64,000 bases of DNA from positions 1-64,000 of the IMG/VR virus record IMGVR_UViG_3300020428_001187. One strand, 5' to 3'. The notes under the pieces were generated by a model that searched no databases, was not told where the DNA came from, and was given only the letters and a program-made list of their open reading frames with translations. The stretch's first letter is position 1. Every line of letters starts with the position of its first letter. Below are positions 1 to 64,000 of this stretch, piece after piece. The stretch comes from a virus. The position numbers and the translations under genes were made by a program.

Positions 1-438
1 TGGGAGGAATATTATGAACGAAGTAAACGATTTAGTGATAGGGGCCTTCATGTTACACTCAAGCCTCAGTCTGATCCTACTGCTAGTTTTGTTGTGGGTG
101 GTTATACGGAAGCCCAAAAAGAAATTTTACGAACCGAAAACCAACAAGACGGTTACCAAGTCGCATTATATGATGCTAAAGGAATAGAATACTGGATTGA
201 TCAAGCAGAAAGATTAAACGCATACGGATTTAACAAATTTAAAGGTTGGATGTGTAACAGTGGATATCAAAGTTGTATTATAAGAAGCAATGAAGTGAAA
301 CGTGCATATAGTTGCCATGATGAACCTTTAGGCACGTTAGAAGAAGGATTTAAGCTGTTTAATGCACCAATGCCTTGTATAACTCCAACGTGTGTTAGTA
401 GTGCAGACAGTAAGATACCAAAGGAAAAGAATGTATAA
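1..438 (+). CDS. Radical SAM/SPASM protein, C-terminal part (5' end outside window)
   Basis: The reading frame is open from base 1, so the start lies upstream; the GTG at 94 is only an internal codon. The visible end carries widely spaced cysteines (WMCNSGYQSCIIRS, YSCHDEPLGT, PCITPTCVSSAD), the pattern expected of a SPASM/twitch-type auxiliary Fe-S cluster at the C-terminus of radical SAM enzymes. The CxxxCxxC core would be outside the window. It overlaps the next gene, another radical SAM enzyme, by 8 bp. The specific reaction is unknown. The family assignment rests on the cysteine layout and context. Confidence 0.6.
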   Translation, partial: WEEYYERSKRFSDRGLHVTLKPQSDPTASFVVGGYTEAQKEILRTENQQDGYQVALYDAKGIEYWIDQAERLNAYGFNKFKGWMCNSGYQSCIIRSNEVKRAYSCHDEPLGTLEEGFKLFNAPMPCITPTCVSSADSKIPKEKNV

Positions 439-1423
439 GTTAGAAGATATAAAATCGATACACTTAGAAGTTACTTCTAAATGCCAAGCGAAATGTCCTA
501 TGTGTGCTAGACGTGTGCATGGTGGTCCTTTACTTGACTCTATCACTTTGGCAGAAGTTAATATAGAATTATTTAAAAAATGGTTCAGTGTAGATTTTAT
601 AAAACAACTATGGCATCTTAATATGTGCGGTAACCTAGGTGATCCTATTGTTGCAAAGGATACATTAGAAATATATCAGTACCTAAGAAGAAATAATGAA
701 ACAATGGGTTTAACAATGCACACTAACGGAAGTGGTCGTGTAGCACAATGGTGGAGAGAACTTGCAAAAATAAAAGTTGTGGCGGCATTTGGTATTGACG
801 GATTAGAAGATACACACTCAAGATATAGAGTAAACACAAACTGGAACAAAATTATAGACAATGCAAAAACATTTATTGAAGCCGGCGGAGAAGCACGTTG
901 GGATATGTTAGTCTTTCAACACAATCAACATCAACTTGAAGACTGTCGTGCGTTATCTAAAGAATTAGGTTTTAAAGAGTTTCAAGTAAAACATACAACA
1001 CGTTTTAGAGATGGAAAGTTTGATGTTATAGATGAAAACTGGAATAAAGTTGATACGTTATATCCGTCAGATAAAAGTTTAGAAATGATAGCACCAGCTG
1101 AAGCGGCCAGAGAAGAAAAATTACCAAAGATTAATTGTAAAGCAGTTGAAGATCATATGTTATATATTAGTGCAGGTGGTGATGTTGCTCCTTGCTGTTG
1201 GTTAGATTTAAAATGGATGCCTCAACTGTTCCCAAGTAAGATGGATTATATGATGAAAGTTAAAAGGTTTCCTAACTTACACGACGAAAGTTTAAAAGAA
1301 ATATTTGATAGTGGGTTCTTTGACTTAATAAGCAGTCAATGGTCAACTTGTGGATTAAAAGAATGTTCAAAACAATGTGGAAGTTTTGATAAGTTACGTG
1401 AACAATTTGTGGAGAAGAAATGA
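431..1423 (+). CDS. Radical SAM protein with C-terminal SPASM-like cysteines
   Basis: The protein has 330 residues. ATG 431 is chosen over an upstream in-frame ATG at 392 because AAGGAAAAG lies directly before it and it overlaps the previous stop by only 8 bp. The radical SAM signature CQAKCPMC is near residue 19, so the enzyme should bind a 4Fe-4S cluster and cleave S-adenosylmethionine. The C-terminal part has CK..., PCCWLD and CGLKECSKQCG, a SPASM-type auxiliary cluster. It is closely similar in layout to the gene at 12535-13530 (shared FGIDGLEDTH/FSIDGLEDTN and RW-M-VF-HN-HQL stretches), so the two are probably paralogues. Substrate unknown. Confidence 0.85.
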   Translation: MYKLEDIKSIHLEVTSKCQAKCPMCARRVHGGPLLDSITLAEVNIELFKKWFSVDFIKQLWHLNMCGNLGDPIVAKDTLEIYQYLRRNNETMGLTMHTNGSGRVAQWWRELAKIKVVAAFGIDGLEDTHSRYRVNTNWNKIIDNAKTFIEAGGEARWDMLVFQHNQHQLEDCRALSKELGFKEFQVKHTTRFRDGKFDVIDENWNKVDTLYPSDKSLEMIAPAEAAREEKLPKINCKAVEDHMLYISAGGDVAPCCWLDLKWMPQLFPSKMDYMMKVKRFPNLHDESLKEIFDSGFFDLISSQWSTCGLKECSKQCGSFDKLREQFVEKK

Positions 1424-2163
1424 AAATAACGATTGCAGGGTATGGAGCAGTAGGACAAGCACATCATAAGGTGTTTGGAGGTCATTACGACATAGAAATA
1501 TATGATCCGTTTAAAGGATACAAAGATATGAGTAGTGATACGGAAGGATTAATTGTATGTACAGCAACACCGTCATATGAAAACGGTGCTTGTTTAATTA
1601 ATAGTGTATATGATGTAATAGAACGTTCACCTAAAGTACCTGTTATAATAAAGAGTACAATTAGTTTAGAAGGTTGGGAAACATTAATGGAACACTTTCC
1701 AGATAGGGATATAACATTTAGCCCAGAGTTTCTACGCAACAATACAGCAGAACAGGATCTATTGAATACAAAGGATTTTATGTTTGGTGGCGGAAACATA
1801 AACTTTTGGCAGTCAGTCTTTGTTAATGTATTAGGTAATATTAGCATTGGTATTGCAGATCCACGTGAATTAATACTAGTTAAATACTTTCGTAATAGTT
1901 TTTTAGCAAACAAGGTTGCATTCTTTAATCAAGTATATGACTTATGTGAAGCAACAGGTATTAACTATGATGCAGTTGCAACAGGTATAGGTGCAGATAA
2001 ACGCATAGGTACAAGTCATACCGAAGTTACAAAAGAAAGAGGCTTTGGTGGACATTGTTTTCCTAAAGATATACAAGCAATAATTTATACCGCAAAACAA
2101 AATGGTGTTGATTTAACCTTGTTAAAAGAAGCATTGGAGTATAACAAGAAAGTTAGAAAATGA
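1420..2163 (+). CDS. UDP-glucose/GDP-mannose dehydrogenase-like, shortened
   Basis: The 247 residues open with a Rossmann NAD-binding motif (GYGAVG, 7-12). They then show SPEFLR (101-106), a conserved Lys in RNSFLANK (near 165) and GFGGHCFPKD with the candidate catalytic Cys213. These are hallmarks of nucleotide-sugar 6-dehydrogenases, which oxidise UDP-sugars to uronates in two NAD-dependent steps. Typical enzymes have about 400 residues. This one ends just after the catalytic cysteine region and lacks the C-terminal nucleotide-sugar-binding domain, so activity or substrate may differ. The start overlaps the previous stop (ATGA), which suggests translational coupling. Confidence 0.8.
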   Translation: MKITIAGYGAVGQAHHKVFGGHYDIEIYDPFKGYKDMSSDTEGLIVCTATPSYENGACLINSVYDVIERSPKVPVIIKSTISLEGWETLMEHFPDRDITFSPEFLRNNTAEQDLLNTKDFMFGGGNINFWQSVFVNVLGNISIGIADPRELILVKYFRNSFLANKVAFFNQVYDLCEATGINYDAVATGIGADKRIGTSHTEVTKERGFGGHCFPKDIQAIIYTAKQNGVDLTLLKEALEYNKKVRK

Positions 2164-2540
2164 TAGCAAGAGTAATTTTATTTTTATATATAATGATGTT
2201 TCCTGCAAATGCAATAGAGTTGCAAAAGTTTTACAAAGAACCTTTAACAGAAACTGATAAGAAAGGTATCATTGCTTTTAATATATTACAAACAATAGAT
2301 ATGTTACAGACTTTAGAAATAGCAAACAATGACAACTATTATGAAAAGAATAAAATATTAGGTAAGCACCCAAATGAGTTTCAAGTTATAACTTATTTTA
2401 TTGCTAGAGGATTTGCACACTATGAAGCAACAAAGATGATACCTGAAAAGTATAGAGCTATATGGCATACGTATAACATTGTTTATAATTATGATGTTAT
2501 CAGAGATAATCATAATATAGGAATAAGAATAGGCTTTTAA
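2160..2540 (+). CDS. Small exported or membrane-anchored protein, unknown
   Basis: The 126 residues start with a hydrophobic segment (VILFLYIMMFPANA) followed by a possible signal peptidase site (ANA-IE), so export is likely. The remainder is mostly helical with the conserved-looking stretches NILQTIDMLQTLEIA and FIARGFAHYEATKMIP. No catalytic motif is visible. The start overlaps the previous stop (ATGA) and its TAA overlaps the next ATG (TAATG), so it belongs to the same operon. I do not recognise a characterised family. Confidence 0.65.
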   Translation: MIARVILFLYIMMFPANAIELQKFYKEPLTETDKKGIIAFNILQTIDMLQTLEIANNDNYYEKNKILGKHPNEFQVITYFIARGFAHYEATKMIPEKYRAIWHTYNIVYNYDVIRDNHNIGIRIGF

Positions 2541-3145
2541 TGAAAATAGATATCAATGATATAAAGTATTGGATGGACGCAATTCGTAACAGCGAAGACA
2601 AGGATCGTACACTTGAAAGTTTCTGGGGTGGACAGATCAAGAGTAAGCTGTGGTTGATTGAAGCACTTGAAAAACATAAGTCAATTAGAAACGCAGAGTG
2701 CGTAATACATGGAGGGTGGAATGGTGTATTAGCTTGTATGATGTTTAATAGTGAACTAGGAATTAAACATATCACAAGTATTGATATAGATCCCAAGTGT
2801 CAAGAAATTGCTAGTATGATGAATAAACGTTATGAGATGGAAGGTAAGTTTGAAAGTGTAACTTCTGATATGTGTGACTATGAATATAAAAGAGAACCAT
2901 ACTTTGTTATTAATACAAGTTGTGAACACATTACAGAAGAACAATATAATGTTTGGTTAGGTAATGTACCTGATGGAGCACAAATTATTTTACAAAGTAA
3001 TAACTACTTTGAGCATAAAGAACACGTAAACTGTATGAAAGATCTAGCAGAATTTAAACGCAAGTCTAAACTAAACGTATCTGAAGAATCAGAATTAGAA
3101 TTGCCTAAGTACACAAGGTATATGCTAATAGGAAGAAAACAATGA
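2540..3145 (+). CDS. Class I SAM-dependent methyltransferase-like protein
   Basis: The 201 residues include a glycine-rich stretch (VIHGGWNGVLACM, about 54-66), an acidic end of strand 2 (ITSIDIDPKCQEIA, about 78-91) and an acidic TSDMCDYEY segment (about 108). This order fits motif I, the ribose-binding acidic residue and motif II of a Rossmann methyltransferase. The glycine motif is degenerate (GGWNG instead of GxGxG). Acceptor unknown. It sits directly before hemC with ATGA coupling. Confidence 0.6.
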   Translation: MKIDINDIKYWMDAIRNSEDKDRTLESFWGGQIKSKLWLIEALEKHKSIRNAECVIHGGWNGVLACMMFNSELGIKHITSIDIDPKCQEIASMMNKRYEMEGKFESVTSDMCDYEYKREPYFVINTSCEHITEEQYNVWLGNVPDGAQIILQSNNYFEHKEHVNCMKDLAEFKRKSKLNVSEESELELPKYTRYMLIGRKQ

Positions 3146-3978
3146 AAGTCAAACTAGGTTGTAGAGGTAGCGAACTGTCATTAGCTATGGCAGAACTAGT
3201 AACTAAAAAACTAGAACAGCTAGACTGTACTGTAGAAATAGTTCCTATAAAGTCAGACGGAGATATTCATGAACATAAAGTTATCGCTGACATAGGCGGC
3301 AAAGGAGTATTTTGTAAACGTATAGAAGATGAATTGTTTAACGGAACTATTGATATTGCAGTACACAGCACAAAAGATTTACCAACTATAATGCCCAAGG
3401 AGTTAATTCTTGCAGGAGTACTGAAACGTAATGATCCAAGAGATTGTGTAGTAGGAAAACTACACCCTGGTGCAGTAGTAGGAACAGGATCACCAAGAAG
3501 ATTAGAACAGCTTACACTAATAGATGAATCATTAGTAGTAAAACATATTAGAGGTAATGTACCAACAAGAATTAGAAAAGTAGAAAACGGTGAGTATGAT
3601 GCAGTTGTACTGGCAAGATCTGGAATAGAGATATTAGGTTTACAAGATCATATTACACATACGTTTGGATTTGATAAAATGTTACCAGCAGTTGGACAAG
3701 GTGTTATTGCTATACAGACACGTACTATGAGCCCTTACACAGCTCTAGTAAGGCAAATAAATCATCTGGATACATTTTATTGTGTATTAGCAGAACGTAC
3801 AGCATTGAAGTTTGTAGACGGTGATTGTCATAGTGCAATAGGTATACTTGCACAAACAACAGGTGATTGCATAACACTACAAGCGATTAATTATAACAAT
3901 ATGAAAGACTGTACTGTTACAGGAAAAATATTAGACTATAAAAAAATAGGTGAACAAGTAGGAAAAGCGATAGTATGA
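3142..3978 (+). CDS. hemC: Hydroxymethylbilane synthase (porphobilinogen deaminase)
   Basis: This enzyme joins four porphobilinogens into the linear tetrapyrrole hydroxymethylbilane. Diagnostic motifs run through the protein: GCRGSELSLA (6-15), GGKGVFCKRIEDELFNG (52-68), DIAVHSTKDLPT with catalytic-type Asp79 (71-82), GTGSPRR (114-120), HIRGNVPTR (135-143), LPAVGQGVIA (181-190) and DGDCHSAIG with Cys229 in the position that carries the dipyrromethane cofactor. The 278 residues are slightly shorter than the usual ~310, mainly at the C-terminus. All substrate- and cofactor-binding blocks are present, so it is probably active. It lies in an operon of overlapping genes with radical SAM enzymes on both sides; no other tetrapyrrole gene is visible. 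Confidence 0.93.
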   Translation: MKVKLGCRGSELSLAMAELVTKKLEQLDCTVEIVPIKSDGDIHEHKVIADIGGKGVFCKRIEDELFNGTIDIAVHSTKDLPTIMPKELILAGVLKRNDPRDCVVGKLHPGAVVGTGSPRRLEQLTLIDESLVVKHIRGNVPTRIRKVENGEYDAVVLARSGIEILGLQDHITHTFGFDKMLPAVGQGVIAIQTRTMSPYTALVRQINHLDTFYCVLAERTALKFVDGDCHSAIGILAQTTGDCITLQAINYNNMKDCTVTGKILDYKKIGEQVGKAIV

Positions 3979-5288
3979 GTAAAACATTTTGCCCATTACC
4001 CTGGATACATTTAGCTACAAGACCTAACGGTGATGTTAGAGTTTGTTGTACTGCCAATGCCAGTGGTGCGGGTAAACAAGATGAAAAGACAGCAGGACTT
4101 GTTAAGAAAGATGGTATTGCTATGAACCTACGTGACCATACAATAGAAGAAGTATGGAATAGCGAACACATGAGAAGAACAAGATTACAAATGCTGAACG
4201 GTGAAATACCTAGTAGTTGTACAAAATGTTTTAGTGAAGAAGCAAAAGGTATTTCAAGTAAGCGTCTATGGGAAACTGAAGAATGGAAACAACGTGTAGA
4301 CTTTGATCAACTCATTGCTAGTACAAAAGAAGATGGTACTGCACCTGTAAGTATTCCTTACTTTGATTTACGTTTAGGTAACCTATGTCAACTTAAATGC
4401 GTTATGTGTAGTCCACATGATAGTTCAAGTTGGATTAAGGAATGGAAACTACAAATGCCACAGTATAAGAATAAAGATCTTATTGCAGATCAAGGTTGGG
4501 ACGATCAATTTGATTATACTTGGTATAAAAAAGGATCCTTCATAGATACAATGAAGCATCAAGCATTTAATATACAAGAATTATATTTTGCAGGTGGCGA
4601 GCCATTGTTAATACCAGAACATTATAAAATATTAGAGTTCATGGTTGACGAAGGATATGCCAAAGACTGTAACTTAAGATATAACTCAAATGGTTTAGAA
4701 TTGCCAGACAAGTTATTTAAGTTATGGCAACATTTTAAAGAAGTACGTTTTAACTTTAGCATAGATGCTTACGGAGAACGTAACGATTACATACGTTACC
4801 CAAGCAAGTGGTCGGACGTTGAAACTAATTTAAGAAGGCTAGATGAGAATACAAAGGATAATACAGTTATTAATATTGCCTGTGCAGTACAATTACTAAA
4901 TGTAGGTTACATAGATGAATTAGCTGAATGGAAAATGGATCAAGGCTTTAGCAAGATTAATCCTTCAATGTTTGGAGGAGGTATTATAGGAACACATTTG
5001 GTTTATTTGCCATCATATCTAAATGTACAAGTTTTACCACAGGAAGCAAAACTTTGGATAAAGGGCAAAGTAGAAAACTTCATAGATAGACAGAAGTTTA
5101 ATTTGGAATTCAACCAGCACCCATATGGTGCTCAACGTTGGAGAGGGTTGATTAAATACATGATGCAGGACGATTGGAGTAATAAGCTACCGGCTTTGCG
5201 TGAGTATTTGGCTGTAACTGATAAAACTAGAGGGACTGATTATAGCAAAACTTTTAAAGAATTAGGAGAATATATTAATGGACATTAA
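3975..5288 (+). CDS. Twitch/SPASM-type radical SAM protein
   Basis: The 437 residues begin with an N-terminal Cys region (FCPLPWIHLA, RVCCTANASG, SSCTKCFSEE) followed by the radical SAM motif CQLKCVMC near residue 138. Then come FAGGEPLL (about 206, SAM-binding GGE) and a TIM-barrel-like body. Cysteine motifs preceding the radical SAM core are also seen in the proteins at 7573-8691 and 11475-12545, so these three form a subfamily in the island. The expected chemistry is radical-based modification of a peptide or small molecule; the substrate is unknown. ATGA overlap with hemC. Confidence 0.85.
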   Translation: MSKTFCPLPWIHLATRPNGDVRVCCTANASGAGKQDEKTAGLVKKDGIAMNLRDHTIEEVWNSEHMRRTRLQMLNGEIPSSCTKCFSEEAKGISSKRLWETEEWKQRVDFDQLIASTKEDGTAPVSIPYFDLRLGNLCQLKCVMCSPHDSSSWIKEWKLQMPQYKNKDLIADQGWDDQFDYTWYKKGSFIDTMKHQAFNIQELYFAGGEPLLIPEHYKILEFMVDEGYAKDCNLRYNSNGLELPDKLFKLWQHFKEVRFNFSIDAYGERNDYIRYPSKWSDVETNLRRLDENTKDNTVINIACAVQLLNVGYIDELAEWKMDQGFSKINPSMFGGGIIGTHLVYLPSYLNVQVLPQEAKLWIKGKVENFIDRQKFNLEFNQHPYGAQRWRGLIKYMMQDDWSNKLPALREYLAVTDKTRGTDYSKTFKELGEYINGH

Positions 5289-5925
5289 TAGAGCGATGCT
5301 ATGGAACGGACTTACTAATTTAGGTGATACAGTTAAACTTAAATTAAAAGTTGATCCATGGGAATGTGTACGAGATTTAGAACAGTTTAAGGATAACTGG
5401 TGCCCGTACAATGTTAAGAAAGATAAAGTTAACAATAGATGGGGATTACCTATAACAAGCCATAGTGGTGATGTGATGGATAATTATCATCTGAATAGTT
5501 TTGGTCATATGCAACGTTATCATGATGTTGAAATGAAAGAAGAAAACTTCACAACTCCTACTGAAGTATATCATAAGATGCCTGAACTAGCAAAACTTGT
5601 TGATGTATTTTCACCAGACATTGGGCGTGTTCATTTATTACGTGTTGACCAAGGAGGATTCTTTCCTCCACATAGAGATTGGCCAGGAGCAGATCCAGAA
5701 TACTTTAGATTGCTTATGGTAATGGGAAATTGTAAACCTGAGAACTTTGTTCATATGCTTGACGGTAAGCCTATGTATCCAGATCCAGGATTTTTATATT
5801 TTATTAACTTTCAAAAAGATCATAGTGTGTTTAGTTTTAGTGACGGGCTATATGCTTTAATTTTAACAGTTAAGTTAAATGAACGTACACACGATCTTAT
5901 TATAAAACATAGTATGAGTGAGTAA
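5278..5925 (+). CDS. 2OG/Fe(II) oxygenase-like (Asp/Asn-hydroxylase type)
   Basis: The protein has 215 residues. A double-stranded beta-helix core is suggested by HLLRVDQGGFFPPHRDWPG (candidate HxD metal ligands), a central hydrophobic block, and a distal QKDHSVFSFSDG supplying the third histidine. This arrangement fits aspartyl/asparaginyl beta-hydroxylases. ATG 5278 follows TAGGAG and overlaps the preceding stop by 11 bp. It is flanked by two radical SAM genes, like the other oxygenases in this island. Substrate unknown. Confidence 0.6.
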   Translation: MDINRAMLWNGLTNLGDTVKLKLKVDPWECVRDLEQFKDNWCPYNVKKDKVNNRWGLPITSHSGDVMDNYHLNSFGHMQRYHDVEMKEENFTTPTEVYHKMPELAKLVDVFSPDIGRVHLLRVDQGGFFPPHRDWPGADPEYFRLLMVMGNCKPENFVHMLDGKPMYPDPGFLYFINFQKDHSVFSFSDGLYALILTVKLNERTHDLIIKHSMSE

Positions 5926-6863
5926 TGAAACTAGGCTACAAGGACATTACAAAGAACGATTGGTTTTTAGTTAGTTGGACACTATCTAATAAATGTAACT
6001 ATCGTTGTGAGTATTGTCCAGACATACTACATAATGGTAGTACAGGACAGCCACGTTGGGAAACTGTAGAACGTTTTATAAAAAATTTAAAAGTAAAAAA
6101 GGATATTTGTTTTAGAATAAGTGGCGGCGAACCTACATACTGGAAACATTTTATTGACATGGCCGAATGTGTTAAAGAACAAGGACATAAGTTTTCATTT
6201 GTAAGTAACGGTAGTCAAAGTCCGGAATACTTTAAACGTATTGCTCCTTTCACAGATGCTATGATGTTAAGTTATCATAAAGCATACGCAGACCCAGAGC
6301 ATTTTATAAAGGTTATTAATGAATCTAAAATTACAACAGTAATTAATATGATGTTGTTACCAGATGATTTCGATGAAGCATTTAGTATATCAGAAAAAAT
6401 CTTTAGTAGTACAGCTAACGCAACAATATGGCCAAAGGTAATTGTTGATAAAACGTATAGCGATAACATTACAAATGAAGTAGTTACTTACACAGACAAA
6501 CAAAAGGATCTAATAAAAAATTGGCCTTTTACTAGAAAGATTGATGATAAAGATGTACACAGAGGAAAGATGCAATTAAAACTTAATGATTGGTTTGAAG
6601 ATGCTAAAGACGTTGACGCTAATGAACTTATACTAGAAGGCAAGAATAAGTTTGTAGGTTGGAAATGTTGGGCTGGCATAGATGGTGTCAATATAGATAT
6701 GTGGGGTAATATGTATAGAGCAGACTGCCAATTCGGAGGAGCAATAGGTAACTTGGAAAGATATAAATTGCCTACAGAACCTATAGTTTGTGGTAAGAGT
6801 ATATGCAGTTGTTTAAGCGACATATACATAAGGAAGGAACAGGACGAATGGAAGATAACGTAG
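5925..6863 (+). CDS. Radical SAM protein
   Basis: The 312 residues carry the core motif CNYRCEYC near residue 24 and a SAM-binding FRISGGEPTYW near 64. The C-terminal part has GWKCWAGIDGVNIDMWG, then YRADCQFGG and CGKSICSC, cysteines that could bind an auxiliary Fe-S cluster. It is shorter than the twitch-type relatives in the island. TAATG coupling to the oxygenase upstream suggests that the two are made in similar amounts. Specific reaction unknown. Confidence 0.85.
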   Translation: MKLGYKDITKNDWFLVSWTLSNKCNYRCEYCPDILHNGSTGQPRWETVERFIKNLKVKKDICFRISGGEPTYWKHFIDMAECVKEQGHKFSFVSNGSQSPEYFKRIAPFTDAMMLSYHKAYADPEHFIKVINESKITTVINMMLLPDDFDEAFSISEKIFSSTANATIWPKVIVDKTYSDNITNEVVTYTDKQKDLIKNWPFTRKIDDKDVHRGKMQLKLNDWFEDAKDVDANELILEGKNKFVGWKCWAGIDGVNIDMWGNMYRADCQFGGAIGNLERYKLPTEPIVCGKSICSCLSDIYIRKEQDEWKIT

Positions 6864-7045
6864 CACTTGCTGAAGGAATGAATCAAATCTGGAACTGGCT
6901 CTGCGGTGTCTGTGGTTGGAGAGGTGTAGCACAGGATCTAGCAACAGATGATAACACAGATGAATGGTGGGTATGTCCTAAATGCAATAGCACAAATATT
7001 CAAGACATAGGTTGGCATAAAGGAAATAACAAACATCATGAGTAG
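6848..7045 (+). CDS. Small zinc-ribbon/rubredoxin-like protein
   Basis: The 65 residues have two CxxC knuckles, WLCGVCGW and WVCPKCNS, separated by about 25 residues rich in acidic residues and tryptophan. This is the pattern of a zinc ribbon or rubredoxin. ATG 6848 is preferred to the upstream ATG at 6803 because the longer form lies deep inside the radical SAM gene. A rubredoxin could deliver electrons to the radical SAM or Fe(II) enzymes nearby, but that role is inferred from context only. Confidence 0.6.
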   Translation: MEDNVALAEGMNQIWNWLCGVCGWRGVAQDLATDDNTDEWWVCPKCNSTNIQDIGWHKGNNKHHE

Positions 7046-7592
7046 AATATTAGTAACAGGAAATCCTAACTATGAAGGTTTATGCAAAGGTATTTACGAA
7101 GCATACAATAACAATAGGGTAGAATTCATAGGACGTCATAATGGCTGGGATATGAATGACGCAGAAAAAGTTGCCAACCATGCGAAAGACTTTGATGTAT
7201 TTGTAAACAGCTTGTATGGTCCAGATGGACAACAGAATAGAATACTAGAAGAAGTTTATAAAAAGTTTGAAAGAGGACACATAATAAACATAAGCAGTAC
7301 TAGTTCTTATTGGGAATCAGGTTATAGTCCTCAAAATTACATTGACAATAAAACATTATTAGACGGGTTGAGTAAGAAAATGAGTAATGATAGTTGTTGG
7401 GGTAACAGCGAAATAAAAGTTAGTAATATAGCATTTGGACAATTAAGTTCACAGAGTCAAAAAGAAAGAAAAGACAATAGGAATAAGATTAGTTTACAAC
7501 AAGCTGGACAGTTTGTTAAGTGGGTAATTGATAGTCCTACAGATATTAATATTCATTATATGGCAATGGATCCTATACAAAAAGATCAGTAA
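7038..7592 (+). CDS. Rossmann/SDR-like protein, unknown
   Basis: The 184 residues begin with RILVTGNPNYEGLCKGIYEA, a nucleotide-binding start in which the second glycine pair of the usual TGxxxGIG is altered. Later there is HIINISSTSSYW (Ser-rich strand typical of SDRs) and YIDNKTLLDGL, with Tyr and Lys three or four residues apart as in the SDR YxxxK motif. It resembles the protein at 17130-17711 in size and layout. It is the last gene of the + strand operon and overlaps the convergent gene by 20 bp. Confidence 0.5.
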   Translation: MSRILVTGNPNYEGLCKGIYEAYNNNRVEFIGRHNGWDMNDAEKVANHAKDFDVFVNSLYGPDGQQNRILEEVYKKFERGHIINISSTSSYWESGYSPQNYIDNKTLLDGLSKKMSNDSCWGNSEIKVSNIAFGQLSSQSQKERKDNRNKISLQQAGQFVKWVIDSPTDINIHYMAMDPIQKDQ

Positions 7593-8691
7593 GTTCCGGA
7601 CAATGATCTAAAACATTTGTATCTCTAATTTTATCTAAATCTTTAGTATAGTTTACAAACGTATCTAATAGTTTACTATCGTTATTTGTATAGTTTATAT
7701 TAGGAAATCTAAAATCAATCTTATCAAGTATCTTATTAGGTAAAACTCTTGGATTCAAATATGCAGGAGTGGCTACTACATTATTAAAATATATTTCCCA
7801 GTTGTCTTTTTTATTTTCTTCAAACCACCAATGTATTTTATCTAAGTGTGAGATATTATATGCCATCACAGTTACAGCAATAATGATCCTATCAAAGTCA
7901 TATTGTTTTAGATTTTCATTGAGCTGTTCAAATGTAAAGTTCTTACCACCTCTAATGTATTCGTATAAGCTACCAGTACCTTCTAAACTTACTGTCCATT
8001 TAGTTTCGCCAAAGTGTCTAGCAAGTTCCTGTACTTCTTCATCAACGATCGTACCATTCGTTGTCCAGTCAAGTGTAACATTTTTTGCAACTCCTAAGTC
8101 AATAAACTTCTGCAATATCTTTTTGTTTGCAGGTTCCATGTAAGGTTCTCCACCTTTAATACTTAGATAACGTAAGTTCATAAATGGTGTAGGATCCTCA
8201 AATAATCTTTGAATAATTTCTTCACTTTTATTAGTATAACCAAATTCAGGATGATCTACTGGGCGTTGGTAGTCTGCTGATATTTCAGCTAATTTCTTTT
8301 CTTCTTTGACCCAAGCACTTGAACTAATACCATTACACATACGGCATTTTAGGTTACAGATATTACTCATATTAAACTCCAAAAATAGTATGTCTGTGAA
8401 GTTTTTGGAGTAATCGTACTCCTTGTTTTCAACCATTGGATTAAGTATATCACGGAAGAATAAACGCCTACTATGACCCACAGATTCTTCTTTTAAAGCA
8501 CATTGTTCGCACTCGGGTGGTAGTTGACCCATACGCAAAGAATCTTTAGTGTGCGTTGCTGTATAGCTGTTTAAGACGTCATTTAAAGACGATTTAAGCA
8601 CGTTTCCATAGCGAGCCTTGTATACTCCGTCCGGTACTATATCACCGTTAAAACGTACCAAAATACTATGCCATGGTGCTAGACATTTCAT
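7573..8691 (-). CDS. Twitch/SPASM-type radical SAM protein
   Basis: The 372 residues have an N-terminal Cys region (KCLAPWHSI, CEQCALKEES) before the radical SAM motif CNLKCRMC near residue 116, followed by SIKGGEPYMEP near 177. The same arrangement is found at 3975-5288 and 11475-12545. Here the N-terminal region lacks the CC pair seen in those two (INGD-PDG replaces the VRVCC stretch), so the auxiliary cluster may differ. The start overlaps the previous stop (ATGA) of a propeller-like gene. Substrate unknown. Confidence 0.82.
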   Translation of the reverse strand: MKCLAPWHSILVRFNGDIVPDGVYKARYGNVLKSSLNDVLNSYTATHTKDSLRMGQLPPECEQCALKEESVGHSRRLFFRDILNPMVENKEYDYSKNFTDILFLEFNMSNICNLKCRMCNGISSSAWVKEEKKLAEISADYQRPVDHPEFGYTNKSEEIIQRLFEDPTPFMNLRYLSIKGGEPYMEPANKKILQKFIDLGVAKNVTLDWTTNGTIVDEEVQELARHFGETKWTVSLEGTGSLYEYIRGGKNFTFEQLNENLKQYDFDRIIIAVTVMAYNISHLDKIHWWFEENKKDNWEIYFNNVVATPAYLNPRVLPNKILDKIDFRFPNINYTNNDSKLLDTFVNYTKDLDKIRDTNVLDHCPELTDLFV

Positions 8692-9827
8692 ATTTTGGTA
8701 ACCTCATGTATCCTTAACCATTCATCTATTGTAACCAAACTATGGGTATTATCAATTGTGTTGAAAACCAAGGTATAAAGTTTTTCTTTATATATAATAG
8801 GTCTTCCAAACAACTTTGAGTTGTCCGTTTTTGTTGCATGAAACGTACCATCTGTTGCTACACTTATAATAGGTAAGCCTGGAGTTCCACTAGGCAAAAA
8901 TATTGCTCTGCCTTTATATGCAATACCGCATTTAAATCTGTACTTGCCACCGTAGCCTATTTCAATATCAAAAGGTCTACTCTGTTTTGTTACTGTATCA
9001 AACACAACACCGTACTTACTTTCAAAGTCATCTCCGTCACCATATGGTACACCAATAATAGTTTCGTCAACTAACACTTGAGCATTATATTTTTTAGCAA
9101 AGTCTGGAACGTTTAGTTCGTGTGTAGATACACTATTGTATTCTGTATTAAATTCTACAACCTGAGTAAGTCCTGCTGTTTCACCATATGGTAAACTGTA
9201 TAACGTATCTCCTACTGGAATTAAATCTGTAAACTTTCTACTTAAAGTATGGTCAACAGGTATTGGATACTTCTCTATATCCTTGCCGTCATAACTTACT
9301 AATACATTATAGTTTCTAAAGTCACCTCTAGGCATACTCCAATATCTTCCATTACAGTATGCAGTACCCATATGACTCTTTCTCATTTCAGCATCAAAGT
9401 CTTGTGTATGCAATCCTTTTTCATCAATGTATAGTAAAAAAGATGTGTTAGAAGTTCCTAAAGGAAAACTACAAGCAGTAGTTCCGTTAGAAGCACAACC
9501 ATAAAATTGTCCCATACCGCCTTTGTCTAGTGTATGGTATATAGGTGTAGTACCTTTTAACTCTACTACTGTTCTAAACTCGTCCCAATAGCCATATGGA
9601 ATTAACCAAGTGCTATCATTAACTCTTGCAGTAGCATTAATTTTACTTGTAACAGGAGGTAAATCTAAATCTATATAGGAAACGGAATCCCCAAAAACTG
9701 CCACCTTACTATAATCTTTACAAAGCTCAGTTGCAAAGGGTGGAGATATTAATTCACCATCATGCTCTGCTAATAACAAATGCTTAATGTCTAGTTCTCT
9801 ATAATGATCTTCAAATGCTTTATACAT
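8688..9827 (-). CDS. Repeat protein, beta-propeller-like
   Basis: The 379 residues contain about seven spaced copies of a hydrophobic-x-P-x-G motif: WLIPYG (74), SFPLG (120), WSMPRG (163), YSLPYG (210), IGVPYG (258), IFLPSG (309) and a degenerate YTLVFN (351). Each is followed after 8-12 residues by a strand ending in Asp or Glu. A repeat of about 45-50 residues with this strand pattern is typical of beta-propeller blades. There is no signal peptide. It is adjacent to and overlapping a second protein with the same repeats, so the two probably arose by duplication. Function unknown; possibly a binding scaffold. Confidence 0.6.
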   Translation of the reverse strand: MYKAFEDHYRELDIKHLLLAEHDGELISPPFATELCKDYSKVAVFGDSVSYIDLDLPPVTSKINATARVNDSTWLIPYGYWDEFRTVVELKGTTPIYHTLDKGGMGQFYGCASNGTTACSFPLGTSNTSFLLYIDEKGLHTQDFDAEMRKSHMGTAYCNGRYWSMPRGDFRNYNVLVSYDGKDIEKYPIPVDHTLSRKFTDLIPVGDTLYSLPYGETAGLTQVVEFNTEYNSVSTHELNVPDFAKKYNAQVLVDETIIGVPYGDGDDFESKYGVVFDTVTKQSRPFDIEIGYGGKYRFKCGIAYKGRAIFLPSGTPGLPIISVATDGTFHATKTDNSKLFGRPIIYKEKLYTLVFNTIDNTHSLVTIDEWLRIHEVTKI

Positions 9828-11052
9828 CTCTTAAATCCATTGTTCTTGCTTTCTCTGTAAGAGTATCAAATATTAAAAGTTTATGAAAGTCTTTAGATTG
9901 TCCGTAAGGGAAAGCATATATTACGTCATCTAAAATTACGCACTTATTATATTTTTCAATACTTGTATCATCTTTAAATAATTTGCTTACATCTATTGTA
10001 GTAAACTCTTCTGTTCTAATATCTAGTTTAAGTATTTCTGTTAAGTCACCTTGGCTTTTCCAAGTACTTTCAGGTTCGCATACGCAACCACCTCTTGGCA
10101 TAAAGTAAAGATATCCTTTACTGTTTTCAACACCTGCAAAGAATTTTTTACTTTCTTTTCCTATACCTAAATTAACTGTGTGCCAATACGTATCATGACC
10201 GTTATCTGCTGAAGGGTCTATAACTAACATTTCACTCCATGTTTCTTCGTGTCCTGCTGGAGGGCAAAATATTTTACCATTACTTGCAACACTATGAGCA
10301 AAGTATGTTCTGCTTGTTTCTTTAATACCTGTACGTTCAGTAATCCATTTACCATCAACAAATTTAGTTAATACATCAAAGTTAGGGTTTTCACTATAAG
10401 GCGGAGCATATAACCTATTGCCAACCTTAGCCATTGTAGTATACTTTTTATTATTAAAGCCATCGTGTTCATAGTCTTCCCATTCAGGTAGCATATCTGT
10501 TAATTCATATTCTTCATTACTACAATCAAATTCTATTCTATAATTAAAGCTATTATCTAAACTTTCACCTCTAGGTAACCCATATATAATTCCATCTATT
10601 ATTTGTGTAGTATGCCATTTCTTACAATCGTTAGTAGGTAACTTTAATTTTTCTTGGTCTGGATACATATAAGGTAAAGCTAAATTTAATACGTAGTCAT
10701 ATGGTTCGTGTTCACCGTAAGGTAAAGCGAATAAATTATCTCCGTGTATGTGACCTTGTATATATTTTCCTTTTCCTTTTTCTACTTCACTATACTCTAC
10801 ACTATCATCGTCTGTATCTATAATAAGAATATTATCTTCGTTATAAGGTAGCACAATAATTTTGTTTCTCCAAGCAGTTCCCCATATCCATTTTTCTGTG
10901 CAATCACTAACGTCTAATTTAATTCTTGTAAATGTTTCGTCTTTAGGATTAAACTTTAACATATAGTCAATAGACTCTGTCAGACCAAATGGTGGAATAT
11001 AAATCATTCCATTGTTTGCTACTATAGGATAACTAAATGCTTGTGGGGTCAT
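9820..11052 (-). CDS. Repeat protein, beta-propeller-like (paralogue of 8688-9827)
   Basis: The 410 residues have eight regularly spaced blade motifs, among them IYIPPFG, IVLPYN, LFALPYG, IYGLPRG, LYAPPYS, IFCPPAG, LYFMPRG and IYAFPYG, 40-65 residues apart. The reading frame is open to an ATG at 11064. However, the GGAGG that would serve as ribosome-binding site ends only a few bases before the ATG at 11052, so the shorter start is used. It overlaps the phosphotransferase-like gene upstream. The repeat number fits a seven- or eight-bladed propeller. No enzymatic motif is recognised. Confidence 0.6.
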   Translation of the reverse strand: MTPQAFSYPIVANNGMIYIPPFGLTESIDYMLKFNPKDETFTRIKLDVSDCTEKWIWGTAWRNKIIVLPYNEDNILIIDTDDDSVEYSEVEKGKGKYIQGHIHGDNLFALPYGEHEPYDYVLNLALPYMYPDQEKLKLPTNDCKKWHTTQIIDGIIYGLPRGESLDNSFNYRIEFDCSNEEYELTDMLPEWEDYEHDGFNNKKYTTMAKVGNRLYAPPYSENPNFDVLTKFVDGKWITERTGIKETSRTYFAHSVASNGKIFCPPAGHEETWSEMLVIDPSADNGHDTYWHTVNLGIGKESKKFFAGVENSKGYLYFMPRGGCVCEPESTWKSQGDLTEILKLDIRTEEFTTIDVSKLFKDDTSIEKYNKCVILDDVIYAFPYGQSKDFHKLLIFDTLTEKARTMDLRDV

Positions 11053-11488
11053 AAGAACCTCCAAATGCAGATTTTAAATCTTTTTCTATCTTGGTGTTAA
11101 TCTCTTCAGGGGAATAAATGCCTACGTTATCCCAATCAACTAGATAAGTGTTATCTCCGTCAATCATTATATTACTTAATACCCAATCGTAGTGTGCATA
11201 AGGCAATGTTTGTTCAAGTGTCTCATGACAGAAATCGTGTATTCTTTTTATAAACTGAGGAGTGTGTGCGAATGTATTTGCAGGAGTGCCTGGCACAATA
11301 TGATAGTCTATGTACATACTGTTTTCTGTCTTGCCATAATCTAAAACATATCCAGGAATAACATCTTCAAGTATAGTTACGTGTTCTTCTAAACGATCCA
11401 TATCTATATCATACCAAACTTTACGATATCTATCTTCAAGTTTATAAACTTCTCTATTCTTTTCTAAATTTTTCTTAATCAAGTCCAT
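11033..11488 (-). CDS. Small aminoglycoside/choline-kinase-like phosphotransferase
   Basis: The 151 residues contain AHYDWVLSNIMIDGDNTYLV (H99, D101, N106) followed by DWDNVGIYS (D118). This matches the catalytic loop HxDxxxxN and the metal-binding D of the APH/ChoK/eukaryotic-like kinase fold. The N-terminal ATP-binding lobe is almost absent, since typical members have about 300 residues, so it is either a minimal kinase or a degenerate binding protein. The start overlaps the radical SAM gene upstream by 14 bp. Confidence 0.55.
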   Translation of the reverse strand: MDLIKKNLEKNREVYKLEDRYRKVWYDIDMDRLEEHVTILEDVIPGYVLDYGKTENSMYIDYHIVPGTPANTFAHTPQFIKRIHDFCHETLEQTLPYAHYDWVLSNIMIDGDNTYLVDWDNVGIYSPEEINTKIEKDLKSAFGGSYDPTSI

Positions 11489-12545
11489 AGGCTTTTGCTA
11501 CCTCTGGTAGGTAATCTTTAATATGCATACCTCTCCAGTTATCTAATTTTGTTATATATTCTCTAAACTTATCTTGCCATTCAGGGTCAGCATCAACGTC
11601 AGCCCACTTGGCAATGTTTCCTGTAAACTTTTTCTTTAATTCGTCTGGTGCATTTTTTACGTGTAACCAATAAGGAGTTATTAGTAAGTTATCATAAATT
11701 TTAAAACGATTCTTTGCACAATACTCTCTTATTTCGTCATCGTATATTGCATTTAATACACTGGTAGTTGGAGTAACATCTACAGTACAAAATTCTGCAT
11801 ACCTTTGTGTATTTTCTGATATAATATCCCAATCACTTCCGTGTCTAATATAATCTATTTTATGATCTACCGCATCAATACTCATACTCATAATTACTGT
11901 ACGGAACTTTTTTAATATCTTTGATACTTTAGGGTTCCATAATGTTCCATTAGTATTAAATCTTACACATACAGTAGGGTCTAGTCTATCTAAAAAGCCA
12001 GGTAAGTGTTTAACCATCATTGGTTCTCCACCTGTTAAGTAAACTTCTTTCATATCAGGTAAGTTTTCAAAGTGTTTTAATGTTTCCTCAGTAACCCAAT
12101 TAAAGTTAGGCTCATCTAGTAAAGGCATATGAAGTGGTTGTACTCCTGCTTTCTGCATAGCAATAGCCTCTTCGGCTAAACTACTACTAGATAAATGGAA
12201 ACAACTAATACATTTTAAGTTACAACTATTACCAAATCGAAGATCCCAATGCGAAAGTCCTGGGCCAAAGTGATTTCTAACGTATCTAGTACCATCTTCT
12301 TTAACTTTAGTACGCATACTCTCTAAACCTTTTTCTTCTGCTTCTTGACATTTAATACAAGCATCAGGCCATTCGTCACGATCTAATTGTTCACGTACAC
12401 CTTTATGGAAATCACTATCGTGCCATTGTTGTGGTGTATGAGTGTATATGGTTTCTTTGTTATCTTTTTCAAAGCTAGTACAACATAAACGATATTGACC
12501 GTCTGATCTTGTACAAATTTGATGTTCTAAATACTTACATTTCAC
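11475..12545 (-). CDS. Twitch/SPASM-type radical SAM protein
   Basis: The 356 residues have an N-terminal cysteine region (KCKYLEHQICT, YRLCCTSFE, DACIKCQEAE), then radical SAM CNLKCISC near 108, and YLTGGEPMMV near 169. The N-terminal CC and CxxC pairs align with those of the 3975-5288 protein, which supports an auxiliary Fe-S cluster. It overlaps its neighbours on both sides (11 bp upstream, 14 bp downstream), so the - strand island is one operon. Reaction unknown. Confidence 0.83.
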   Translation of the reverse strand: MKCKYLEHQICTRSDGQYRLCCTSFEKDNKETIYTHTPQQWHDSDFHKGVREQLDRDEWPDACIKCQEAEEKGLESMRTKVKEDGTRYVRNHFGPGLSHWDLRFGNSCNLKCISCFHLSSSSLAEEAIAMQKAGVQPLHMPLLDEPNFNWVTEETLKHFENLPDMKEVYLTGGEPMMVKHLPGFLDRLDPTVCVRFNTNGTLWNPKVSKILKKFRTVIMSMSIDAVDHKIDYIRHGSDWDIISENTQRYAEFCTVDVTPTTSVLNAIYDDEIREYCAKNRFKIYDNLLITPYWLHVKNAPDELKKKFTGNIAKWADVDADPEWQDKFREYITKLDNWRGMHIKDYLPEVAKAYGLD

Positions 12546-13530
12546 CGCAGGTTACCTCACATATTTTAAATCTGTTTTCACTAGGAGTTGTTAGAACATC
12601 ACTATCTAATATATGTTCTAAAGAATTGTTATTAATGTTAAGCCAGTTCATATCTGTTACATCTTTTGCGTATATGCTATTAGCATCTTTGGGATATCTT
12701 TCAGCTTCTAAATAACAACAAGGAAATACTTCTCCTACATGACTAATTTGTATCTTCTTTTTCTTTTGCCACTTACAAGTAATATGTCCTTTGTCAAATC
12801 CTTCTTTTAATAATCCTTTTACACGATCTACATTATCTAAATGTTCTTTGTTATATTTAATTGTTCGTGCATCGTCTTTTTTACTTGCCTTAAATTTTTC
12901 TATAGCTTCACCTACCACACTATCTATTGCACTAAAGGTATAGCCACCATTAATATCAAACTTACCGAAGCCCATGGCCTTGCTTAATTGTTCTGCGTCT
13001 TTGAGTTGATGTGCATTATGTTCAAATACTATCATACGCCAACGTGCAAGTCCACCTGCGTCTATAAAACTCTTTGCATTTTCCATAACCTTATGCCATT
13101 GTACATTTCTTCTATACAAATGATTAGTATCTTCCAATCCATCTATGCTAAAAACTACATGAGTTGGAAAAGGAAAGTCTTTTAAACACTCTGCCAGTTC
13201 CGCAAAAAACTTAGGTCCATTCATTCCACCATTGGTATGTATATGTATCTCTGGTTTGTTATATTGTTTTAAATAATTTAAACACTCAAAGATATAAGGA
13301 TTACGTAACGGGTCTCCATAAGACCCATTGAATATAATTTTGTTAATGTTTTCCAATACTTTTTCAGTAAAAAGGTTCTTCCAAGTAGCAGGTTTCATGT
13401 GTTCAAGAGGCATACTAGGATTAACTTGTACTCCACCTATGTTTCTTGCACAGTTTCCGCACATCGCATTACAATGGCTCGTAAAGTCTACTGTCACCGT
13501 ATCTATGTCTTTTAATTTCAAGAATGGCAT
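12535..13530 (-). CDS. Radical SAM protein with SPASM-like C-terminus
   Basis: The 331 residues (from ATG 13530) have CNAMCGNC near residue 20 as the radical SAM motif. The C-terminal part has CKWQKKKKI, VFPCCYLEAE and a terminal ICEVTCGEM, consistent with an auxiliary cluster. It is a paralogue of 431-1423. The frame is open to 13593, but that start would run into the divergent gene's promoter. ATG 13530 lies 4 nt after a late-promoter-like GTTAAATA and has no Shine-Dalgarno. First gene of the leftward operon. Confidence 0.8.
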   Translation of the reverse strand: MPFLKLKDIDTVTVDFTSHCNAMCGNCARNIGGVQVNPSMPLEHMKPATWKNLFTEKVLENINKIIFNGSYGDPLRNPYIFECLNYLKQYNKPEIHIHTNGGMNGPKFFAELAECLKDFPFPTHVVFSIDGLEDTNHLYRRNVQWHKVMENAKSFIDAGGLARWRMIVFEHNAHQLKDAEQLSKAMGFGKFDINGGYTFSAIDSVVGEAIEKFKASKKDDARTIKYNKEHLDNVDRVKGLLKEGFDKGHITCKWQKKKKIQISHVGEVFPCCYLEAERYPKDANSIYAKDVTDMNWLNINNNSLEHILDSDVLTTPSENRFKICEVTCGEM

Positions 13531-13574
13531 ACTGTATTTAACGTCATAAACAGAGTATTTAATGGGGTTGTGGC

Positions 13575-13582
13575 AATAAATA
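13575..13582 (+). promoter_or_regulatory. Late-type promoter octamer AATAAATA, 5 nt before ATG
   Basis: AATAAATA matches the T4 late promoter TATAAATA at seven of eight positions. It is followed by exactly 5 nt (TGTGT) and then ATG 13588. With T4 geometry the transcript would begin at the A of the ATG. No Shine-Dalgarno precedes that ATG. Confidence 0.45.
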
Positions 13583-13587
13583 TGTGT

Positions 13588-14283
13588 ATGCAAGAACTAC
13601 ACCAATTTCATGATACAAATGGTATAATAAAGACTCAAAAATATCCAGAACAGTTCGATCCAAAGTGGATTGTAACGGAAAGTGGATGGCCTTATTTTCG
13701 TCTAAGTGCTTTAGATAACCAACCTTGGAAGGGTATGTACCATGAAGCGGAAAACTTAATAGATTCTTTTCATGAACACAGAGAAGAATACGGAAAAGGG
13801 TGGCGTAGTTTAACACTACACGGATTAAATGAAGATACACAGAGCCTTGACAGCTATGGAGATAGACAAGACTCTATCAAACAGTTAGATTGGACCTGGG
13901 TAGCTGATAAATGTCCTGAAACTAAAAAGTTTTTAACTGATGTTTGGCCAGCAGAGTATCTAAACCGTGTGCGTTTCATGTTGCTTGAACCAGGTGGATA
14001 TATATTACCACATCAAGACAGAGATGATTCAGAAAAACGTTTAAGTGTTTGCAATATTAGTTTAAACAATCCAGAAGGTTGTGATTTTGTTTTTAAAGAT
14101 CATGGTAAAGTTCCTTTTGAAGATCAAGGTAGTGCGTTCTTAATGGATATTAGTAACGTTCATAGTGTATGGAATAGAAGTGATAAGCCACGCATACATA
14201 TGATTATACATTATGAGTTAGGAAGACGTATTAGAGATTTCTTTTATGTGTTAAGACAAAGTTATTTCACCAATAGGGGTTAA
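13588..14283 (+). CDS. Aspartyl/asparaginyl beta-hydroxylase-like 2OG/Fe(II) oxygenase
   Basis: The 231 residues carry the facial triad of the Asp/Asn hydroxylase family. LEPGGYILPHQDRD gives HxD, and NVHSVWNRSDKPRIHMIIHY gives the distal His and the 2-oxoglutarate-binding Arg. Such enzymes hydroxylate Asp or Asn side chains or small molecules using O2 and 2-oxoglutarate. In-frame starts exist at GTG 13570 and ATG 13582, but ATG 13588 is chosen because a late-promoter-like octamer lies exactly 5 nt upstream. It begins the second + strand operon of the island, divergent from the radical SAM genes. Confidence 0.75.
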   Translation: MQELHQFHDTNGIIKTQKYPEQFDPKWIVTESGWPYFRLSALDNQPWKGMYHEAENLIDSFHEHREEYGKGWRSLTLHGLNEDTQSLDSYGDRQDSIKQLDWTWVADKCPETKKFLTDVWPAEYLNRVRFMLLEPGGYILPHQDRDDSEKRLSVCNISLNNPEGCDFVFKDHGKVPFEDQGSAFLMDISNVHSVWNRSDKPRIHMIIHYELGRRIRDFFYVLRQSYFTNRG

Positions 14284-14284
14284 T

Positions 14285-15775
14285 ATGAAAGATTGGAATT
14301 CAGTTTCAGTAGACAGATACTATGATACCCTTAATGTAGGTAACGAAGTAGCCATTGGCATACTTGATATTTCACGAGATATTCCAGATAAGTTTGTACA
14401 AAAACGTTGTTTTGACATGACATACTTTTATATTAATCGTATGATTAAGATGGGGTATTGTAAGTATGTAGGATCTAGTAATAGTGTTAAAACTATTTTA
14501 GAAAATGCAATCAAAGAAGATAAAAAGTATTGCATGATTGCCGCACAGGGATTACTATTAACTAGAGGACCAAGCCTCTTAGATCAAAGTTTAAGTTACG
14601 CAAAAGATAATCCTAATTTCTTTGTTGTAGGTCATATCATGGACAAAACAAAACAACATTACCTTACAAAAGGTGCGTATCCAGGATTACATAGACAGTA
14701 TCTATTTGTAAACGTAGACAAGTGGGTAGAACTAGGTAAGCCAGAGTTTGACGAGATTGGTGTTTATAAAGATAGAAAGCCCAAGTTACAAAACTTTAAA
14801 TTAAGTGAAGAAACTGTTCATGCTGATTATACACCTGCTTGGATTGACTTTGCTGAATCACAAAAACAATGGGAAATAACTTCAGACGGATCTAATTGGA
14901 TTGACATAGCCTTAAGAGAAGGCATAAGAATAGATAACTTAACTAGCGATATGAGAGCTTGTAAAATATTTTTATATCCGTATAACAAGTCAGATATATT
15001 ATCAAAGAGCTGGATACACAAAGATTATTGGCAAGTAGATGAATTAAATCAAAGCCAAAAGGCTTGGTTACGCAAACTAGACTATCAAGAGAAGATAGAA
15101 AAGAATCGTGTTTATGCTTTTAACACAGAAACACTTTCAAGCGAAGGAATACGTACAACACAACCTATTGAACATTTGTTTAGTGCGGCCGCAGGATTTA
15201 AACCACTTGCAATATTAAACGCAAATAGATTTCATGATCGTACAATGGAACACCCTGGTACTAAGGTACATTACTTTGATTGGTGTGATGCTAGTTTATT
15301 GTATAAAAGAGACCTAATAGAAACATGGGATGGCTACGATTTACACCTATGGCTATTGGAACACGACCTAAACTATAACTTCAGTTCAACATATAGAGGC
15401 AATTACGAGTCGTTTTGGTTACAAGAAGTTGAAGAACATGGTGGTAGAGAAGCATTTAAAGAGCTATGGGATAGATATGTAGAACTAGATCATGCTTACT
15501 ATAAGATTGATATTGTAAATGAACCAGAAGAACTATTTCATATAATTAATGCACAACAAGGTAACAAAGTGTTATGGACTACAAACATTTGGTCAAGCGA
15601 AATGCTTCATTGGAATTTAGAACCAGAAGTATTAGAAAACAAGTTTAAAAAATTTAGAGAACTAGTACCTAATGATTTAATATTATATGGTCACGATTAT
15701 GTTGCAATGGATTTAAGACAAAGTATAAGGAACACAGATGGAACAACACACCCAAGATTTCAAACGGTACATTGA
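14285..15775 (+). CDS. Large unknown protein of the oxygenase cluster
   Basis: The 496 residues form no family I can name. The N-terminal half has an alternating strand/helix pattern (KYCMIAAQGLLLTRG, NFFVVGHIMD, YPGLHRQYLFVN), which resembles a nucleotide-binding or GT-A-like fold. The second half includes FKPLAILNAN and KVHYFDWCDASLLYKRDL, a possible second Rossmann-like domain. It starts 1 bp after the oxygenase upstream, and the next oxygenase begins 38 bp before its end, so it is part of the same unit. Either a two-domain transferase or the modified substrate is conceivable; neither is shown. Confidence 0.55.
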   Translation: MKDWNSVSVDRYYDTLNVGNEVAIGILDISRDIPDKFVQKRCFDMTYFYINRMIKMGYCKYVGSSNSVKTILENAIKEDKKYCMIAAQGLLLTRGPSLLDQSLSYAKDNPNFFVVGHIMDKTKQHYLTKGAYPGLHRQYLFVNVDKWVELGKPEFDEIGVYKDRKPKLQNFKLSEETVHADYTPAWIDFAESQKQWEITSDGSNWIDIALREGIRIDNLTSDMRACKIFLYPYNKSDILSKSWIHKDYWQVDELNQSQKAWLRKLDYQEKIEKNRVYAFNTETLSSEGIRTTQPIEHLFSAAAGFKPLAILNANRFHDRTMEHPGTKVHYFDWCDASLLYKRDLIETWDGYDLHLWLLEHDLNYNFSSTYRGNYESFWLQEVEEHGGREAFKELWDRYVELDHAYYKIDIVNEPEELFHIINAQQGNKVLWTTNIWSSEMLHWNLEPEVLENKFKKFRELVPNDLILYGHDYVAMDLRQSIRNTDGTTHPRFQTVH

Positions 15776-16391
15776 AAAACATGAACCTCTTGACTTAGGC
15801 TTTAAAGTTAAGAAACTGTTTGAAGTTGATGTAGATAAAATACAAACTTGGTATAAAGACCTTGAAGAAAATTTTTCTGATTGGAAGTTTGTTATAGGTG
15901 AGAATCATCATGTGTGGAAGTTTCCTATTAGTGACCCTGAAGCAAAGACAGGACATTACTTGCCAGACGATGCGGCCTATTATACACTTTGTTGGAACAG
16001 TGATGAACCAGGACCTAAACCTTTTGAACAAGGTTGTGCAAAAGAAGAATACAAAGATAACGATAACGATGAACTAAATCCTCGTAAATGTTTTACTGGT
16101 TACGGACTAGAGCTTGTAGAAAAATTACCTATGCGTAGTAAGAAGTGGTTAGTAACTATACACACGCCAGGTACTAAACTAATTACGCATCAGGATAGCA
16201 CAGATAAGATTAGAGTACACATACCTATACACACCAATGAAGATAGTAATTGGATCATAGGCGGAGAAGAGTTTCATATGGAACCAGGTTGGGCTTATCT
16301 AGTAAACACAACAATTCCTCATAGTGTGGAAAACAAAGGTAGTACAAATAGAATACATCTATATGGAAAGGTTTGGACCAATGACATATAG
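15738..16391 (+). CDS. 2OG/Fe(II) oxygenase-like (Asp/Asn-hydroxylase type), tandem paralogue 1
   Basis: The 217 residues contain TPGTKLITHQDST (HxD), RVHIPIHTN, MEPGWAYLVNT, IPHSVENKG (distal His) and RIHLYG (2-oxoglutarate Arg). The same order of blocks recurs in the genes at 16381, 17695 and 18282, so this is a tandem family. ATG 15738 has an AAGGA Shine-Dalgarno and overlaps the preceding gene by 38 bp. The N-terminal parts of the four proteins differ, which suggests that they act on different positions or substrates. Confidence 0.75.
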   Translation: MEQHTQDFKRYIEKHEPLDLGFKVKKLFEVDVDKIQTWYKDLEENFSDWKFVIGENHHVWKFPISDPEAKTGHYLPDDAAYYTLCWNSDEPGPKPFEQGCAKEEYKDNDNDELNPRKCFTGYGLELVEKLPMRSKKWLVTIHTPGTKLITHQDSTDKIRVHIPIHTNEDSNWIIGGEEFHMEPGWAYLVNTTIPHSVENKGSTNRIHLYGKVWTNDI

Positions 16392-17133
16392 TTTAGAATA
16401 TTTAAATAGCAAGGATTGGGATATAATAGAATTAGATTGGAATCTTGATTCTTTATTCTTACAAAGCTGGTATGAGCAAGTACATGAGCAATACAATCAT
16501 CTATATTTTAGTTGGCGTAAAGAAGAATATTTAAAAGAGAAATATCATTTAAAAAACATAGACACAGCATTTGCAGGAGAAGTAGGATCAGAAGGCAGAG
16601 GTGTACATGATGAAGGGTATCATATAATAAAATATATTAAGGATCAATTAGAAATACCAGAAGAAATATTAGTAATGGAGATCAGTTGGTATTGCGAAAA
16701 GGAAATTCCTTGTACTCCTAAATGGGCAGGAAGAGAAGACCTATATCCAGAACTAATTAATCCAGGTGAAAAATCTGTTCAGGAAAAGTTTAAGTTCGGA
16801 TACTTTAAAAAATTATATGATCAACTAGGTGAAGCTGTATGGAGAGATACAAGTATTAGACATCATCAACCTGGTGTTGTATTAGGAAAACACATCGACG
16901 GGCCAGACGTACAACGATTGCACATACCAGTAGACAGTGATCCAAATGCTTTATTCTTGTACGGAGAAAATTTAGAAAGAGAATATAACATGAAGCCAGG
17001 CAAGGCTTATGTAATTAATGCCGCTATTCCACATGGTACAATTAATAAAAGTAAAGAAAGTAGGGTGCATATACAAACAAAACCTACACACGAAAACTTA
17101 TTAAAGATACTTAACAAGGAAATAACTTTATGA
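16381..17133 (+). CDS. 2OG/Fe(II) oxygenase-like, tandem paralogue 2
   Basis: The 250 residues carry HQPGVVLGKHIDGPD (HxD), RLHIPVDSD, MKPGKAYVINA, IPHGTINK (distal His) and SRVHIQTK (Arg). ATG 16381 is chosen, although in-frame ATGs at 16324 and 16363 lie inside the upstream gene. The overlap is then 11 bp. It shares the HIP...PHGT core with the neighbouring oxygenases. Substrate unknown. Confidence 0.72.
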   Translation: MTYSLEYLNSKDWDIIELDWNLDSLFLQSWYEQVHEQYNHLYFSWRKEEYLKEKYHLKNIDTAFAGEVGSEGRGVHDEGYHIIKYIKDQLEIPEEILVMEISWYCEKEIPCTPKWAGREDLYPELINPGEKSVQEKFKFGYFKKLYDQLGEAVWRDTSIRHHQPGVVLGKHIDGPDVQRLHIPVDSDPNALFLYGENLEREYNMKPGKAYVINAAIPHGTINKSKESRVHIQTKPTHENLLKILNKEITL

Positions 17134-17711
17134 ACGTAGCGATAACAGGTAGTAGAAAAGGAATTAGACATTCGGGTAGTTACATACTCAATTGGCTACA
17201 TGACTATTTTGCCAAGTTATCTAAGTACCAAGGTTATAATGTAACGCAATTAAGCAGAGAAACAGGGTATGATTTTAATGAAAACTTTGACGATATTGTA
17301 AATGAAATATTAAAAAATGATGTGTTTGTTAATGCTAGTTGCATAGACGACTATCAAATAAAACTTTTAAATGCAGTATACGGTAAAGTAAAACATATTA
17401 TTTGTATAGGTAGTATTGCTGGAGACTTTAATACTGACGAAGATTATGCTAGAGTAAAACGCAATCTAAAGCAAAGATGTAAGATGCTACCTATTGAAAC
17501 ATTAAATACACATACGAATCTATTTCACATGACAATAAGCGAAGTAGAAAAAGACGGTAAAGGAATGAGTCAAGAAGAGTTTAACAAAGTGCTAGACTTT
17601 TGGTTTGAAAATCCTACAATAGCAAATATTGACTTTAAGCATTATGTTGAAAGTTATGATGATTGGAAGAAAGAAAAAATAAAAAGGATAGTAGATGAAC
17701 AGAGATCTTAG
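17130..17711 (+). CDS. Rossmann/SDR-like protein, unknown
   Basis: The 193 residues begin NVAITGSRKGIRHSGSYIL, close to the SDR TGxxxGIG signature but with the third glycine replaced. HIICIGSIAGDF has the Ser of an SDR catalytic strand, and EDYARVKRNLKQ contains Tyr-x3-Lys. It resembles the protein at 7038-7592, and both lie beside 2OG oxygenases or radical SAM genes. ATGA overlap with the upstream oxygenase and a 17 bp overlap with the next. NAD(P)-dependent redox or dehydration activity is possible. Confidence 0.55.
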   Translation: MNVAITGSRKGIRHSGSYILNWLHDYFAKLSKYQGYNVTQLSRETGYDFNENFDDIVNEILKNDVFVNASCIDDYQIKLLNAVYGKVKHIICIGSIAGDFNTDEDYARVKRNLKQRCKMLPIETLNTHTNLFHMTISEVEKDGKGMSQEEFNKVLDFWFENPTIANIDFKHYVESYDDWKKEKIKRIVDEQRS

Positions 17712-18285
17712 AGTACTAAAGCCTAGAATAGATATAAACGAGTTACGAAACTTCTTTATAAGTCTCCAGCATGACCATAATGATATGAGGTGGGTATGGG
17801 AAGGCAATGAAGAAGAAGGAGTTGGTGGACATAAACTTAAAGGAGTAACCGGTTGGGCATTACAAAGTAATCTAGAAGATCTAACTAAACCTTGTCCTCC
17901 TTATAATATCACTAAAGAAGAAAAACAGGAATATAAAGATACTAAATGTATGTTTGGATTAGCAAAGAAGTTACAGGAAAAGTTTCCGTTCGCACATCAG
18001 TTTAGTGTAAGTGTACACCCGCCAGGAGCATTAATAAACTTTCACAAGGATACTGATGATTATCTAAAGGTGCATATTCCTATAGTAACTAACAAGAAAG
18101 CATATTTTACGTTTGAACCTAATAGGAAATACGTATTACCTGCTGATGGGCGTATGACTCTTGTTAATACTAGCATACCACATGGTACACATAATGAAGG
18201 CGAAACAGATAGAGTTCATTTGTTTTTTAAAGTTCCTAAAGACAAGGAAATGGAATTGCTTAAATACAAAGAGGAAACACTATGA
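17695..18285 (+). CDS. 2OG/Fe(II) oxygenase-like, tandem paralogue 3
   Basis: The 196 residues contain PPGALINFHKDTDD (HxD), KVHIPIVTN, TLVNTSIPHGTHNEG (distal His) and DRVHLFFK (Arg), the same block order as its neighbours. ATG 17695 follows AAAGGATAGTAG, a good ribosome-binding site. The N-terminal region is shorter than in paralogues 2 and 4. Confidence 0.75.
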   Translation: MNRDLRVLKPRIDINELRNFFISLQHDHNDMRWVWEGNEEEGVGGHKLKGVTGWALQSNLEDLTKPCPPYNITKEEKQEYKDTKCMFGLAKKLQEKFPFAHQFSVSVHPPGALINFHKDTDDYLKVHIPIVTNKKAYFTFEPNRKYVLPADGRMTLVNTSIPHGTHNEGETDRVHLFFKVPKDKEMELLKYKEETL

Positions 18286-18986
18286 TAATCAAAAATTACG
18301 ATCCTAAAGACATTGGTTGGAAAATGCTATATGAAGAAGATCATTGGGGAGCGATAGAATTAAATTTAGATCTTGATGTAGATAAACTACAAAAGTATTA
18401 CTCTGATGTAAAGAAAAAATTTAATCATATGTATTTTGATTTCTATAACTTTCCTGATAGATTAAATGTTGAAGTTAGTAAACAATATATGGACTTAGGT
18501 TATTGTGGTTACTACTGCGGTCCTATTAGTGGATACACACTAGCATGGCCAAAAGAAAGATACGAACCATTACCTCCTCCTAGTCAAGCTAATACAGATA
18601 TGTTTCCTGAAACACTTGACCCAGAATTTTATGATAAGTGTAATATATTGCCTAAGTATCGTTTTGATTATATGAATGATTTAATCGAAATGCTAGGAGA
18701 AGAAAGTTTTAAACAATGTATAATCACAGTACACGGTCCTGGTGCAGAAATTAAAACACATAAAGATAGTAGTGTAAAGAAATTACATATACCTTTAGAA
18801 ACAAACGAAGAAGCAGTTTTTTGTTTTGGAAAAGATAGAGAAGTAAAGTATAATATGAAAGTTGGCAAAGTTTACATATTAAATACCAATGCTTACCATG
18901 GAACAGAAAATCCAGGTAAAACTGATAGAGCTCACTTTTTAACTAGAGTAGACGAAACTAAAATTTTAGATATATTAGCATTATGA
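18282..18986 (+). CDS. 2OG/Fe(II) oxygenase-like, tandem paralogue 4
   Basis: The 234 residues contain GPGAEIKTHKDSS (HxD), KLHIPLETN, MKVGKVYILNT, YHGTENPG (distal His) and DRAHFLTR (Arg). Overall it is most similar to paralogue 2 (shared FGKD/YGEN-RE--YNMK-GK-Y stretch). It overlaps both neighbours by 4 bp (ATGA), so it is tightly coupled to the halogenase-like gene that follows. Confidence 0.75.
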   Translation: MIIKNYDPKDIGWKMLYEEDHWGAIELNLDLDVDKLQKYYSDVKKKFNHMYFDFYNFPDRLNVEVSKQYMDLGYCGYYCGPISGYTLAWPKERYEPLPPPSQANTDMFPETLDPEFYDKCNILPKYRFDYMNDLIEMLGEESFKQCIITVHGPGAEIKTHKDSSVKKLHIPLETNEEAVFCFGKDREVKYNMKVGKVYILNTNAYHGTENPGKTDRAHFLTRVDETKILDILAL

Positions 18987-20089
18987 AAATAACAATAGTA
19001 GGTGGTGGAACAGCTGGTTGGATGACTGCAAGTTATCTTGCAAAGAAAACTGATTGGAACATCACTGTAATACAAAGTGAAGATATTCCTATAATAGGTG
19101 TAGGCGAAAGCACGTTGCCTAGTATGTACGACTTTATTACAGAACTAGGACTAACAGAACAAGACCTATTTGACCATTGTGATGCAGTAAGAAAATATAC
19201 AATATGTCATAAGGATTGGCACAACAAAGAATGGTGGCACCATTTCTGCTTTGATGAGTCTGAACATAGAGAACAGATTGAATGGATGCGTAATTATACA
19301 AAGCCTACTAAAAAGTGGCGTCATGCTTATCATGTTGATGCTAACAAGTTTGGTATTATGCTGAGAGATAAGGTTGCACTACCAAACGGTGTAGAACTTA
19401 TTAATAAAACACTTGATACTATAGACGACCTTGATGCAGATTTAATTATTAATTGTGCTGGATTTAGTGATCTGTTTCCTGCAAAAGAAATGATTAAAAC
19501 TAACCTAAAAAATAATTGTGCCATAGTTGCACCTAGTTACGATAAGATGTTAAAATACTATACGGAAACTACTGCATTAAGTAACGGGTGGATGTGGAAT
19601 ATTTACTTACAGAATCGCATTGGAAACGGATATGTGTTTAGTAAAGATCATCAATCAGTAGAAAGTGCCAAAGCAGAATTTATAGAAAAATGTCCTCACA
19701 AATTAGAACTAGATAAGTTAAGAGTGATTGAATGGGAAAGTCAATATTGTCCTAACCCCTACGAAGGTAACATTTTAAATATAGGATTAAGTGCAGGATT
19801 TATTGAACCGTTAGAAGCTCAAGCAATATGGCTAATACAATATCAAATTGAAATGCTAGTAAGACTAGTGGACAAACCTAGTGTGTATAACAAGCAATGG
19901 TTAAACGTAGTAAAACACGTAGAAGAATTCTTAGAACTTCATTATACTGCTACAAGTAAAGACACAGACTATTGGAAAAATGAAATGAAAGAAATTGTAA
20001 TTAAAAAGAAACCTTTTACAATTTTTGATCAATATTCTTATCGCTCTTTAGCGAGAGGTTACGCTCTTCCTTATAACGTTGAACATTAA
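18983..20089 (+). CDS. Flavin-dependent tryptophan-halogenase-like protein
   Basis: The 368 residues start with the FAD-binding motif IVGGGTAGW (5-13) and the halogenase/FAD motif GVGESTLP (39-46). Lys71 (AVRKYTICHKDW) aligns with the catalytic Lys79 of PrnA as far as I can align by eye. GWMWNIYLQNRIGNGYVFS (202-220) matches the WxWxIP halogenase signature with Ile-Tyr in place of Ile-Pro. GFIEPLEAQAIW (272-283) carries the conserved Glu. Characterised halogenases have about 510-540 residues, so this is shortened. No flavin reductase gene is nearby, so reduced FAD would come from the host. It ends the + strand operon and overlaps the convergent GNAT gene by 74 bp. Confidence 0.8.
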   Translation: MKITIVGGGTAGWMTASYLAKKTDWNITVIQSEDIPIIGVGESTLPSMYDFITELGLTEQDLFDHCDAVRKYTICHKDWHNKEWWHHFCFDESEHREQIEWMRNYTKPTKKWRHAYHVDANKFGIMLRDKVALPNGVELINKTLDTIDDLDADLIINCAGFSDLFPAKEMIKTNLKNNCAIVAPSYDKMLKYYTETTALSNGWMWNIYLQNRIGNGYVFSKDHQSVESAKAEFIEKCPHKLELDKLRVIEWESQYCPNPYEGNILNIGLSAGFIEPLEAQAIWLIQYQIEMLVRLVDKPSVYNKQWLNVVKHVEEFLELHYTATSKDTDYWKNEMKEIVIKKKPFTIFDQYSYRSLARGYALPYNVEH

Positions 20090-20588
20090 TACGCCATAAG
20101 TTCTGCGGTACATTATATAATTCTATTTGTTGATCTAAAGACCAAATACCACGTTTAGCTAGTAATGGCATCATAGTATTATTCATACGTTGACTCTTAC
20201 CACCATCGTCGTTTATATTTGTACTAATAAACAAGTCTGCTGACTTAGGTGCCCATTCTATTTGTAAGTTTAGTAAGTAACTTAATTGTATACCTGTCTT
20301 AAAAATATCTCTTCCTGTACCTAGTGTGTATCCTGGTAGTTGAGCTCCGCGGAACAAACATCTATAACAGTTATGTCCAGCTTCAGGCAAGTCATGAATA
20401 CCTGCAATACTAATAATTTTATCTTCATGAATTGCAACAGTCCATGCACCATTGCGTAGGCACCATTCCCATTTCATTGCTTCTAAAGATGTATTGTTTG
20501 AATAGTTCTGTGATTTACAAAACTGTTCTACTAAAGGTCTATCTCTTTCAGTAGCAAGTCTAAAAGTTGTTTTTCCAAGTATGTCCAT
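20016..20588 (-). CDS. GNAT-type acyltransferase-like protein
   Basis: The 190 residues begin TTFRLATERDRPLVEQF, typical of the first strand and helix of the GNAT fold, and continue with WTVAIHEDKIISIAGI as the beta-strand pair. The acyl-CoA-binding loop is not a clean RxxGxG; LPGYTLGTGRDIFKTG is the best candidate. It overlaps the adenylation gene upstream by 29 bp and the convergent halogenase gene by 74 bp. Together with the adenylation enzyme it could transfer an activated acyl group, which is inference. Confidence 0.55.
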   Translation of the reverse strand: MDILGKTTFRLATERDRPLVEQFCKSQNYSNNTSLEAMKWEWCLRNGAWTVAIHEDKIISIAGIHDLPEAGHNCYRCLFRGAQLPGYTLGTGRDIFKTGIQLSYLLNLQIEWAPKSADLFISTNINDDGGKSQRMNNTMMPLLAKRGIWSLDQQIELYNVPQNLWRINVQRYKEERNLSLKSDKNIDQKL

Positions 20589-21237
20589 TTGCTTCTTTTA
20601 ATCTACCGTGGTATTCTTTTGTGTCCATGTTAAAAATATCACCAGTTGATCTGCCGTTGATAATACAATGTTGAAGGTTAGTGCCAGTAGCTTGTAATGG
20701 CATAAACATCACATGATTCTCTTGATGATTTATAGTGTTGAAATCAAATGCAGGTGAATCATAACCTATCATAATTGGTGGAGGAAACTCAGTCATGCCG
20801 TACCAGTTCGCGACTTTTTGAACTCCCTTATTTTTAAATTCATCTATAAAATTTTGGTCTATTTTTGAACTGCCTGTAACCATGTATTTGACGCAACTCA
20901 TATCCAAATCCTTAAAGCCTTTAGTGCCTAATAACAGTTCTAAATGACGTGGTATTAACGCAATATACGTCGGTTTAAAGCGTCTAAATAAGTCGAGGTA
21001 GGTGTATGCACTAAAGTTGCTAGAAACGTACTGTGCGCCGCTTAAAAACGCAGGAACACCGGTGATTGTGTAGTGGGCTATAGTGTTCGCAGGAAACACA
21101 TCTAGCACTCTATCCTCTTCAGTCAATCCAATTTCTTTAATGCTTTTGGTCGCACATTTCTTAATATGATCCCACGAATGGGTCACGTCTTTTGGTTGGT
21201 CTGTTGACCCTGATGTAAAGAGAGTTATAGAGCTCAT
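20560..21237 (-). CDS. Minimal AMP-binding (adenylation) enzyme
   Basis: The 225 residues keep the core motifs of acyl-CoA synthetases and NRPS adenylation domains in the right order. These are TSGSTDQPKDVTHS (A3 P-loop, 8-21), YGMTE (A5, 146-150), STGD (A7, 197-200) and HGRLKEANG (A8, 210-218). Family members have about 500 residues. Here the N-terminal third and the C-terminal domain with the A10 lysine are missing. It may activate a carboxylate as an acyl-adenylate for the GNAT-like protein encoded next. The start is preceded by AATAAGTA-N5-ATG and no Shine-Dalgarno. Confidence 0.72.
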   Translation of the reverse strand: MSSITLFTSGSTDQPKDVTHSWDHIKKCATKSIKEIGLTEEDRVLDVFPANTIAHYTITGVPAFLSGAQYVSSNFSAYTYLDLFRRFKPTYIALIPRHLELLLGTKGFKDLDMSCVKYMVTGSSKIDQNFIDEFKNKGVQKVANWYGMTEFPPPIMIGYDSPAFDFNTINHQENHVMFMPLQATGTNLQHCIINGRSTGDIFNMDTKEYHGRLKEANGHTWKNNF

Positions 21238-21242
21238 ACTGT

Positions 21243-21250
21243 TACTTATT
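21243..21250 (-). promoter_or_regulatory. Late-type octamer AATAAGTA, 5 nt before ATG
   Basis: On the - strand AATAAGTA is followed by ACAGT and ATG 21237. It matches TATAAATA at six of eight positions. The spacing is identical to four other sites in this window. Confidence 0.35.
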
Positions 21251-21281
21251 TTTAAATTGGTTTGGAAAAGTTAAAGCTGAA

Positions 21282-22652
21282 TTAGTGTAAGTCGACCCAA
21301 GCAACACCAGTACGTAATTGTAACTTACTTAATGTAGTATTGTAAATTACCATACCAGCACTTACTGAAGATAGTCCGTCTCTTTGAGTAGTTGTTAAGT
21401 TAGCAAACTTAACTGTACTTGAAAATTGTGCATCACCAACAACATCTAAGTTAGCACCTGCAACATCACCTGGAGCACCGTTAACTTTTAAACGTCCTTT
21501 TGCATCAAATGACATAGCTTTTAAAACTGGTGAACTTCCTGTTCCTGCATTACTAATGAATAGTAATTTACCTTTAACTTGGTCTGATGCAACAGTCTCA
21601 TCTGGATCAACTTGGAATGCCATAACTGCTGATGGAATAAAAGCACTTGTATTTGTATCCCATGATTGAGCCGTTAATGCACCATTCCAGTCACCTGCTG
21701 TTGGATCTACTGGAGTTACCAATGATCCATGGTAAGCTGAAAATGTTAACTTACTTGTATTGTTAACACTTGTTCCTGCCTTGTTGACAAAGTTAATTGG
21801 AGCACTTGCATCTGCTGATGTAATTTTAAATGTAGGACCAGCTGAGTCTGTAGTTTTACCTAGTTTAACTTCTGTTACATTGTTAAGCTCAAGTTGATTC
21901 TCAACAAAACTTACAACGCCATTGTTTAGGTTTACTCTACTGTTGACAGCATCAACTAATACAGTTGAATCGTCACCAACAATAGTACCTTTGAAATTTC
22001 CTGTAAATGCTTCTGCATTAATAACAGGAGCACTAATAGTTCCTGTTGCCGTAATAGCACCGGCGTTTACTGCCTTTGAAGTTGCATTAAAGAAGCTAGT
22101 GTTATCAGTTGCATTAACATCACCTTTGAAAGTACCTGAAGCATTAATGGCTCCAGTTGCTTTATTTAAAACTACTGTAGAATCATCTGCAACGATATTA
22201 GCATTTACTGATCCAGCATTAATATCATCTGTTACGTGTAAAGCACCAAAGTAACCAGCACCCCATCTTAGTACACTTGAACCAATGTTCCTTGCACTAT
22301 CAACGTCTGGTAAAATATGTGATTCAACTTTGGCTGTTAAGTTTAATGTATCTGATGTAGCATCACCAACAGTTAAGTTACCACCTAGTGTTAAATTACC
22401 GTCAGCAGTGATGTTTCCAGTAGCAGTAATATTTCCAGTAATATTAACGTTACCTGTTCCAGTTAAGCTATAATTGTTTAAGTCTAAATTTGAACCTAAT
22501 GCACTACCGGCTGTATCAACGGGATTACCACCCGCAGTAGCACCGTCACCTATAAACAGTTTTTTAGTATCTGTAGTATAGATTAATTCACCATCAGCTG
22601 GCGTTATAAGCCCTCTTTGTGAGTCTGTACCTCTTCTTAGTTTTAATGCCAT
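21282..22652 (-). CDS. Tail-fibre-like structural protein
   Basis: The 456 residues begin LKLRRGTDSQRGLITPADGE and continue with ELIYTTDTKKLFIGDGAT, the start seen in many phage fibres (like the N-terminal domain of the major tropism determinant). Then come tandem GNITATGNITADGNLTLGG-type repeats (about 68-100), typical of elongated trimeric beta-structure. The C-terminus GMVIYNTTLSKLQLRTGVAW is the usual fibre ending. It is preceded by AGGAG and by a perfect late promoter at 22680-22687, so it is made late. It probably forms part of a tail fibre or baseplate appendage. Confidence 0.8.
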   Translation of the reverse strand: MALKLRRGTDSQRGLITPADGELIYTTDTKKLFIGDGATAGGNPVDTAGSALGSNLDLNNYSLTGTGNVNITGNITATGNITADGNLTLGGNLTVGDATSDTLNLTAKVESHILPDVDSARNIGSSVLRWGAGYFGALHVTDDINAGSVNANIVADDSTVVLNKATGAINASGTFKGDVNATDNTSFFNATSKAVNAGAITATGTISAPVINAEAFTGNFKGTIVGDDSTVLVDAVNSRVNLNNGVVSFVENQLELNNVTEVKLGKTTDSAGPTFKITSADASAPINFVNKAGTSVNNTSKLTFSAYHGSLVTPVDPTAGDWNGALTAQSWDTNTSAFIPSAVMAFQVDPDETVASDQVKGKLLFISNAGTGSSPVLKAMSFDAKGRLKVNGAPGDVAGANLDVVGDAQFSSTVKFANLTTTQRDGLSSVSAGMVIYNTTLSKLQLRTGVAWVDLH

Positions 22653-22679
22653 TTATATAACTCCTGGATCTGTTATATG

Positions 22680-22687
22680 TATTTATA
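22680..22687 (-). promoter_or_regulatory. T4-type late promoter TATAAATA
   Basis: The - strand reads TATAAATACATATAAC, a perfect match to the T4 late promoter core. It lies 27 nt upstream of ATG 22652, with AGGAG in the leader. It is the only perfect octamer I found. Confidence 0.75.
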
Positions 22688-22701
22688 CCTTTTTAGTAAT
22701 A

Positions 22702-23013
22702 TTACTTACGATGCTTGATGAACTTTGTGGTGCGTTTTTGTACATCTTTTTTAATACGATCAGTATCTAGCTTAAAATCAACGTGCTTAATACTGCTATC
22801 ATAAGTATTAAACAGTTCTTTTAGTGTTTTTTCCAAGGATTTAACAGGGTTCTTTTTATCGTCTACTGCTATATCCCAAGCCTTACCATTAGTAAAACGA
22901 ACTCGTAATGAGTGTAAGTACTCTAACGGTATGGCGTGAACGTCAACGTCTCCGAATACATCGGGCCATTTGTTCACAACGTCGGGTGGAAGGCGTTTGC
23001 TACGCCTTGGCAC
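22702..23013 (-). CDS. Basic conserved phage protein, unknown
   Basis: The 103 residues have a basic N-terminus (MPRRSKRLPPD), a central EYLHSLRVRFTNGKAWDIAV and a lysine-rich C-terminus (KKDVQKRTTKFIKHRK). No catalytic motif is seen. It overlaps the end of the gene upstream by 14 bp and lies just behind the late fibre gene, among probable structural genes. A nucleic-acid- or capsid-binding role is possible from its charge. Confidence 0.6.
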   Translation of the reverse strand: MPRRSKRLPPDVVNKWPDVFGDVDVHAIPLEYLHSLRVRFTNGKAWDIAVDDKKNPVKSLEKTLKELFNTYDSSIKHVDFKLDTDRIKKDVQKRTTKFIKHRK

Positions 23014-23599
23014 TGGATTTGCCTTTTTTCGTAGGGCTTAAATCCTCAGCTTCTTTACGTAGTCTTTCAGCTTCTTTGAACATACGATCAGCATCTGCTC
23101 TCATGTTCTTAGCTAGATCTTCGTCTGTTAAAGGTTGCTCGTTTGCCGCGTCCACAGTTGCTGATGCTTCTCCTGATGGCATAGTTGTTGCAGTTGCTAC
23201 TTCTTCAACTGAACTACCGCCAACCGCTAGGTCCTTAACTGCTACACCTTTTTGCTCTGCGATGACTTTGTTTAGTTCATCAAGACCAATAGTAGTCTGT
23301 GTATCTGGTGTCATTTCAATATCTGAAGTTTTCACCTTAGTTAATTTTCCGTTAACGTGGAAGTTTGCTAACATAATACTACCGTCTCCTAGTGGAGTAC
23401 GTTGCATAGCATCTGCTAGTTCATCAGCACTTTGACCAGTGTTACTTTCTAACATATTGATCAATGTGTCGTGTTCTGAATCACCTAAGTTTTCAGTTTG
23501 TACCACTAAAGCACTTTCTGGATCATCAGGTAATGTTCTAAAAACAACGGCAACTTTTCTTCCGTTACCTTTGAATCTTCCTATATGTTTTAGGGCCAT
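23000..23599 (-). CDS. Conserved T4-like marine phage protein, structural or assembly candidate
   Basis: The 199 residues begin ALKHIGRFKGNGRKVAVVFR and are followed by a conserved-looking core up to about residue 125. The tail is Ala/Glu/Lys-rich (DEDLAKNMRADADRMFKEAE) and predicted as a coiled coil. The start overlaps the preceding stop. I recall similar proteins from marine T4-like phages but no experimentally known function. The location between fibre and Pro/Ala-rich protein genes suggests virion assembly. Confidence 0.65.
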   Translation of the reverse strand: MALKHIGRFKGNGRKVAVVFRTLPDDPESALVVQTENLGDSEHDTLINMLESNTGQSADELADAMQRTPLGDGSIMLANFHVNGKLTKVKTSDIEMTPDTQTTIGLDELNKVIAEQKGVAVKDLAVGGSSVEEVATATTMPSGEASATVDAANEQPLTDEDLAKNMRADADRMFKEAERLRKEAEDLSPTKKGKSSAKA

Positions 23600-23937
23600 T
23601 ATTTTACCTCTCCTGTAGCAGGATCAATTGGCTCACTTACCGGAGCAGTTGCTGGTGCAGTTGCTGGTGCTGGAGCATTTGGATCTTTAGCTACTTGTTG
23701 ATTTTGAATTGAAGTTAGAAACGCCTCTAGTTTAGAATACGTCTTTCCAACAGCCTCAAGTTCGTTGGCTTTAAACGCCCCACGACTTTGTGCTACTTCA
23801 ATGATTGTTTTCAATACCCCTAAGTCTTGAACTGTAAGTTCTTGAACTGGAGCATTAGCAGGAGCACCCGTCGGTGCAGTTGCCATACTTGGTTCCGGAG
23901 TTGCCGGAGCCGTTGCAGTTTTATTTTCTTCTGACAT
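23599..23937 (-). CDS. Pro/Ala-rich phage protein
   Basis: The 112 residues have low-complexity Ala/Pro/Thr ends (residues 6-31 and about 88-112, with repeated APATAP) around a short helical core, DLGVLKTIIEVAQSRGAF. Flexible ends around a helix suggest a scaffold or linker protein. TAGGAG precedes the ATG, and AATAAATA lies 46 nt upstream, so late expression is likely. Confidence 0.65.
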   Translation of the reverse strand: MSEENKTATAPATPEPSMATAPTGAPANAPVQELTVQDLGVLKTIIEVAQSRGAFKANELEAVGKTYSKLEAFLTSIQNQQVAKDPNAPAPATAPATAPVSEPIDPATGEVK

Positions 23938-23982
23938 TTATGTCTCTCCTATTAATAGTAGTATAATTATATACCTACTTAA

Positions 23983-23990
23983 TATTTATT
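23983..23990 (-). promoter_or_regulatory. Late-type promoter octamer AATAAATA
   Basis: One mismatch to TATAAATA. It is located 46 nt before ATG 23937 with TAGGAG in the leader, and it overlaps the 3' end of the upstream gene. Confidence 0.45.
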
Positions 23991-24255
23991 AGTATTTCAA
24001 ATGTGGACACGCCAACATGAAATAAGATAACTCTTTTGGATCTTCAAAACCCACAGTAACATTATTTTGGTATTGGTTTTCTCTATCCAAAACCAAAGTT
24101 TTGCCTATAAAGTATCTGCCTTTGAGATTATTTCCAATCCACTTATGAAGTGCGGTTTCAAAGTTATATTGTTGTTGGAAATGAGTGTATTCGAAATGAG
24201 GAGCCTGAAAATCAACCTCTCTCATTTCAAAAAAGTTTAATGCATTTGGTTTCAT
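23989..24255 (-). CDS. Conserved small phage protein, unknown
   Basis: The 88 residues are rich in aromatics (FFEMREVDFQAPHFEYTHFQ) with FIGKTLVLDRENQ and FEDPKELSYFMLACPHLKY at the end. ATG 24255 is chosen over an in-frame upstream start at 24276 because it overlaps the preceding stop (ATGA). It is linked to the metallopeptidase/VWA gene. No known motif. Confidence 0.65.
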   Translation of the reverse strand: MKPNALNFFEMREVDFQAPHFEYTHFQQQYNFETALHKWIGNNLKGRYFIGKTLVLDRENQYQNNVTVGFEDPKELSYFMLACPHLKY

Positions 24256-25562
24256 CTTGCCTCTTCGTAATGACAAGTAAGACCGAATGGCGCCTGTAAA
24301 TTCTTATCGTGATGTCCGTGGATTACAAATACTGTATCACAGTAACTTTCATCACCCCAGCTATCCCAAGGATAACCATCAGTAAACATTATGAATCTCT
24401 TAGGAACAATATCCTGTTCTTTCATATATTCCCAATTGGCATTGAAGTCTGTTCCACCGCCACCCATTAATTGATACTGATTAAGATCCATACCATTATC
24501 AGCAGTAAAGTCTTGTTCGTTGTAAACCTTAGTATCAAAACACCATACCTTAATGTTATAGTCTTGATACTCTGACATAATGCCTTGTACTTCTCCTAAG
24601 AAGTCTGCACCTTGTTCGTTACCAATCGAACCTGACATATCAATACCAATACAAATATCAATTGTTTCGTCATAGTTAATACCAGGAAGAACTGCTCCTG
24701 TGTGCCAACCTTTTCTGCTAGGACGTATGTAAGTATAGTCGTTCTTAATAGTTGACTGAATCTGTTGTCTAAGAATCTCTCTCCAATTCATCTTAGGCTC
24801 TGTAAGTTCCTTGATCATTCTTTCAATCTCTGCAGGAACCTTACCAGCACCAGCGGCCTGTGCCGCACCCATCATACTTTCTTTAATCTCATCTCTGATC
24901 TTTTTAAGTTCTTCTTTAGAGTAACTAGGTTGTCCTTGACCTTTCTTGTTACCCTTCTTGCTAGGTGCCTTCTGATTATCTTGGCTATCTTTATCCCAGT
25001 CAATATGTTCGTCAAGTAATTGACCTAATTGTTTTAATTCTTCTTCATCATACTTCTTGTAGATGTCATCATATACTTCTTCTGAAGTTTTACCATCATA
25101 TTTAAAGTCTTGGAAAATTGGAATATCTGCAGGCTTCTTACCAATACCATCTCTAACAAGTGTATTGTTTACAATATAGTCTGCCGCGATATTATGTATC
25201 TGTGGATCTCTATCTTCTCTACGTGTCATGTGATCAAATACACAATGAAGTATTTCATGTGCAATAACGAATTCAATTTCTTTGTTATCCATCTTAGCAA
25301 AGAATGGAACACTATAATATAAATGTCTACCATCAGTTGCGGCAGTAGGACACCAATCACTAGCTTCTTTAATGATAAGTCTAGTTGCCATATTACCAAA
25401 GAAAGGATGTCTAAGTAGTAAGCCTACTCTTGCTACAATAATCTTATCTAGAACTTCTGCTTTAAGTTCGTCAGTAATTTCAATTTCTGGTATTTTTTTG
25501 ATCTCTTCGTATCTATCTAATACTTCTTGATCTTGTGTTGCTATATTAGTCATGTGTGCCAT
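24252..25562 (-). CDS. DUF2201-type metallopeptidase-like protein with VWA-like domain
   Basis: The N-terminal part of the 436 residues has FVIAHEILHCVFDHMTRR, an HExxH zinc-peptidase motif near residue 100, and the C-terminal part has DICIGIDMSGSIG, a MIDAS-like DxSxS motif of VWA domains near 305. A charged linker (about 195-220) separates them. This domain pair is commonly encoded beside MoxR-type AAA+ ATPases, and one is found next door. The pair is likely a chaperone or maturation system; the target is unknown. AGGAAAAG precedes the ATG, and a strong sigma-70-type promoter lies upstream. Confidence 0.8.
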   Translation of the reverse strand: MAHMTNIATQDQEVLDRYEEIKKIPEIEITDELKAEVLDKIIVARVGLLLRHPFFGNMATRLIIKEASDWCPTAATDGRHLYYSVPFFAKMDNKEIEFVIAHEILHCVFDHMTRREDRDPQIHNIAADYIVNNTLVRDGIGKKPADIPIFQDFKYDGKTSEEVYDDIYKKYDEEELKQLGQLLDEHIDWDKDSQDNQKAPSKKGNKKGQGQPSYSKEELKKIRDEIKESMMGAAQAAGAGKVPAEIERMIKELTEPKMNWREILRQQIQSTIKNDYTYIRPSRKGWHTGAVLPGINYDETIDICIGIDMSGSIGNEQGADFLGEVQGIMSEYQDYNIKVWCFDTKVYNEQDFTADNGMDLNQYQLMGGGGTDFNANWEYMKEQDIVPKRFIMFTDGYPWDSWGDESYCDTVFVIHGHHDKNLQAPFGLTCHYEEAR

Positions 25563-25585
25563 CTTTTCCTAATTGTTATATGTAT

Positions 25586-25614
25586 ATTATAGTATATTTA
25601 ATTGAGTTTGTCAA
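25586..25614 (-). promoter_or_regulatory. Consensus sigma-70 promoter (TTGACA-17-TATAAT)
   Basis: On the - strand TTGACA (25609-25614) and TATAAT (25586-25591) are separated by 17 bp. This is a perfect match to the bacterial housekeeping consensus. It lies 24 bp upstream of ATG 25562 and immediately after the terminator of the upstream gene. Confidence 0.85.
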
Positions 25615-25615
25615 C

Positions 25616-25651
25616 CAAAAAGAGCGGGGAGAACCAAAAAAGATCCTCCCC
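25616..25651 (-). terminator. Rho-independent terminator after the AAA+ ATPase gene
   Basis: The - strand has a 10-bp stem, GGGGAGGATC pairing with GGTTCTCCCC (two G-T pairs), closed by a T6 loop and followed by CTCTTTTTGG. It lies 15 bp after the stop of the AAA+ ATPase gene and ends next to the -35 box of the following promoter, so it insulates the two units. Confidence 0.75.
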
Positions 25652-25665
25652 TAATAGCCAAAATA

Positions 25666-26757
25666 TTAGCTACCATCTCCTTGTGCGGCTTTAATATACT
25701 TGCCGAAACGTTCATGGAACTCATCAAAGCACTCAACTTCATCTGGATCGATTGGAAGTTGATATTGTGTAAGAGCTAATTTGATACCCATGACAACCAA
25801 TTCGGTATCAAAATTGTCCATCGCAAAACGTAAAAAGTTATTAACTTTGTCGTCAAACTTTTTATCGCTCTTATCACTAGCTTCTTTCAACTCATAACAC
25901 AATGAAACAGTCAAGGAATACATGGCACTGATTTCTTTAGTTTCCATTGTTTTTACCTTACCAGCAAGTACTTCGCTAGGGTTAGGTAATTGAGCTGACA
26001 CTTTTCTGTGTGCCATAAACTTAACGGCTAGTCCTTCGCCGACTGAACCACTAACAAGATCTGTTGTGGTTGTTTCATCGTCATCGTCTTCCAATAAATC
26101 GGAAACAAATGACCACGAACGAGGTGTAGCAAAAGAACGACTTGGACTCTTAGGATCAAAGTCATATAAGTCCTTCTTGCTAAATGACAAGTAACCTACT
26201 ACATCTTGGTGTACATCATTTTGTACTGCCCAAGCAAACCAGTCATCAAAGTCCACTTTAATTTCTAAGTGAACAAATCTGTTTGCCAATGGACTTGGCA
26301 TCCTGTAAGTTACACCTTTATCTGCTTCTCTGTTACCAGCGGCAACAATCAAAACATTATCAGGTAATTTATAAGTACCAACCCTTCTATTAAGAATAAG
26401 TTGATATGCCGCGGCTTGTACTGCCGGAGCGGCTGAATTCATTTCGTCTAAGAATAAAATAATATGCTTATGCTTCTTAGCCAATTTTTCATCTGGCAAT
26501 TCAACAGGCGGTGCCCATTTCATTGTATTATCGTTTGCCGCATAATAAGGGATACCCTTAATGTCTGTTGGATCCCATAATGACAATCTAATGTCAATTA
26601 CTAATGCTGACATATCTGAACCAATTTGTCCAACGATGTCTGATTTACCAATACCTGGAGGTCCCCAAATAAAAATTGGTCTTTGTTTTTTGAATGCCCT
26701 AATAATGCTCTTCTTTGCACCATTTGGACTAACTTGTCTAACTGCGATGTTTTCCAC
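25666..26757 (-). CDS. MoxR-type AAA+ ATPase
   Basis: The 363 residues have Walker A FIWGPPGIGKSD (about 29-40) and Walker B IILFLDEMNSA (about 99-109), then IVAAGNREAD (sensor 1) and MPSPLANRFVHLE with an arginine finger. This is the MoxR/CbbQ branch of AAA+ proteins, which remodel partner proteins together with a VWA-domain protein. That partner follows directly after a terminator and promoter, so the two are regulated separately. It has its own promoter at 26818-26846 and is followed by a strong hairpin. Confidence 0.85.
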   Translation of the reverse strand: MENIAVRQVSPNGAKKSIIRAFKKQRPIFIWGPPGIGKSDIVGQIGSDMSALVIDIRLSLWDPTDIKGIPYYAANDNTMKWAPPVELPDEKLAKKHKHIILFLDEMNSAAPAVQAAAYQLILNRRVGTYKLPDNVLIVAAGNREADKGVTYRMPSPLANRFVHLEIKVDFDDWFAWAVQNDVHQDVVGYLSFSKKDLYDFDPKSPSRSFATPRSWSFVSDLLEDDDDETTTTDLVSGSVGEGLAVKFMAHRKVSAQLPNPSEVLAGKVKTMETKEISAMYSLTVSLCYELKEASDKSDKKFDDKVNNFLRFAMDNFDTELVVMGIKLALTQYQLPIDPDEVECFDEFHERFGKYIKAAQGDGS

Positions 26758-26817
26758 TTTGTACTCCTTTGTTACGTTTTGTTTTCAGTGCCATACTTAA
26801 TTTCTAAGTATGTATAT

Positions 26818-26846
26818 ATAATAACACCTATTACTCAAAAGGTCAA
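26818..26846 (-). promoter_or_regulatory. Sigma-70-type promoter (TTGACC-17-TATTAT)
   Basis: TTGACC (26841-26846) and TATTAT (26818-26823) are 17 bp apart on the - strand, each with one mismatch to consensus. It drives the AAA+ ATPase gene (ATG 26757). The 130 bp between genes holds nothing else that I can recognise apart from AT-rich sequence. Confidence 0.7.
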
Positions 26847-26887
26847 CCAGAAAATGCAATTTTTTTAAGAAAAATTATGTAGTAAAA

Positions 26888-27283
26888 TCAAGGGTTTACC
26901 AATTCATCTGTCCGTTTTAGAGCTTTGTTCAAGCCATATTTTCGGACATCACCACTGAAAAGATGCAGTTCGAGTGCTTTCTTTTCTTCCGTTACTGTGA
27001 TTCCACGATTGGTTAGGTAGTATGGACAGTCAATAAACTTGTCCAAAAATATAATAACTTGGGTAGTTATTTTAAAGTCTGCTGGAAATGGAACTTCATA
27101 CGTAGCTAGTTCTATCTTTTCCATTAAGAAAAGCATACCTTCTTCTGTTAGTCTAAGACCACCAGTTTCTTTACCTCTAGTATTCTGCCACCACTTAGGC
27201 ATATACTCTGCCATAGAGCTATCGCTTATTGCAATATCGGCCTGTTTCAAGAATACCTTGGTATAGGTTTCTTTCCAGTTCAT
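26888..27283 (-). CDS. Conserved phage protein, unknown
   Basis: The 131 residues begin MNWKETYTKVFLKQADIAI and contain GLRLTEEGMLFLMEKIELA and ITTQVIIFLDKFIDCPYYLT, suggesting a compact alpha/beta fold. Its ATG overlaps the preceding TAA (TAATG). I recall similar proteins in marine T4-like phages without known function. The gene lies in a group of small, probably early or middle genes leading to RNase H. Confidence 0.65.
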   Translation of the reverse strand: MNWKETYTKVFLKQADIAISDSSMAEYMPKWWQNTRGKETGGLRLTEEGMLFLMEKIELATYEVPFPADFKITTQVIIFLDKFIDCPYYLTNRGITVTEEKKALELHLFSGDVRKYGLNKALKRTDELVNP

Positions 27284-27573
27284 TACTCTTCCTTAACTGT
27301 TTCGCCGGAAGTTAACTTAACAACTGTAAAGTCTTCGCTTGTAAAAAGGTCGTTTAATTTTTTAGCTAAATTGTGTGCATGGCCTGGATTAGAGAAAGAT
27401 ACCTTTTTGTATTTAGGTCCAGGGTAGTTTGTTAGTGTGTTAGAACTTTTCAAATTAAAAGGCTTATCTTTGTGAAAGACGGCCCATATAGCTTCAGCCT
27501 CCAAGACCTGCTCGGACTTGTAAGTTTTTCTATTGATATTTTCTAAAACAACTGTTGGTTTAGGTCTGCTCAT
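27283..27573 (-). CDS. Conserved marine T4-like phage protein, unknown
   Basis: The 96 residues contain YKSEQVLEAEAIWAVFHKD, TLTNYPGPKYKKVSFSNPGH and AHNLAKKLNDLF, blocks that I recall being conserved among marine T4-like phages. No enzymatic motif. A GATAAATA octamer lies 20 nt upstream with GAGG before the ATG. Confidence 0.65.
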   Translation of the reverse strand: MSRPKPTVVLENINRKTYKSEQVLEAEAIWAVFHKDKPFNLKSSNTLTNYPGPKYKKVSFSNPGHAHNLAKKLNDLFTSEDFTVVKLTSGETVKEE

Positions 27574-27592
27574 TTGTTATCCTCTATACATA

Positions 27593-27600
27593 TATTTATC
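27593..27600 (-). promoter_or_regulatory. Late-type promoter octamer GATAAATA
   Basis: One mismatch (first position) to TATAAATA on the - strand. It lies 19 nt before ATG 27573, with GAGG between. Confidence 0.4.
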
Positions 27601-27639
27601 TCAAAGAGATAGTAATATACGTAGTTTATAGGATAACTG

Positions 27640-27882
27640 CTACCACTGTTGACCGCCGTCTGCGGTAACGTTAATGACTTCTTCTGTTTTATTTTGTTGA
27701 TCTACTAGCTTCTCTAAATCACCATGCAATCTAGACATTACTTCGCCTAGTGTAAATGCAAGTATCTTAGATTCTTGTAGTGTAAGTCTGATCTCAGGTT
27801 GCTTACTAGCATCAGCAACTTTTACTCTATCAATGAACTGTTGAAGTGGTATAGGGTTTAAAGGTTTAACCTCTGTTGACAT
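27640..27882 (-). CDS. Small helical phage protein, unknown
   Basis: The 80 residues contain IPLQQFIDRVKVADASKQPE and LTLQESKILAFTLGEVMSRL, both strongly helical, followed by a polar tail. CAGGAG stands 7 nt before the ATG, and the start overlaps the previous gene by 17 bp. No family is recognised beyond marine phage homologues that I recall. Confidence 0.6.
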   Translation of the reverse strand: MSTEVKPLNPIPLQQFIDRVKVADASKQPEIRLTLQESKILAFTLGEVMSRLHGDLEKLVDQQNKTEEVINVTADGGQQW

Positions 27883-28348
27883 TACTTAACTCCTGACGCA
27901 TTTCTAATTCAGTCTTAAATGGTCCTTTATGTTGATACTTCTCTAGTGTAACTAGCTTCGGACAAAAACTTTTTACCCAACCCTTTTCAAAACTAATGCA
28001 AAAATAACCTGCACAGTATAGGCTCTTGGATTTTTTACTTTTTGTAAACAATGCAAATTTACGTTTTAAATCAAACATAGCATTGTAAGGCGTAGTTGAT
28101 GTAGGTAGTTTGTATATCTCTTTACTTACATCTTGTTTATCTGATATTGTACCTTTTGTCCATAGTATCTCACCAAGTGTCTTTTCTACTTGGTTCTTAT
28201 TATCATAGAAGTATGAACCAGTGTCGCAACTATACATATATCTATTGTCATTATCTTTGGATAACGTGCCAACTTTATTCTTACTGTCAGCATCCTCGAT
28301 GATCCAAAATTTATTTTTTAAAATTTCTTTTGCTTTTAAACTTGTCAT
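27866..28348 (-). CDS. Conserved phage protein, unknown
   Basis: The 160 residues contain FWIIEDADSKNKVGTLSK, then IYKLPTSTTPYNAMFDLKRK and SKSLYCAGYFCISFEKGW. The middle block is one that I recall in marine T4-like phages. The start overlaps the RNase H stop (ATGA), so the two are co-translated. A role in replication is suggested only by this coupling. Confidence 0.6.
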   Translation of the reverse strand: MTSLKAKEILKNKFWIIEDADSKNKVGTLSKDNDNRYMYSCDTGSYFYDNKNQVEKTLGEILWTKGTISDKQDVSKEIYKLPTSTTPYNAMFDLKRKFALFTKSKKSKSLYCAGYFCISFEKGWVKSFCPKLVTLEKYQHKGPFKTELEMRQELSNVNRG

Positions 28349-29331
28349 AATACAGGATACCTCGCTTGTAATGGCTCAGCATAAGCCTGAGCATTATCAG
28401 TTATTCTTTGCATATCATATAATGCACAGAATTTCATTAGACGCAACCCAACTTGCTTTATGTTCTTAGGTTGTGCATTTTCTTTAATTGTTGTCATAAT
28501 CTTTTCTTTTACATTTTCAGGTTGTGCAGAAAGATCACATAGCATTACATTTCTATTATAGTCATCTAATACTCTGTGTTCCTTACCATCATGATCAACC
28601 CAACGTTGTAACATCAAGTTATTCCAAGCATAGCCTTTGTTGCTTTTATCTGCAAATGCCTCTTGTAAGCCTACTTTGTTCTTTGTGCCTTTTACTCTAA
28701 CGCCAGGGTAAGCACTAAACACGTTATCACTAGTGTCACCTCGCATACATTTTTCAAACAATAACCACTCAGGGTTAGGTGCAGGCTTCTCTTGTTTAGT
28801 CTTGTTATCAATTACACGTTTACCCTTATCATCAAAGTAACCTTCATGTGTAATAGTTGTATTGCTAACACCATTGTATTGTGCAACCTTAGGACTAATC
28901 AATTGTGCAAAGTCACCATCTGTACTGATAATAACGTGTTCATCATCAGGGTGTGCTTGTACCCAACCTGCAATCAAATCATCTGCTTCAAGTTCATCAT
29001 GTTGTAGAACTGTACAGTTTGTTTTTTCTGTAATAAAATTCTTAAAATTATCAAACGTTTCCCAGAACGTTTTTTCTTCTTGTTGTTGTGCTTCTGTTAG
29101 TGCATCACGTGATTCTTGTCTATTACGTTTGTATGGAGCATAAACATCTTTACGCCAACTTCTACCTTCCATACAAAATACAATATGATCAGCATCGAAA
29201 TCATTCCATGCCTTTTTCAAACTATTAAAAGTAATATGAAATGCCATACCTACCTTTATATCCAATTCGCCTCGTACTACATGGCGAGCTCTAAAGAAAG
29301 TATTAGCAGTATCTACCAAAACATATTTCAT
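28345..29331 (-). CDS. rnh: 5'-3' exonuclease / RNase H (FEN family)
   Basis: The 328 residues have the metal-binding acidic residues of flap nucleases: YVLVDTANTFFRAR (N-terminal Asp), DELEADDLIAGW (about 110-121), ISTDGDFAQLI (about 134-144) and RGDTSDNV (about 205-212). T4 RNase H of about 305 residues removes RNA primers from Okazaki fragments. A perfect sigma-70-type promoter is 35 bp upstream, which fits early expression. The protein probably works with the polymerase and clamp encoded at 42-47 kb. Confidence 0.88.
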   Translation of the reverse strand: MKYVLVDTANTFFRARHVVRGELDIKVGMAFHITFNSLKKAWNDFDADHIVFCMEGRSWRKDVYAPYKRNRQESRDALTEAQQQEEKTFWETFDNFKNFITEKTNCTVLQHDELEADDLIAGWVQAHPDDEHVIISTDGDFAQLISPKVAQYNGVSNTTITHEGYFDDKGKRVIDNKTKQEKPAPNPEWLLFEKCMRGDTSDNVFSAYPGVRVKGTKNKVGLQEAFADKSNKGYAWNNLMLQRWVDHDGKEHRVLDDYNRNVMLCDLSAQPENVKEKIMTTIKENAQPKNIKQVGLRLMKFCALYDMQRITDNAQAYAEPLQARYPVL

Positions 29332-29365
29332 AACATTAACCTATTTAATTTACTATTATGTTTAA

Positions 29366-29394
29366 ATTATAGCACAAAATTAGCACGTTGTCAA
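29366..29394 (-). promoter_or_regulatory. Consensus sigma-70 promoter (TTGACA-17-TATAAT)
   Basis: TTGACA (29389-29394) and TATAAT (29366-29371) on the - strand with a 17 bp spacer, a perfect consensus match. It sits 34 bp before the RNase H start and overlaps the stop of the upstream gene. Confidence 0.85.
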
Positions 29395-29774
29395 CTAACT
29401 TCTGTCTTACCGTCTTTTCGTTTATTGATCTTTATATGACCAGCTTCTCTTTTAGGATCCAAACCTTGTTCTTCCAAAATGTTTCTTGCAATAGTTTTGA
29501 ACCATGCATCAACAATCTGCTCATTTGTTTCCCCAGAATAACCTGCATCAAGTAGTTGTTCAATAAATTCGTTATTCCAATCAAGCTCAAAGAACCCATT
29601 CTTAATGTCTTTTTCATTAACATGAGTATTCAAAACTGCAACCCAAGGTTTTTTGTCTTTTGTTGCTTGTTTCTTTTCTTCTTGTAAAAGACGCAGTCTT
29701 TTCTCTTCAGATGTTTCTGCAACCTTTTCTTTCTTAACGAACTTATCTTTAACTTTGTTTATAAAGTCTTTCAT
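29391..29774 (-). CDS. Charged phage protein, unknown
   Basis: The 127 residues begin MKDFINKVKDKFVKKEKV, a lysine- and glutamate-rich, probably coiled N-terminal half. A more ordered part follows (DIKNGFFELDWNNEFIEQLL). ATG 29774 is chosen over an upstream in-frame start because it overlaps the preceding stop (ATGA) and has AAAAGGA upstream. No known motif. Confidence 0.6.
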   Translation of the reverse strand: MKDFINKVKDKFVKKEKVAETSEEKRLRLLQEEKKQATKDKKPWVAVLNTHVNEKDIKNGFFELDWNNEFIEQLLDAGYSGETNEQIVDAWFKTIARNILEEQGLDPKREAGHIKINKRKDGKTEVS

Positions 29775-30112
29775 AAGTTTTTTCCTTTTATTGTCCAATC
29801 CGTGCCATAACTAATAATACAATAGCTCTCATAACCAGGATGGTACTCTATTATTGTATATGATTTTGTCGTTGGACTGACGTATATTGACAGCGGCAAA
29901 TATGCCGGAATACCTGACAATCCAGTTCCATCACGTACAGTTGTTATTTGGATTGACTCAAATAGTTTGATTTCTCCTCTATTTGCCAACCCTTGTTTCA
30001 TTTCAGATTCGGTAACACAAACGATTGGTTTGTCTTGCCATTCGCCTGCATTCGCATCTGTGTAAACTGCTACCGCAGTAAATAAAATTAGTATTGCTAT
30101 TAATAATCTCAT
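29771..30112 (-). CDS. Small exported protein, unknown
   Basis: The 113 residues open with a clear signal peptide (RLLIAILILFTAVAVYTDANA, cleavage after ANA) preceded by AAGGAGG. The mature part of about 90 residues has two cysteines (IVCVTE and ESYCIIS), which could form a disulfide in the periplasm. No family is recognised. Possible superinfection or envelope role; this is inference. Confidence 0.65.
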   Translation of the reverse strand: MRLLIAILILFTAVAVYTDANAGEWQDKPIVCVTESEMKQGLANRGEIKLFESIQITTVRDGTGLSGIPAYLPLSIYVSPTTKSYTIIEYHPGYESYCIISYGTDWTIKGKNL

Positions 30113-30122
30113 AATGGCCTCC

Positions 30123-31019
30123 TTAAGTGCCTATTGCATTTCCGAATAGATAAACGTGTACTCTTGCCGCCACATTATATCCTCGTTGAAAAGCCAGTTT
30201 AGCAACGTCTCCGGCTGTTGCAGTTTGCTCTTCTTCTCTGGCTCCTACAGGCATAACCCATACAGGCCAATCTACACCTTCTGCTCTAAATTTTTCTATA
30301 GCAGAATCCATTTCGTCCCATTGTCTTTGCTCAGAGCCTACAACAAATTTTAATTGTCCTGCTTTAGAAACTTGTCTGTATTCTCCAACTACTTCTGGAA
30401 TAATTGCTTTTTTAGATTCTTCACCTGATACTGTAAACAGTTTAGGACTACAACTAAAGAATACTTCTTGATCAATTCCTGTAGCCCATTCTTTAAAAGG
30501 CTCTTTTAACTTTTGTGTACCGTTAGTTTCAAAAGTCATCGACTCGGGTAAATTACCTTGTTTTAATAATTCTTCATATATACCAACACTTGCTAACTGT
30601 CCTGTAACCATCAAAGGCTCACCACCAGTGAAACATAAGTGTTGTCTTTGTTTACTCATAGGGTGTAAGAACTTACCTTCTGGGTTCGACTCTGTCTTTA
30701 GTATATCAACAATCTTATTTGCTAACACACTAGGAACTTCCTGTCCCATTAGATGTTTATATTTCTTTGCCCAAGTATAAGAACTATCACAACCTTTTTC
30801 CCACACAGGCAAGTCTTCAACTCTTTTTACCTGACTAACGTCATAATCCAAAAACGGCAAATCGTATGTTTCTGGATTTGTAGGATCTATCTGTCCAAAG
30901 CCACTACATTGTAGATTGCATAGAAAGAAACGTATCCAAGCAGTAGGCACACCTGTATAGTGTCCTTCACCTTGTATGGAATGAAATATCTCACTGTAAT
31001 ATACTTTTTTCTCTGCCAT
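30123..31019 (-). CDS. queE: 7-carboxy-7-deazaguanine synthase
   Basis: QueE is a radical SAM enzyme that contracts carboxytetrahydropterin to 7-carboxy-7-deazaguanine, the third step to preQ0. The 298 residues begin with SEIFHSIQGEGHYTGVPTAW, as in QueE, then WIRFFLCNLQCSG and FTGGEPL. The CxxxCxxC motif is split: Cys34 and Cys38 are followed by a 38-residue insertion before Cys77 (GCDSSYTW). The C-terminal block RVHVYLFGN is also QueE-like. FolE and a QueD-like protein are encoded 1-9 kb away, and a DpdA-like transglycosylase at 41 kb, so the product is probably used for DNA modification. Confidence 0.88.
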   Translation of the reverse strand: MAEKKVYYSEIFHSIQGEGHYTGVPTAWIRFFLCNLQCSGFGQIDPTNPETYDLPFLDYDVSQVKRVEDLPVWEKGCDSSYTWAKKYKHLMGQEVPSVLANKIVDILKTESNPEGKFLHPMSKQRQHLCFTGGEPLMVTGQLASVGIYEELLKQGNLPESMTFETNGTQKLKEPFKEWATGIDQEVFFSCSPKLFTVSGEESKKAIIPEVVGEYRQVSKAGQLKFVVGSEQRQWDEMDSAIEKFRAEGVDWPVWVMPVGAREEEQTATAGDVAKLAFQRGYNVAARVHVYLFGNAIGT

Positions 31020-31021
31020 AT

Positions 31022-31207
31022 TTAATCACTTATTTTACAAAGGGGTTCATCAAAATAACTATCGTTATAGTCACCGTTACTATGAAACTGTCTTACAGTA
31101 CTTTCTTTTACAAGCATACCGTTCTTCTTACGATACGTAATGAACTCTTGTTTCACAACGCCTACAGTATCACGTTCTACGTGAGCTTTCATTGGACCAT
31201 CCTCCAT
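31022..31207 (-). CDS. Small conserved phage protein, unknown
   Basis: Up to 61 residues with VVKQEFITYRKKNGMLVKES as the recognisable core. ATG 31207 overlaps the upstream stop (TAATG). A second in-frame ATG at 31192 has GGAGG 8 nt upstream and may be the real start, giving 56 residues. It lies directly before queE. Confidence 0.6.
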   Translation of the reverse strand: MEDGPMKAHVERDTVGVVKQEFITYRKKNGMLVKESTVRQFHSNGDYNDSYFDEPLCKISD

Positions 31208-31455
31208 TATACAATCTCCTCTATGATTCCTAAAACTTCTGCTAAGAACAGAACTGCTCCTGCTCCCATTAACATAAAACCGGAATCAGCAATAAAAATA
31301 TCTGAATATTCATTTGCTGACCACAGTATATACCCTGCCCAAACTAAAAGTCCACTTGCTACAAATCTGAAAACACTTTTTACTAGACTTATTGCAAAGT
31401 GATTGTCGCCTGGATCTTTACTTGCGGGGATAATAATCTTTTCTGGTATTGGCAT
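31207..31455 (-). CDS. Small membrane protein, two transmembrane segments
   Basis: The 82 residues have hydrophobic stretches at SVFRFVASGLLVWAGYILW and GFMLMGAGAVLFLAEVLGII. ATG 31455 is preferred to ATG 31470 because AGGAG is 6 nt before it. It belongs to a run of three small membrane proteins between folE and queE. Function unknown. Confidence 0.65.
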   Translation of the reverse strand: MPIPEKIIIPASKDPGDNHFAISLVKSVFRFVASGLLVWAGYILWSANEYSDIFIADSGFMLMGAGAVLFLAEVLGIIEEIV

Positions 31456-31456
31456 C

Positions 31457-31567
31457 TTATACTCCTGCATGATTGGCCGCTAGTATTAAACCAAATGCAA
31501 ATACTAATCCAACCCATATTGTTGGTAGGTTATCTAATATAACCCATTTAAAACTTTTCTTATTCAT
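31457..31567 (-). CDS. Small membrane peptide (36 residues)
   Basis: The ORF runs from ATG 31567 to TAA 31457-31459. After a basic start (MNKKSFKW) it has one strong transmembrane stretch, TIWVGLVFAFGLILAA. GGTGG precedes the start, and it overlaps the upstream gene by 8 bp and lies 1 bp before the next start at 31455, so a tightly packed gene is likely. It is too short for most gene callers. Confidence 0.55.
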   Translation of the reverse strand: MNKKSFKWVILDNLPTIWVGLVFAFGLILAANHAGV

Positions 31568-31943
31568 GCTCACCACCTGGATCACCTTTAGGCAAGTTTA
31601 CTTTATAAGGATTACCATTTTTATCTCTCATAATAACATGACCTCTGCCTCTACCATATGAGTGATATCCTTTAACAAAGTTAAAGGCGTTTGGATTACT
31701 TTCAGCAACCTTAAATGTTGCAACAGTAATAACCACTCCTCCGATAAACATGATATGAGCAATAGCACTAATACCAAATGCCCATACACTATCTACAATT
31801 AAAATTGCAAAAATACTTGACCACATAAATGCTAACACCTGCATCATCATATGACGCACTTGTAAGTCTGGAATATGTCTTAATGGATTAATCTTATGAT
31901 CCATAATACCATTCCAACCTGATACAATCCATTCCTTAATCAC
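31560..31943 (-). CDS. Membrane protein with two transmembrane segments
   Basis: The 127 residues begin at GTG 31943, chosen because CAGGAG lies 7 nt upstream, while the longer in-frame start at 32018 is deep inside folE. After IKEWIVSGWNGIMDH, transmembrane stretches are FMWSSIFAILIVDSVWAFGI and AHIMFIGGVVITVATF, followed by a polar Gly-rich tail. Similar proteins occur in marine T4-like phages, as far as I recall. Function unknown. Confidence 0.65.
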   Translation of the reverse strand: MIKEWIVSGWNGIMDHKINPLRHIPDLQVRHMMMQVLAFMWSSIFAILIVDSVWAFGISAIAHIMFIGGVVITVATFKVAESNPNAFNFVKGYHSYGRGRGHVIMRDKNGNPYKVNLPKGDPGGEHE

Positions 31944-32622
31944 GTGCAAACTCCTGTTGTAATTTGATGTTATCCATAAACTCTTTTTTAGTACCCATGT
32001 CTTTTTCAAATGCACCACGTAAGACTGTAGTTTGTGTTAAACTACTTCTTGCCATAATACCTCTGTTCTCACAACAACCATGTGTTGCTTGAATGTAAAC
32101 ACCTACGTTAGGACTGTTAGTTGCTTGTTGAATCTCATTAGCAATAACATTATTAAGTTCTTCTTGTAGTGTTCCACGTCTTGCACACCATTGGGCAATA
32201 CGTGTGTACTTAGAAAGTCCTATAAGTGTTTCCGCGGCAATAATACCAATGTATGCAACACCACTCACTGGTTGGTGATGATGTGAACACATACTTTTAA
32301 TTTCGCTTCTTACAACAAGCATACCTTTATAGCCATCTTCAATATGATTAGGAAATGCAGTTGCATTAGGCATTGGGTTATAACGACCTGACATTAGTTC
32401 ATTGATGTACATCTTTGCTAGACGTTTACCAGTGTCCATACTGTTAGGATCATTAAAACGATCTATAACCAAGCTATCAAGCACTTCTTCAAACTTTGGT
32501 GTAAGTTCTTCGATAAGTGCTTCTTTGTCACCTGGTTGTAGATGCTTAGATATGTTGTCACCAGCCCAGTATCTATCTCCTGAGTCTTGTAACTTCTGTA
32601 TTATTTCTTCACTTTTCTTCAA
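31936..32622 (-). CDS. folE: GTP cyclohydrolase I
   Basis: FolE opens GTP to dihydroneopterin triphosphate, the first step of the preQ0/queuosine route. The 228 residues carry the zinc and catalytic motifs CSHHHQPVSG and HGCCENRG, plus IGLSKYTRI and AQWCARR. The start is TTG 32622 after CGGAGAAG. The typical length of about 220 residues is kept. A perfect sigma-70 spacing promoter is just upstream, so it is expressed early together with the small membrane genes and queE downstream. Confidence 0.9.
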   Translation of the reverse strand: MKKSEEIIQKLQDSGDRYWAGDNISKHLQPGDKEALIEELTPKFEEVLDSLVIDRFNDPNSMDTGKRLAKMYINELMSGRYNPMPNATAFPNHIEDGYKGMLVVRSEIKSMCSHHHQPVSGVAYIGIIAAETLIGLSKYTRIAQWCARRGTLQEELNNVIANEIQQATNSPNVGVYIQATHGCCENRGIMARSSLTQTTVLRGAFEKDMGTKKEFMDNIKLQQEFARD

Positions 32623-32667
32623 TTCTCTTCTCCGATGTTAAGGCAGTGGATTGCCTGTACTCTAAAT

Positions 32668-32696
32668 AGTATACACTTATTTAGGTTTTTTGTCAA
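32668..32696 (-). promoter_or_regulatory. Sigma-70-type promoter (TTGACA-17-TATACT)
   Basis: TTGACA (32691-32696) and TATACT (32668-32673) on the - strand are 17 bp apart, with one mismatch in the -10. It is 45 bp before the folE start, in the only gap of this region. Confidence 0.8.
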
Positions 32697-32698
32697 GT

Positions 32699-32908
32699 TT
32701 ATTCTGGAAAATATCTGTTCAATACTTCCAATTCATCCATGTACTGAGCGATGACAGCCAATTCTTTTTCGACTGCTTCTAATACGTCCGGATGCTCACC
32801 AATACCAACACTATTATCTAAGTAAACATTAACATTCATTTTATGTTTGTCAATGTGCCCTTGTGCATGGCTCTTAAGTGCTTTGATCATTTCTGTTCTA
32901 TTAGACAT
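32699..32908 (-). CDS. Small conserved marine phage protein, unknown
   Basis: The 69 residues begin MSNRTEMIKALKSHAQGHID, a start that I recall from several marine T4-like phages, and the rest is helical (HPDVLEAVEKELAVIAQYMD). ATG 32908 has AAAGGAAAT upstream, so the longer start at 32923 is not used. Function unknown. Confidence 0.65.
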   Translation of the reverse strand: MSNRTEMIKALKSHAQGHIDKHKMNVNVYLDNSVGIGEHPDVLEAVEKELAVIAQYMDELEVLNRYFPE

Positions 32909-33782
32909 TTGATTTCCTTTCAAATTGTTGTGGCAGATATTCTAAAGCAATCGTCTTATGCACATCTTCTCCAAAATGTTCTCCGTCGATTGTTTCTTTA
33001 GTTAGGTCTACCTTTTTCTCACGTAGAAACCATTCTTCTACATGATTCGTTGCGACTTGGATGTAGTCAAAGTTATAAAAAGAATTTCTTAACTTTGGAA
33101 TAAGCATTTCATCTGGTATCCAAGTCCATTTGTTTAAGCCGAATAATTTAAGTTCAGCCCCATTACTTCTACATAACTCCTGTAGTATATACATCTCCTT
33201 AAACCATTCTCGTTGTGCTTTAAGTGACATAATTTCCATCCAAGTTTTTACTTTCATATAAGGTTCAGCTCTTAGGTCTGGTTTACCCATCATAAACCTT
33301 GGATCGAATTTTACTTCGAAATGTAATCTATCTTGATAATCCTGCGGATAGCATTGTAAAGGAATATCAAATACATTTCTCTTTTCGTTGTGTAATCTTT
33401 TTAACCAACAATCGATGTTGCCTTTTGTTGTCTCTTTTTCGTATAGTTCGTCTAATGGAATCATATTTTCATAATCAGGTGGATCCATCATACTTAATCT
33501 AAAACGATTCCAGTATGTGTTCTGTACTATTACTTCATCAATATCATCATATTGCTTAAACAAGAAACTTAACCATTCGCTATATTCCCACCAACCATTA
33601 CTACTGTTGGCAAATATAACTCCGTCTTTGTTTGCATTGTTTGTATAAAACTCTGCCCAGTTGTTGTCATTCCACTTGCCACTGAAAGGCCAAGTGTTAA
33701 TATCCAATACTGCATCTTCAGGCATACCATTAACATGATATCCGCAAGTATGACTACAACCTAATGCGGCTACTCGTCCCAT
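32901..33782 (-). CDS. SGNH/GDSL-hydrolase-like protein
   Basis: The 293 residues start VAALGCSHTCGYH, resembling block I (GxSxT) of SGNH hydrolases with the nucleophile serine, and end with DGEHFGEDVHKTIA, resembling block V (DxxH). A central ANSSNGWWEYSEW could give the block II or III Asn/Gly. SGNH enzymes are esterases or acetylhydrolases, often of glycans. It overlaps both neighbours. Possible role in modifying surface or virion glycans. Confidence 0.6.
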   Translation of the reverse strand: MGRVAALGCSHTCGYHVNGMPEDAVLDINTWPFSGKWNDNNWAEFYTNNANKDGVIFANSSNGWWEYSEWLSFLFKQYDDIDEVIVQNTYWNRFRLSMMDPPDYENMIPLDELYEKETTKGNIDCWLKRLHNEKRNVFDIPLQCYPQDYQDRLHFEVKFDPRFMMGKPDLRAEPYMKVKTWMEIMSLKAQREWFKEMYILQELCRSNGAELKLFGLNKWTWIPDEMLIPKLRNSFYNFDYIQVATNHVEEWFLREKKVDLTKETIDGEHFGEDVHKTIALEYLPQQFERKSNV

Positions 33783-34126
33783 AGTCTATAGTTTCCTTTC
33801 TCTGGTATCACGTGTCTTACACCACCTCTTGGATCTTCCATATCGCCTTTGCGTCTTGGAATTAAATGTACGTGTGGCCACATAACAGTTTGTCCTGCTT
33901 CTTTACCTACGTTTTGTCCTATATTAAAAGAGTCACAGTAACCACGTTCTACCCAATCATATCCCCACTTGTAAGCGGCCTTGAAACAAGCAGTCAAATG
34001 TTCCCAGTCTTCTACCTTGGGTACAAAAAGAACGTGTCCTTCTGTAACAGGGAAGCCGTCTCTAAAAACAGTAAACTCTTTAGTATCGATTAATACATTA
34101 GTCCAAGGTATATCTTTAAACTGCAT
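33770..34126 (-). CDS. HIT-family nucleotide hydrolase
   Basis: The 118 residues have the HIT catalytic motif MWPHVHLIPRR, where the first histidine of the usual HxHxH is replaced by proline, and FVPKVEDWEHL upstream. ATG 34126 is supported by GAGGAAGAA. It overlaps the glycosylase gene upstream by 11 bp. HIT enzymes cleave nucleoside phosphates or polyphosphates, so it may be linked to nucleotide metabolism here. Confidence 0.7.
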   Translation of the reverse strand: MQFKDIPWTNVLIDTKEFTVFRDGFPVTEGHVLFVPKVEDWEHLTACFKAAYKWGYDWVERGYCDSFNIGQNVGKEAGQTVMWPHVHLIPRRKGDMEDPRGGVRHVIPEKGNYRLWDE

Positions 34127-34514
34127 GAAATTCTTCCTCAATATATCTTTTTAATTCGTGATCACCTACGTTATCAGGAACACGTTTCTTATAAAATAAT
34201 TCATAACTATCACTACCGTACTTACCAATGCCATACAGTTTAGTTGCATCTTCCTGGTCCCAAGTTAAGTAGTCCTTTGTCATTTGTCTAATAGAATTCT
34301 CACGTCTATTATAAAAGCCTAAACTTTTAATTACTTTGATAACAGTTGCTTTTCTGCTTCTAAGAAACTTCTCTGGCGTTGGCCATCTATCAAAGAATTC
34401 AGGTAATACTCTTTTAACTTGTATTCTGCCTGTTTGATTAAGACATATTACACCAACGAAGTGTTGCCATAGGTTATCAACCTGTTGCTGAACCATTAAG
34501 TCTTCACGCATCAT
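34116..34514 (-). CDS. MBD4-like HhH-GPD DNA glycosylase
   Basis: The 132 residues match the glycosylase domain of MBD4 from memory. VGVICLNQTGR parallels IATIFLNRTSG, KSLGFYNRRENSI parallels KPLGLYDLRAKTI, and KLYGIGKYGSDSYELF parallels ELHGIGKYGNDSYRIF. VGDHELKRY carries the Asp corresponding to the catalytic one in PEDHKLNKY. HhH-GPD enzymes of this branch remove thymine or uracil opposite guanine. ATG 34514 overlaps the preceding TGA. No Fe-S cluster cysteines are seen, as in MBD4. It could repair deaminated bases or act on modified DNA. Confidence 0.8.
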   Translation of the reverse strand: MMREDLMVQQQVDNLWQHFVGVICLNQTGRIQVKRVLPEFFDRWPTPEKFLRSRKATVIKVIKSLGFYNRRENSIRQMTKDYLTWDQEDATKLYGIGKYGSDSYELFYKKRVPDNVGDHELKRYIEEEFHAV

Positions 34515-34747
34515 TCTACCCACTCTGTAACCTGTATCATTTTGTGTAGTTTTTCTTTTGCTTCTTTTAAATTCTTTGCAGGTACCCAAGCCTGTCCTAG
34601 TCCTTCTGTTGGACTTAATCTTTCAATCTCTAATGCAATATCACTATCAGCTTCTTTGCTCATACGTATAACTGCTGGTACTTTAAATTTTAATATATGT
34701 ACCGTATCTTTTATCTCTGGAAATTTTACTATATTGTCGTCGCTCAT
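34511..34747 (-). CDS. Small phage protein, unknown
   Basis: The 78 residues have a strand-rich start (IKDTVHILKFKVPAVIRMSK) and a helical end (KNLKEAKEKLHKMIQVTEWV). No motif. It overlaps the glycosylase start and has its own promoter-like sequence at 34811-34839. Confidence 0.55.
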   Translation of the reverse strand: MSDDNIVKFPEIKDTVHILKFKVPAVIRMSKEADSDIALEIERLSPTEGLGQAWVPAKNLKEAKEKLHKMIQVTEWVE

Positions 34748-35448
34748 AATCTCGGTTTACGTTTAATTAATTTTTTGGGTCTTAGTTTCAAAGCTCTACT
34801 CATTAACTTTATTATACCACCTTTTTTGAATTCTGTCAAGAACCTTTTTCTATCTAATTCTTTAATAATATCATCAGTAAGTAAACATTCATTTAATGAA
34901 ACTTTTGATTTCAAATCTGGTGTAGTAAACTTTACATAACATAATGGATCACCACGTTTTACTACAAGTGGCTTTTTGATGTCGTTAAAAACAAAACCCC
35001 AACTTATACTTCTAACCCAACTATGTATGTTATAACTTCCACCAATTACTTCTCCAGGAAATTTATCCTTGTGCATAAACGGAGGAAGTATTTCCATTAA
35101 GCAAGGCTCATCTGCAATAAACAAATAATTTAAATTAAATTGAAACATTGGCTTTTTTATATCGTGCATTTCTTGTGGTTGATGTAATGTAACTAACCCT
35201 TGTAATTGATTTGTACTAACTTCATCACTTGATATATCAACTGCACCTTCTTTGGGTGTGGCAGTAAAAGACACCGGCGACTTTAAAAGAAATAGGTTAC
35301 TATAGAAGCCTTGATAACTTGGGCAATCTATTACACCTCTTTTATTATAATCTTTGTTTACTATCTTTGGTGTTTTAAAACGTTCTGGTTCTATTACTAA
35401 TAGTTCAGGTACAGTTCCAGTCCAACACCAACCTATATCAGCTGTCAT
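34744..35448 (-). CDS. Phage protein of unknown function
   Basis: The 234 residues are strand-rich (LLVIEPERFKTPKIVN, FSWGF and VVKRGDPLCYVKFTTPDL), ending in a very basic tail (RALKLRPKKLIKRKPRL) that could bind nucleic acid. A strong promoter lies within its 3' end. The start overlaps the phosphoribosyltransferase gene by 11 bp. No family recognised. Confidence 0.55.
   Translation of the reverse strand: MTADIGWCWTGTVPELLVIEPERFKTPKIVNKDYNKRGVIDCPSYQGFYSNLFLLKSPVSFTATPKEGAVDISSDEVSTNQLQGLVTLHQPQEMHDIKKPMFQFNLNYLFIADEPCLMEILPPFMHKDKFPGEVIGGSYNIHSWVRSISWGFVFNDIKKPLVVKRGDPLCYVKFTTPDLKSKVSLNECLLTDDIIKELDRKRFLTEFKKGGIIKLMSRALKLRPKKLIKRKPRL
34811..34839 (-). promoter_or_regulatory. Consensus sigma-70 promoter inside coding sequence (TTGACA-17-TATAAT)
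   Basis: TTGACA (34834-34839) and TATAAT (34811-34816), 17 bp apart on the - strand, both perfect. It lies inside the 3' end of the upstream gene, 64 bp before ATG 34747, so the small gene and the glycosylase/HIT genes can be transcribed separately. Confidence 0.75.
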
Positions 35449-35983
35449 ACTTTCCTACGTTTTCCCAAGGATAAACTAACCAAACGTCTTCCTCAGCTTT
35501 ATTAACTTCATCACAACGGAAACTAACCATACCAAAGTCACTTGCTAGGTTTTCAGTTAGTACTGCAAACTTAACATTGTTTCCCCATATTCTTTCCCAC
35601 TTACCGGGATCGTTATGTCTTGTTTCCCAGTCATTCTTAATCCAGTTAAACGTAGCACCAGTATCATTTATATCATCTACAATTAAAATCCTTTTAGATG
35701 AAGGACCACCTGAAGCTATCTTTCCATCAAGTACACCATATGCATCATCGGCCATCCAAGCAACACTATCGCCTGTTTTACCTGTTTCGTTATCTCTTAA
35801 ACTTACTTTAATTGACTCACAACGTATGCCAGTCATGTTACTAATAATTGTAGCAGGTACATTACCGCCTCTTGTGATGCCTACAATGTAATCAGGCTTC
35901 CAATTACAAGAGTACATATCAGTTACTATCTCTGTACACATCTGCTCTACGTCAGTCCATGTGTAATACTTTTTCTTAACCAT
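35438..35983 (-). CDS. Type I phosphoribosyltransferase
   Basis: The 181 residues contain YIVGITRGGNVPATIISN (PPi loop region) and RILIVDDINDTGATF, the PRPP-binding signature with the Asp-Asp pair. These enzymes add PRPP to a purine base, so a hypoxanthine/guanine-type activity is plausible. ATG 35983 (after TTAGGAGC) is preferred to an earlier in-frame start at 36010, and it overlaps the previous gene by 8 bp. Nearby deazaguanine genes make a role in base salvage conceivable. Confidence 0.8.
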   Translation of the reverse strand: MVKKKYYTWTDVEQMCTEIVTDMYSCNWKPDYIVGITRGGNVPATIISNMTGIRCESIKVSLRDNETGKTGDSVAWMADDAYGVLDGKIASGGPSSKRILIVDDINDTGATFNWIKNDWETRHNDPGKWERIWGNNVKFAVLTENLASDFGMVSFRCDEVNKAEEDVWLVYPWENVGKYDS

Positions 35984-37157
35984 CGTTGCTCCTAATATTA
36001 AAGTTACCACTAATAGAGTACCTATCAGTGTTTGTTACGTTCTTTCCAGTGTAGTGGGAAATCTTAGAATCAAATATTAAAAGCATACCTGCCTTAGGTT
36101 GTATGACTTTTTCAAAACGAGGCATATCATTTATAAAGACTGTAAAATGTATGTCACCTTGACCTTCTTCGTGTTGTGGATAATACACAAACGAGTATAA
36201 ACTTTTTGTATGACTGTGGAATGCAGTACTGCCATTAGGTTCAGTTTTATGTGTCCAGATACCCGTCAGTTCGACGTCTTTATTTGCATACGCCGTTACT
36301 GCTTTTTCTACTTCCCCCATGAAGTGCATACAGGTATCTGAACCGGGGAACTTAATGTCTTCATAATGGGTATCTTCAGGGTTGGCGTCAATTCTTTCTT
36401 GCTCGTTATTAACTATTTCATACATTAAACTATCATTGTCAATGTTTGGTAAGTTAGTTTCATATACGTCAATACTTGCAATAGTATGTTTGATATCTGT
36501 AATAGGCAATGGCGGAGTGTATTCTTGGTGCCACGGGTATGTATTTTTGTTACCCATAACAATACCACCTTCAGCCTTGCCGTGTTTTTCTTTTAAAAAT
36601 TTAATAAATTTAAATGTTGGAGTAAACCTATGTGTATTTCTCATAGGTGTTGCAGTATGTAATACGTTACTTTTCCAAAGTAACATTCTGCCTGGAATAG
36701 GTGGAATAGCAATTATTTCAGGATACTCAGTTCCTTCATAATTTTCTTTCTTGTTTTGTAAGTTTGTAATAAACTTTGTTTCACCACCATCATTAATATC
36801 CCAATTATTATTTGCATAAAACATAAATGTCCATGCTTCATCGCTTTCATCATCTACATGATAATAAGCAGGTTCTCTTGGAGCGAATATATTTGCGTGT
36901 GATCTTTTTAAAATACAACCATGTGTTTGTGGAAGATGTTCTTCACAGAACTTCCATAATGCATGAAATGTTTTTGTGCCTGTGTATTCTCCAGTACTCA
37001 TTCCTGTTGGAGGTAAGTCTCCATCATCTACTTCTCCATATAGATAAGGCCAGTTCTGTACATCACGTACTAGTTCATTAAGCTCTGGTGCACTAAAATA
37101 ATCATCAATGATTATAAGTCTGCCGTCTAGCTTTTCTGTTATGTTAGGCGTACTCAT
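35976..37157 (-). CDS. Two-domain 2OG/Fe(II) oxygenase
   Basis: The N-terminal half of the 393 residues resembles prolyl-4-hydroxylases: YYHVDDESDEAWTFMFY (HxD), DGGETKF and NVLHTATPM (distal His) with an Arg in RFTPTF. The C-terminal half resembles the phage-type PF13759 family: AFHSHTKSLYSFVYY (HxH), MLLIFDSKISHYTGKN (His) and RYSISGNF (Arg). Two oxygenase domains in one chain is unusual. It overlaps both neighbours by 8-14 bp. Targets unknown, possibly virion proteins. Confidence 0.75.
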   Translation of the reverse strand: MSTPNITEKLDGRLIIIDDYFSAPELNELVRDVQNWPYLYGEVDDGDLPPTGMSTGEYTGTKTFHALWKFCEEHLPQTHGCILKRSHANIFAPREPAYYHVDDESDEAWTFMFYANNNWDINDGGETKFITNLQNKKENYEGTEYPEIIAIPPIPGRMLLWKSNVLHTATPMRNTHRFTPTFKFIKFLKEKHGKAEGGIVMGNKNTYPWHQEYTPPLPITDIKHTIASIDVYETNLPNIDNDSLMYEIVNNEQERIDANPEDTHYEDIKFPGSDTCMHFMGEVEKAVTAYANKDVELTGIWTHKTEPNGSTAFHSHTKSLYSFVYYPQHEEGQGDIHFTVFINDMPRFEKVIQPKAGMLLIFDSKISHYTGKNVTNTDRYSISGNFNIRSNDG

Positions 37158-37647
37158 TTCTCTCTCTATCCTTTAAATACTCCTCATGACTTATCCAACG
37201 ATAACCTGCATCTTTCCAATTAGTTTCAGTTGCGTTAACGTGTCTTACAAAGCCCCAATCTTTTTCTTTTTTACCCATGTAAAATAAACTCCAACATGGT
37301 ATTTCATTACCTTCTTCGTCCTTGGCTAGTTCTAACCAATGCAAATCACTTGCCTTTCTAAAACGTAAATGTCCTGGACCTCTCCATTCTTTGGTAGATC
37401 CTACTACATTACCTTCTTGTGATATAATAGGAATGTGTTCCCAATATCCACCTTTAATAATAAATGCTCCCCAACTCCACGGATGATCATGCAATACGTC
37501 TTCATCGCTTACTAGTATTTTATGCAAAGTAATGTTAAAAGGAAAGTCTTTTCGATCCTTAAGGAATATATACCAACGTACTAGGTATGGTATCTTTCCT
37601 GATCTATCATATATTGTTCTTTTTCTATTCTTAAAGAAATCAAACAT
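37144..37647 (-). CDS. Cupin-like phage protein
   Basis: The 167 residues contain VLHDHPWSWGAFIIKGGYWE, with a HxH and Gly pattern typical of a cupin first motif, followed by HLRFRKASDLHWLEL. ATG 37647 is chosen because AAAGGA lies 6 nt upstream. Metal binding is likely, activity unknown. It is embedded in a group of oxygenase and structural genes. Confidence 0.55.
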   Translation of the reverse strand: MFDFFKNRKRTIYDRSGKIPYLVRWYIFLKDRKDFPFNITLHKILVSDEDVLHDHPWSWGAFIIKGGYWEHIPIISQEGNVVGSTKEWRGPGHLRFRKASDLHWLELAKDEEGNEIPCWSLFYMGKKEKDWGFVRHVNATETNWKDAGYRWISHEEYLKDRERNEYA

Positions 37648-38053
37648 CAATGTCCTTTCCTGCAAAGTCGTCCTTGCATAGATTGTAAACTTCTAAAAAT
37701 CTTTGATACTGTAATTTTAAAGCAGGATACTCAGCAATCATTTCTAGTATTCTATCCTCAGTTGGCCATGTTTGAACACCAGTTCCCATATCAAAATCTA
37801 ATCCAAAGTCTCCGTCACCTAATGACCCTGCTCCTGTAAATGAAGTATTATATGTTACACTAGGTTGTACGCCGTACCTGTCTATACAACCACCTACAGA
37901 TGCACCTGTTATTGTGTAATTATTATTATCTGTGTCAAAGCTATATTCGTAGTTTGGACTAGCAATACGTGATTCCTCGCTACTAATAGTAACGTCGTTG
38001 CCGCCGATTGTTATCTTAAAGTCTTTATTACTGTTAATGTCATCAGGATCCAT
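37640..38053 (-). CDS. Conserved phage protein, structural candidate
   Basis: The 137 residues have a Gly/Ser/Asp-rich strand region (TIGGNDVTISSEE, GAGSLGDGDFGLDFDMG) and the conserved C-terminal block VQTWPTEDRILEMIAEYPAL, LKLQYQRFLEVYNLCKDDF. I recall this C-terminal block in marine T4-like phages. Function unknown. Confidence 0.6.
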   Translation of the reverse strand: MDPDDINSNKDFKITIGGNDVTISSEESRIASPNYEYSFDTDNNNYTITGASVGGCIDRYGVQPSVTYNTSFTGAGSLGDGDFGLDFDMGTGVQTWPTEDRILEMIAEYPALKLQYQRFLEVYNLCKDDFAGKDIDV

Positions 38054-39116
38054 TGCCTATCGCTCCATAAAGTTTTTCACCACTAAAGAAATCTGTTTTC
38101 AACTTTGCCACTTGTTTCCTTAAAGTAGGAAGATATTGATCATAGTTTTCTATGTAGTCTTTTATTCTTTCTATTATCAACACTCTGTGATTTTCATAAT
38201 CACCGAAACTTTCTGTCCACTTGCTTGGATACTTGAATTGATCCAAAGCCATTTCCGCATAACTTAATCTATCTGGAACCATTGGAATAGTATCTACTAG
38301 AGCACCTTCATACCAACTAATACCTAGTGTTTCTTGTAAGTTAGCACTAAACACTAGCTTTGCTCTGCCTAATAAGTTATGATATTCCATCTTTGTTAAT
38401 GATTGTTCTTGACAAACAATTAGTTCATAGTCAGGTAAGTGTGTTCTTAAATCTCTAAATATATCTGGTTGTTTCTCAGGAGCAACTCTATGTGGAAATA
38501 ATATAATGTTTTCCTTAGGCATATTCCTGTAACTATCTAAACTGTTAGCAAGATATTCCATAGGCCAACCAACACGTTGTACCTTAGTCTTATCTGTTGA
38601 AAGTCCTACGTAGTTGCCTACTTCTCTAAATGCATCTACAAATATGTTTATATGAAAGTCACTTGCAAAGAAGTTGTTATCATAACATTCAAACATAGAA
38701 CGTTCTGCATTTCTAACCCAAGGTTTATCACCTATAAGCCTTCCTAGAAAATCTTGCGGATCATAACTACCTGCGTGCCACAAACCACCAACGCGAATAT
38801 CAACACCCAATAGTTCTGCCATATACCGTAGTTGAATAACTGTAGGATTCCAGGCATCGGTATAGAGAAAATAATCACCGTCTTTAATTTGTCCGTTACA
38901 AAACTTTTCACCTATGATCTCTAACTGCTTACTCTTATAGACATTAGTTCCGCCAAAGTTTAAAAAAGCACCAGGCGTAGTTGCCTGTGGTGTTTCTCCT
39001 CCACTTATGACTTCAACAGTTTGATTCGTTGCACGTTTTAATTGTTTAGGAAGATAGTCCTTCCATTGCTTTGTGTAACGAGTGTCTACTGCTTCTATGT
39101 CTACAATATATATCAA
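38043..39116 (-). CDS. GT-B-type glycosyltransferase-like protein
   Basis: The C-terminal half of the 357 residues fits a GT-B nucleotide-sugar domain: IILFPHRVAPEKQPD and ANLQETLGISWYEGALVDTI (E-x7-E-type region, with G replacing some positions). The N-terminal half has GLWHAGSYDPQD. It starts at TTG 39116 after AAGGAG. In T4, GT-B enzymes glucosylate DNA, so a base- or protein-glycosylating role is possible here given the neighbouring deazaguanine genes, but this is inference. Confidence 0.6.
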   Translation of the reverse strand: MIYIVDIEAVDTRYTKQWKDYLPKQLKRATNQTVEVISGGETPQATTPGAFLNFGGTNVYKSKQLEIIGEKFCNGQIKDGDYFLYTDAWNPTVIQLRYMAELLGVDIRVGGLWHAGSYDPQDFLGRLIGDKPWVRNAERSMFECYDNNFFASDFHINIFVDAFREVGNYVGLSTDKTKVQRVGWPMEYLANSLDSYRNMPKENIILFPHRVAPEKQPDIFRDLRTHLPDYELIVCQEQSLTKMEYHNLLGRAKLVFSANLQETLGISWYEGALVDTIPMVPDRLSYAEMALDQFKYPSKWTESFGDYENHRVLIIERIKDYIENYDQYLPTLRKQVAKLKTDFFSGEKLYGAIGNGS

Positions 39117-39331
39117 TTATATCTCCTTCTATTCTTTAGACGTGCTTGTCTTTTTTCACGCCTTTCTTTCTTTGCTTTTGCCGGATCAAGGAATGCTCGA
39201 AACGACTTAGACTTTTCATTATACAGATCTTTCTCATTAAACCTGTATCCTTCAAATCTACAAAAATCACGAAACTTATCTAGGTCGTCAAAGATTTGTA
39301 CGACTTCGGGGTTTTTAGCAAAATAAGACAC
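39113..39331 (-). CDS. Small basic conserved phage protein, unknown
   Basis: The 72 residues begin at GTG 39331, selected because GAGGAGG is 7 nt upstream. An open frame reaches 39430, but that would overlap the QueD-like gene. The core VVQIFDDLDKFRDFCRFEGY followed by NEKDLYNEKS is one that I recall from marine T4-like phages. The C-terminal tail is very basic (KKERREKRQARLKNRRR), so DNA or RNA binding is likely. Confidence 0.6.
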   Translation of the reverse strand: MSYFAKNPEVVQIFDDLDKFRDFCRFEGYRFNEKDLYNEKSKSFRAFLDPAKAKKERREKRQARLKNRRRYN

Positions 39332-39344
39332 GTTCAGTCCTCCT

Positions 39345-39821
39345 CTAGTATTTTGCGTATTCGATGTGAGCACCATTCTCTCCATCTTCTGAAACATCAA
39401 TTTGAACTTCTCTGCTAGGATACTTTTCACTTATCTTTGCATACAAATCATCGCTAATCATTTCACAAGATTTGTAGTCAAGCTCTAAAGTTTTTTCGCT
39501 ATACAGTTTTTCCAACCAACGTTTGAATTGAATAAATTCAATATCTCTATCATCATGGAATACTTCGATAGCAACTTTAAAATGAAAGATATGCCTATGT
39601 GGATAACCTAAGAAGCTAACATCATATTCGTCACCAGTTGCTAGTTTAGGATCATCTAACGCCGCAGGATATTTGTGGATACCTTCTTTTCTAAATGTAA
39701 CCCAAATCATTCTTTTTGCAGTATTCATAGTCTTTGCTTTGCCTTCCTCTTTGTATTTTTGTCTAATAAATTCATCTGTAGACAACCGTTCATGTTCTTG
39801 TATTGTAGCATCTTCTAACAT
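39345..39821 (-). CDS. queD: QueD/6-pyruvoyltetrahydropterin-synthase-like protein
   Basis: The 158 residues keep a T-fold layout: FLGYPHRHIFHFKVAIEVF (HxH zinc ligands), DIEFIQFKRWLEKLY in place of the usual VxDFxxLK, and VSEDGENGAHIEY in place of the VxETxxxxAxY block. The match is weak at several catalytic positions. QueD converts dihydroneopterin triphosphate to carboxytetrahydropterin, which would fill the step between FolE and QueE in this window. ATG 39821 follows GAGG. The role is supported mostly by context. Confidence 0.5.
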   Translation of the reverse strand: MLEDATIQEHERLSTDEFIRQKYKEEGKAKTMNTAKRMIWVTFRKEGIHKYPAALDDPKLATGDEYDVSFLGYPHRHIFHFKVAIEVFHDDRDIEFIQFKRWLEKLYSEKTLELDYKSCEMISDDLYAKISEKYPSREVQIDVSEDGENGAHIEYAKY

Positions 39822-39822
39822 A

Positions 39823-40350
39823 TTAATCAACCTCTTTTATTGGTTTATCTTTAGTATATTCTCTCCAATCTGTGAACTTATCAGTATTTTTGAGATCGTG
39901 TACCCTGTGTACCCAAACACCAGGATTTGTTGCTTTGAAATCTGTGTCATCAATTTTGATACAAGCATTATAGTTCAGTTGATCTATGTGTGGCATCTTT
40001 ACACTAATTTGGCTAATAAAATTACTATATTCATTATATCCCATATCTAGTATTTTTTGATGAAACTGATGATCATAATCTAGTGTTGTATACCAACCTT
40101 CATCTAATAATACACTAATCATATCGTCCCAGTCTTCCAATTGATCACTGTTAGTAGGATTGAAACTTTGATTAGCACCTAAATAAATGTGTTTGCAATC
40201 ATGCTCTCTAGCTTTGTCCATGACATCAACGGACATCTGAGCACCAACGACAAACAAAGTTTTCATACCATAAGCAGGAGTGTCTTCTACTTCAACACCT
40301 GTGAAATATGTAATGTCGTCTTTTACACCATCTTTATAATCACGTTTCAT
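39823..40350 (-). CDS. Conserved marine T4-like phage protein, unknown
   Basis: The 175 residues start DYKDGVKDDITYFTGVEVE, then DTPAYGMKTLFVVGAQ and CKHIYLGANQSFNP. I recall a similar protein encoded next to queuosine-type genes in marine T4-like phages. GGAG precedes the ATG. It lies 1 bp from the QueD-like gene, so a link to the deazaguanine pathway is possible. No catalytic motif is identified. Confidence 0.6.
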   Translation of the reverse strand: MKRDYKDGVKDDITYFTGVEVEDTPAYGMKTLFVVGAQMSVDVMDKAREHDCKHIYLGANQSFNPTNSDQLEDWDDMISVLLDEGWYTTLDYDHQFHQKILDMGYNEYSNFISQISVKMPHIDQLNYNACIKIDDTDFKATNPGVWVHRVHDLKNTDKFTDWREYTKDKPIKEVD

Positions 40351-40924
40351 TTATATCTCCGTTAAATGCAATACTAATTCTATCTCTGTTACTGTGATTT
40401 ATATCTGCACTATGTAACAGGTAACTTGGAAAACAAACTAGTTTGCCTGGTTCAGGTTTAATACTAAACCTTGTACTATTCCATGCATTAGGTTGTTTAA
40501 TATATCTATACGGAACTGCAAAATCATATAACTGATGTGGCGCCATTAGTGTAAGGTTACCACAATGATTGTCTGCTTGTACATAATAAACACAACTTAA
40601 AACATTTCTGTCATGCATATGAACTTGATTGATATTGTTCGTATCACCTTTTGGATAGTTAATGTTCACCCATTCGTTTGTAATCTTTATAGGCTTATCA
40701 ATATGGTAATAATGTTTTTGTACAGTATTCATCATACCTTGTACAGATTTCTTTAACTCATCAAAGCGATCGTCTTTTAGTGACCAATCACTCTGCCAAC
40801 CCCCTGGGCTTTCGTTGTGCGGACTTTGTGTTTTTAGATCATAACAAGCTTCTAAGAGAATCTCATTATTAATGTCCGGAAAGTCCTCCAGTAACAGGGT
40901 TGGAAAGAGTGTTGTTTCTTGCAT
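40340..40924 (-). CDS. 2OG/Fe(II) oxygenase (phage PF13759 type)
   Basis: The 194 residues contain VHMHDRNVLSCVYYVQ (HxH), GNLTLMAPH, PGKLVCFPSYLLHSADIN (distal His) and DRISIAFNG (Arg). This is the layout of the small phage oxygenase family. The start overlaps the TAA of the small gene at 40924. The target is unknown; such proteins are often encoded near structural genes. Confidence 0.75.
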   Translation of the reverse strand: MQETTLFPTLLLEDFPDINNEILLEACYDLKTQSPHNESPGGWQSDWSLKDDRFDELKKSVQGMMNTVQKHYYHIDKPIKITNEWVNINYPKGDTNNINQVHMHDRNVLSCVYYVQADNHCGNLTLMAPHQLYDFAVPYRYIKQPNAWNSTRFSIKPEPGKLVCFPSYLLHSADINHSNRDRISIAFNGDINET

Positions 40925-41100
40925 TAGTGACCTGCCAATTTATCCTTAATTGCTAGTTTTATTTTTTTAGTTCTTTTTAAAAGTTCTTCTGTTTGCCAAG
41001 ATCTGTTTAACTTTCTTTCCTTTGTAAGTTCACCAGTAATCTTGTCATACCACTTATGTTCGTTCTGTAGCTTTTTCTCGCTCTTACTTGCTTTGTTCAT
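40924..41100 (-). CDS. Small basic protein (58 residues), unknown
   Basis: The ORF runs from ATG 41100 to TAA 40924-40926. It begins MNKASKSEKKLQNEHKWYDK and is rich in Lys (LLKRTKKIKLAIKDKL). GGAGGAG is 8 nt before the start. It overlaps the transglycosylase stop by 17 bp, and its stop overlaps the next start (TAATG). The gene would otherwise look like a 160 bp gap. Confidence 0.6.
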   Translation of the reverse strand: MNKASKSEKKLQNEHKWYDKITGELTKERKLNRSWQTEELLKRTKKIKLAIKDKLAGH

Positions 41101-42622
41101 TTTCTAACTCCTCCAACTTACTTTCTTGTAAGTCTTCTTCGTCTGTTTCAGCAACGGCTACACTATCAGCATCATCAAACAATGCATTAAATTGTGTCTG
41201 TGCATTGACAGTCTTTTTACCTGTTGCTCCTCTAGTGCCAATGATTGACATCCAGAATCTTGAAAACTCTTCAATGATCATATTTGCTTTATCTCTGTCA
41301 TCAGTTGCAAAGATGGCATCTATTACATCTCTGAAGTATAGTCTATCAAATTTTTCTTGTACTAACATATTAGGATAACTACCTGCGTCATACTGTCTGT
41401 TAGCTTCTTGTACTGCATTAATATGGCTCCATACATTATGACCCATCTGTATAGCATAACTAAAACTATCCCAACTAGTTTTGCCTTCCTTACCTATCTT
41501 ATTTAGGTCACCTGGAGCATAAATGCAAACGTCTTTAACAGTTAATCCTTTAGTTATTGGACTATCTGTAAAGTTTTTAAATATACCATCTGCCAATACT
41601 GCATCTCTAAAGTTACGTGTATCCTGTGCATACTTCTTATCATCAATACTTGGAACCATTCTATAGACCCATTTAGATCTATCCATTGTTTCTGTTTGAA
41701 TATAAAGTTGTCCGTTAGCAGTTGCTAAGAAAGGACTTGCACAATCAAATGTTGCAGTATAGTTTTCGTTGTGATACTTACGAACTGCTCTTTGAATGTC
41801 AGTAAGTAGTACTGCCCATTCTAGTTTACTTGTACCTAAGAAGTGCATAAAGTCATGCTTACCTTTTTCAAGTAAGCCATCAAAACGTAATGCTACCAAT
41901 CTTTTTAATACTAGATGTATATCACACATATTTTGTCCACCCATGGACCAACCATTAAAGTGATCTGTGTATTTCTTAGGATCACAATAGTCTTTCATTT
42001 GTTGATACCAGTCTTCAGCATCTGTATGATTTTCACCTTGTAATACATTTAAGAATTTACAATTACCATTACGATTTTTCATAAAGTAATCATTGTTAAT
42101 ACGTGTAGCATTAACGGCATCCTGATAGTTATCAATACCCGTTGCTTTTGCACCAGCAGGGGATCTTGACACCCAGGCAGGAATATCAAGTATCATTCCA
42201 TAGTCCATATAAGCATCCATCCACGTAAGAACTTGTTCACGTTTCTTTTTAGCTTTAGGACAGTTAGGATCTTTCCAATCACCTTCCCATACACCCTTAC
42301 CAATCTGGAAACCACCTGAGTCTCCTAGTAACCAACTATTGTTACGATCCCTGTTACGGATCATATCTTCTTTGGGTGAATCTTTATTAACGTCTAGCTC
42401 GGCGTGTCCTGCCGAATATAGACTCCAGTGATAATTAAACATACTAGCTTTAGGTTCAAGCCAGTTCATACTCTCTACTTCAGTTGGAAAGTTACTAGGT
42501 ATCCTAGTCTTATCAACATATTCTTCATAACGTTGCTTACCTATAAACGTAGCAAAGAATCCACTAATGGCAGGGAGAAATACTGCATAGTCTTTTTGGG
42601 CATTAGTAAGATTAGTGTTCAT
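41084..42622 (-). CDS. dpdA: DpdA/TGT-like transglycosylase for 7-deazaguanine insertion
   Basis: The 512 residues show the tRNA-guanine transglycosylase core: LLGDSGGFQIG (101-106, base-binding Asp/Ser), VLQG (193-196), GWSMGGQ (224-230), FLGTS (261-265) and TFDCASPF with Asp293 in the nucleophile position. The zinc-binding cysteines of bacterial Tgt are absent and the C-terminal half is different, as in the DpdA family, which exchanges guanine in DNA for preQ0 derivatives. FolE, QueE and a QueD-like protein are encoded nearby. QueC is not visible in this window. Confidence 0.75.
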   Translation of the reverse strand: MNTNLTNAQKDYAVFLPAISGFFATFIGKQRYEEYVDKTRIPSNFPTEVESMNWLEPKASMFNYHWSLYSAGHAELDVNKDSPKEDMIRNRDRNNSWLLGDSGGFQIGKGVWEGDWKDPNCPKAKKKREQVLTWMDAYMDYGMILDIPAWVSRSPAGAKATGIDNYQDAVNATRINNDYFMKNRNGNCKFLNVLQGENHTDAEDWYQQMKDYCDPKKYTDHFNGWSMGGQNMCDIHLVLKRLVALRFDGLLEKGKHDFMHFLGTSKLEWAVLLTDIQRAVRKYHNENYTATFDCASPFLATANGQLYIQTETMDRSKWVYRMVPSIDDKKYAQDTRNFRDAVLADGIFKNFTDSPITKGLTVKDVCIYAPGDLNKIGKEGKTSWDSFSYAIQMGHNVWSHINAVQEANRQYDAGSYPNMLVQEKFDRLYFRDVIDAIFATDDRDKANMIIEEFSRFWMSIIGTRGATGKKTVNAQTQFNALFDDADSVAVAETDEEDLQESKLEELENEQSK

Positions 42623-42630
42623 GTAAACTC

Positions 42631-43362
42631 CTACTTGCTTTGTGCAGGTAAAATATAATTATATGTTGCCATACCTGAATCAACAGTAATTTGCATAGCA
42701 CCTTGATCTGAAATCTTCATTGTAAGTTTACCATCAAGTCCAAGTATCGATTGTACCTGTGCTACTGGCCAACTCCAACTATGTTTAAGTTCACCTGTAA
42801 TACCTTTAGCAAAGTCAAATGATCCTGCGTGTGTGCTATGATCACCAAAGTAAAATACAAGATTGTTATTTTCAGTTTTTACTGTAAACACAGTTTCTTC
42901 TGTGTGTGCCGCACTTTGCAATTTCATTCTTTGAATACTTGCCATGCTTGGCTCTAGTTCTACTTCCCAACTAGCACCTTTAAACTTAACACTCTTAAGT
43001 TTTTCATTAATGATTTCTTGATTCATAAATCTGTAATCATTCTGGAAGTCACCACTTTCATTTTCAAAGTGAATATGTGTAGGAACTTCAGCACCATTTC
43101 TAGTTGCTTTCTCTACAGAAAGTTTTGCGTTCTTCTGATACTCTGGATTCTTTAAGTGTAATGCTAACTTGTCTAAGTTAGGCATACCAAATGTTGCCGC
43201 AAACTCTGTTACAGGATTTTTAGTATCAGCAGTTAGAATAACACTTCTGTCTTCTGCCATACTTTCGATTTGTGTATTTGCGTCATCTCCTGTAACCTTC
43301 ACTAGATTCAAAAAACCTAGAGAATGTGTATGTGCAACTACATCTTGTAAGATATCTTTCAT
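42631..43362 (-). CDS. 45: DNA polymerase sliding clamp
   Basis: The 243 residues begin MKDILQDVVAHTHSLGFLNL and show the repeated beta-sheet layout of T4 gp45 (typically about 230 residues). It includes FYFGDHSTHAGSFDFAKG and the C-terminal block MKISDQGAMQITVDSGMAT. It forms a trimeric ring that tethers the polymerase and, in T4, also activates late transcription. A sigma-70-type promoter and AAAGGAG are upstream. Clamp loader genes are not in the window. Confidence 0.85.
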   Translation of the reverse strand: MKDILQDVVAHTHSLGFLNLVKVTGDDANTQIESMAEDRSVILTADTKNPVTEFAATFGMPNLDKLALHLKNPEYQKNAKLSVEKATRNGAEVPTHIHFENESGDFQNDYRFMNQEIINEKLKSVKFKGASWEVELEPSMASIQRMKLQSAAHTEETVFTVKTENNNLVFYFGDHSTHAGSFDFAKGITGELKHSWSWPVAQVQSILGLDGKLTMKISDQGAMQITVDSGMATYNYILPAQSK

Positions 43363-43385
43363 TTACTTTTCTCCTTTGATCTTAT

Positions 43386-43414
43386 ATTGTACATAACTTT
43401 AATCATAAAGTCAA
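43386..43414 (-). promoter_or_regulatory. Sigma-70-type promoter (TTGACT-17-TACAAT)
   Basis: TTGACT (43409-43414) and TACAAT (43386-43391) on the - strand, 17 bp apart with one mismatch each. It overlaps the stop of the upstream gene and lies 24 bp before the clamp ATG. Confidence 0.75.
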
Positions 43415-44134
43415 GTCCTTTTGCGACTTTAGGTACTCAAATAATTTGATTTTAGGTGACCATCCAAAGTCTGTTAATTTCGAAATGTCAGCTTTATTGC
43501 ATAACCTTTCGTTCTCACCACCGATTCTTTCTTCAACTTTTAAATCGAAAAAATCCGTAATCTCTTTTAGGGGTGTGCTTATACCCGTTCCAATATCATA
43601 TACACCAGGTGCTTCACGATTCATAAGAAACGTAATGGCACTACAAACATCATCTATATGGATAAAGTCTCGTTTATGATTAGTATGAATATACTCTATT
43701 TGGTTTCGTAGTAAACGAGGTACGAACATATTGGGCCTTTGCTGACTGTTACTGTATATAGTGCAAAAACGTAGTCCCGTACTTGTATGTGGTGCAAGTT
43801 TTTCTAATGTGTATTTTGTCATCGCATAAGGATTTCTATCTGGTTCTTTTGCAGTACTAGAACTTGCATACATAATCCTTGTGCCTTTAAAATGATCAAA
43901 TAATCTTTTTGTTGCTATAACATTGTTCTCCCAATATAGTTCAGGGTGGTCTAAACTCTTACCTATACCGCTTTCACCTGCTAGATGAATTACTAGATCA
44001 ACATCATAGTTTAAATCACAGGTAAGTAAGTCTTTGCCATCAGCTCTATCAATACATTGTACCTGATGAGCCGTCAATTTTTTGACAAGGTGGCTTCCTA
44101 AAAATCCCTTACTTCCTGTTAATAATATCTTCAT
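43403..44134 (-). CDS. NAD-dependent epimerase/dehydratase
   Basis: The 243 residues open with KILLTGSKGFLGSHLV (TGxxGFxG) and continue DLVIHLAGESG, MYASSSTA and NPYAMTKYTLE (Tyr-x3-Lys). This is the extended SDR fold of nucleotide-sugar epimerases. It overlaps the small gene upstream by ATGA. In a phage it may provide a sugar for glycosylation of DNA or virion proteins. Substrate unknown. Confidence 0.82.
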   Translation of the reverse strand: MKILLTGSKGFLGSHLVKKLTAHQVQCIDRADGKDLLTCDLNYDVDLVIHLAGESGIGKSLDHPELYWENNVIATKRLFDHFKGTRIMYASSSTAKEPDRNPYAMTKYTLEKLAPHTSTGLRFCTIYSNSQQRPNMFVPRLLRNQIEYIHTNHKRDFIHIDDVCSAITFLMNREAPGVYDIGTGISTPLKEITDFFDLKVEERIGGENERLCNKADISKLTDFGWSPKIKLFEYLKSQKDLTL

Positions 44135-44295
44135 CTTCCTAAAAACTTTTTCACCCCTTCGATTGGATTGCGTAAACCTTCATATGTATTGTCAATAAAG
44201 TCAATATGTTTGTCTAATTTCTTAGTTAACTTATCAAACTTCTTTTCAATCCTTTCGAGTCTTTTTTCTATTTCAATTAGTTTCTCTTCAATCAT
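44131..44295 (-). CDS. Small coiled-coil protein (54 residues)
   Basis: The ORF runs from ATG 44295 to TGA 44131-44133. It begins MIEEKLIEIEKRLERIEKKF with heptad-like spacing, so a coiled coil is predicted, followed by a short tail. Both ends overlap neighbours as ATGA, which strongly supports a real gene in an otherwise unexplained 157 bp gap. Confidence 0.65.
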   Translation of the reverse strand: MIEEKLIEIEKRLERIEKKFDKLTKKLDKHIDFIDNTYEGLRNPIEGVKKFLGR

Positions 44296-44834
44296 TTTTT
44301 AACTCCAAAGTGTTTAAATGTAGACTGTATACATTTTGCTTGGTAGTAACAGTCAGCCAATGCATTGTGCATTTCTTCTTGAATAGCTTTACGTGGATCA
44401 CTTGGCATCATACTAAACACAGTTCTACTATCTCTAATTTGCCAGAAGTTCCACGGACAAGGTTTTTTAACATTCTTATATAAATTTTGTAATATAGCAT
44501 AATCAAACAATGGACCTTGGCACCATAACTGATCAATACCCACACAGAACTTATTTAGAGCTTTTGTAAGTTGATCCATGTTTACACGATCCTCGTGTTC
44601 ACCAAATGCTTCGTCCTGAATGTTCTTTGGTTGTTTGGTCCACCATTCCATTGTATTGTCATCTATAGTTCTACCTAGTTCTTCTGATTGTTCTTCGATG
44701 TCGCAACGTAGATACAATCCACTATGGGGTTCAACATCAGTATAAGGATCAAACTTAATTGCTCCTACAGTGATGATAACACTATCTGGCTCAACGCCTA
44801 GTGTTTCTAAATCTATCATTCCATGTACTGCCAT
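44292..44834 (-). CDS. DEDDh-type 3'-5' exonuclease
   Basis: The 180 residues have Exo I HGMIDLETLG (DxE), Exo II LFDYAIL with the second Asp, and Exo III HNALADCYYQ. These are the five residues of a DEDDh nuclease, as in T4 DexA-like and RNase T-like enzymes. GGAGG precedes the start, which overlaps the polymerase stop (TAATG), so the two are translated together. Likely role: trimming nucleic acid ends during replication or host DNA breakdown. Confidence 0.8.
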   Translation of the reverse strand: MAVHGMIDLETLGVEPDSVIITVGAIKFDPYTDVEPHSGLYLRCDIEEQSEELGRTIDDNTMEWWTKQPKNIQDEAFGEHEDRVNMDQLTKALNKFCVGIDQLWCQGPLFDYAILQNLYKNVKKPCPWNFWQIRDSRTVFSMMPSDPRKAIQEEMHNALADCYYQAKCIQSTFKHFGVKK

Positions 44835-47509
44835 TATTCTGCACCTCCAAAGTCAAATAGGTTATTAAATGTGTTCTTTTGTAGTGTACTTGCAATATCA
44901 TAATTAAGTACACCAATTAGATTATCTAGCTTGTTGTCAATGATAGTTGACTCCATAGCATCTCCATCAAATGGCAATTCTTTAAACCATTCAGGAATAC
45001 GTAATTCATCTGTAGGATAAGCAACACTAGTATAACCTAATGGATTTTGTTTTAGTTTACAAACAATAACTTTCATACCATCAACAATCTCTTGTGAATA
45101 CTTGTCATTGTTCATACGTTTAAGTGTGTTCCAATTAATACTTGCTCGAACGTGTCCGGGCATATTTGCTTTACCTTCACGTTGTTCCTTACGTTGATAA
45201 TCACCAATTCTATTTGCACGTTTAGGTGAACCTTTCTCATAACCAGGACGTAGTTTAAACTCTGTTCTAAATTCGCTAATACGTTCTAAGATATCTTTTT
45301 CACTTGCTTCTTGTAGCACCATCATTAGCAGTTCACTTAAGAAGTCTTGCATAAACACAGGAGTATCAGAACGTTTAAGATCCAAGCCCATGGCTTTTAC
45401 TTTACCTGGCTTGCCATCTACATCTGTACGTTGTCCTTCGTTGTCATATATCAAGGCCGCATATCTTTTCTTTGTAATGTACAATCCGCTTTCAGCAACA
45501 ATCTCTCTACCCGCCGCGATAACGTCCGACCGACTTTTTGGACAATGGAATGCCTCCATCATAAACTTACCAAATGTTTTGTTTGCTTCTTCGCATACTT
45601 GATCATAAAGTTTTATAACACTATCCTTTGTCCAAGGAATCTTGCCTTCTTCTATTTCTTTTTTCAATATCGGAAATGCACTAAAATAAACGGAGTCAGT
45701 ATCACCATATATAATGCTGTCTCCTACGTGATCATATTTGCCTGTAATAACTTTATTAACTTCGGCGCTCATGTGCTTTGCAATAGCTCTACCTGTAAGT
45801 GTTGTTGATTGACCAATACGTTTATCAAAGAATCTACAACCTGGATTAAGTATTGCACCATATAAACTATTTAGGTTAATCTTCTTAACTAGCTGACGTT
45901 TATCCCAAAACGCAATTTCTGTTTTATTACCTGCATCAATGGCTTTTCCTTTCATAGCCTGTAGCTCTTTACGTTCGCTATACCAACGTTTCAATAGTCC
46001 TGGAATAACACCATCAAATTCATTTGTAAGGATAGTACCATTAGCAGTAAGCATCCATGGTTGATTGCTATTATAAATTAGTTTGTATACTTCTGCACCA
46101 CTTAATATTTCACTTTCGCCATTCTCAAAGTCAACAGTAAGACTAACATCTTTCTTCTTCTCCATGACAGCTTCATATTCTATTGTGCCGAACTTACCTT
46201 CCCATGCACCTGCAAATGACTTCTTCTGTAATGTCATTTGATCATCTACAAATGCCTGTGTTAGTTCGGGACGTAGTTGTCCAACAATAGTTGCTGGATC
46301 CATATTCAATGCTCTAATAACAGATGGATACAGTGAATTCAAGTCCATTGATCCTATCCATTTGTGTAAACCTTTTTTAGGAAATGCCACATAGGCACCT
46401 GCCGCCGCAGTATTTTCCTCATCACGTTTAGGCCTGTTAGGAACCTGTAGTCCTCTGTGATGTGCTTCATTAATAATTGCTTGTTCTGTAACTGCTACTG
46501 CACCCATTGTGGTCTGTAGCAAAACAGTATTTGCATGAGCTAGTTCATTACTAAGATCGATAAACCTTAGTTTTTTGTCCAGCTTGTCCAGTAGTGCAAC
46601 GTCTTGTCTGTTGTACTCAATGAATGTCTTGAAGTCATTGTTATAAAGTTGATCGAGTGTACCTTCGTAAACAGTTTTGTTTTCACCGATCTCAAGTTCG
46701 CCAATAGCGTCAAGTCTGTAAGTGTGTCGTTCTTCATATGTGTATTTACGATATAATTCTAAACTATCTAAATGCACTCTACCTATTAGGTCATAGGTTT
46801 CAGCTTTCTTACCATACTTCTCATACTCACGTTTCTTAGGAAGTTGTTTCCATAAACAGAAACGTCTAGTATCATCTTTACTTAAAACTCTTGAAACACG
46901 GTTAACTGTATAAGGAATATCATAACCTTCACTGTTCCAACCTGTTAGTATGTCTGCGTCTTGTATGATATCAAGAAATGCTTCTAGCATATCTCCTTCT
47001 TTTTCATACAAGTATGTGTTAGGGAATTCTTCTACTTCTTTCTTTGCCTGTTCCATTGTTAAGCCCTTGGGCGGAAGTGCAAATGTTACAAGACTATCTA
47101 GCCATTGTAAGTGTACTGTGATTGCAGTAATTGGCATGAAAGGATCACTAGGATCAGCAAATCCTCTTTCAGGATCAAAGTCTGTCTCAATATCAAAAAA
47201 GCAAACATTTAGTTTAGGAGCATCAACATTTAAGTATTGTTCACTTAAACATTGGAATATTGGATTTACATCACTTTCAAATAATTCTTTGTTTTGATTG
47301 ATTGCAAGTTCTTTGCGAAACTGTTTTGTATTTCTAGCAACAATCCTACTTAATGGATCGCCATAGATACTTTTGTATTTGCCTCTGGCATCTTTATAAA
47401 AGAATGTATATTTGACCGGGTATTCTGTAAAATGTCTCTTTCCGTCTTTTCGTTCTACTACACGGATAACATCTTGGTCTCTATCGAATTGTGCGTCTAC
47501 GTAACTCAT
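44834..47509 (-). CDS. 43: Family B DNA polymerase
   Basis: The 891 residues contain Exo I FFDIETD (104-110), motif A SMDLNSLYPSVIRAL (387-401), motif B KKINLNSLYGA (542-552) and motif C YGDTDSVYF (601-609). This matches the replicative polymerase of T4-like phages (898 residues in T4), including an intact proofreading domain. The CAGGAGAAAAG ribosome-binding site and a perfect sigma-70 promoter precede it, with a leader of about 75 nt. It probably works with the clamp and RNase H encoded here. Confidence 0.95.
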   Translation of the reverse strand: MSYVDAQFDRDQDVIRVVERKDGKRHFTEYPVKYTFFYKDARGKYKSIYGDPLSRIVARNTKQFRKELAINQNKELFESDVNPIFQCLSEQYLNVDAPKLNVCFFDIETDFDPERGFADPSDPFMPITAITVHLQWLDSLVTFALPPKGLTMEQAKKEVEEFPNTYLYEKEGDMLEAFLDIIQDADILTGWNSEGYDIPYTVNRVSRVLSKDDTRRFCLWKQLPKKREYEKYGKKAETYDLIGRVHLDSLELYRKYTYEERHTYRLDAIGELEIGENKTVYEGTLDQLYNNDFKTFIEYNRQDVALLDKLDKKLRFIDLSNELAHANTVLLQTTMGAVAVTEQAIINEAHHRGLQVPNRPKRDEENTAAAGAYVAFPKKGLHKWIGSMDLNSLYPSVIRALNMDPATIVGQLRPELTQAFVDDQMTLQKKSFAGAWEGKFGTIEYEAVMEKKKDVSLTVDFENGESEILSGAEVYKLIYNSNQPWMLTANGTILTNEFDGVIPGLLKRWYSERKELQAMKGKAIDAGNKTEIAFWDKRQLVKKINLNSLYGAILNPGCRFFDKRIGQSTTLTGRAIAKHMSAEVNKVITGKYDHVGDSIIYGDTDSVYFSAFPILKKEIEEGKIPWTKDSVIKLYDQVCEEANKTFGKFMMEAFHCPKSRSDVIAAGREIVAESGLYITKKRYAALIYDNEGQRTDVDGKPGKVKAMGLDLKRSDTPVFMQDFLSELLMMVLQEASEKDILERISEFRTEFKLRPGYEKGSPKRANRIGDYQRKEQREGKANMPGHVRASINWNTLKRMNNDKYSQEIVDGMKVIVCKLKQNPLGYTSVAYPTDELRIPEWFKELPFDGDAMESTIIDNKLDNLIGVLNYDIASTLQKNTFNNLFDFGGAE

Positions 47510-47578
47510 CTTTTCTCCTGTATGTCATTTGAGGCTGACAAATACCAAATAAGTCGCTTATGGCCGACTGTGCCTTCT

Positions 47579-47836
47579 TCATAGTGTTGCTAATATTATA
47601 CCTGAAATCCCAACTAATGTCAAGACCCCATTTGTTATTATCAACGCCGGTTCTTTCCACATAAATGAAACTATTAACCAAACTGCTCCACCTAGTGCTA
47701 GTAAGCCTGGTCCTATTGGATATAACTCAGGAAATCCTGCGTTAATAAAAGTTCCAATTATTAGTATTAATGTTGCTACCCATTTTAGTATAACATCAAT
47801 CTTCAATGCCTTGTTGTTTAAAATATTCTCTATCAT
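47579..47836 (-). CDS. Small membrane protein, three transmembrane segments
   Basis: The 85 residues have hydrophobic runs VILKWVATLILIIGTFI, GPGLLALGGAVWLIVSF and PALIITNGVLTLVGISGIIL. The start is uncertain and overlaps the HAD gene by 41 bp. The polymerase promoter lies within its 3' end. Function unknown. Confidence 0.55.
   Translation of the reverse strand: MIENILNNKALKIDVILKWVATLILIIGTFINAGFPELYPIGPGLLALGGAVWLIVSFMWKEPALIITNGVLTLVGISGIILATL
47595..47623 (-). promoter_or_regulatory. Consensus sigma-70 promoter (TTGACA-17-TATAAT)
   Basis: TTGACA (47618-47623) and TATAAT (47595-47600) on the - strand with 17 bp spacer, both perfect. It is inside the 3' end of the upstream membrane-protein gene, 86 bp before the polymerase ATG. 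Confidence 0.85.
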
Positions 47837-48107
47837 TTATTGCCTTATCGTCTATCCAAATATCGTATACTTGTTTGCCTGTTTTTATTGTTGTGGCTCT
47901 TACACCCCAATTCATTAATTGTCTTACGGTAAATTCCTGCCAATCTGTGCCTGAATTACCGCCCCTTGCAGTATAGTAATGTATCTCATTACCTGCGTCA
48001 TATAGCCCGTTTAGGTGCTCTATGCGGTCTCTACGTGGCTGACTTTCCTCATAGTTACTGTTTACAGTATAACAGATAGTTCCGTCTATGTCAACCATAT
48101 ATTTCAT
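47796..48107 (-). CDS. HAD-superfamily phosphatase-like protein
   Basis: The 103 residues start MKYMVDIDGTICYTV, the DxDGT motif of HAD hydrolases with the nucleophile Asp, then EIHYYTARGG (motif II) and YDIWIDDKAI (motif IV, two acidic residues). ATG 48107 is chosen after GGAAG; an upstream in-frame start at 48173 would overlap the membrane gene. Similar small phosphatases are frequent in phages. Substrate unknown. Confidence 0.75.
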   Translation of the reverse strand: MKYMVDIDGTICYTVNSNYEESQPRRDRIEHLNGLYDAGNEIHYYTARGGNSGTDWQEFTVRQLMNWGVRATTIKTGKQVYDIWIDDKAINDREYFKQQGIED

Positions 48108-48376
48108 AAAAATAACTTCCAAAGTGCTATGGTATTCATAGTAGTAAACCATGCGGTTAAAACCATAACCCATGCTGAACTTCTATAATATGCTCCAAAG
48201 AATCCTGTAACACTTCCAATCCAATAAAATGGAATGAATATGTCTGGCCTTGGTGCAAGAACTGTATAGGTAAGAATACCACTACCTATAATCACCGTAA
48301 TAGCACTGACCATTTCAAGGTAAAATGCTGTTGGGTGCGACTCGTAGCTTTTTCTAAAAAATGACGAGATACTCAC
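48104..48376 (-). CDS. Membrane protein, unknown
   Basis: The 90 residues have a hydrophobic core with about three transmembrane runs (MVSAITVIIGSGILTYTVLA, IPFYWIGSVTGFFGAYY, WVMVLTAWFTTMNTIALW). The GTG start overlaps the TAG of the dsbA-like gene (TAGTG). No family identified. Confidence 0.6.
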   Translation of the reverse strand: MSISSFFRKSYESHPTAFYLEMVSAITVIIGSGILTYTVLAPRPDIFIPFYWIGSVTGFFGAYYRSSAWVMVLTAWFTTMNTIALWKLFL

Positions 48377-48636
48377 TACTTGTCTTTGCCTACAGTAACA
48401 ACCAAAGTTTCTAGGTCGTCAAATGCATCTGCAACTTTATGCCAGTCACCTTTGTGTGCAATCTTAATTGCCTTGTTAATGGTTGCTGGTTTGATGTTCA
48501 GTTCTTCTGCTACTGCTTTTACAGTATCCTTAAGACCTGTATTTAGGTCCTCAACCTCTTGCATCACTTGAGCACCTTCGTTTACAAGACGTTCTAGCTT
48601 TTGCTTTTCGTCCTGTCCATATACTCTATCACTCAT
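48376..48636 (-). CDS. dsbA: DsbA-like double-stranded DNA-binding protein
   Basis: The 86 residues begin MSDRVYGQDEKQKLERLVNE and have helical blocks with LKDTVKAVAEELNIKPATIN and KAIKIAHKGDWHKVADAF. Length and layout fit T4 DsbA (89 residues), a dsDNA-binding protein that helps late transcription. AAGGAG precedes the ATG, and a strong promoter lies 30 bp upstream. Confidence 0.6.
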   Translation of the reverse strand: MSDRVYGQDEKQKLERLVNEGAQVMQEVEDLNTGLKDTVKAVAEELNIKPATINKAIKIAHKGDWHKVADAFDDLETLVVTVGKDK

Positions 48637-48665
48637 TATATTCTCCTTAAATTATAAGTTTGTTT

Positions 48666-48695
48666 ATTATACACTCTTAGCCTGTGGTCTGTCAA
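48666..48695 (-). promoter_or_regulatory. Sigma-70-type promoter (TTGACA-18-TATAAT)
   Basis: TTGACA (48690-48695) and TATAAT (48666-48671) on the - strand with 18 bp spacer. It is located in the 3' end of the oxygenase gene, driving the dsbA-like gene and the membrane/HAD genes downstream. Confidence 0.75.
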
Positions 48696-49212
48696 TAGTT
48701 AAATTACCTGCAATGACAACTCTTTCTTTTTCATTTACTTGTGGTGGCACACTATGAGTTACCCAACCTGGGAATACTATCATAAGTCCTGAATTTGGAT
48801 ATATTGCATTACCACTCGTTGGAAAGACCAACGGAGCATCTTCAGGTGTCGCATCTACATAATAAACGAAACTCCAAATTGCTGGGTGGTGTGCATGAGG
48901 GTTACAACTTTCTCCCTTTTTATATACGGCTCCCCAACAATCAGTAATTGAATATGTACCTAACTCTTTATGTACCAATCCTCCTTTAACAACATCAATT
49001 GCAAAATCGATTATCTTTGCAAAGTCAGGATCTTCAAACATAGTCCATTTAGTCATGTCGGCTTGGACATTAGTTTTTCTAAATTGCTGATCACCTTCAG
49101 CTCTAATTTTTTGATCTAGAATTGGATTAAGTGTTTCAAACTCTGGATAAACCATTGTAAAAACATCTGCTTGTTCTTTGAATTCTAAACTCTGTACGTT
49201 AGGTTCTAACAT
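48667..49212 (-). CDS. 2OG/Fe(II) oxygenase (phage PF13759 type)
   Basis: The 181 residues contain PHAHHPAIWSFVYYVDA (HxH), FPTSGNAIYPNSG, LMIVFPGWVTHSVPP (distal His) and RVVIAGNLTI (Arg). The layout matches the oxygenase at 40340-40924, so the two are paralogues. The promoter of the next gene lies within its 3' end. Target unknown. Confidence 0.75.
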   Translation of the reverse strand: MLEPNVQSLEFKEQADVFTMVYPEFETLNPILDQKIRAEGDQQFRKTNVQADMTKWTMFEDPDFAKIIDFAIDVVKGGLVHKELGTYSITDCWGAVYKKGESCNPHAHHPAIWSFVYYVDATPEDAPLVFPTSGNAIYPNSGLMIVFPGWVTHSVPPQVNEKERVVIAGNLTIDRPQAKSV

Positions 49213-49229
49213 ACAACTATTTAATCTTA

Positions 49230-49424
49230 TTAAGTTTTGGTAGTATTTAAGGTGGCTTTGTAGGCTTCTTCGAACCCTTCTAGATATATGTATGCTTCTT
49301 CGTTATACCAAACTCGTTTGAAATAACTATCATAACAATCTAATATACATGATTCGGTTGCGTTGAAATGTCCTTTGACTATCCAAAAAACTCGGTAAGC
49401 ATCTTTACGTTTTGCTTGATCCAA
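49230..49424 (-). CDS. Small phage protein, unknown
   Basis: The 64 residues start at TTG 49424 after GAGGAAGAGA and contain YRVFWIVKGHFNATESCILD and FKRVWYNEEAYIYLEGFEEA. It overlaps the upstream gene by 20 bp. No motif known. The start codon is uncertain. Confidence 0.5.
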   Translation of the reverse strand: MDQAKRKDAYRVFWIVKGHFNATESCILDCYDSYFKRVWYNEEAYIYLEGFEEAYKATLNTTKT

Positions 49425-50067
49425 TCTCTTCCTCGTCCTTTGATTTATATTGCCACTCGTCAGTATGTCCGACGGACCACTTTGGATTATTTTCTACTGT
49501 ATAATTTTGTGTACATACTTTGAAGTCTGGCATTTTACGATCACCGATCACAAGACTTTGGTCTGTGAATATAACTCTGTTGTTTGGCTGTGCGGCAAAC
49601 TGACCATTGTTCATTTTAATAAAATTAAATGATTTGTGTTCCGGATCGTGTTCTGAAAAATTAACATTAAGAGTTGAATGTTGTGAATGACACGTGTCGA
49701 GTGTAAACATATACTCGCCCTTGTGCATCTTTTTATCCTTGCCAAAGAACTCACAGTCTGCTAACATAGGTTTTTTAATTACTGTAATATCATAATCAAA
49801 ACAATCCCATATCTGTAACGTATCTAGTGGTAATTGGTCTTCTGGATTAATGTCTGTTTTCCAGACAAATGCTGACAAAGGAAGTTTATCATATAAAGCA
49901 CCATACTCTGTTAGTAATGTTTCAACATACAAAGCCTTGCCCATTATACTTCTAATTGAAATCCATATTCCAGGAGTAAACTCTCCGTGACCTTTTTGCA
50001 GATCATATAGGTATTCTTTTTTAACGAATACTTCGACGGGTGGTATGTTATGGACTAGAAAGGCCAT
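49405..50067 (-). CDS. Conserved marine T4-like phage protein, structural candidate
   Basis: The 220 residues begin MAFLVHNIPPVEVFVKKEYL and contain EYGALYDKLPLSAFVWKTDI, which I recall from marine T4-like phages. It is strand-rich. A CATAAATA octamer and CGAGGAG before the ATG indicate late expression, so a virion protein is likely. Function unknown. Confidence 0.65.
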   Translation of the reverse strand: MAFLVHNIPPVEVFVKKEYLYDLQKGHGEFTPGIWISIRSIMGKALYVETLLTEYGALYDKLPLSAFVWKTDINPEDQLPLDTLQIWDCFDYDITVIKKPMLADCEFFGKDKKMHKGEYMFTLDTCHSQHSTLNVNFSEHDPEHKSFNFIKMNNGQFAAQPNNRVIFTDQSLVIGDRKMPDFKVCTQNYTVENNPKWSVGHTDEWQYKSKDEEEIGSSKT

Positions 50068-50096
50068 AGAACTCCTCGTTATGTTAATTTATAATG

Positions 50097-50104
50097 TATT
50101 TATG
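50097..50104 (-). promoter_or_regulatory. Late-type promoter octamer CATAAATA
   Basis: One mismatch to TATAAATA on the - strand, 29 nt before ATG 50067, with CGAGGAG in the leader. Confidence 0.45.
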
Positions 50105-50548
50105 CTAGGCTTGGATTGCCTTGCCTTTTTGTAGGGCAACGACGAAATTTCTGTAACCTGTTTTGCTATCAAGCATATTCTTACCATCTGACCATTTAGT
50201 ACCGTCAAATGTCCAAGTAACTTTGCCATCACTATATGCTGATCCAGGTTTTACGTCTTCTTGTCTTGGTAGTTTTTGTGCAGGCTCCGGAGTAGGCGCC
50301 GGTGCTTTTGTATTCTTTTCTGGTGCTTTAGCATTATCTTTGCTACTAGAACTGGAAGGTTTGTCCTTGCCAAGTCCGACTAAATTACGTAGTCTATCAC
50401 CACCTGTTGGTTTCTGTATGTTTGATAACTTATTATCACCGCCGAATGTTTTGACCAGCTTATCAGAAAAGTCAGTACCATAGTCCGCAACGCCTTTATA
50501 AACGCCTTTTGGATCTGGTTTTTCTGGAAGGAAGTCTTTGGCTCTCAT
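50105..50548 (-). CDS. Virion-associated protein candidate with low-complexity linker
   Basis: The 147 residues begin MRAKDFLPEKPDPKGVYKG and have a Ser/Lys/Pro-rich middle (SSSSSKDNAKAPEKNTKAPA). A small ordered end follows (GSAYSDGKVTWTFDGTKW). It lies directly after the Cys-rich protein in the virion-protein block, and its short N-terminus resembles those of its neighbours. Function unknown. Confidence 0.55.
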   Translation of the reverse strand: MRAKDFLPEKPDPKGVYKGVADYGTDFSDKLVKTFGGDNKLSNIQKPTGGDRLRNLVGLGKDKPSSSSSKDNAKAPEKNTKAPAPTPEPAQKLPRQEDVKPGSAYSDGKVTWTFDGTKWSDGKNMLDSKTGYRNFVVALQKGKAIQA

Positions 50549-50552
50549 TGAA

Positions 50553-51575
50553 CTACATCTTTACGCAGTTATCAACAGTCTTGCCACCCTTTTTCTTAGT
50601 ACCCATACGTTTGTAACCTTTCCAGCATACTTTGCCGTCAACGCCTTTTTGTTTTTCGTATACATACTCGCCTTGTTCTTTTGCAAGTTTATCTGCTAGG
50701 GACTCTTTATAACCGTCTTTCTTTTTAGCAATAGCAATAGCCGCCTGTTGTTTAGGATTCTTTGCTTTGCCTTCACTTACTGGATCACAACCACAGTCGT
50801 CATCACATTTACTATGACTTTCGTGTGTGTCACAACCACAGTTTGCACTTTCACTTACTTCTTCGAACTTTTGTTCGTAGTCCATATTGTGATATACTGC
50901 ACCCATATAGTCTGCGGCTTTAGTAATTTTAGATTGTACCCAACCCTCTAAGCCTTCTTGCTCAGATACATTCTTTAACATCTCATGCATCTTGATTGAG
51001 TATTTTGCAATTTTGTATAGCTGAGCACGTGCCATTTGCACTTCGTGATCTTGCTCGACCTTGCTGGCCATATCCGCTAAATTTTCAACTAATTCTTTAT
51101 CTTTGTTCATTGTAAGTTCCTTACTATTATTTAGCCGTTTCATTGGTTGACCGAATAGTCCATGGCTCTTGTTATCTAGTGCGTTATCTGTTGGTTTTTG
51201 TGTCTTAGGCTTCTTTTTGCTGTTTGCTATGTGTGGATTAGCCACTGTTGCTATATTACCGGCACTTGTTGCACCAGGTGTAGCAGTTTCATCTACTTTA
51301 GGATCGTTGCAATTACAATGCGGACAAGTTGGTTTACATTCACAGTCTTCACGTTTTACATCTGCTCCACAACACTTGGGCGAACAATGTGTGTCTTTTT
51401 CAGATTCATTAATATCGTATGCATCTTTTCCCTTGTGCTTGTCTTTGCGTGGAATATCTTTAGTTTTGTCACCATGGCTACCTGCGGCTCCACTTTTACG
51501 TAAGCTCTGCATAGCCTGGAAATTAGGATCTCTTGGCTTGTTAACTTTAGGTTTTTTAACTTCTCTTATACGCAT
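50553..51575 (-). CDS. Cysteine-rich virion-associated protein candidate
   Basis: The 340 residues carry two Cys clusters: CSPKCCGADVKREDCECK with CPHCNCND (about 63-91), and ANCGCDTHESHSKCDDDCGC (about 244-264). These could bind metal or form disulfides. The C-terminus has KNPKQQAAIAIAKKK and CWKGYKRMGTKKKGGKTVDN, which I recall from marine phage virion-associated proteins. A possible gp21-like cleavage site is DINE-S at 54-58. The start lies exactly 5 nt after a GATAAATA octamer, with no Shine-Dalgarno. Confidence 0.65.
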   Translation of the reverse strand: MRIREVKKPKVNKPRDPNFQAMQSLRKSGAAGSHGDKTKDIPRKDKHKGKDAYDINESEKDTHCSPKCCGADVKREDCECKPTCPHCNCNDPKVDETATPGATSAGNIATVANPHIANSKKKPKTQKPTDNALDNKSHGLFGQPMKRLNNSKELTMNKDKELVENLADMASKVEQDHEVQMARAQLYKIAKYSIKMHEMLKNVSEQEGLEGWVQSKITKAADYMGAVYHNMDYEQKFEEVSESANCGCDTHESHSKCDDDCGCDPVSEGKAKNPKQQAAIAIAKKKDGYKESLADKLAKEQGEYVYEKQKGVDGKVCWKGYKRMGTKKKGGKTVDNCVKM

Positions 51576-51580
51576 AGCAG

Positions 51581-51588
51581 TATTTATC
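51581..51588 (-). promoter_or_regulatory. Late-type octamer GATAAATA, 5 nt before ATG
   Basis: GATAAATA-CTGCT-ATG on the - strand for the gene starting at 51575. One mismatch to TATAAATA. With T4 geometry transcription would start at the ATG. Confidence 0.45.
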
Positions 51589-53539
51589 TTTTCATAAGTT
51601 GCATGATCTCTTTTAAACTTCCATTGATCATGTGTACTCTAGCTTCTTTTTGTCCACGTAAACGTAGTGAATCGTATCTATGATGTCCGTTAATGATATA
51701 ACCATCTCTATCAACTAGTATAGGAGAGTATTTCTTATCGCCTGTGCGTTGTAATGCTTTACCTAGTTTAGCCCAGCTACGATCACGTTGTACGGGCTTT
51801 AGCTTGTCTAATGGTGTTTTACCCTTACGTGCAATAAACTTATCTACATCTTTGCTCTTAACTTGTGGAGGTTCTTTGCCATCTGTTGGTTCTGGGTCAA
51901 AGTTATGATCCTGATATCCTGATACATTACCAACTTGATATCCTAAACGTTTTAAGTTAGCAATCATATGTTTAGCTTCTTTATCTCCTCCAAAGAAGTT
52001 CAGCATAATATCTTGATCGCCCATGTTAGCATCATCTGGTTCAGTTGTTGCTATGTTGGCCATGTTACGTCCTAGTTTCATAAAGTCGTAATCAGTAGCA
52101 TCTGAATCTACTGAATAACTGTTTTTAGGAAATGGTATAAGATCGCCTTCTTTTGCCATCTTGGTTGCTGTTGCATACATAACCGCATCAGCATCTTTAC
52201 CGTAACGTTTTTTAAAGTCCTTTGAATTTTTCTTCATACCTTTTACGAAACGTTCCTTGTCTTTCTCTTCGCCTTTTGTCAATTCTCTCTCCGTAGCTGG
52301 TTGTTCAAAATATTGTTTTAAATTTTTAGCAGTTCTTTCAAACTTATGATCTTTATGTTTAAATCCTACACCACCTGATGCTTCCCACTTACTAACGTTC
52401 TGACCAAAGTCATCAATTAGTATGTTTGGAGTGCCATCTGAATTTTTAGCATACTTGCTTTTCTGTGCAGTAATAATTACTTCTTTTGGTGGAAATGCTT
52501 TTAGGTTCTTTTCAACCCATTCTTTTTTACTAGGTTCTACTCTAGGGTCATCAGCCATTGGTGCTGAAAGTATAGAGTACTCACCTTTAATATCTTTAAT
52601 AATAGATAGTAAGTTATCTGCATTAGAAGTAGGTTTTAGATTAATCCAAAAGTCTTTTGTATCTCTAATTTTTTGTAATGCGGCATCTACGTCTTTGATT
52701 TCTTTCCAATCGCTAACACCCATCATCTTAGTCCACGGACCAAAGAAGTCTACAAGAACTCCGTCCATGTCAACGTATATCTTACTTGCACTTGACAATT
52801 CTGTTTCGTCTTCGTTTGCTTTGTTATTGCCCTTGTTCTTAAAGTCAAATCTGTTGTTAGGTCCTTTTCCTGCTTTATGTACTAAACCCATTGGTTTAAT
52901 AGTTTGAGGCATAATCTTCCATTCGTTCCATATTTCTTTCCTTGACTCTACCAACCCATCTGGTACATCAAATTGCCATACTTTGCCTTTACCAGTTGCT
53001 TTCATTACAGCAGTAAGTCTTGTATTACCGCCTACTAGTTCTAAATGCCCGTCACTGTAACTTGCAACAATAGGTAATTCAATTGAACCTTTTTCTAGTT
53101 GTTTTAATGCTCTTGCTTGTTTATCTTTATCAAGGTTATCAAAGTCTTTAACATTAACAGCATCAGTATTACTCATCTTTTGAACTGTTTTAGTATTGTA
53201 TTCAACTACTTTGCCTTTATTTACAAGCTCAATCCATTTATCCTTACCTATCTTTTTAAATTCTTCATAACGTGTTGCTTCGTCCCACTCGCTATCAAGA
53301 TTAGGCTTTGTATATGTTATATCCTTTCTAGACTCTGCCATGCCCAAATTAAATAATGTATTTGGGTCACTGTTTTTATGAGCCTTCTTGTGCATATTAT
53401 ATACTGGAACTCCTTTTTTGTCAACCTTTAATCCTAGTTTGGCCGCTTGTTTCTTGATTGCGTCAGGACCTACGTCGTGTGTAGTGTTAACACCCGGTAC
53501 AATTAATCCAACACCTTCGTAGAGTTGACGTAGTTTCAT
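51584..53539 (-). CDS. Multidomain protein: ParB-like, HAD-like and C-terminal ParB-like domains
   Basis: The 651 residues form a mosaic. The N-terminal tag MKLRQLYEG comes first, then a ParB/sulfiredoxin-like region (ELPIVASYSD, ELVGGNTRLTAVMKATGKGK, 154-187), a HAD-like domain with IYVDMDGVLVDFFGPWTKMM (254-273) and LIDDFGQN (374-381), a basic stretch with KRYGKDADAVMYATATKM (444-461), and a C-terminal ParB-like block with SPILVDRDGYIINGHHRYDS (605-624). LYE-G (8/9), MAE-S (69/70) and LVE-S (198/199) resemble T4 gp21 prohead protease sites. It is probably packaged in the head and possibly processed; this is inference. Confidence 0.7.
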   Translation of the reverse strand: MKLRQLYEGVGLIVPGVNTTHDVGPDAIKKQAAKLGLKVDKKGVPVYNMHKKAHKNSDPNTLFNLGMAESRKDITYTKPNLDSEWDEATRYEEFKKIGKDKWIELVNKGKVVEYNTKTVQKMSNTDAVNVKDFDNLDKDKQARALKQLEKGSIELPIVASYSDGHLELVGGNTRLTAVMKATGKGKVWQFDVPDGLVESRKEIWNEWKIMPQTIKPMGLVHKAGKGPNNRFDFKNKGNNKANEDETELSSASKIYVDMDGVLVDFFGPWTKMMGVSDWKEIKDVDAALQKIRDTKDFWINLKPTSNADNLLSIIKDIKGEYSILSAPMADDPRVEPSKKEWVEKNLKAFPPKEVIITAQKSKYAKNSDGTPNILIDDFGQNVSKWEASGGVGFKHKDHKFERTAKNLKQYFEQPATERELTKGEEKDKERFVKGMKKNSKDFKKRYGKDADAVMYATATKMAKEGDLIPFPKNSYSVDSDATDYDFMKLGRNMANIATTEPDDANMGDQDIMLNFFGGDKEAKHMIANLKRLGYQVGNVSGYQDHNFDPEPTDGKEPPQVKSKDVDKFIARKGKTPLDKLKPVQRDRSWAKLGKALQRTGDKKYSPILVDRDGYIINGHHRYDSLRLRGQKEARVHMINGSLKEIMQLMKR

Positions 53540-53757
53540 TTCTTTTTTCTTCCTCTAAAACTAGGAACACCGGTCATATAAGGTTTACCAAACCAAAGTT
53601 TAAACCAATCCTTATCTCCAGGCTTTAGCCCTAACTTCTTTTCTTTTTTTCTAATGGCAGTTGCAGTGATACTAGGATTCTCGTCTACTTTGTATTCAGT
53701 ATATCCTGTAAACTCATTAATACCTGCTAGTTTCTGTAATCTTTTTATATCGTCCAT
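53536..53757 (-). CDS. Small virion-associated protein candidate
   Basis: The 73 residues begin MDDIKRLQKLAGINEFTGY, the kind of start that I recall in many marine phage proteins, with INE-F as a possible protease site (E15). The C-terminal part is basic (MTGVPSFRGRKKK). The TAATG overlap with the nucleotidyltransferase-like gene suggests coupled synthesis. No enzymatic motif. Confidence 0.55.
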   Translation of the reverse strand: MDDIKRLQKLAGINEFTGYTEYKVDENPSITATAIRKKEKKLGLKPGDKDWFKLWFGKPYMTGVPSFRGRKKK

Positions 53758-54785
53758 TACTTCTTCTTGCCACTTTTCATATTAGCACACCAGTGATACA
53801 TCTTTGCTTTTTCACCTGATGCCTTCTTTGCTCTTGCTCTTAGATCAGTTACTGATCCGTTGCAACTTGCACCAGACTTTTTAACACGACCTGGTCTGCT
53901 TTTACCTTTTTTTTTACCGTCTGCAAAGTTTTCATCTTGCTTGTACGTAAATTTAAAGTTTAAATTCTTAAAAAGATTTACAGTTGTCTTTGCACTTCTT
54001 AAAGCCTTTTGCATAAGCTCTTGTTCGTCTTCTGATCTGCCATCATAAAAACGTAAAAATTTGTTTGCTTCAGATGGTTCAATATAAACTTTACCACCTA
54101 CACTTATTTCATTTGAATCTGCGTTCCAACTTAATGGAAAAGGTTTGCCGTCACTTCTACTTGCTATGTTATTAAGTACATCTAGTTTAGGCTTCTGTTG
54201 TTTAACTACTAGCTCGTCTAGGTTTTCTTGTACACCCATACCAGCCTTAACTTTAGTAAACATCATCTGTGCTAGTTTCTCATCTCCAGCAACACCTTGT
54301 TTGAAAGTTTCAAAATCACCTTCAGCGGCCGCGGCTTTCATTTTACTTGCACTCATTCCTTCTGCACCTTCGGCATCAGGATCACGTTGACCTGCACTTA
54401 CAATATTAATGCTGTCAAATGTATAATCTTTTCCGTTGTAATCATTTAAAAGTTTTGTAAAGCTATCTACTCTATCACTACCAGCTACATAAATTATATC
54501 TGTGTAACCTTTTGCTTCTAAACTTTTCATAGCATCGATAATAGTTCTTACTTTATTATCACCAATAGCAATACCACTAAAACTTTTTTGTGCAAAGAAT
54601 ACTTTTTCTGCAAATGACAAAGGATCTGTCTTAGGTTTTTGCGTATGTGTTAAGAATAGAAAAGGTTCGCCTTGTTGACTTTTTATTACGTCAACTAATT
54701 TTGCGTGTCCTATAGTAGGTGGGTTCATTCGCCCAAAGGCAAATACGGCAGTCTTAGAAGCTTCGAATAGCTCTCGCAGAAACAC
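53757..54785 (-). CDS. Nucleotidyltransferase-like virion protein candidate
   Basis: After an N-terminal tag MFLRELFEASK, the 342 residues have AVFAFGRMNPPTIGHAKLVD (HxGH motif of cytidylyltransferase-type enzymes), then IYVAGSDRVDSF, and MSASKMKAAAAEGD in the position of the ISSTxxR motif. The C-terminal end (SRPGRVKKSGASCNGSVTDL, then KMYHWCANMK) is a cysteine signature that I recall from phage virion proteins. The GTG start follows GGAGAGTACTA. It may act in the host after injection or in virion assembly. Confidence 0.7.
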   Translation of the reverse strand: MFLRELFEASKTAVFAFGRMNPPTIGHAKLVDVIKSQQGEPFLFLTHTQKPKTDPLSFAEKVFFAQKSFSGIAIGDNKVRTIIDAMKSLEAKGYTDIIYVAGSDRVDSFTKLLNDYNGKDYTFDSINIVSAGQRDPDAEGAEGMSASKMKAAAAEGDFETFKQGVAGDEKLAQMMFTKVKAGMGVQENLDELVVKQQKPKLDVLNNIASRSDGKPFPLSWNADSNEISVGGKVYIEPSEANKFLRFYDGRSEDEQELMQKALRSAKTTVNLFKNLNFKFTYKQDENFADGKKKGKSRPGRVKKSGASCNGSVTDLRARAKKASGEKAKMYHWCANMKSGKKK

Positions 54786-55123
54786 TAGTACTCTCCATCT
54801 CTAATCATCTCCATTTCGTCACCATATATCTTTTCGATGATCTCTGTTTTTTCATCGTCACTTAAAAGTTCTTCTGGTCTTTTTGGGATATCATACTTTG
54901 AGCAATAATGTTGACAGCCTTTCTCAATCATTGGCCCCATGTGTTGCATTTGATCAATTGGCTCGCCTTTTTTAAGTTTATCCTGCATAGTTGCCATTGT
55001 TGGATAATACATTTTACGATAGAAGATAGGATCGTTTCTCATGTGTTGACATAAGTCTTCAACAACATTGAATCCTAAATCTTGTTCGTATTTGTCTTCA
55101 GAAAATTCAACTAGTTTTACCAT
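54785..55123 (-). CDS. Conserved marine phage protein, unknown
   Basis: The 112 residues contain NVVEDLCQHMRNDPIFYRKM, YYPTMATMQDKLKKGEPID and MIEKGCQHYCSKYDIP, a helical protein with several cysteines. The start overlaps the preceding TAA region. I recall relatives in marine T4-like phages without known function. It lies in the virion-protein block. Confidence 0.6.
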   Translation of the reverse strand: MVKLVEFSEDKYEQDLGFNVVEDLCQHMRNDPIFYRKMYYPTMATMQDKLKKGEPIDQMQHMGPMIEKGCQHYCSKYDIPKRPEELLSDDEKTEIIEKIYGDEMEMIRDGEY

Positions 55124-55491
55124 TTACGACAACTCCAATATCTTGCTTTTGTTCTTGGCCCTGGATTATCGCAGTTGTGTCTTGCACGAAAACTTCTGCG
55201 TCTTGCAGGGTTTGATTTTTTGATTCTCATATTAGGATCACCAAAGTTTACTTTTTTAACATTTTTAGTCTTTGGATCTTTGACGTATACTTTAAACTTC
55301 TTAACATCGCCTTGCATTGGCTTTCCAAGTTTTACTTTACGTCCTTGGTATTCAGCTTCGTCTACAATCTCGTCTTCGTTAAACCACATATCACCATATG
55401 CAATATAAAAATCATCACCGTCGTAAGTTTCTTCAACCCAGCGGTTTTGTTCCTCTGTTTCTTTTAAATAATCAGTAAATGTTTTAGACAT
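55117..55491 (-). CDS. Virion-associated protein candidate with C-terminal Cys signature
   Basis: The 124 residues have an acidic N-terminal half (DDFYIAYGDMWFNEDEIVDE) and a basic C-terminal half ending in RIKKSNPARRRSFRARHNCD followed by PGPRTKARYWSCRKW. I recall this last block from many phage virion or assembly proteins; it may bind nucleic acid or metal. TAGGAG precedes the ATG, and a GATAAATA octamer lies upstream. Confidence 0.65.
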   Translation of the reverse strand: MSKTFTDYLKETEEQNRWVEETYDGDDFYIAYGDMWFNEDEIVDEAEYQGRKVKLGKPMQGDVKKFKVYVKDPKTKNVKKVNFGDPNMRIKKSNPARRRSFRARHNCDNPGPRTKARYWSCRKW

Positions 55492-55512
55492 AGAATACTC
55501 CTATACTAAGAG

Positions 55513-55520
55513 TATTTATC
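55513..55520 (-). promoter_or_regulatory. Late-type promoter octamer GATAAATA
   Basis: One mismatch to TATAAATA on the - strand, 21 nt before ATG 55491, with TAGGAG in the leader. Confidence 0.45.
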
Positions 55521-55531
55521 ACAGTTTAAAG

Positions 55532-55804
55532 CTAGACGGAAATTTCGATATCGAAGTTATTGTGGCCTAAATCAAACAATTTGTGTGCTAAACGTTCAGC
55601 TATGACGCTTGATTCTTCATCGTTTAGCTGTTTATGTAGCTCTACAGCAAGTACAGAGCCACCCTCTATAGTATCATATGTTTCGTAGTTAGTTTCTTCT
55701 TCTAATAAGGCCTCATCAGCACACTCTAGCACAGTATCAACTAGATAATCGTCTACTTCACTTAAATCTTTGTTTTCCCATACTATATTAATAAAATGTT
55801 TCAT
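55532..55804 (-). CDS. Small acidic phage protein, unknown
   Basis: The 90 residues are rich in Asp/Glu (DLSEVDDYLVDTVLECADEA) with a GGSVLAVELHKQLND turn. AAGG precedes the ATG. No recognised family. It is placed between virion-protein candidates. Confidence 0.55.
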   Translation of the reverse strand: MKHFINIVWENKDLSEVDDYLVDTVLECADEALLEEETNYETYDTIEGGSVLAVELHKQLNDEESSVIAERLAHKLFDLGHNNFDIEISV

Positions 55805-55813
55805 GATTATACC

Positions 55814-56152
55814 TTAATGATTCAGCAATATGCTTTGTACAGTTCCGCTTGTAAATGTTACTACTGCTCTAACCCATACAAAGTTACCTGTAAAATTGTA
55901 AAAATAAGAACCTTCTGTTCCCATGGATTCAGTACCATCAATGTCAAAGTAGTCCGCTTCTGCAGGATCAGTTGCAAGTGTTCCTTGCATTTTTATAGTA
56001 CCGTTAAAGCCTGCAACGTTGTATTGTACTGTATGAAATCCATCTGCTCTGCCATAGTAACCGTCACCTTTAAACTTGGTACCTGTTACTGTAGAAGAAG
56101 TAGAGTCTCCTGCGTGTACTTGGTTTGACATTATTGTTTCTGAACTGGACAT
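55814..56152 (-). CDS. Structural protein candidate
   Basis: The 112 residues are strand- and Gly-rich: STVTGTKFKGDGYYGRADGF, VQYNVAGFNGTIKMQGTLAT and NFTGNFVWVRAVVTFTSG. This block pattern occurs in marine phage structural proteins as far as I recall. The start lies exactly 5 nt after GATAAATA without a Shine-Dalgarno. A second in-frame ATG at 56131 is possible. Confidence 0.6.
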   Translation of the reverse strand: MSSSETIMSNQVHAGDSTSSTVTGTKFKGDGYYGRADGFHTVQYNVAGFNGTIKMQGTLATDPAEADYFDIDGTESMGTEGSYFYNFTGNFVWVRAVVTFTSGTVQSILLNH

Positions 56153-56156
56153 ATTA

Positions 56157-56810
56157 TTATTTATCCGAATATACTAGCCTATCGATCCTCATGATATTGT
56201 TATGTAAGAACAATCTAACTATGGTAAGTATCTTGTCATCTTTTACATACAAGTACTTGCCCTTCAAATCTCTACCCTGCTGTAAATCACGTATAAGCCT
56301 ATCACCTGCTTTTACCTTGCTAGTGTTTTTTACACAATAATCTGCAAAGTTCTTATCAGCAGTTCCATTAAGGTTAATTTTGTAATTGTACTCGGAAGGC
56401 TTGTCTAAGTATATTGTATTCTTTTCTAGTGTATCTACTGTTGGTTCCCATAACCAAGGAACATCATTTATTTTTCTTGAAATCTTCTTCAACCAATCGA
56501 TATCATTGGAGTATATGCCTAGTCTTGATCCTTCACATCTAAGCATAAAGTCTACATCATCTTGGAAAGCATTTACAAGTATCTTAAGATCATCAAAGTC
56601 TTCAACTTTTATCTCTTGTTCTTTCTGTGACCACCTATGCATTTTAAAAGTTAGTGGTTCTCCTTGTGTGGACTTACGTTGTAATTGATCTATAATAACT
56701 CTAGCATTGTCAAGACGTTTGTTTCTAAAGATATGTGTGCCAGAATTGTACACACCTAGCTTATAAGCATACTTGTCCCAGAAGAGTTTATTAGTTTGTC
56801 TTTTGATCAA
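56157..56810 (-). CDS. Phage protein of unknown function
   Basis: The 217 residues are mixed alpha/beta, with LDNARVIIDQLQRKSTQGEP, DLKILVNAFQDDVDFMLRCE and a basic end (YLYVKDDKILTIVRLFLHNN). The TTG start lies within the clpA 3' end (20 bp overlap). No motif is recognised; it may be linked to ClpA by the overlap. Confidence 0.55.
   Translation of the reverse strand: MIKRQTNKLFWDKYAYKLGVYNSGTHIFRNKRLDNARVIIDQLQRKSTQGEPLTFKMHRWSQKEQEIKVEDFDDLKILVNAFQDDVDFMLRCEGSRLGIYSNDIDWLKKISRKINDVPWLWEPTVDTLEKNTIYLDKPSEYNYKINLNGTADKNFADYCVKNTSKVKAGDRLIRDLQQGRDLKGKYLYVKDDKILTIVRLFLHNNIMRIDRLVYSDK
56158..56165 (-). promoter_or_regulatory. Late-type octamer GATAAATA, 5 nt before ATG
   Basis: GATAAATA-ATAAT-ATG on the - strand. 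The octamer overlaps the stop of the upstream gene. Confidence 0.45.
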
Positions 56811-59049
56811 TTTTCTCTCGCTTCTTAACTTTGGTATTTAATACAAATTCTTTTTCGTTAATATCTATATTTAAAGTACCGCCATCTTTTAAGTCACCAA
56901 ACAAGAGTTTTTTGGATAAAGGTGTCTTGATGTCTCTATCAATTACACGTTGTAAAGGTCTTGCACCCATCTTAGCATCAAAGCCTTTGTCAACTAGTAA
57001 GTCAATAGCACTATCAGATACAGTAGTTGTAACACCTTTCTCTGTAAGCATATTTTTTAGTTCTAGTAAGAATTTACCAACAATCTTGATCATAGTATTC
57101 TTTTCAAGTTTGTTAAACGTCATTGTTCCGTCTAATCTATTCCTAAATTCAGGTGCAAAGAATTTTTTAAGTTCTTTATCTTCATATTCTTTTTCCATTT
57201 CACCAAAGCCAATAGCATTAGTTTCAGCTTCTTGTGAACCTAAGTTAGTAGTTAGGATTAAAACAATATTTCTACAGTCGGCTGTCTTACCATTAGATCC
57301 TGTAACAAATCCATTGTCCATAATTTGTAGTAATAATGAACTTACATCAGGATGTGACTTTTCTATTTCATCTAATAATAGTACACAGTTAGGATGTTCT
57401 TGTAATTTGGTAATTAACAATCCTGCATTTTCTTCAAAGCCAACATAGCCCGGAGGAGAACCAATTAGTTTTGATACAGAATGTTTCTCTTGGTATTCTG
57501 ACATATCAAATCTAACAAGTTTTACACCAAGTTGTTTGGATAGTTGTCTAGCAGTTTCAGTTTTACCAACACCTGTTGGACCCATAAACACAAACGACCC
57601 AATTGGTTTGTTTTCTGCTTTAAGTCCTGCTTGAGCAACAAGTATCTTATCAACTATTTGATCTACTGCTTTATCTTGACCGTATATTTCGCCTTTTAGA
57701 TTCTTTTCTAAGTTAGCAAGGTTGCTTGATTCTTTTTCTTTAACTGTTTCCTCTGGCAAGTTAACTGCTTTAGAAAGTTCAAACTGTATTTCTTCTTCAG
57801 TAATAACCTTTTCTGCCTTAGGATCTTTCAAATTAAATCTTGAACAAGCACAATCAATCAAATCAATTGCTTTATCAGGAAGTTTCTTATCTGACTGATA
57901 CTTAACACTTAATTTAATTGCACTTTCAATAGCTTCTTCTGTAATAGTTGTCTTATGAAACTCTTCGTAATACTTTTTAATACCTAACAAGATATCTTTT
58001 GTCATCTCTTTGCTAGGCTCGTCTACAGTTACTCTAGCAAATCTACGCATCAATGCTCTATCTTTTTCAAAATACTTTCTATATTCTTCCCAAGTGGTTG
58101 ATGCAACGACTTTAATATTACCTTTGGTTAATACAGGCTTTAACATATTAGCAAGATCGTTGGAACTTTGTCCACCACCTGCACCTGCACCATTCATCAT
58201 ATGTGCTTCATCAATAAACACGATAGTTTTACCACGTTTCTTAAGAGCGGCCATAACTAATTTAAAACGTTCTTCAAAGTCTCCTCTGTATTTAGAACCT
58301 GCTAACATTGATCCAATGTCTAAGTTGTAAACACTATACTCTTTTAGAAACTCTGGTACTGTTTTATTAACGATGTTCCAGGCAAGGCCTTCAGCAATAG
58401 CTGTTTTACCTACACCTGGATCACCTACTAGCAACACGTTATTCTTTGCACGTCTACCTAAGGCAAGTGCAATAGAATCTAATTCGTCTATTCGTCCTAT
58501 AACAGGATCTATTTTTCCTTGATCAACTTCAGCATTAAGATTAGTTGTAAATGAACGTAAAGCTCTAGTAGCCATACCTGCCATTTCTTCATCTTCATAG
58601 TTGTCAGCCATCTCATTGTTAAGATAGTCAGCAAACTTATCCTTATCAATGTTAGTTTTTGCAATATGATAGTATGACCAGCTTTTCTTTTCATTCATAA
58701 TGCTTAAGAAAACATCTGAACAATCAATGTGGCTTCTACCACTAAACAATACTTGAGTAAATGCCCTATTCAACACTCTTTCTACTGCGTGTGTTTTCTT
58801 AGGCTTATACTTTTTAGCTACTGCCGGATCCATCTGAATTTTTTCAGTCTGGGTCTTTAAATAATTTTCAACATTCTTTTTAAGGAACTCTGGATCTGAT
58901 CCATATCCTTCTATAATTTTAGCAAAGGACGACTCGCAAAGCATAGCAAATAATAAATGCTCAAGGGTAACGTACTCATGTTGTAGCTTCTTAGCTACAT
59001 CAACTGCTTTATCAAATACTAACTGTAACTGTTCGCTCGGTTCAACCAT
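56791..59049 (-). CDS. clpA: ClpA-type AAA+ unfoldase
   Basis: The 752 residues follow the ClpA plan. An N-terminal Clp repeat domain spans 1-150. First AAA+ domain: Walker A GDPGVGKT (209-216), Walker B FIDEAH (278-283). Second AAA+ domain: GPTGVGKT (490-497), SPPGYVGFEE (531-540), Walker B LLLDEIEKS (557-565). The loop NAIGFGEMEK (611-620) has IGF at the place of the ClpP-binding IGL/IGF loop, so it could dock to the host ClpP. Typical ClpA has about 758 residues. It starts inside the peptide deformylase end. Confidence 0.92.
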   Translation of the reverse strand: MVEPSEQLQLVFDKAVDVAKKLQHEYVTLEHLLFAMLCESSFAKIIEGYGSDPEFLKKNVENYLKTQTEKIQMDPAVAKKYKPKKTHAVERVLNRAFTQVLFSGRSHIDCSDVFLSIMNEKKSWSYYHIAKTNIDKDKFADYLNNEMADNYEDEEMAGMATRALRSFTTNLNAEVDQGKIDPVIGRIDELDSIALALGRRAKNNVLLVGDPGVGKTAIAEGLAWNIVNKTVPEFLKEYSVYNLDIGSMLAGSKYRGDFEERFKLVMAALKKRGKTIVFIDEAHMMNGAGAGGGQSSNDLANMLKPVLTKGNIKVVASTTWEEYRKYFEKDRALMRRFARVTVDEPSKEMTKDILLGIKKYYEEFHKTTITEEAIESAIKLSVKYQSDKKLPDKAIDLIDCACSRFNLKDPKAEKVITEEEIQFELSKAVNLPEETVKEKESSNLANLEKNLKGEIYGQDKAVDQIVDKILVAQAGLKAENKPIGSFVFMGPTGVGKTETARQLSKQLGVKLVRFDMSEYQEKHSVSKLIGSPPGYVGFEENAGLLITKLQEHPNCVLLLDEIEKSHPDVSSLLLQIMDNGFVTGSNGKTADCRNIVLILTTNLGSQEAETNAIGFGEMEKEYEDKELKKFFAPEFRNRLDGTMTFNKLEKNTMIKIVGKFLLELKNMLTEKGVTTTVSDSAIDLLVDKGFDAKMGARPLQRVIDRDIKTPLSKKLLFGDLKDGGTLNIDINEKEFVLNTKVKKREKIDQKTN

Positions 59050-59581
59050 ATAATTTTGTGTCCTTAACTTGTCTTGTAATCCGTTTCATTAATTTGTTCT
59101 GCTTCTTCTTTGCCATGTCTAATCTCAACTTGCTTACTCTGTCTATGTAGTTGATTCCGTATAGATGATCATATTCATGACCAAAGATTCTTGCATTCCA
59201 ACCTTGTAACTCTATTGTACACTCTTTTCCGCTAGAGTCAAGACACTCTGTTACCAATCCAACTGGTCTTTTAACTTTAAAGTACAATAAAGGAAAACTT
59301 AAACAACCTTCTTCGCCTTCTATCATCTCCTCACTTACCGCAGTAATTTTAGGATTGATAATTGCAAATGGTTTGCCGTCCTCGTAGTCTTTTAAACCTT
59401 CTGGTTTAATAATGAATATCTGTGAATCAAGTTCAACTTGATTAGCCGCTAATCCTACTCCTTGATTCTTGTCCATGATATCAATCATTTCAGATTCAAT
59501 CTTTTTAGCGTCTTGTTTGTCAAAGTCAAAAGGTTTAACCTTTTTCTCTAACCAATCATTTGGGTGATATATCAATTTCAT
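59042..59581 (-). CDS. def: Peptide deformylase
   Basis: The 179 residues have all three motifs: GVGLAANQ (41-48), EGCLS with the metal-binding Cys93 (91-95) and GHEYDH (134-139, HExxH type). It removes the formyl group from new protein N-termini. Phage deformylases are often shorter, but this has close to bacterial length. It lies between DnaJ and ClpA, so the three form a protein-quality cluster. Confidence 0.92.
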   Translation of the reverse strand: MKLIYHPNDWLEKKVKPFDFDKQDAKKIESEMIDIMDKNQGVGLAANQVELDSQIFIIKPEGLKDYEDGKPFAIINPKITAVSEEMIEGEEGCLSFPLLYFKVKRPVGLVTECLDSSGKECTIELQGWNARIFGHEYDHLYGINYIDRVSKLRLDMAKKKQNKLMKRITRQVKDTKLYG

Positions 59582-60422
59582 CTTTTATCTTTGCTAGTTT
59601 CTCTCTTGTTTGTTCATCATTAATCGTTGGCGTTATGCCTAATACCTTAACAAATAAGTTTCCCGTTTGTCCTGATCTTTGATCTGGTAATCCTTGTCCG
59701 CTTATACTAAAAGTTGTGTTGGAGTTTGTGCCTGGTGGAACATTAACACTTAAGGTTCTTCCGTGTAATGTCTCTACTCTTATGTTTGTGCCTAATAACA
59801 AATCGAATACACTTACATTCCTTGTTATATATAAATTTATGCCTTCCACGTCATACTCGGGGTGCCTTTTGACTCTTACTTTAACCATTAAGTTACCTCT
59901 AGGCATATTAGGTACTTGATCACCACCCATTCCTGGATAACGTATTGTATCTCCTGGGCGTACACCCTTTGGTAGTGTGATGTTTACTGTCTGTTGTTTG
60001 CCACTAGGTAATCTAAAATTGGCTATTAGTTCTTTGCCCTTTATAATATCTTCAAGTTCGATATCAGCGGCTATTGTAATGTCTTGATTACGCATTTGTC
60101 TTTGCCTAAAAGGACTATTTGGCTGTGCAAATCCGTCGCCAAAGAATGTAGAAAAGATATCATTCATATCTCCGCCATTGAAATGGAAAGTTGTACCGTT
60201 TTGTGAGAAGCCTTGCTGTTGTGGATCAGTAGTTCCAAACTGATCATACATCTGTCGCTTCTGTGGATCTTTTAATGCCGAGTAGGCTTCGTTTACTTCT
60301 TTGAATTTGGCTTCATCGCCACCTCTGTCAGGGTGGTGTTGCATACTTTGTTTCTTATATGCTTTCTTTAGTTCAGAGTCTGAAGCTGTTTTATCAACAC
60401 CTAGTATATCGTAATAGTCCAT
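59556..60422 (-). CDS. dnaJ: DnaJ/CbpA-type J-domain co-chaperone
   Basis: The 288 residues begin with a J domain (YYDILGVDKTASDSELKKAY, HPD at 30-32), continue with a Gly/Phe-rich linker (about 75-100) and two beta-sandwich domains (FRLPSGKQQTVNITLPKGVR, then RHPEYDVEGINLYITRNVSV). The zinc-finger domain of DnaJ is missing, as in CbpA. It would recruit host DnaK to phage proteins. The start lies exactly 5 nt after GATAAGTA, with no Shine-Dalgarno. Confidence 0.88.
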   Translation of the reverse strand: MDYYDILGVDKTASDSELKKAYKKQSMQHHPDRGGDEAKFKEVNEAYSALKDPQKRQMYDQFGTTDPQQQGFSQNGTTFHFNGGDMNDIFSTFFGDGFAQPNSPFRQRQMRNQDITIAADIELEDIIKGKELIANFRLPSGKQQTVNITLPKGVRPGDTIRYPGMGGDQVPNMPRGNLMVKVRVKRHPEYDVEGINLYITRNVSVFDLLLGTNIRVETLHGRTLSVNVPPGTNSNTTFSISGQGLPDQRSGQTGNLFVKVLGITPTINDEQTREKLAKIKDEIDISPK

Positions 60423-60427
60423 ACTAT

Positions 60428-60435
60428 TACTTATC
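60428..60435 (-). promoter_or_regulatory. Late-type octamer GATAAGTA, 5 nt before ATG
   Basis: GATAAGTA-ATAGT-ATG on the - strand before dnaJ. Two mismatches to TATAAATA, but the same spacing as four other sites. Confidence 0.35.
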
Positions 60436-60445
60436 GGTGCTTATG

Positions 60446-60784
60446 TTACTTTTTACCTGATCGTGAACCCGTATATAGTCCAAACCAAGCCGCACCAGCA
60501 CCTACTACAATGCTAACCAAACCTGATTGTTCCATTGTTGGTCCTGGTAAAGCCATGTACCATATTACCACTTTATATAATAAAAATATATAAGTTGTAA
60601 TAAAGATACGTGGAAATATTCTCCAACTATCTACTGCTTTCGCAAGATCGATAAGTCCTTGATACTTGTTTTTTGAACTGTCAACAACATTAGTATCAAC
60701 TTCTAATTCTATATTCACTTTTTTCGTAGTGTCTGCCACAGGCTTTGCCCCCTTCTTATCTACAATTTTATTTTCTTTTTCCAT
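60446..60784 (-). CDS. Membrane protein, holin candidate
   Basis: The 112 residues have a polar N-terminus (about 1-45) and two hydrophobic segments, IFITTYIFLLYKVVIWYMAL and GLVSIVVGAGAAWFGLYTG. Size, two-segment topology and location in a region with spanins and endolysin fit a holin. It overlaps the MscS-like gene by 17 bp. The holin role is inference. Confidence 0.55.
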   Translation of the reverse strand: MEKENKIVDKKGAKPVADTTKKVNIELEVDTNVVDSSKNKYQGLIDLAKAVDSWRIFPRIFITTYIFLLYKVVIWYMALPGPTMEQSGLVSIVVGAGAAWFGLYTGSRSGKK

Positions 60785-61202
60785 TTTTTAATTCTTTTAT
60801 ATGTATTTCGTTTTCTTTTATTCTTTGTGTTTGTGCCTTGTCGATCATCTCTTGTAGTCTTCGCCCTTTTTCTGCTTTGCTGTCTAAGTGTAAATCTTTG
60901 TTTATAATCTTTTCAAGTTTATGAAATTTTAATCTATCATTTGGTATAAATTGCCATACATAACCTTTGTCTTTATAAACACCAAACACACTTTCACGTA
61001 ATCCTATCTTAACAATAATTGCATCATGGTCATCTAATATGATATGATCGCCTTCATTGAATGCTGAATTCATCTTAAACTTTAATCCACTCATCAAATT
61101 AACTGCGAAGTCTTTGAACCAGAAAACTGCTGACAGCGATATTAAAATAGCTATCCAGGGAGCAAGTACATCTGCGAGATCTAGTCCTAATTGGTCAAAC
61201 AT
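60768..61202 (-). CDS. MscS-domain-like membrane protein
   Basis: The 144 residues have one N-terminal transmembrane segment (VLAPWIAILISLSAVFWF) and then MNSAFNEGDHIILDDHDAII and VWQFIPNDRLKFHKLEKI, which resemble the beta domain of MscS-type mechanosensitive channels (FxxGDxI and iPN blocks). A charged C-terminal tail follows. Real MscS has about 286 residues with three helices, so this is a reduced form. It may affect envelope tension during lysis, which is speculative. Confidence 0.6.
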   Translation of the reverse strand: MFDQLGLDLADVLAPWIAILISLSAVFWFKDFAVNLMSGLKFKMNSAFNEGDHIILDDHDAIIVKIGLRESVFGVYKDKGYVWQFIPNDRLKFHKLEKIINKDLHLDSKAEKGRRLQEMIDKAQTQRIKENEIHIKELKNGKRK

Positions 61203-61203
61203 T

Positions 61204-61449
61204 TTACTTCTTCTCTAATGCTTTCAATCTCTTTTCCATGACTTCAAGTTTTGCTTTGAGAGATGGAAACTTTGCCATTTGCTTTTCTTCATCAGTCAGA
61301 ATTTTTACATTGTAACGTTCTGCCGCCCAGTTATATAATGAATCTATTTTATTGTAAAACCAAACGCCTGCTTTAGTTTTTTTAAACCAAGTAGACGAAG
61401 CATTACCAATAATCGAACCTGCTATTGCTTTAATTAAGAAAAACCACAT
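61204..61449 (-). CDS. Small membrane-anchored coiled-coil protein
   Basis: The 81 residues have an N-terminal hydrophobic stretch (MWFFLIKAIAGSIIGNA) and a helical C-terminus (KAKLEVMEKRLKALEKK). AAAGGA precedes the ATG, with AATAAATA upstream, so it is a late gene in the lysis region. No family known. Confidence 0.6.
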   Translation of the reverse strand: MWFFLIKAIAGSIIGNASSTWFKKTKAGVWFYNKIDSLYNWAAERYNVKILTDEEKQMAKFPSLKAKLEVMEKRLKALEKK

Positions 61450-61471
61450 ATAATATCCTTTGTTATATGTG

Positions 61472-61479
61472 TATTTATT
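61472..61479 (-). promoter_or_regulatory. Late-type promoter octamer AATAAATA
   Basis: One mismatch to TATAAATA on the - strand, 22 nt before ATG 61449, with AAAGGA in the leader. Confidence 0.45.
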
Positions 61480-61491
61480 AAAAAGAGGGGG

Positions 61492-61881
61492 TTATTTTTT
61501 GCCGGGTTTCTTGTCAGTACCTTCGTAGTACTCTTTGTAAGACTTGATTATTTCGTCTTGCTGTAGCATATATGCACGTATTTGTGCGAAGTTTTTAGCT
61601 AGAGCTTCGTATCCTTCGTCAGTTAAGCCAAATAACACAGGATCTACTCCACCTGCTTTCAGCTTTTCAAACACTTCATCAGCATTATCAGAAGTAATAA
61701 TAGTCCATTTAAGTTCTTCTAACTTAGGTGTTAGAGGAGCAGGAAGCTCAAGAGGTTGTCTTTCGACTTCTGTCTTAAAAACGTCTAGTTGTCTAACACT
61801 ACTACATCCACTAATAAGGAACGTACTTAGGATTAGCAATACTAGGACACTCTGAGTTGATTTCAGACTTTTTAGTAGCAT
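61492..61881 (-). CDS. Outer-membrane lipoprotein, o-spanin candidate
   Basis: The 129 residues have a signal with lipobox LISGC (about 22-26), so the mature protein would be lipidated. A charged periplasmic region of about 100 residues follows. Its gene overlaps the 3' end of the inner-membrane spanin candidate by 71 bp in another frame, the classic Rz/Rz1 arrangement. GGAG precedes the start. It would fuse outer and inner membrane at lysis. Confidence 0.7.
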   Translation of the reverse strand: MLLKSLKSTQSVLVLLILSTFLISGCSSVRQLDVFKTEVERQPLELPAPLTPKLEELKWTIITSDNADEVFEKLKAGGVDPVLFGLTDEGYEALAKNFAQIRAYMLQQDEIIKSYKEYYEGTDKKPGKK

Positions 61882-62296
61882 TTTTCTCTTTCTCCGTTAG
61901 CGGACTTCCCATGGCAATTTCATTACATCTATTGCCTTCGGAACTTCCTTTATTAATTATTCGTTCAACGGAACCTGGTCTTTCATTTGCGAGTGAACCA
62001 ATATCACGCACTTCACCTTTTCCGTTTATTTTATTGAATTTCTTGTCTAAGTTTGCAAATTCTTTTTTAAGATCATCATGTTGCTTTTGCAAGTTTGCTT
62101 TGATGTTAGCCTGTGCTTCAAAATCTGCTTTCATCTGTGTAATAACAGCTTTTTGATCTTCAACACTCTGCTCTAACTTGGCATTATTAGCTTCTGATGT
62201 AGCCAAGTCTGCTTTTAGATTCTTTACATATATAAAGCCTCCACCTGCACCTGCTAACATTACTACTACTAATGCAATCTTTATAGAACTAAACAC
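61811..62296 (-). CDS. Inner-membrane spanin candidate (Rz-like)
   Basis: The 161 residues have one N-terminal transmembrane segment (IKIALVVVMLAGAGGGFIYV) and a long coiled coil (about 27-90, AKLEQSVEDQKAVITQMKAD). The polar end has two cysteines. This is the topology of an i-spanin. The GTG start follows TGGAGAGC, and the gene overlaps the lipoprotein gene. Partner of the o-spanin candidate. Confidence 0.7.
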   Translation of the reverse strand: MFSSIKIALVVVMLAGAGGGFIYVKNLKADLATSEANNAKLEQSVEDQKAVITQMKADFEAQANIKANLQKQHDDLKKEFANLDKKFNKINGKGEVRDIGSLANERPGSVERIINKGSSEGNRCNEIAMGSPLTEKEKNATKKSEINSECPSIANPKYVPY

Positions 62297-62513
62297 TTTT
62301 GCTCTCCACTAGTTTGATAAAGTCGCCAACAGTTACTACTTCAGCTTCTTCTTGCTCAGAAATTTTTACACCTGTTGCATTTTGTATTGCAATGGTCATC
62401 TCAACGATATCAAAGTCGTCAGCATTTAAGTCATCTACTAAAGATGCACCTGGTACGACCTTAGACGCATCAATGCCTAAGTGTTCTGCTATTGCTTTAA
62501 CTACTTTTTCCAT
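62289..62513 (-). CDS. Acyl-carrier-protein-like protein without attachment serine
   Basis: The 74 residues match ACP in length and layout (VVKAIAEHLGIDASKV, GASLVDDLNADDFDIVEMTI). In real ACPs the sequence GADSLDxVE carries the phosphopantetheine serine. Here the aligned stretch is NADDFDIVE, with Asp33 in place of that serine. It therefore cannot be loaded in the usual way and may be a mimic of an ACP binding partner. GAGG precedes the start. It sits in the lysis region. Confidence 0.75.
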   Translation of the reverse strand: MEKVVKAIAEHLGIDASKVVPGASLVDDLNADDFDIVEMTIAIQNATGVKISEQEEAEVVTVGDFIKLVESKSV

Positions 62514-62643
62514 CTTTTTCCTCTTCTAAGTAACGTGGATTTTCACAGACAACTATTTCAATTGGTCTGTTATCTCCATCTTTAAACTCTTCGATTAATC
62601 TGCCTTCGTGCTGTCTTCCGCAGTTTTGGCAATAACCGATCAT
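62497..62643 (-). CDS. Small Cys-containing protein
   Basis: The 48 residues begin MIGYCQNCGRQHEGRLIEEF with a CxxC pair and a further Cys (VVCENP), possibly one half of a zinc ribbon. ATG 62643 overlaps the endolysin stop (ATGA), so the longer in-frame start at 62691 is not used. It has no other recognised feature. Confidence 0.5.
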   Translation of the reverse strand: MIGYCQNCGRQHEGRLIEEFKDGDNRPIEIVVCENPRYLEEEKDGKSS

Positions 62644-63149
62644 ATCATTGTTTTTGCTAAATCTGTTGTCTCGTTGACACGTCTTGTCCAACCCTTACCA
62701 AACGTTGCAAAGGTACTTAATTGTTCATAGTAACTTTGTCTGGCCTGTTGGAAACCCTCAATACTTTGCTCAATGCCATTTGCCTCAACATACTCAGCAA
62801 CCTTCTTTAATGTATTAGGACCAATCCCACCGTCAACTGTTGTACCTATCATTCTTTGTAAGTACTTTGCTGAACGTCCTGGACCTGCGTTAACACCGAA
62901 GTCGAATACACATAAGTCTAATCCACCTGGTAAGTCATCGCCTTTTACTTTATCCCAATAATTCTTTTTATAAATTGGAGCAACATCTTCGACTAATAAG
63001 TCTTTCATGTCTTTTGTTCCGCCCCATTCTTCGTAAACTCTTTTTGTAACACCTAAGTTAGTTTCACCACCTGGATCTTTTGGGTGGTTTACATATCCAC
63101 CTTCGTGGTGTAGAATAGTTTCTAAACATTTATCGTAATTTGATTGCAT
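62640..63149 (-). CDS. Endolysin, GH108-type muramidase
   Basis: The 169 residues begin CLETILHHEGGYVNHPKDPG with the catalytic Glu16, then ETNLGVTKRVYEEW, and have an LDLCVFDFGVNAGPGRSAKY block and a peptidoglycan-binding-like C-terminus (TTVDGGIGPNTLKKV). This fits the GH108 family, which cleaves the glycan strand of peptidoglycan. There is no signal peptide, so a holin is needed. AAGGAATT precedes the ATG. Confidence 0.85.
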   Translation of the reverse strand: MQSNYDKCLETILHHEGGYVNHPKDPGGETNLGVTKRVYEEWGGTKDMKDLLVEDVAPIYKKNYWDKVKGDDLPGGLDLCVFDFGVNAGPGRSAKYLQRMIGTTVDGGIGPNTLKKVAEYVEANGIEQSIEGFQQARQSYYEQLSTFATFGKGWTRRVNETTDLAKTMI

Positions 63150-63151
63150 AA

Positions 63152-63865
63152 TTAATTCCTTGTAGTAACGACTGTGTATCCGTTATTGGAGATCATAATC
63201 TTATCTCCATACTTTTCAATATCATAATCGCCTAAGTATTTAGTAAGGTAAATTGTCTCAGCCCAAGAATTGATATTGTATGATTCTGTAACTGCTTTAT
63301 CCATTTCATCAGTTTTACCAAAATCTTCAACCTTTAGTGTTAATGGATCAGCATATATCTTTTTAAAAGTAATATGATCTTGTAACATCTCAATACTATC
63401 TAAGTAACTTTTATTAAAAAAGTTCTTATAGTTTTCCATATTGTTTTCGTTTACTTTAATATCATAAGCATCATTGTCTAAAGGTACTGTTTCTGCAATA
63501 GCTTCTGGACTACAATCATTGCTTTTAAAACTTTTGTAATATCTAAATCTCATTCCGTCTAGCTCGGATAACTTTTGTACACCATCAACAATCTCGTGTA
63601 TCTGTTTAGGCACATCTTTGTTACGTTCCATCTCAACAAATACTTTATAAGTTCCGTCTGCTTGTTCACCTGATGTAGTGTCAGCATCTAAAATAAAACT
63701 ATAACCTTTTTCTAAAAAATTTTCTAGGTCTTTTGCTGATTCTCTTGTTCTAGCTGAAAAGCTCAATACAACGATATTCTTATCATCGCCCATCTTAGAT
63801 TTAAATGAATCTATTTCAAATATATCGTAAACTAATGACCTAAGGTCGCCTTTGTTTAGTCCCAT
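63152..63865 (-). CDS. Conserved marine phage protein, virion candidate
   Basis: The 237 residues begin MGLNKGDLRSLVYDIFEIDS and contain VLSFSARTRESAKDLENFLE, a strand/helix start, and VEMERNKDVPKQIHEIVDGV. I recall relatives in marine T4-like phages, and the location beside the late lysis genes suggests a structural role. The start overlaps the preceding TAA (TAATG). Confidence 0.6.
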   Translation of the reverse strand: MGLNKGDLRSLVYDIFEIDSFKSKMGDDKNIVVLSFSARTRESAKDLENFLEKGYSFILDADTTSGEQADGTYKVFVEMERNKDVPKQIHEIVDGVQKLSELDGMRFRYYKSFKSNDCSPEAIAETVPLDNDAYDIKVNENNMENYKNFFNKSYLDSIEMLQDHITFKKIYADPLTLKVEDFGKTDEMDKAVTESYNINSWAETIYLTKYLGDYDIEKYGDKIMISNNGYTVVTTRN

Positions 63866-64000
63866 TATACTGCTCCACCTTCTGCATTAACTTCTGCATC
63901 TTGTGGAACGTCATCTACTGCTGGTTGCGTTGATGCAGTAGCAGGTTCTTTAACAAAATCTAGTTGCTCTTTGTATCCACTGTAAATGTTAAGTATTAGG
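63865..64000 (-). CDS. C-terminal fragment of a protein (5' end outside window)
   Basis: An open frame reaches the window edge and ends at TAA 63865-63867, overlapping the next ATG. The visible 44 residues include LNIYSGYKEQLDFVKEP and an Ala/Pro/Asp-rich tail (TASTQPAVDDVPQDAEVNAE). Family cannot be given. Confidence 0.6.
   Translation of the reverse strand, partial: LILNIYSGYKEQLDFVKEPATASTQPAVDDVPQDAEVNAEGGAV

Follow-up and report, generated by a model that had tools for sequence, protein, structure and literature searches.

What would a marine phage do with seven radical SAM (rSAM) genes packed together beside its tail-fibre genes? The window analysed here, a 64,000-nucleotide stretch of viral DNA, carries these genes, one of them truncated at its edge, within positions 1-21237 (Table 1), and the original prediction took the set for the strongest candidate here for an undescribed system. 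The window covers about half of an island of ~41 kb, a conserved block of ~40 genes that would assemble a molecule, most likely a sugar chain, and modify it chemically; tail-fibre genes lie on both flanks. On an overlapping contig the island starts ~12 kb before the window (~19 kb counting the flanking fibre genes), and that contig supplies an eighth rSAM, a GT-A glycosyltransferase and its paralogue, two further glycosyltransferase-like proteins, three SGNH-like proteins and a second sugar dehydrogenase. The DNA polymerase (PolB) is best matched by those of Phosso and Atu_ph07 (47-50%), and the source is a lineage of uncultured, large-genome marine phages in the T4 superfamily. Most island proteins were without a match in a PHROGs search.

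The dense packing first noticed was borne out, since only 1 noncoding base lies within 1-21237, where genes abut or overlap. A 267-kb relative carries the island in collinear form (40-90% identity), and the rSAM core recurs in all 17 fully covered relatives, as does g05. The oxygenases, halogenase, GNAT and AMP-ligase form one cassette that is gained or lost nearly all-or-none; other cassettes that vary among relatives carry HemC, PP-loop, TauD and aminotransferase genes. Because gene order is kept in relatives, the grouping is not a product of chance. With collinear relatives, a fixed core and swappable cassettes, the view of one coherent tailoring island therefore survives the objection that its genes might be scattered and independently inherited.

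Table 1. Features of the window, with positions counted from its first nucleotide
Feature	Position	Strand	Assignment	Basis
g01	1..438	+	C-terminal part of rSAM (~317 aa whole)	homologous to g09
g02	431..1423	+	rSAM, SPASM domain at C-terminus; g17 is its paralogue	PF04055, PF13186
g03	1420..2163	+	UDP-sugar/GDP-mannose dehydrogenase-type, variable in relatives	PF00984
g04	2160..2540	+	126 aa, signal-peptide-like N-terminus, variable	
g05	2540..3145	+	methyltransferase-like, core	inspection; no Pfam match
g06	3142..3978	+	porphobilinogen deaminase (HemC), variable	PF01379, E 2e-63
g07	3975..5288	+	N-terminal-twitch rSAM, core	NF033640, 421.8 bits
g08	5278..5925	+	diverged Asp/Asn-hydroxylase-like oxygenase	alignment to g18, H-x-D
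g09	5925..6863	+	rSAM, core	PF04055
g10	6803..7045	+	80-aa Cys-rich protein, zinc-ribbon-like, variable	inspection
g11	7038..7592	+	SDR-like	PF00106, weak (E 0.002)
g12	7573..8691	-	N-terminal-twitch rSAM, core	NF033640, 237.4 bits
g13	8688..9827	-	repeat protein, beta-propeller-like, homologous to g14	inspection
g14	9820..11064	-	repeat protein	paralogue of g13
g15	11033..11488	-	small APH/choline-kinase-like, core	PF01636, E 0.0014, below cut-off
g16	11475..12545	-	N-terminal-twitch rSAM, core	NF033640, 231.5 bits
g17	12535..13593	-	rSAM with SPASM	PF04055, PF13186
late-promoter-type motif	13575..13582	+	g17/g18 junction	
g18	13570..14283	+	Asp/Asn-hydroxylase-type oxygenase, core	PF05118, E 1e-13
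g19	14285..15775	+	GT-A-like domain at N-terminus (no DxD) and a second domain; often present in relatives	AlphaFold2 pLDDT 73, Z ~10
g20	15738..16391	+	oxygenase, cassette	PF05118
g21	16381..17133	+	oxygenase, cassette	PF05118
g22	17130..17711	+	SDR-like	inspection; no Pfam match
g23	17695..18285	+	oxygenase, cassette	PF05118
g24	18282..18986	+	oxygenase, cassette	PF05118
g25	18983..20089	+	short flavin-dependent halogenase	PF04820, E 6.6e-69; phrog_2928
g26	20016..20588	-	GNAT-like	inspection; no Pfam match
g27	20560..21237	-	compact AMP-binding (adenylation) fragment	PF00501, positions 168-330 of 384
g28	21282..22652	-	tail fibre with Mtd_N domain, upstream of and on same strand as g27-g26	PF18454
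late promoter TATAAATA	22680..22687	-	fibre-ligase-GNAT operon	

The predicted number of rSAM proteins held. Six (g02, g07, g09, g12, g16 and g17) score above the PF04055 cut-off, and the seventh, g01, has its N-terminus with CxxxCxxC just upstream of the window on the overlapping contig; this motif is intact in all eight island rSAMs. Membership of N_Twi_rSAM (NF033640), defined by a score above the curated cut-off of 170 bits, extends to g07, g12 and g16; g02, with 42 bits, is not a member. Bacterial neighbours of the rSAM family (99 proteins) were tried as a guide to the substrate and were not decisive, being a mixture of carbamoyltransferase, NDP-hexose dehydratase, GT2, QueC-like and housekeeping genes. 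Some bacterial-genome matches (L129, L137) are probably phage contigs, because a phage tail sheath that is homologous occurs in the same genomes. As Fe-S supply we counted the gene for an A-type Fe-S carrier in the 267-kb relative, which has a late-type motif in front.

Among the six Asp/Asn-hydroxylase-like oxygenases proposed, five (g18, g20, g21, g23 and g24) belong to PF05118 by score above the cut-off together with an H-x-D...H...R motif. The sixth, g08, has diverged: it has no Pfam match, falls below the PF05118 score and aligns to g18 (26%, E 2e-7), with the H-x-D motif and distal His kept. The halogenase, HemC and nucleotide-sugar dehydrogenase were matched by Pfam. A flavin-dependent tryptophan halogenase would combine a PF04820 match with GxGxxG, WxWxIP and active-site Lys and Glu regions; g25 is a candidate, with GxGxxG and FIEPLE present, WMWNIY in place of WxWxIP, and a Lys position judged by eye. 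The adenylation enzyme (g27, 225 aa) does match the AMP-binding family, but over the middle third of the domain only (C-terminal subdomain absent), and it is conserved in 52 contigs. The GNAT, which adjoins the halogenase in 22/22 loci, the methyltransferase and one SDR (g22) stand by inspection, and the other SDR (g11) by a weak match.

The block holds two UDP-sugar dehydrogenases, g03 and one upstream of the window. Also upstream, u-1197 was modelled at pLDDT 90, with the fucosyltransferase WrtF as best Foldseek match (E 6e-5), a VIA Z of 11.7 to B4GALNT1 and invariant D57 and D59; on this model it is a predicted GT-A glycosyltransferase with both the GT-A fold and the DxD. Its paralogue is u-8566, and two other glycosyltransferase-like proteins were called by inspection. 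For the GT-A-like g19, AlphaFold2 gave pLDDT 73 and a fold Z of ~10, with no DxD seen; a PDB sequence search with g19 and the propeller-like g14 found nothing. The block in relatives also holds epimerase, DegT aminotransferase, HAD phosphatase, NTP-transferase-like and amidinotransferase-like genes. Because GT-A enzymes, sugar dehydrogenases and the relatives' epimerase, DegT, NTP-transferase-like and amidinotransferase-like genes share one block, "glycan-linked" is a more apt description than the "natural-product-like" first offered. In the scan of island proteins, g04 alone showed an N-terminus resembling a signal peptide and, g04 aside, no flippase, polymerase or membrane protein was seen, export proteins being almost absent.

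The timing of expression can be predicted from promoter motifs. ATAAATA lies 8-90 nt upstream of the gene start in 14 of 15 cases here and in 41 of 54 in the 267-kb relative (4-5% expected), and stands before sheath- and fibre-type genes, a placement of the T4 late-promoter type. A divergent pair of such promoters precedes the main rSAM operon, and all relatives so arranged (11/11) keep it; TATAAATA, in front of the fibre-ligase-GNAT operon, is kept in 8/8. Part of the island is thus predicted from these motifs to share the late signals of the virion genes. At the g17/g18 junction a strict late motif occurs in only 4/23 relatives; in most relatives neither the g18 operon nor the rSAM operon at 13593-7573 has one, and of 14 sequences in front of the sugar dehydrogenase of the main operon, 4 do not have it.

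We propose, with a probability of about 0.38, that the island lies in a host-recognition region, is expressed late and tailors a glycan, with the adhesion fibres of the phage itself as the most likely acceptor. A short glycan would be built by the GT-A glycosyltransferases together with the nucleotide-sugar enzymes, and the twitch/SPASM rSAMs and 2-oxoglutarate oxygenases would then edit it at unactivated C-H positions by oxidation, epimerisation, hydroxylation or deoxygenation. The halogenase, AMP-ligase and GNAT cassette would add halogenation and acyl or amino-acyl decoration, and progeny fibres would carry an unusual decoration that alters receptor binding or hides them. The observations underneath are gene content, synteny, intact catalytic motifs, one GT-A fold with invariant DxD, late-promoter motifs and a cassette that is nearly all-or-none; from these we infer a glycan as product, with the rSAMs and oxygenases acting on it and the fibres accepting it. 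In favour we counted the flanking fibres, the collinearity in the 267-kb relative, the glycosyltransferase and sugar genes, the late motifs, the near absence of export proteins, the Fe-S carrier of the 267-kb relative and the interleaving of rSAM and glycosyltransferase genes in Vibrio phage K566. Counted against it were that a known substrate exists for none of the island enzymes, that several glycosyltransferase calls are by inspection, that g19 is without DxD, the missing strict late motifs, also beside the rSAM genes of KVP40, LpxC and PagP in K566 and the mixed bacterial neighbours. The cassette also does not track g28: where the cassette is missing, g28 can be 64% identical to that of the window, and where it is present, only 33%, and this lack of correlation weakens g28 as the specific substrate. 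That rSAMs, dioxygenases and halogenase together edit a fibre sugar chain, so that the virion is decorated by radical chemistry and swappable cassettes vary the decoration, is a tentative suggestion that we lean against.

Somewhat unlikely, in our estimate, is conversion of the host envelope, in which surface glycan or lipid A would be remodelled to block superinfection or, being late, to keep progeny from sticking to debris. This is the published view for the sugar genes of pelagimyophage host-recognition clusters (PMC7029224) and, in the available part of the source, of cyanophages (PMC7824862), and it would account for the glycosyltransferases and sugar enzymes of the island. K566, an independent phage, has four rSAMs, one of them 24% identical to g07, interleaved with two GT8 genes and a GT4-like gene; LpxC and PagP lie near that cluster and therefore indicate lipid A. 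KVP40 has rSAMs of the same broad type beside a QueC-like gene and no late motif next to them. Both differ from the present island in having few rSAMs and no oxygenase or halogenase cassette that we could see. Envelope conversion sits poorly with the main rSAM operon and the fibre-ligase operon having late promoters, with an island flanked by fibre genes, and with its want of membrane protein, flippase or polymerase, signal-peptide-like g04 aside.

A secondary-metabolite or peptide-type pathway, in which the product would be small (a modified amino acid, an amino sugar or a peptide) and act in the infected cell or after lysis, is unlikely. Halogenase, AMP-ligase, GNAT and oxygenases do travel as a unit, a cluster in cyanophage S-SSM6a was interpreted, in the part of the source available, as making a halogenated metabolite (PMC7824862), and rSAM pairs in two bacterial isolates adjoin ACP or NDP-hexose dehydratase-type genes. 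Nevertheless, no carrier domain or exporter was seen in the island, and the AMP-ligase is without its C-terminal subdomain. A RiPP or other peptide cluster was rejected: as first noted, no precursor peptide is evident, there being none among the ORFs and no space for one, and the four rSAMs tested against RiPP maturase equivalog models all scored far below the cut-offs.

Direct modification of fibre or other virion residues, without a glycan, is improbable. PF05118 includes protein Asp/Asn hydroxylases, peptides are often the substrate of SPASM rSAMs, and the fibre neighbourhood and late promoters would fit; PF05118 also includes lipid A hydroxylases, however, and the block contains glycosyltransferases and sugar enzymes as well. 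That the region stores unrelated auxiliary genes, each with a function of its own, as the variable HemC, PP-loop, TauD and aminotransferase cassettes might suggest, is already disfavoured as very improbable by a core found in 17/17 fully covered loci, by the fixed gene order and by the nearly all-or-none halogenase unit. DNA, named at the outset as a third candidate substrate beside virion protein and glycan, was rejected as scarcely credible: some phages do modify DNA by glycosyltransferases and 2OG oxygenases, but it is disfavoured because the main operon has late, not early, promoters, and here the oxygenases are PF05118 and the island sits among fibre genes, at a distance from those for replication.

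Phages rich in rSAM genes are already known, among them CP220, KVP40, pelagimyophages and a T4-like marine genome. The T4-superfamily Campylobacter phages CP220 and CPt10 (Timms 2010) have 11 and 12 rSAM proteins, five of which form a swappable module that also holds a putative glycine amidinotransferase, and a metabolic benefit under low oxygen was proposed (PMC2853527); an amidinotransferase-like gene also occurs, by inspection, in marine relatives of the present phage and in a Bdellovibrionia cluster. CP21, related to CP220, has a halogenase homologous to g25, but that gene, the one for UDP-glucose dehydrogenase and those for rSAM proteins lie scattered. The pelagimyophage host recognition cluster is a large variable region of tail fibres, glycosyltransferases and rSAM cassettes, with porphobilinogen deaminase in one cluster type (PMC7029224); here, in contrast, the rSAM core is stable and collinear, and the polymerase is closest to Phosso and Atu_ph07. 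TARA_ERS488813_N000010, known here by its description, may be of the same lineage: it has 12 rSAM genes and, like the 267-kb relative, an A-type Fe-S carrier, reported as Fe-S gene content, and the available part of the source describes neither an island nor promoters nor a function (PMC5332604). S-SSM6a combines its halogenase with several 2OG oxygenases, and P-SSM2 has clusters of glycosyltransferase and nucleotide-sugar genes, with no rSAM enzymes named in the part available (PMC7824862). The system is thus undescribed only in part: phages rich in rSAM genes have been on record since 2010, though those reports, as far as available, give no worked-out function (PMC2853527, PMC5332604, PMC7029224).

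Late promoters, partner glycosyltransferases and a core that recurs together reduce the question of function to sugar modifications on virions or on the host envelope. If the proposal is true, these phages would be rich in new glycan enzymes that functionalise C-H bonds, and their host recognition would be chemically diversified.

Glycan building combined with radical and oxidative editing is the best account of this gene set. Of the seven radical SAM (rSAM) genes and six oxygenases in the original prediction for 1-21237, six rSAM genes are recognized by Pfam and the seventh, cut by the window edge, by synteny, while five oxygenases pass PF05118 and the sixth (5278) is a diverged homologue. 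The predicted halogenase, HemC and sugar dehydrogenase are all genuine, and the packing of the genes is indeed tight, with 1 noncoding base in 21,237. The adenylation enzyme matches an AMP-binding domain, of which it retains the middle third only; its conservation across 52 contigs makes a remnant in decay unlikely. For the GNAT, the methyltransferase and the second SDR, the assignment is by inspection.

The source of the window is an IMG/VR record of 68,244 bases, and its upstream extension was taken from an overlapping contig that is about 100% identical where shared. Preceding the start of the island are a cluster of three fibre-type paralogues, of which one has a tail-collar domain, and the gene for a 4,911-aa protein with 60% identity to its counterpart in G002, a relative's contig of 267,783 bases; the fibre gene g28 marks the island's end.

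Features of the window, the island, its relatives and bacterial chromosomes (negative positions are bases counted back from window base 1)
Feature	Position or locus	Remark
4,911-aa protein	about -33.7 to -18.9 kb; L112/L113	one reading frame; adjoins fibre genes
Two GT-like genes	-11649, -10626	upstream
GT-A-type paralogous pair	-8566, -1197	upstream
Eighth rSAM	-7688	upstream
Three SGNH-like genes		upstream
Sugar dehydrogenase	-3179	upstream
Start of g01		upstream
HemC	3142-3978	lone HemC in a phage
Two paralogous repeat proteins	8688-11064 (-)	propeller-like by inspection; without known family
Endonuclease V and 2OG-Fe(II) oxygenase family matches	35976-37157 (-)	single ORF; apparent fusion
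A-type Fe-S carrier (PF01521)	G002 250974-251297 (-); L200	behind late-type motif
g19-g28 slot, state 1		empty
g19-g28 slot, state 2		NTP-transferase-like/HAD/TauD
g19-g28 slot, state 3		PP-loop + GNAT
g19-g28 slot, state 4		oxygenases-halogenase-GNAT-AMP-ligase
Bdellovibrionia chromosomes	L144/L153 (JAUICP010000002.1), L146, L147	twitch rSAM arrays, g18-like oxygenases, g19-like proteins

In G002 the counterpart stretch begins with fibres at 139 kb and ends with g28 at 182 kb; its collinearity with the island is nearly complete (40-90% identity) and extends to halogenase, GNAT and AMP-ligase. Homologues of the twitch rSAM g07 are encoded on at least 143 viral contigs, and each of the 17 loci with coverage on both sides has matches to g01, g02, g05, g09, g12, g15, g16, g17 and g18, where a match to g02 can stand for its paralogue g17 and vice versa. 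The variable parts are HemC (present in 5 of the 17 relatives with full coverage, in some close to a class-III aminotransferase; L015, L103), the sugar dehydrogenase g03, the propeller-like pair (kept in 10/17) and the g19-g28 interval, a slot with four states. The halogenase cassette is nearly all-or-none: halogenase loci carry the GNAT in 22/22, the ligase in 21/22, the oxygenases in 20/22 and the fibre in 21/22 cases, and the exceptions include truncated loci. In further relatives, an epimerase, a DegT aminotransferase and an amidinotransferase-like gene lie inside the island.

Predicted structures and the rSAM-glycosyltransferase cluster of Vibrio phage K566 (described below) point to a glycan. 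The model of the gene product at -1197 (pLDDT 90) adopts a GT-A fold, with a fucosyltransferase as top Foldseek match (E 6e-5), Z 11.7 to B4GALNT1, and invariant D57 and D59. The first domain of g19 is GT-A-like (pLDDT 73, Z about 10) and lacks DxD.

The motif ATAAATA is rare (15 copies in 107.6 kb), and 14 of these precede a gene start on their own strand by 8-90 nt, versus 4.5% expected; in G002, 41 of 54 copies do so. Genes behind it include fibres and, in G002, the tail sheath. A divergent pair at -3.2 kb precedes the main rSAM operon and its oppositely oriented neighbour and is the predicted driver of both. This pair is kept in 11/11 distinct regions with the same arrangement, and 4 of 14 sequences upstream of the -3.2-kb sugar dehydrogenase, differently arranged, are without the late motif. 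The motif before g28, head of the fibre-ligase-GNAT genes, is kept in 8/8. At the g17/g18 junction, most relatives show degenerate forms only. Late transcription of the motif-bearing operons is thus predicted. The A-type Fe-S carrier of G002 could supply clusters to rSAM enzymes; a published T4-like genome with 12 rSAMs likewise has one (PMC5332604).

Three observations speak for the phage's own fibres as acceptor: these late motifs, the location of the island between fibre genes, and an almost complete lack of membrane proteins. The host envelope is favoured as acceptor by the published view (PMC7029224, PMC7824862) and by Vibrio phage K566, in which PagP and LpxC homologues (L111 18718-19984) stand beside four rSAM genes interleaved with two GT8 genes and one GT4-like gene. 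Related rSAM genes occur in 40 Vibrio phages, KVP40 included.

The DNA polymerase has its nearest matches in Phosso and Atu_ph07 (47-50%), two phages with large genomes, which places this phage in a large-genome lineage of the T4 superfamily, not among the proven pelagimyophages. Chromosomes of predatory Bdellovibrionota contain related twitch rSAMs in arrays, accompanied by g18- and g19-like genes and, in one case, by an amidinotransferase-like gene adjoining dnaG/rpoD-like genes. Together, these arrays and the lack of hits to the phage's sheath protein in the five array-bearing genomes tested suggest a cellular counterpart of the phage module.

Phages with many rSAMs are already on record (PMC2853527, PMC5332604), and none of the papers found in this analysis demonstrates a function for such rSAM sets. 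What is new here is the conservation of the core and the nearly all-or-none behaviour of the cassette, together with the link to late promoters and the glycosyltransferase partnership.
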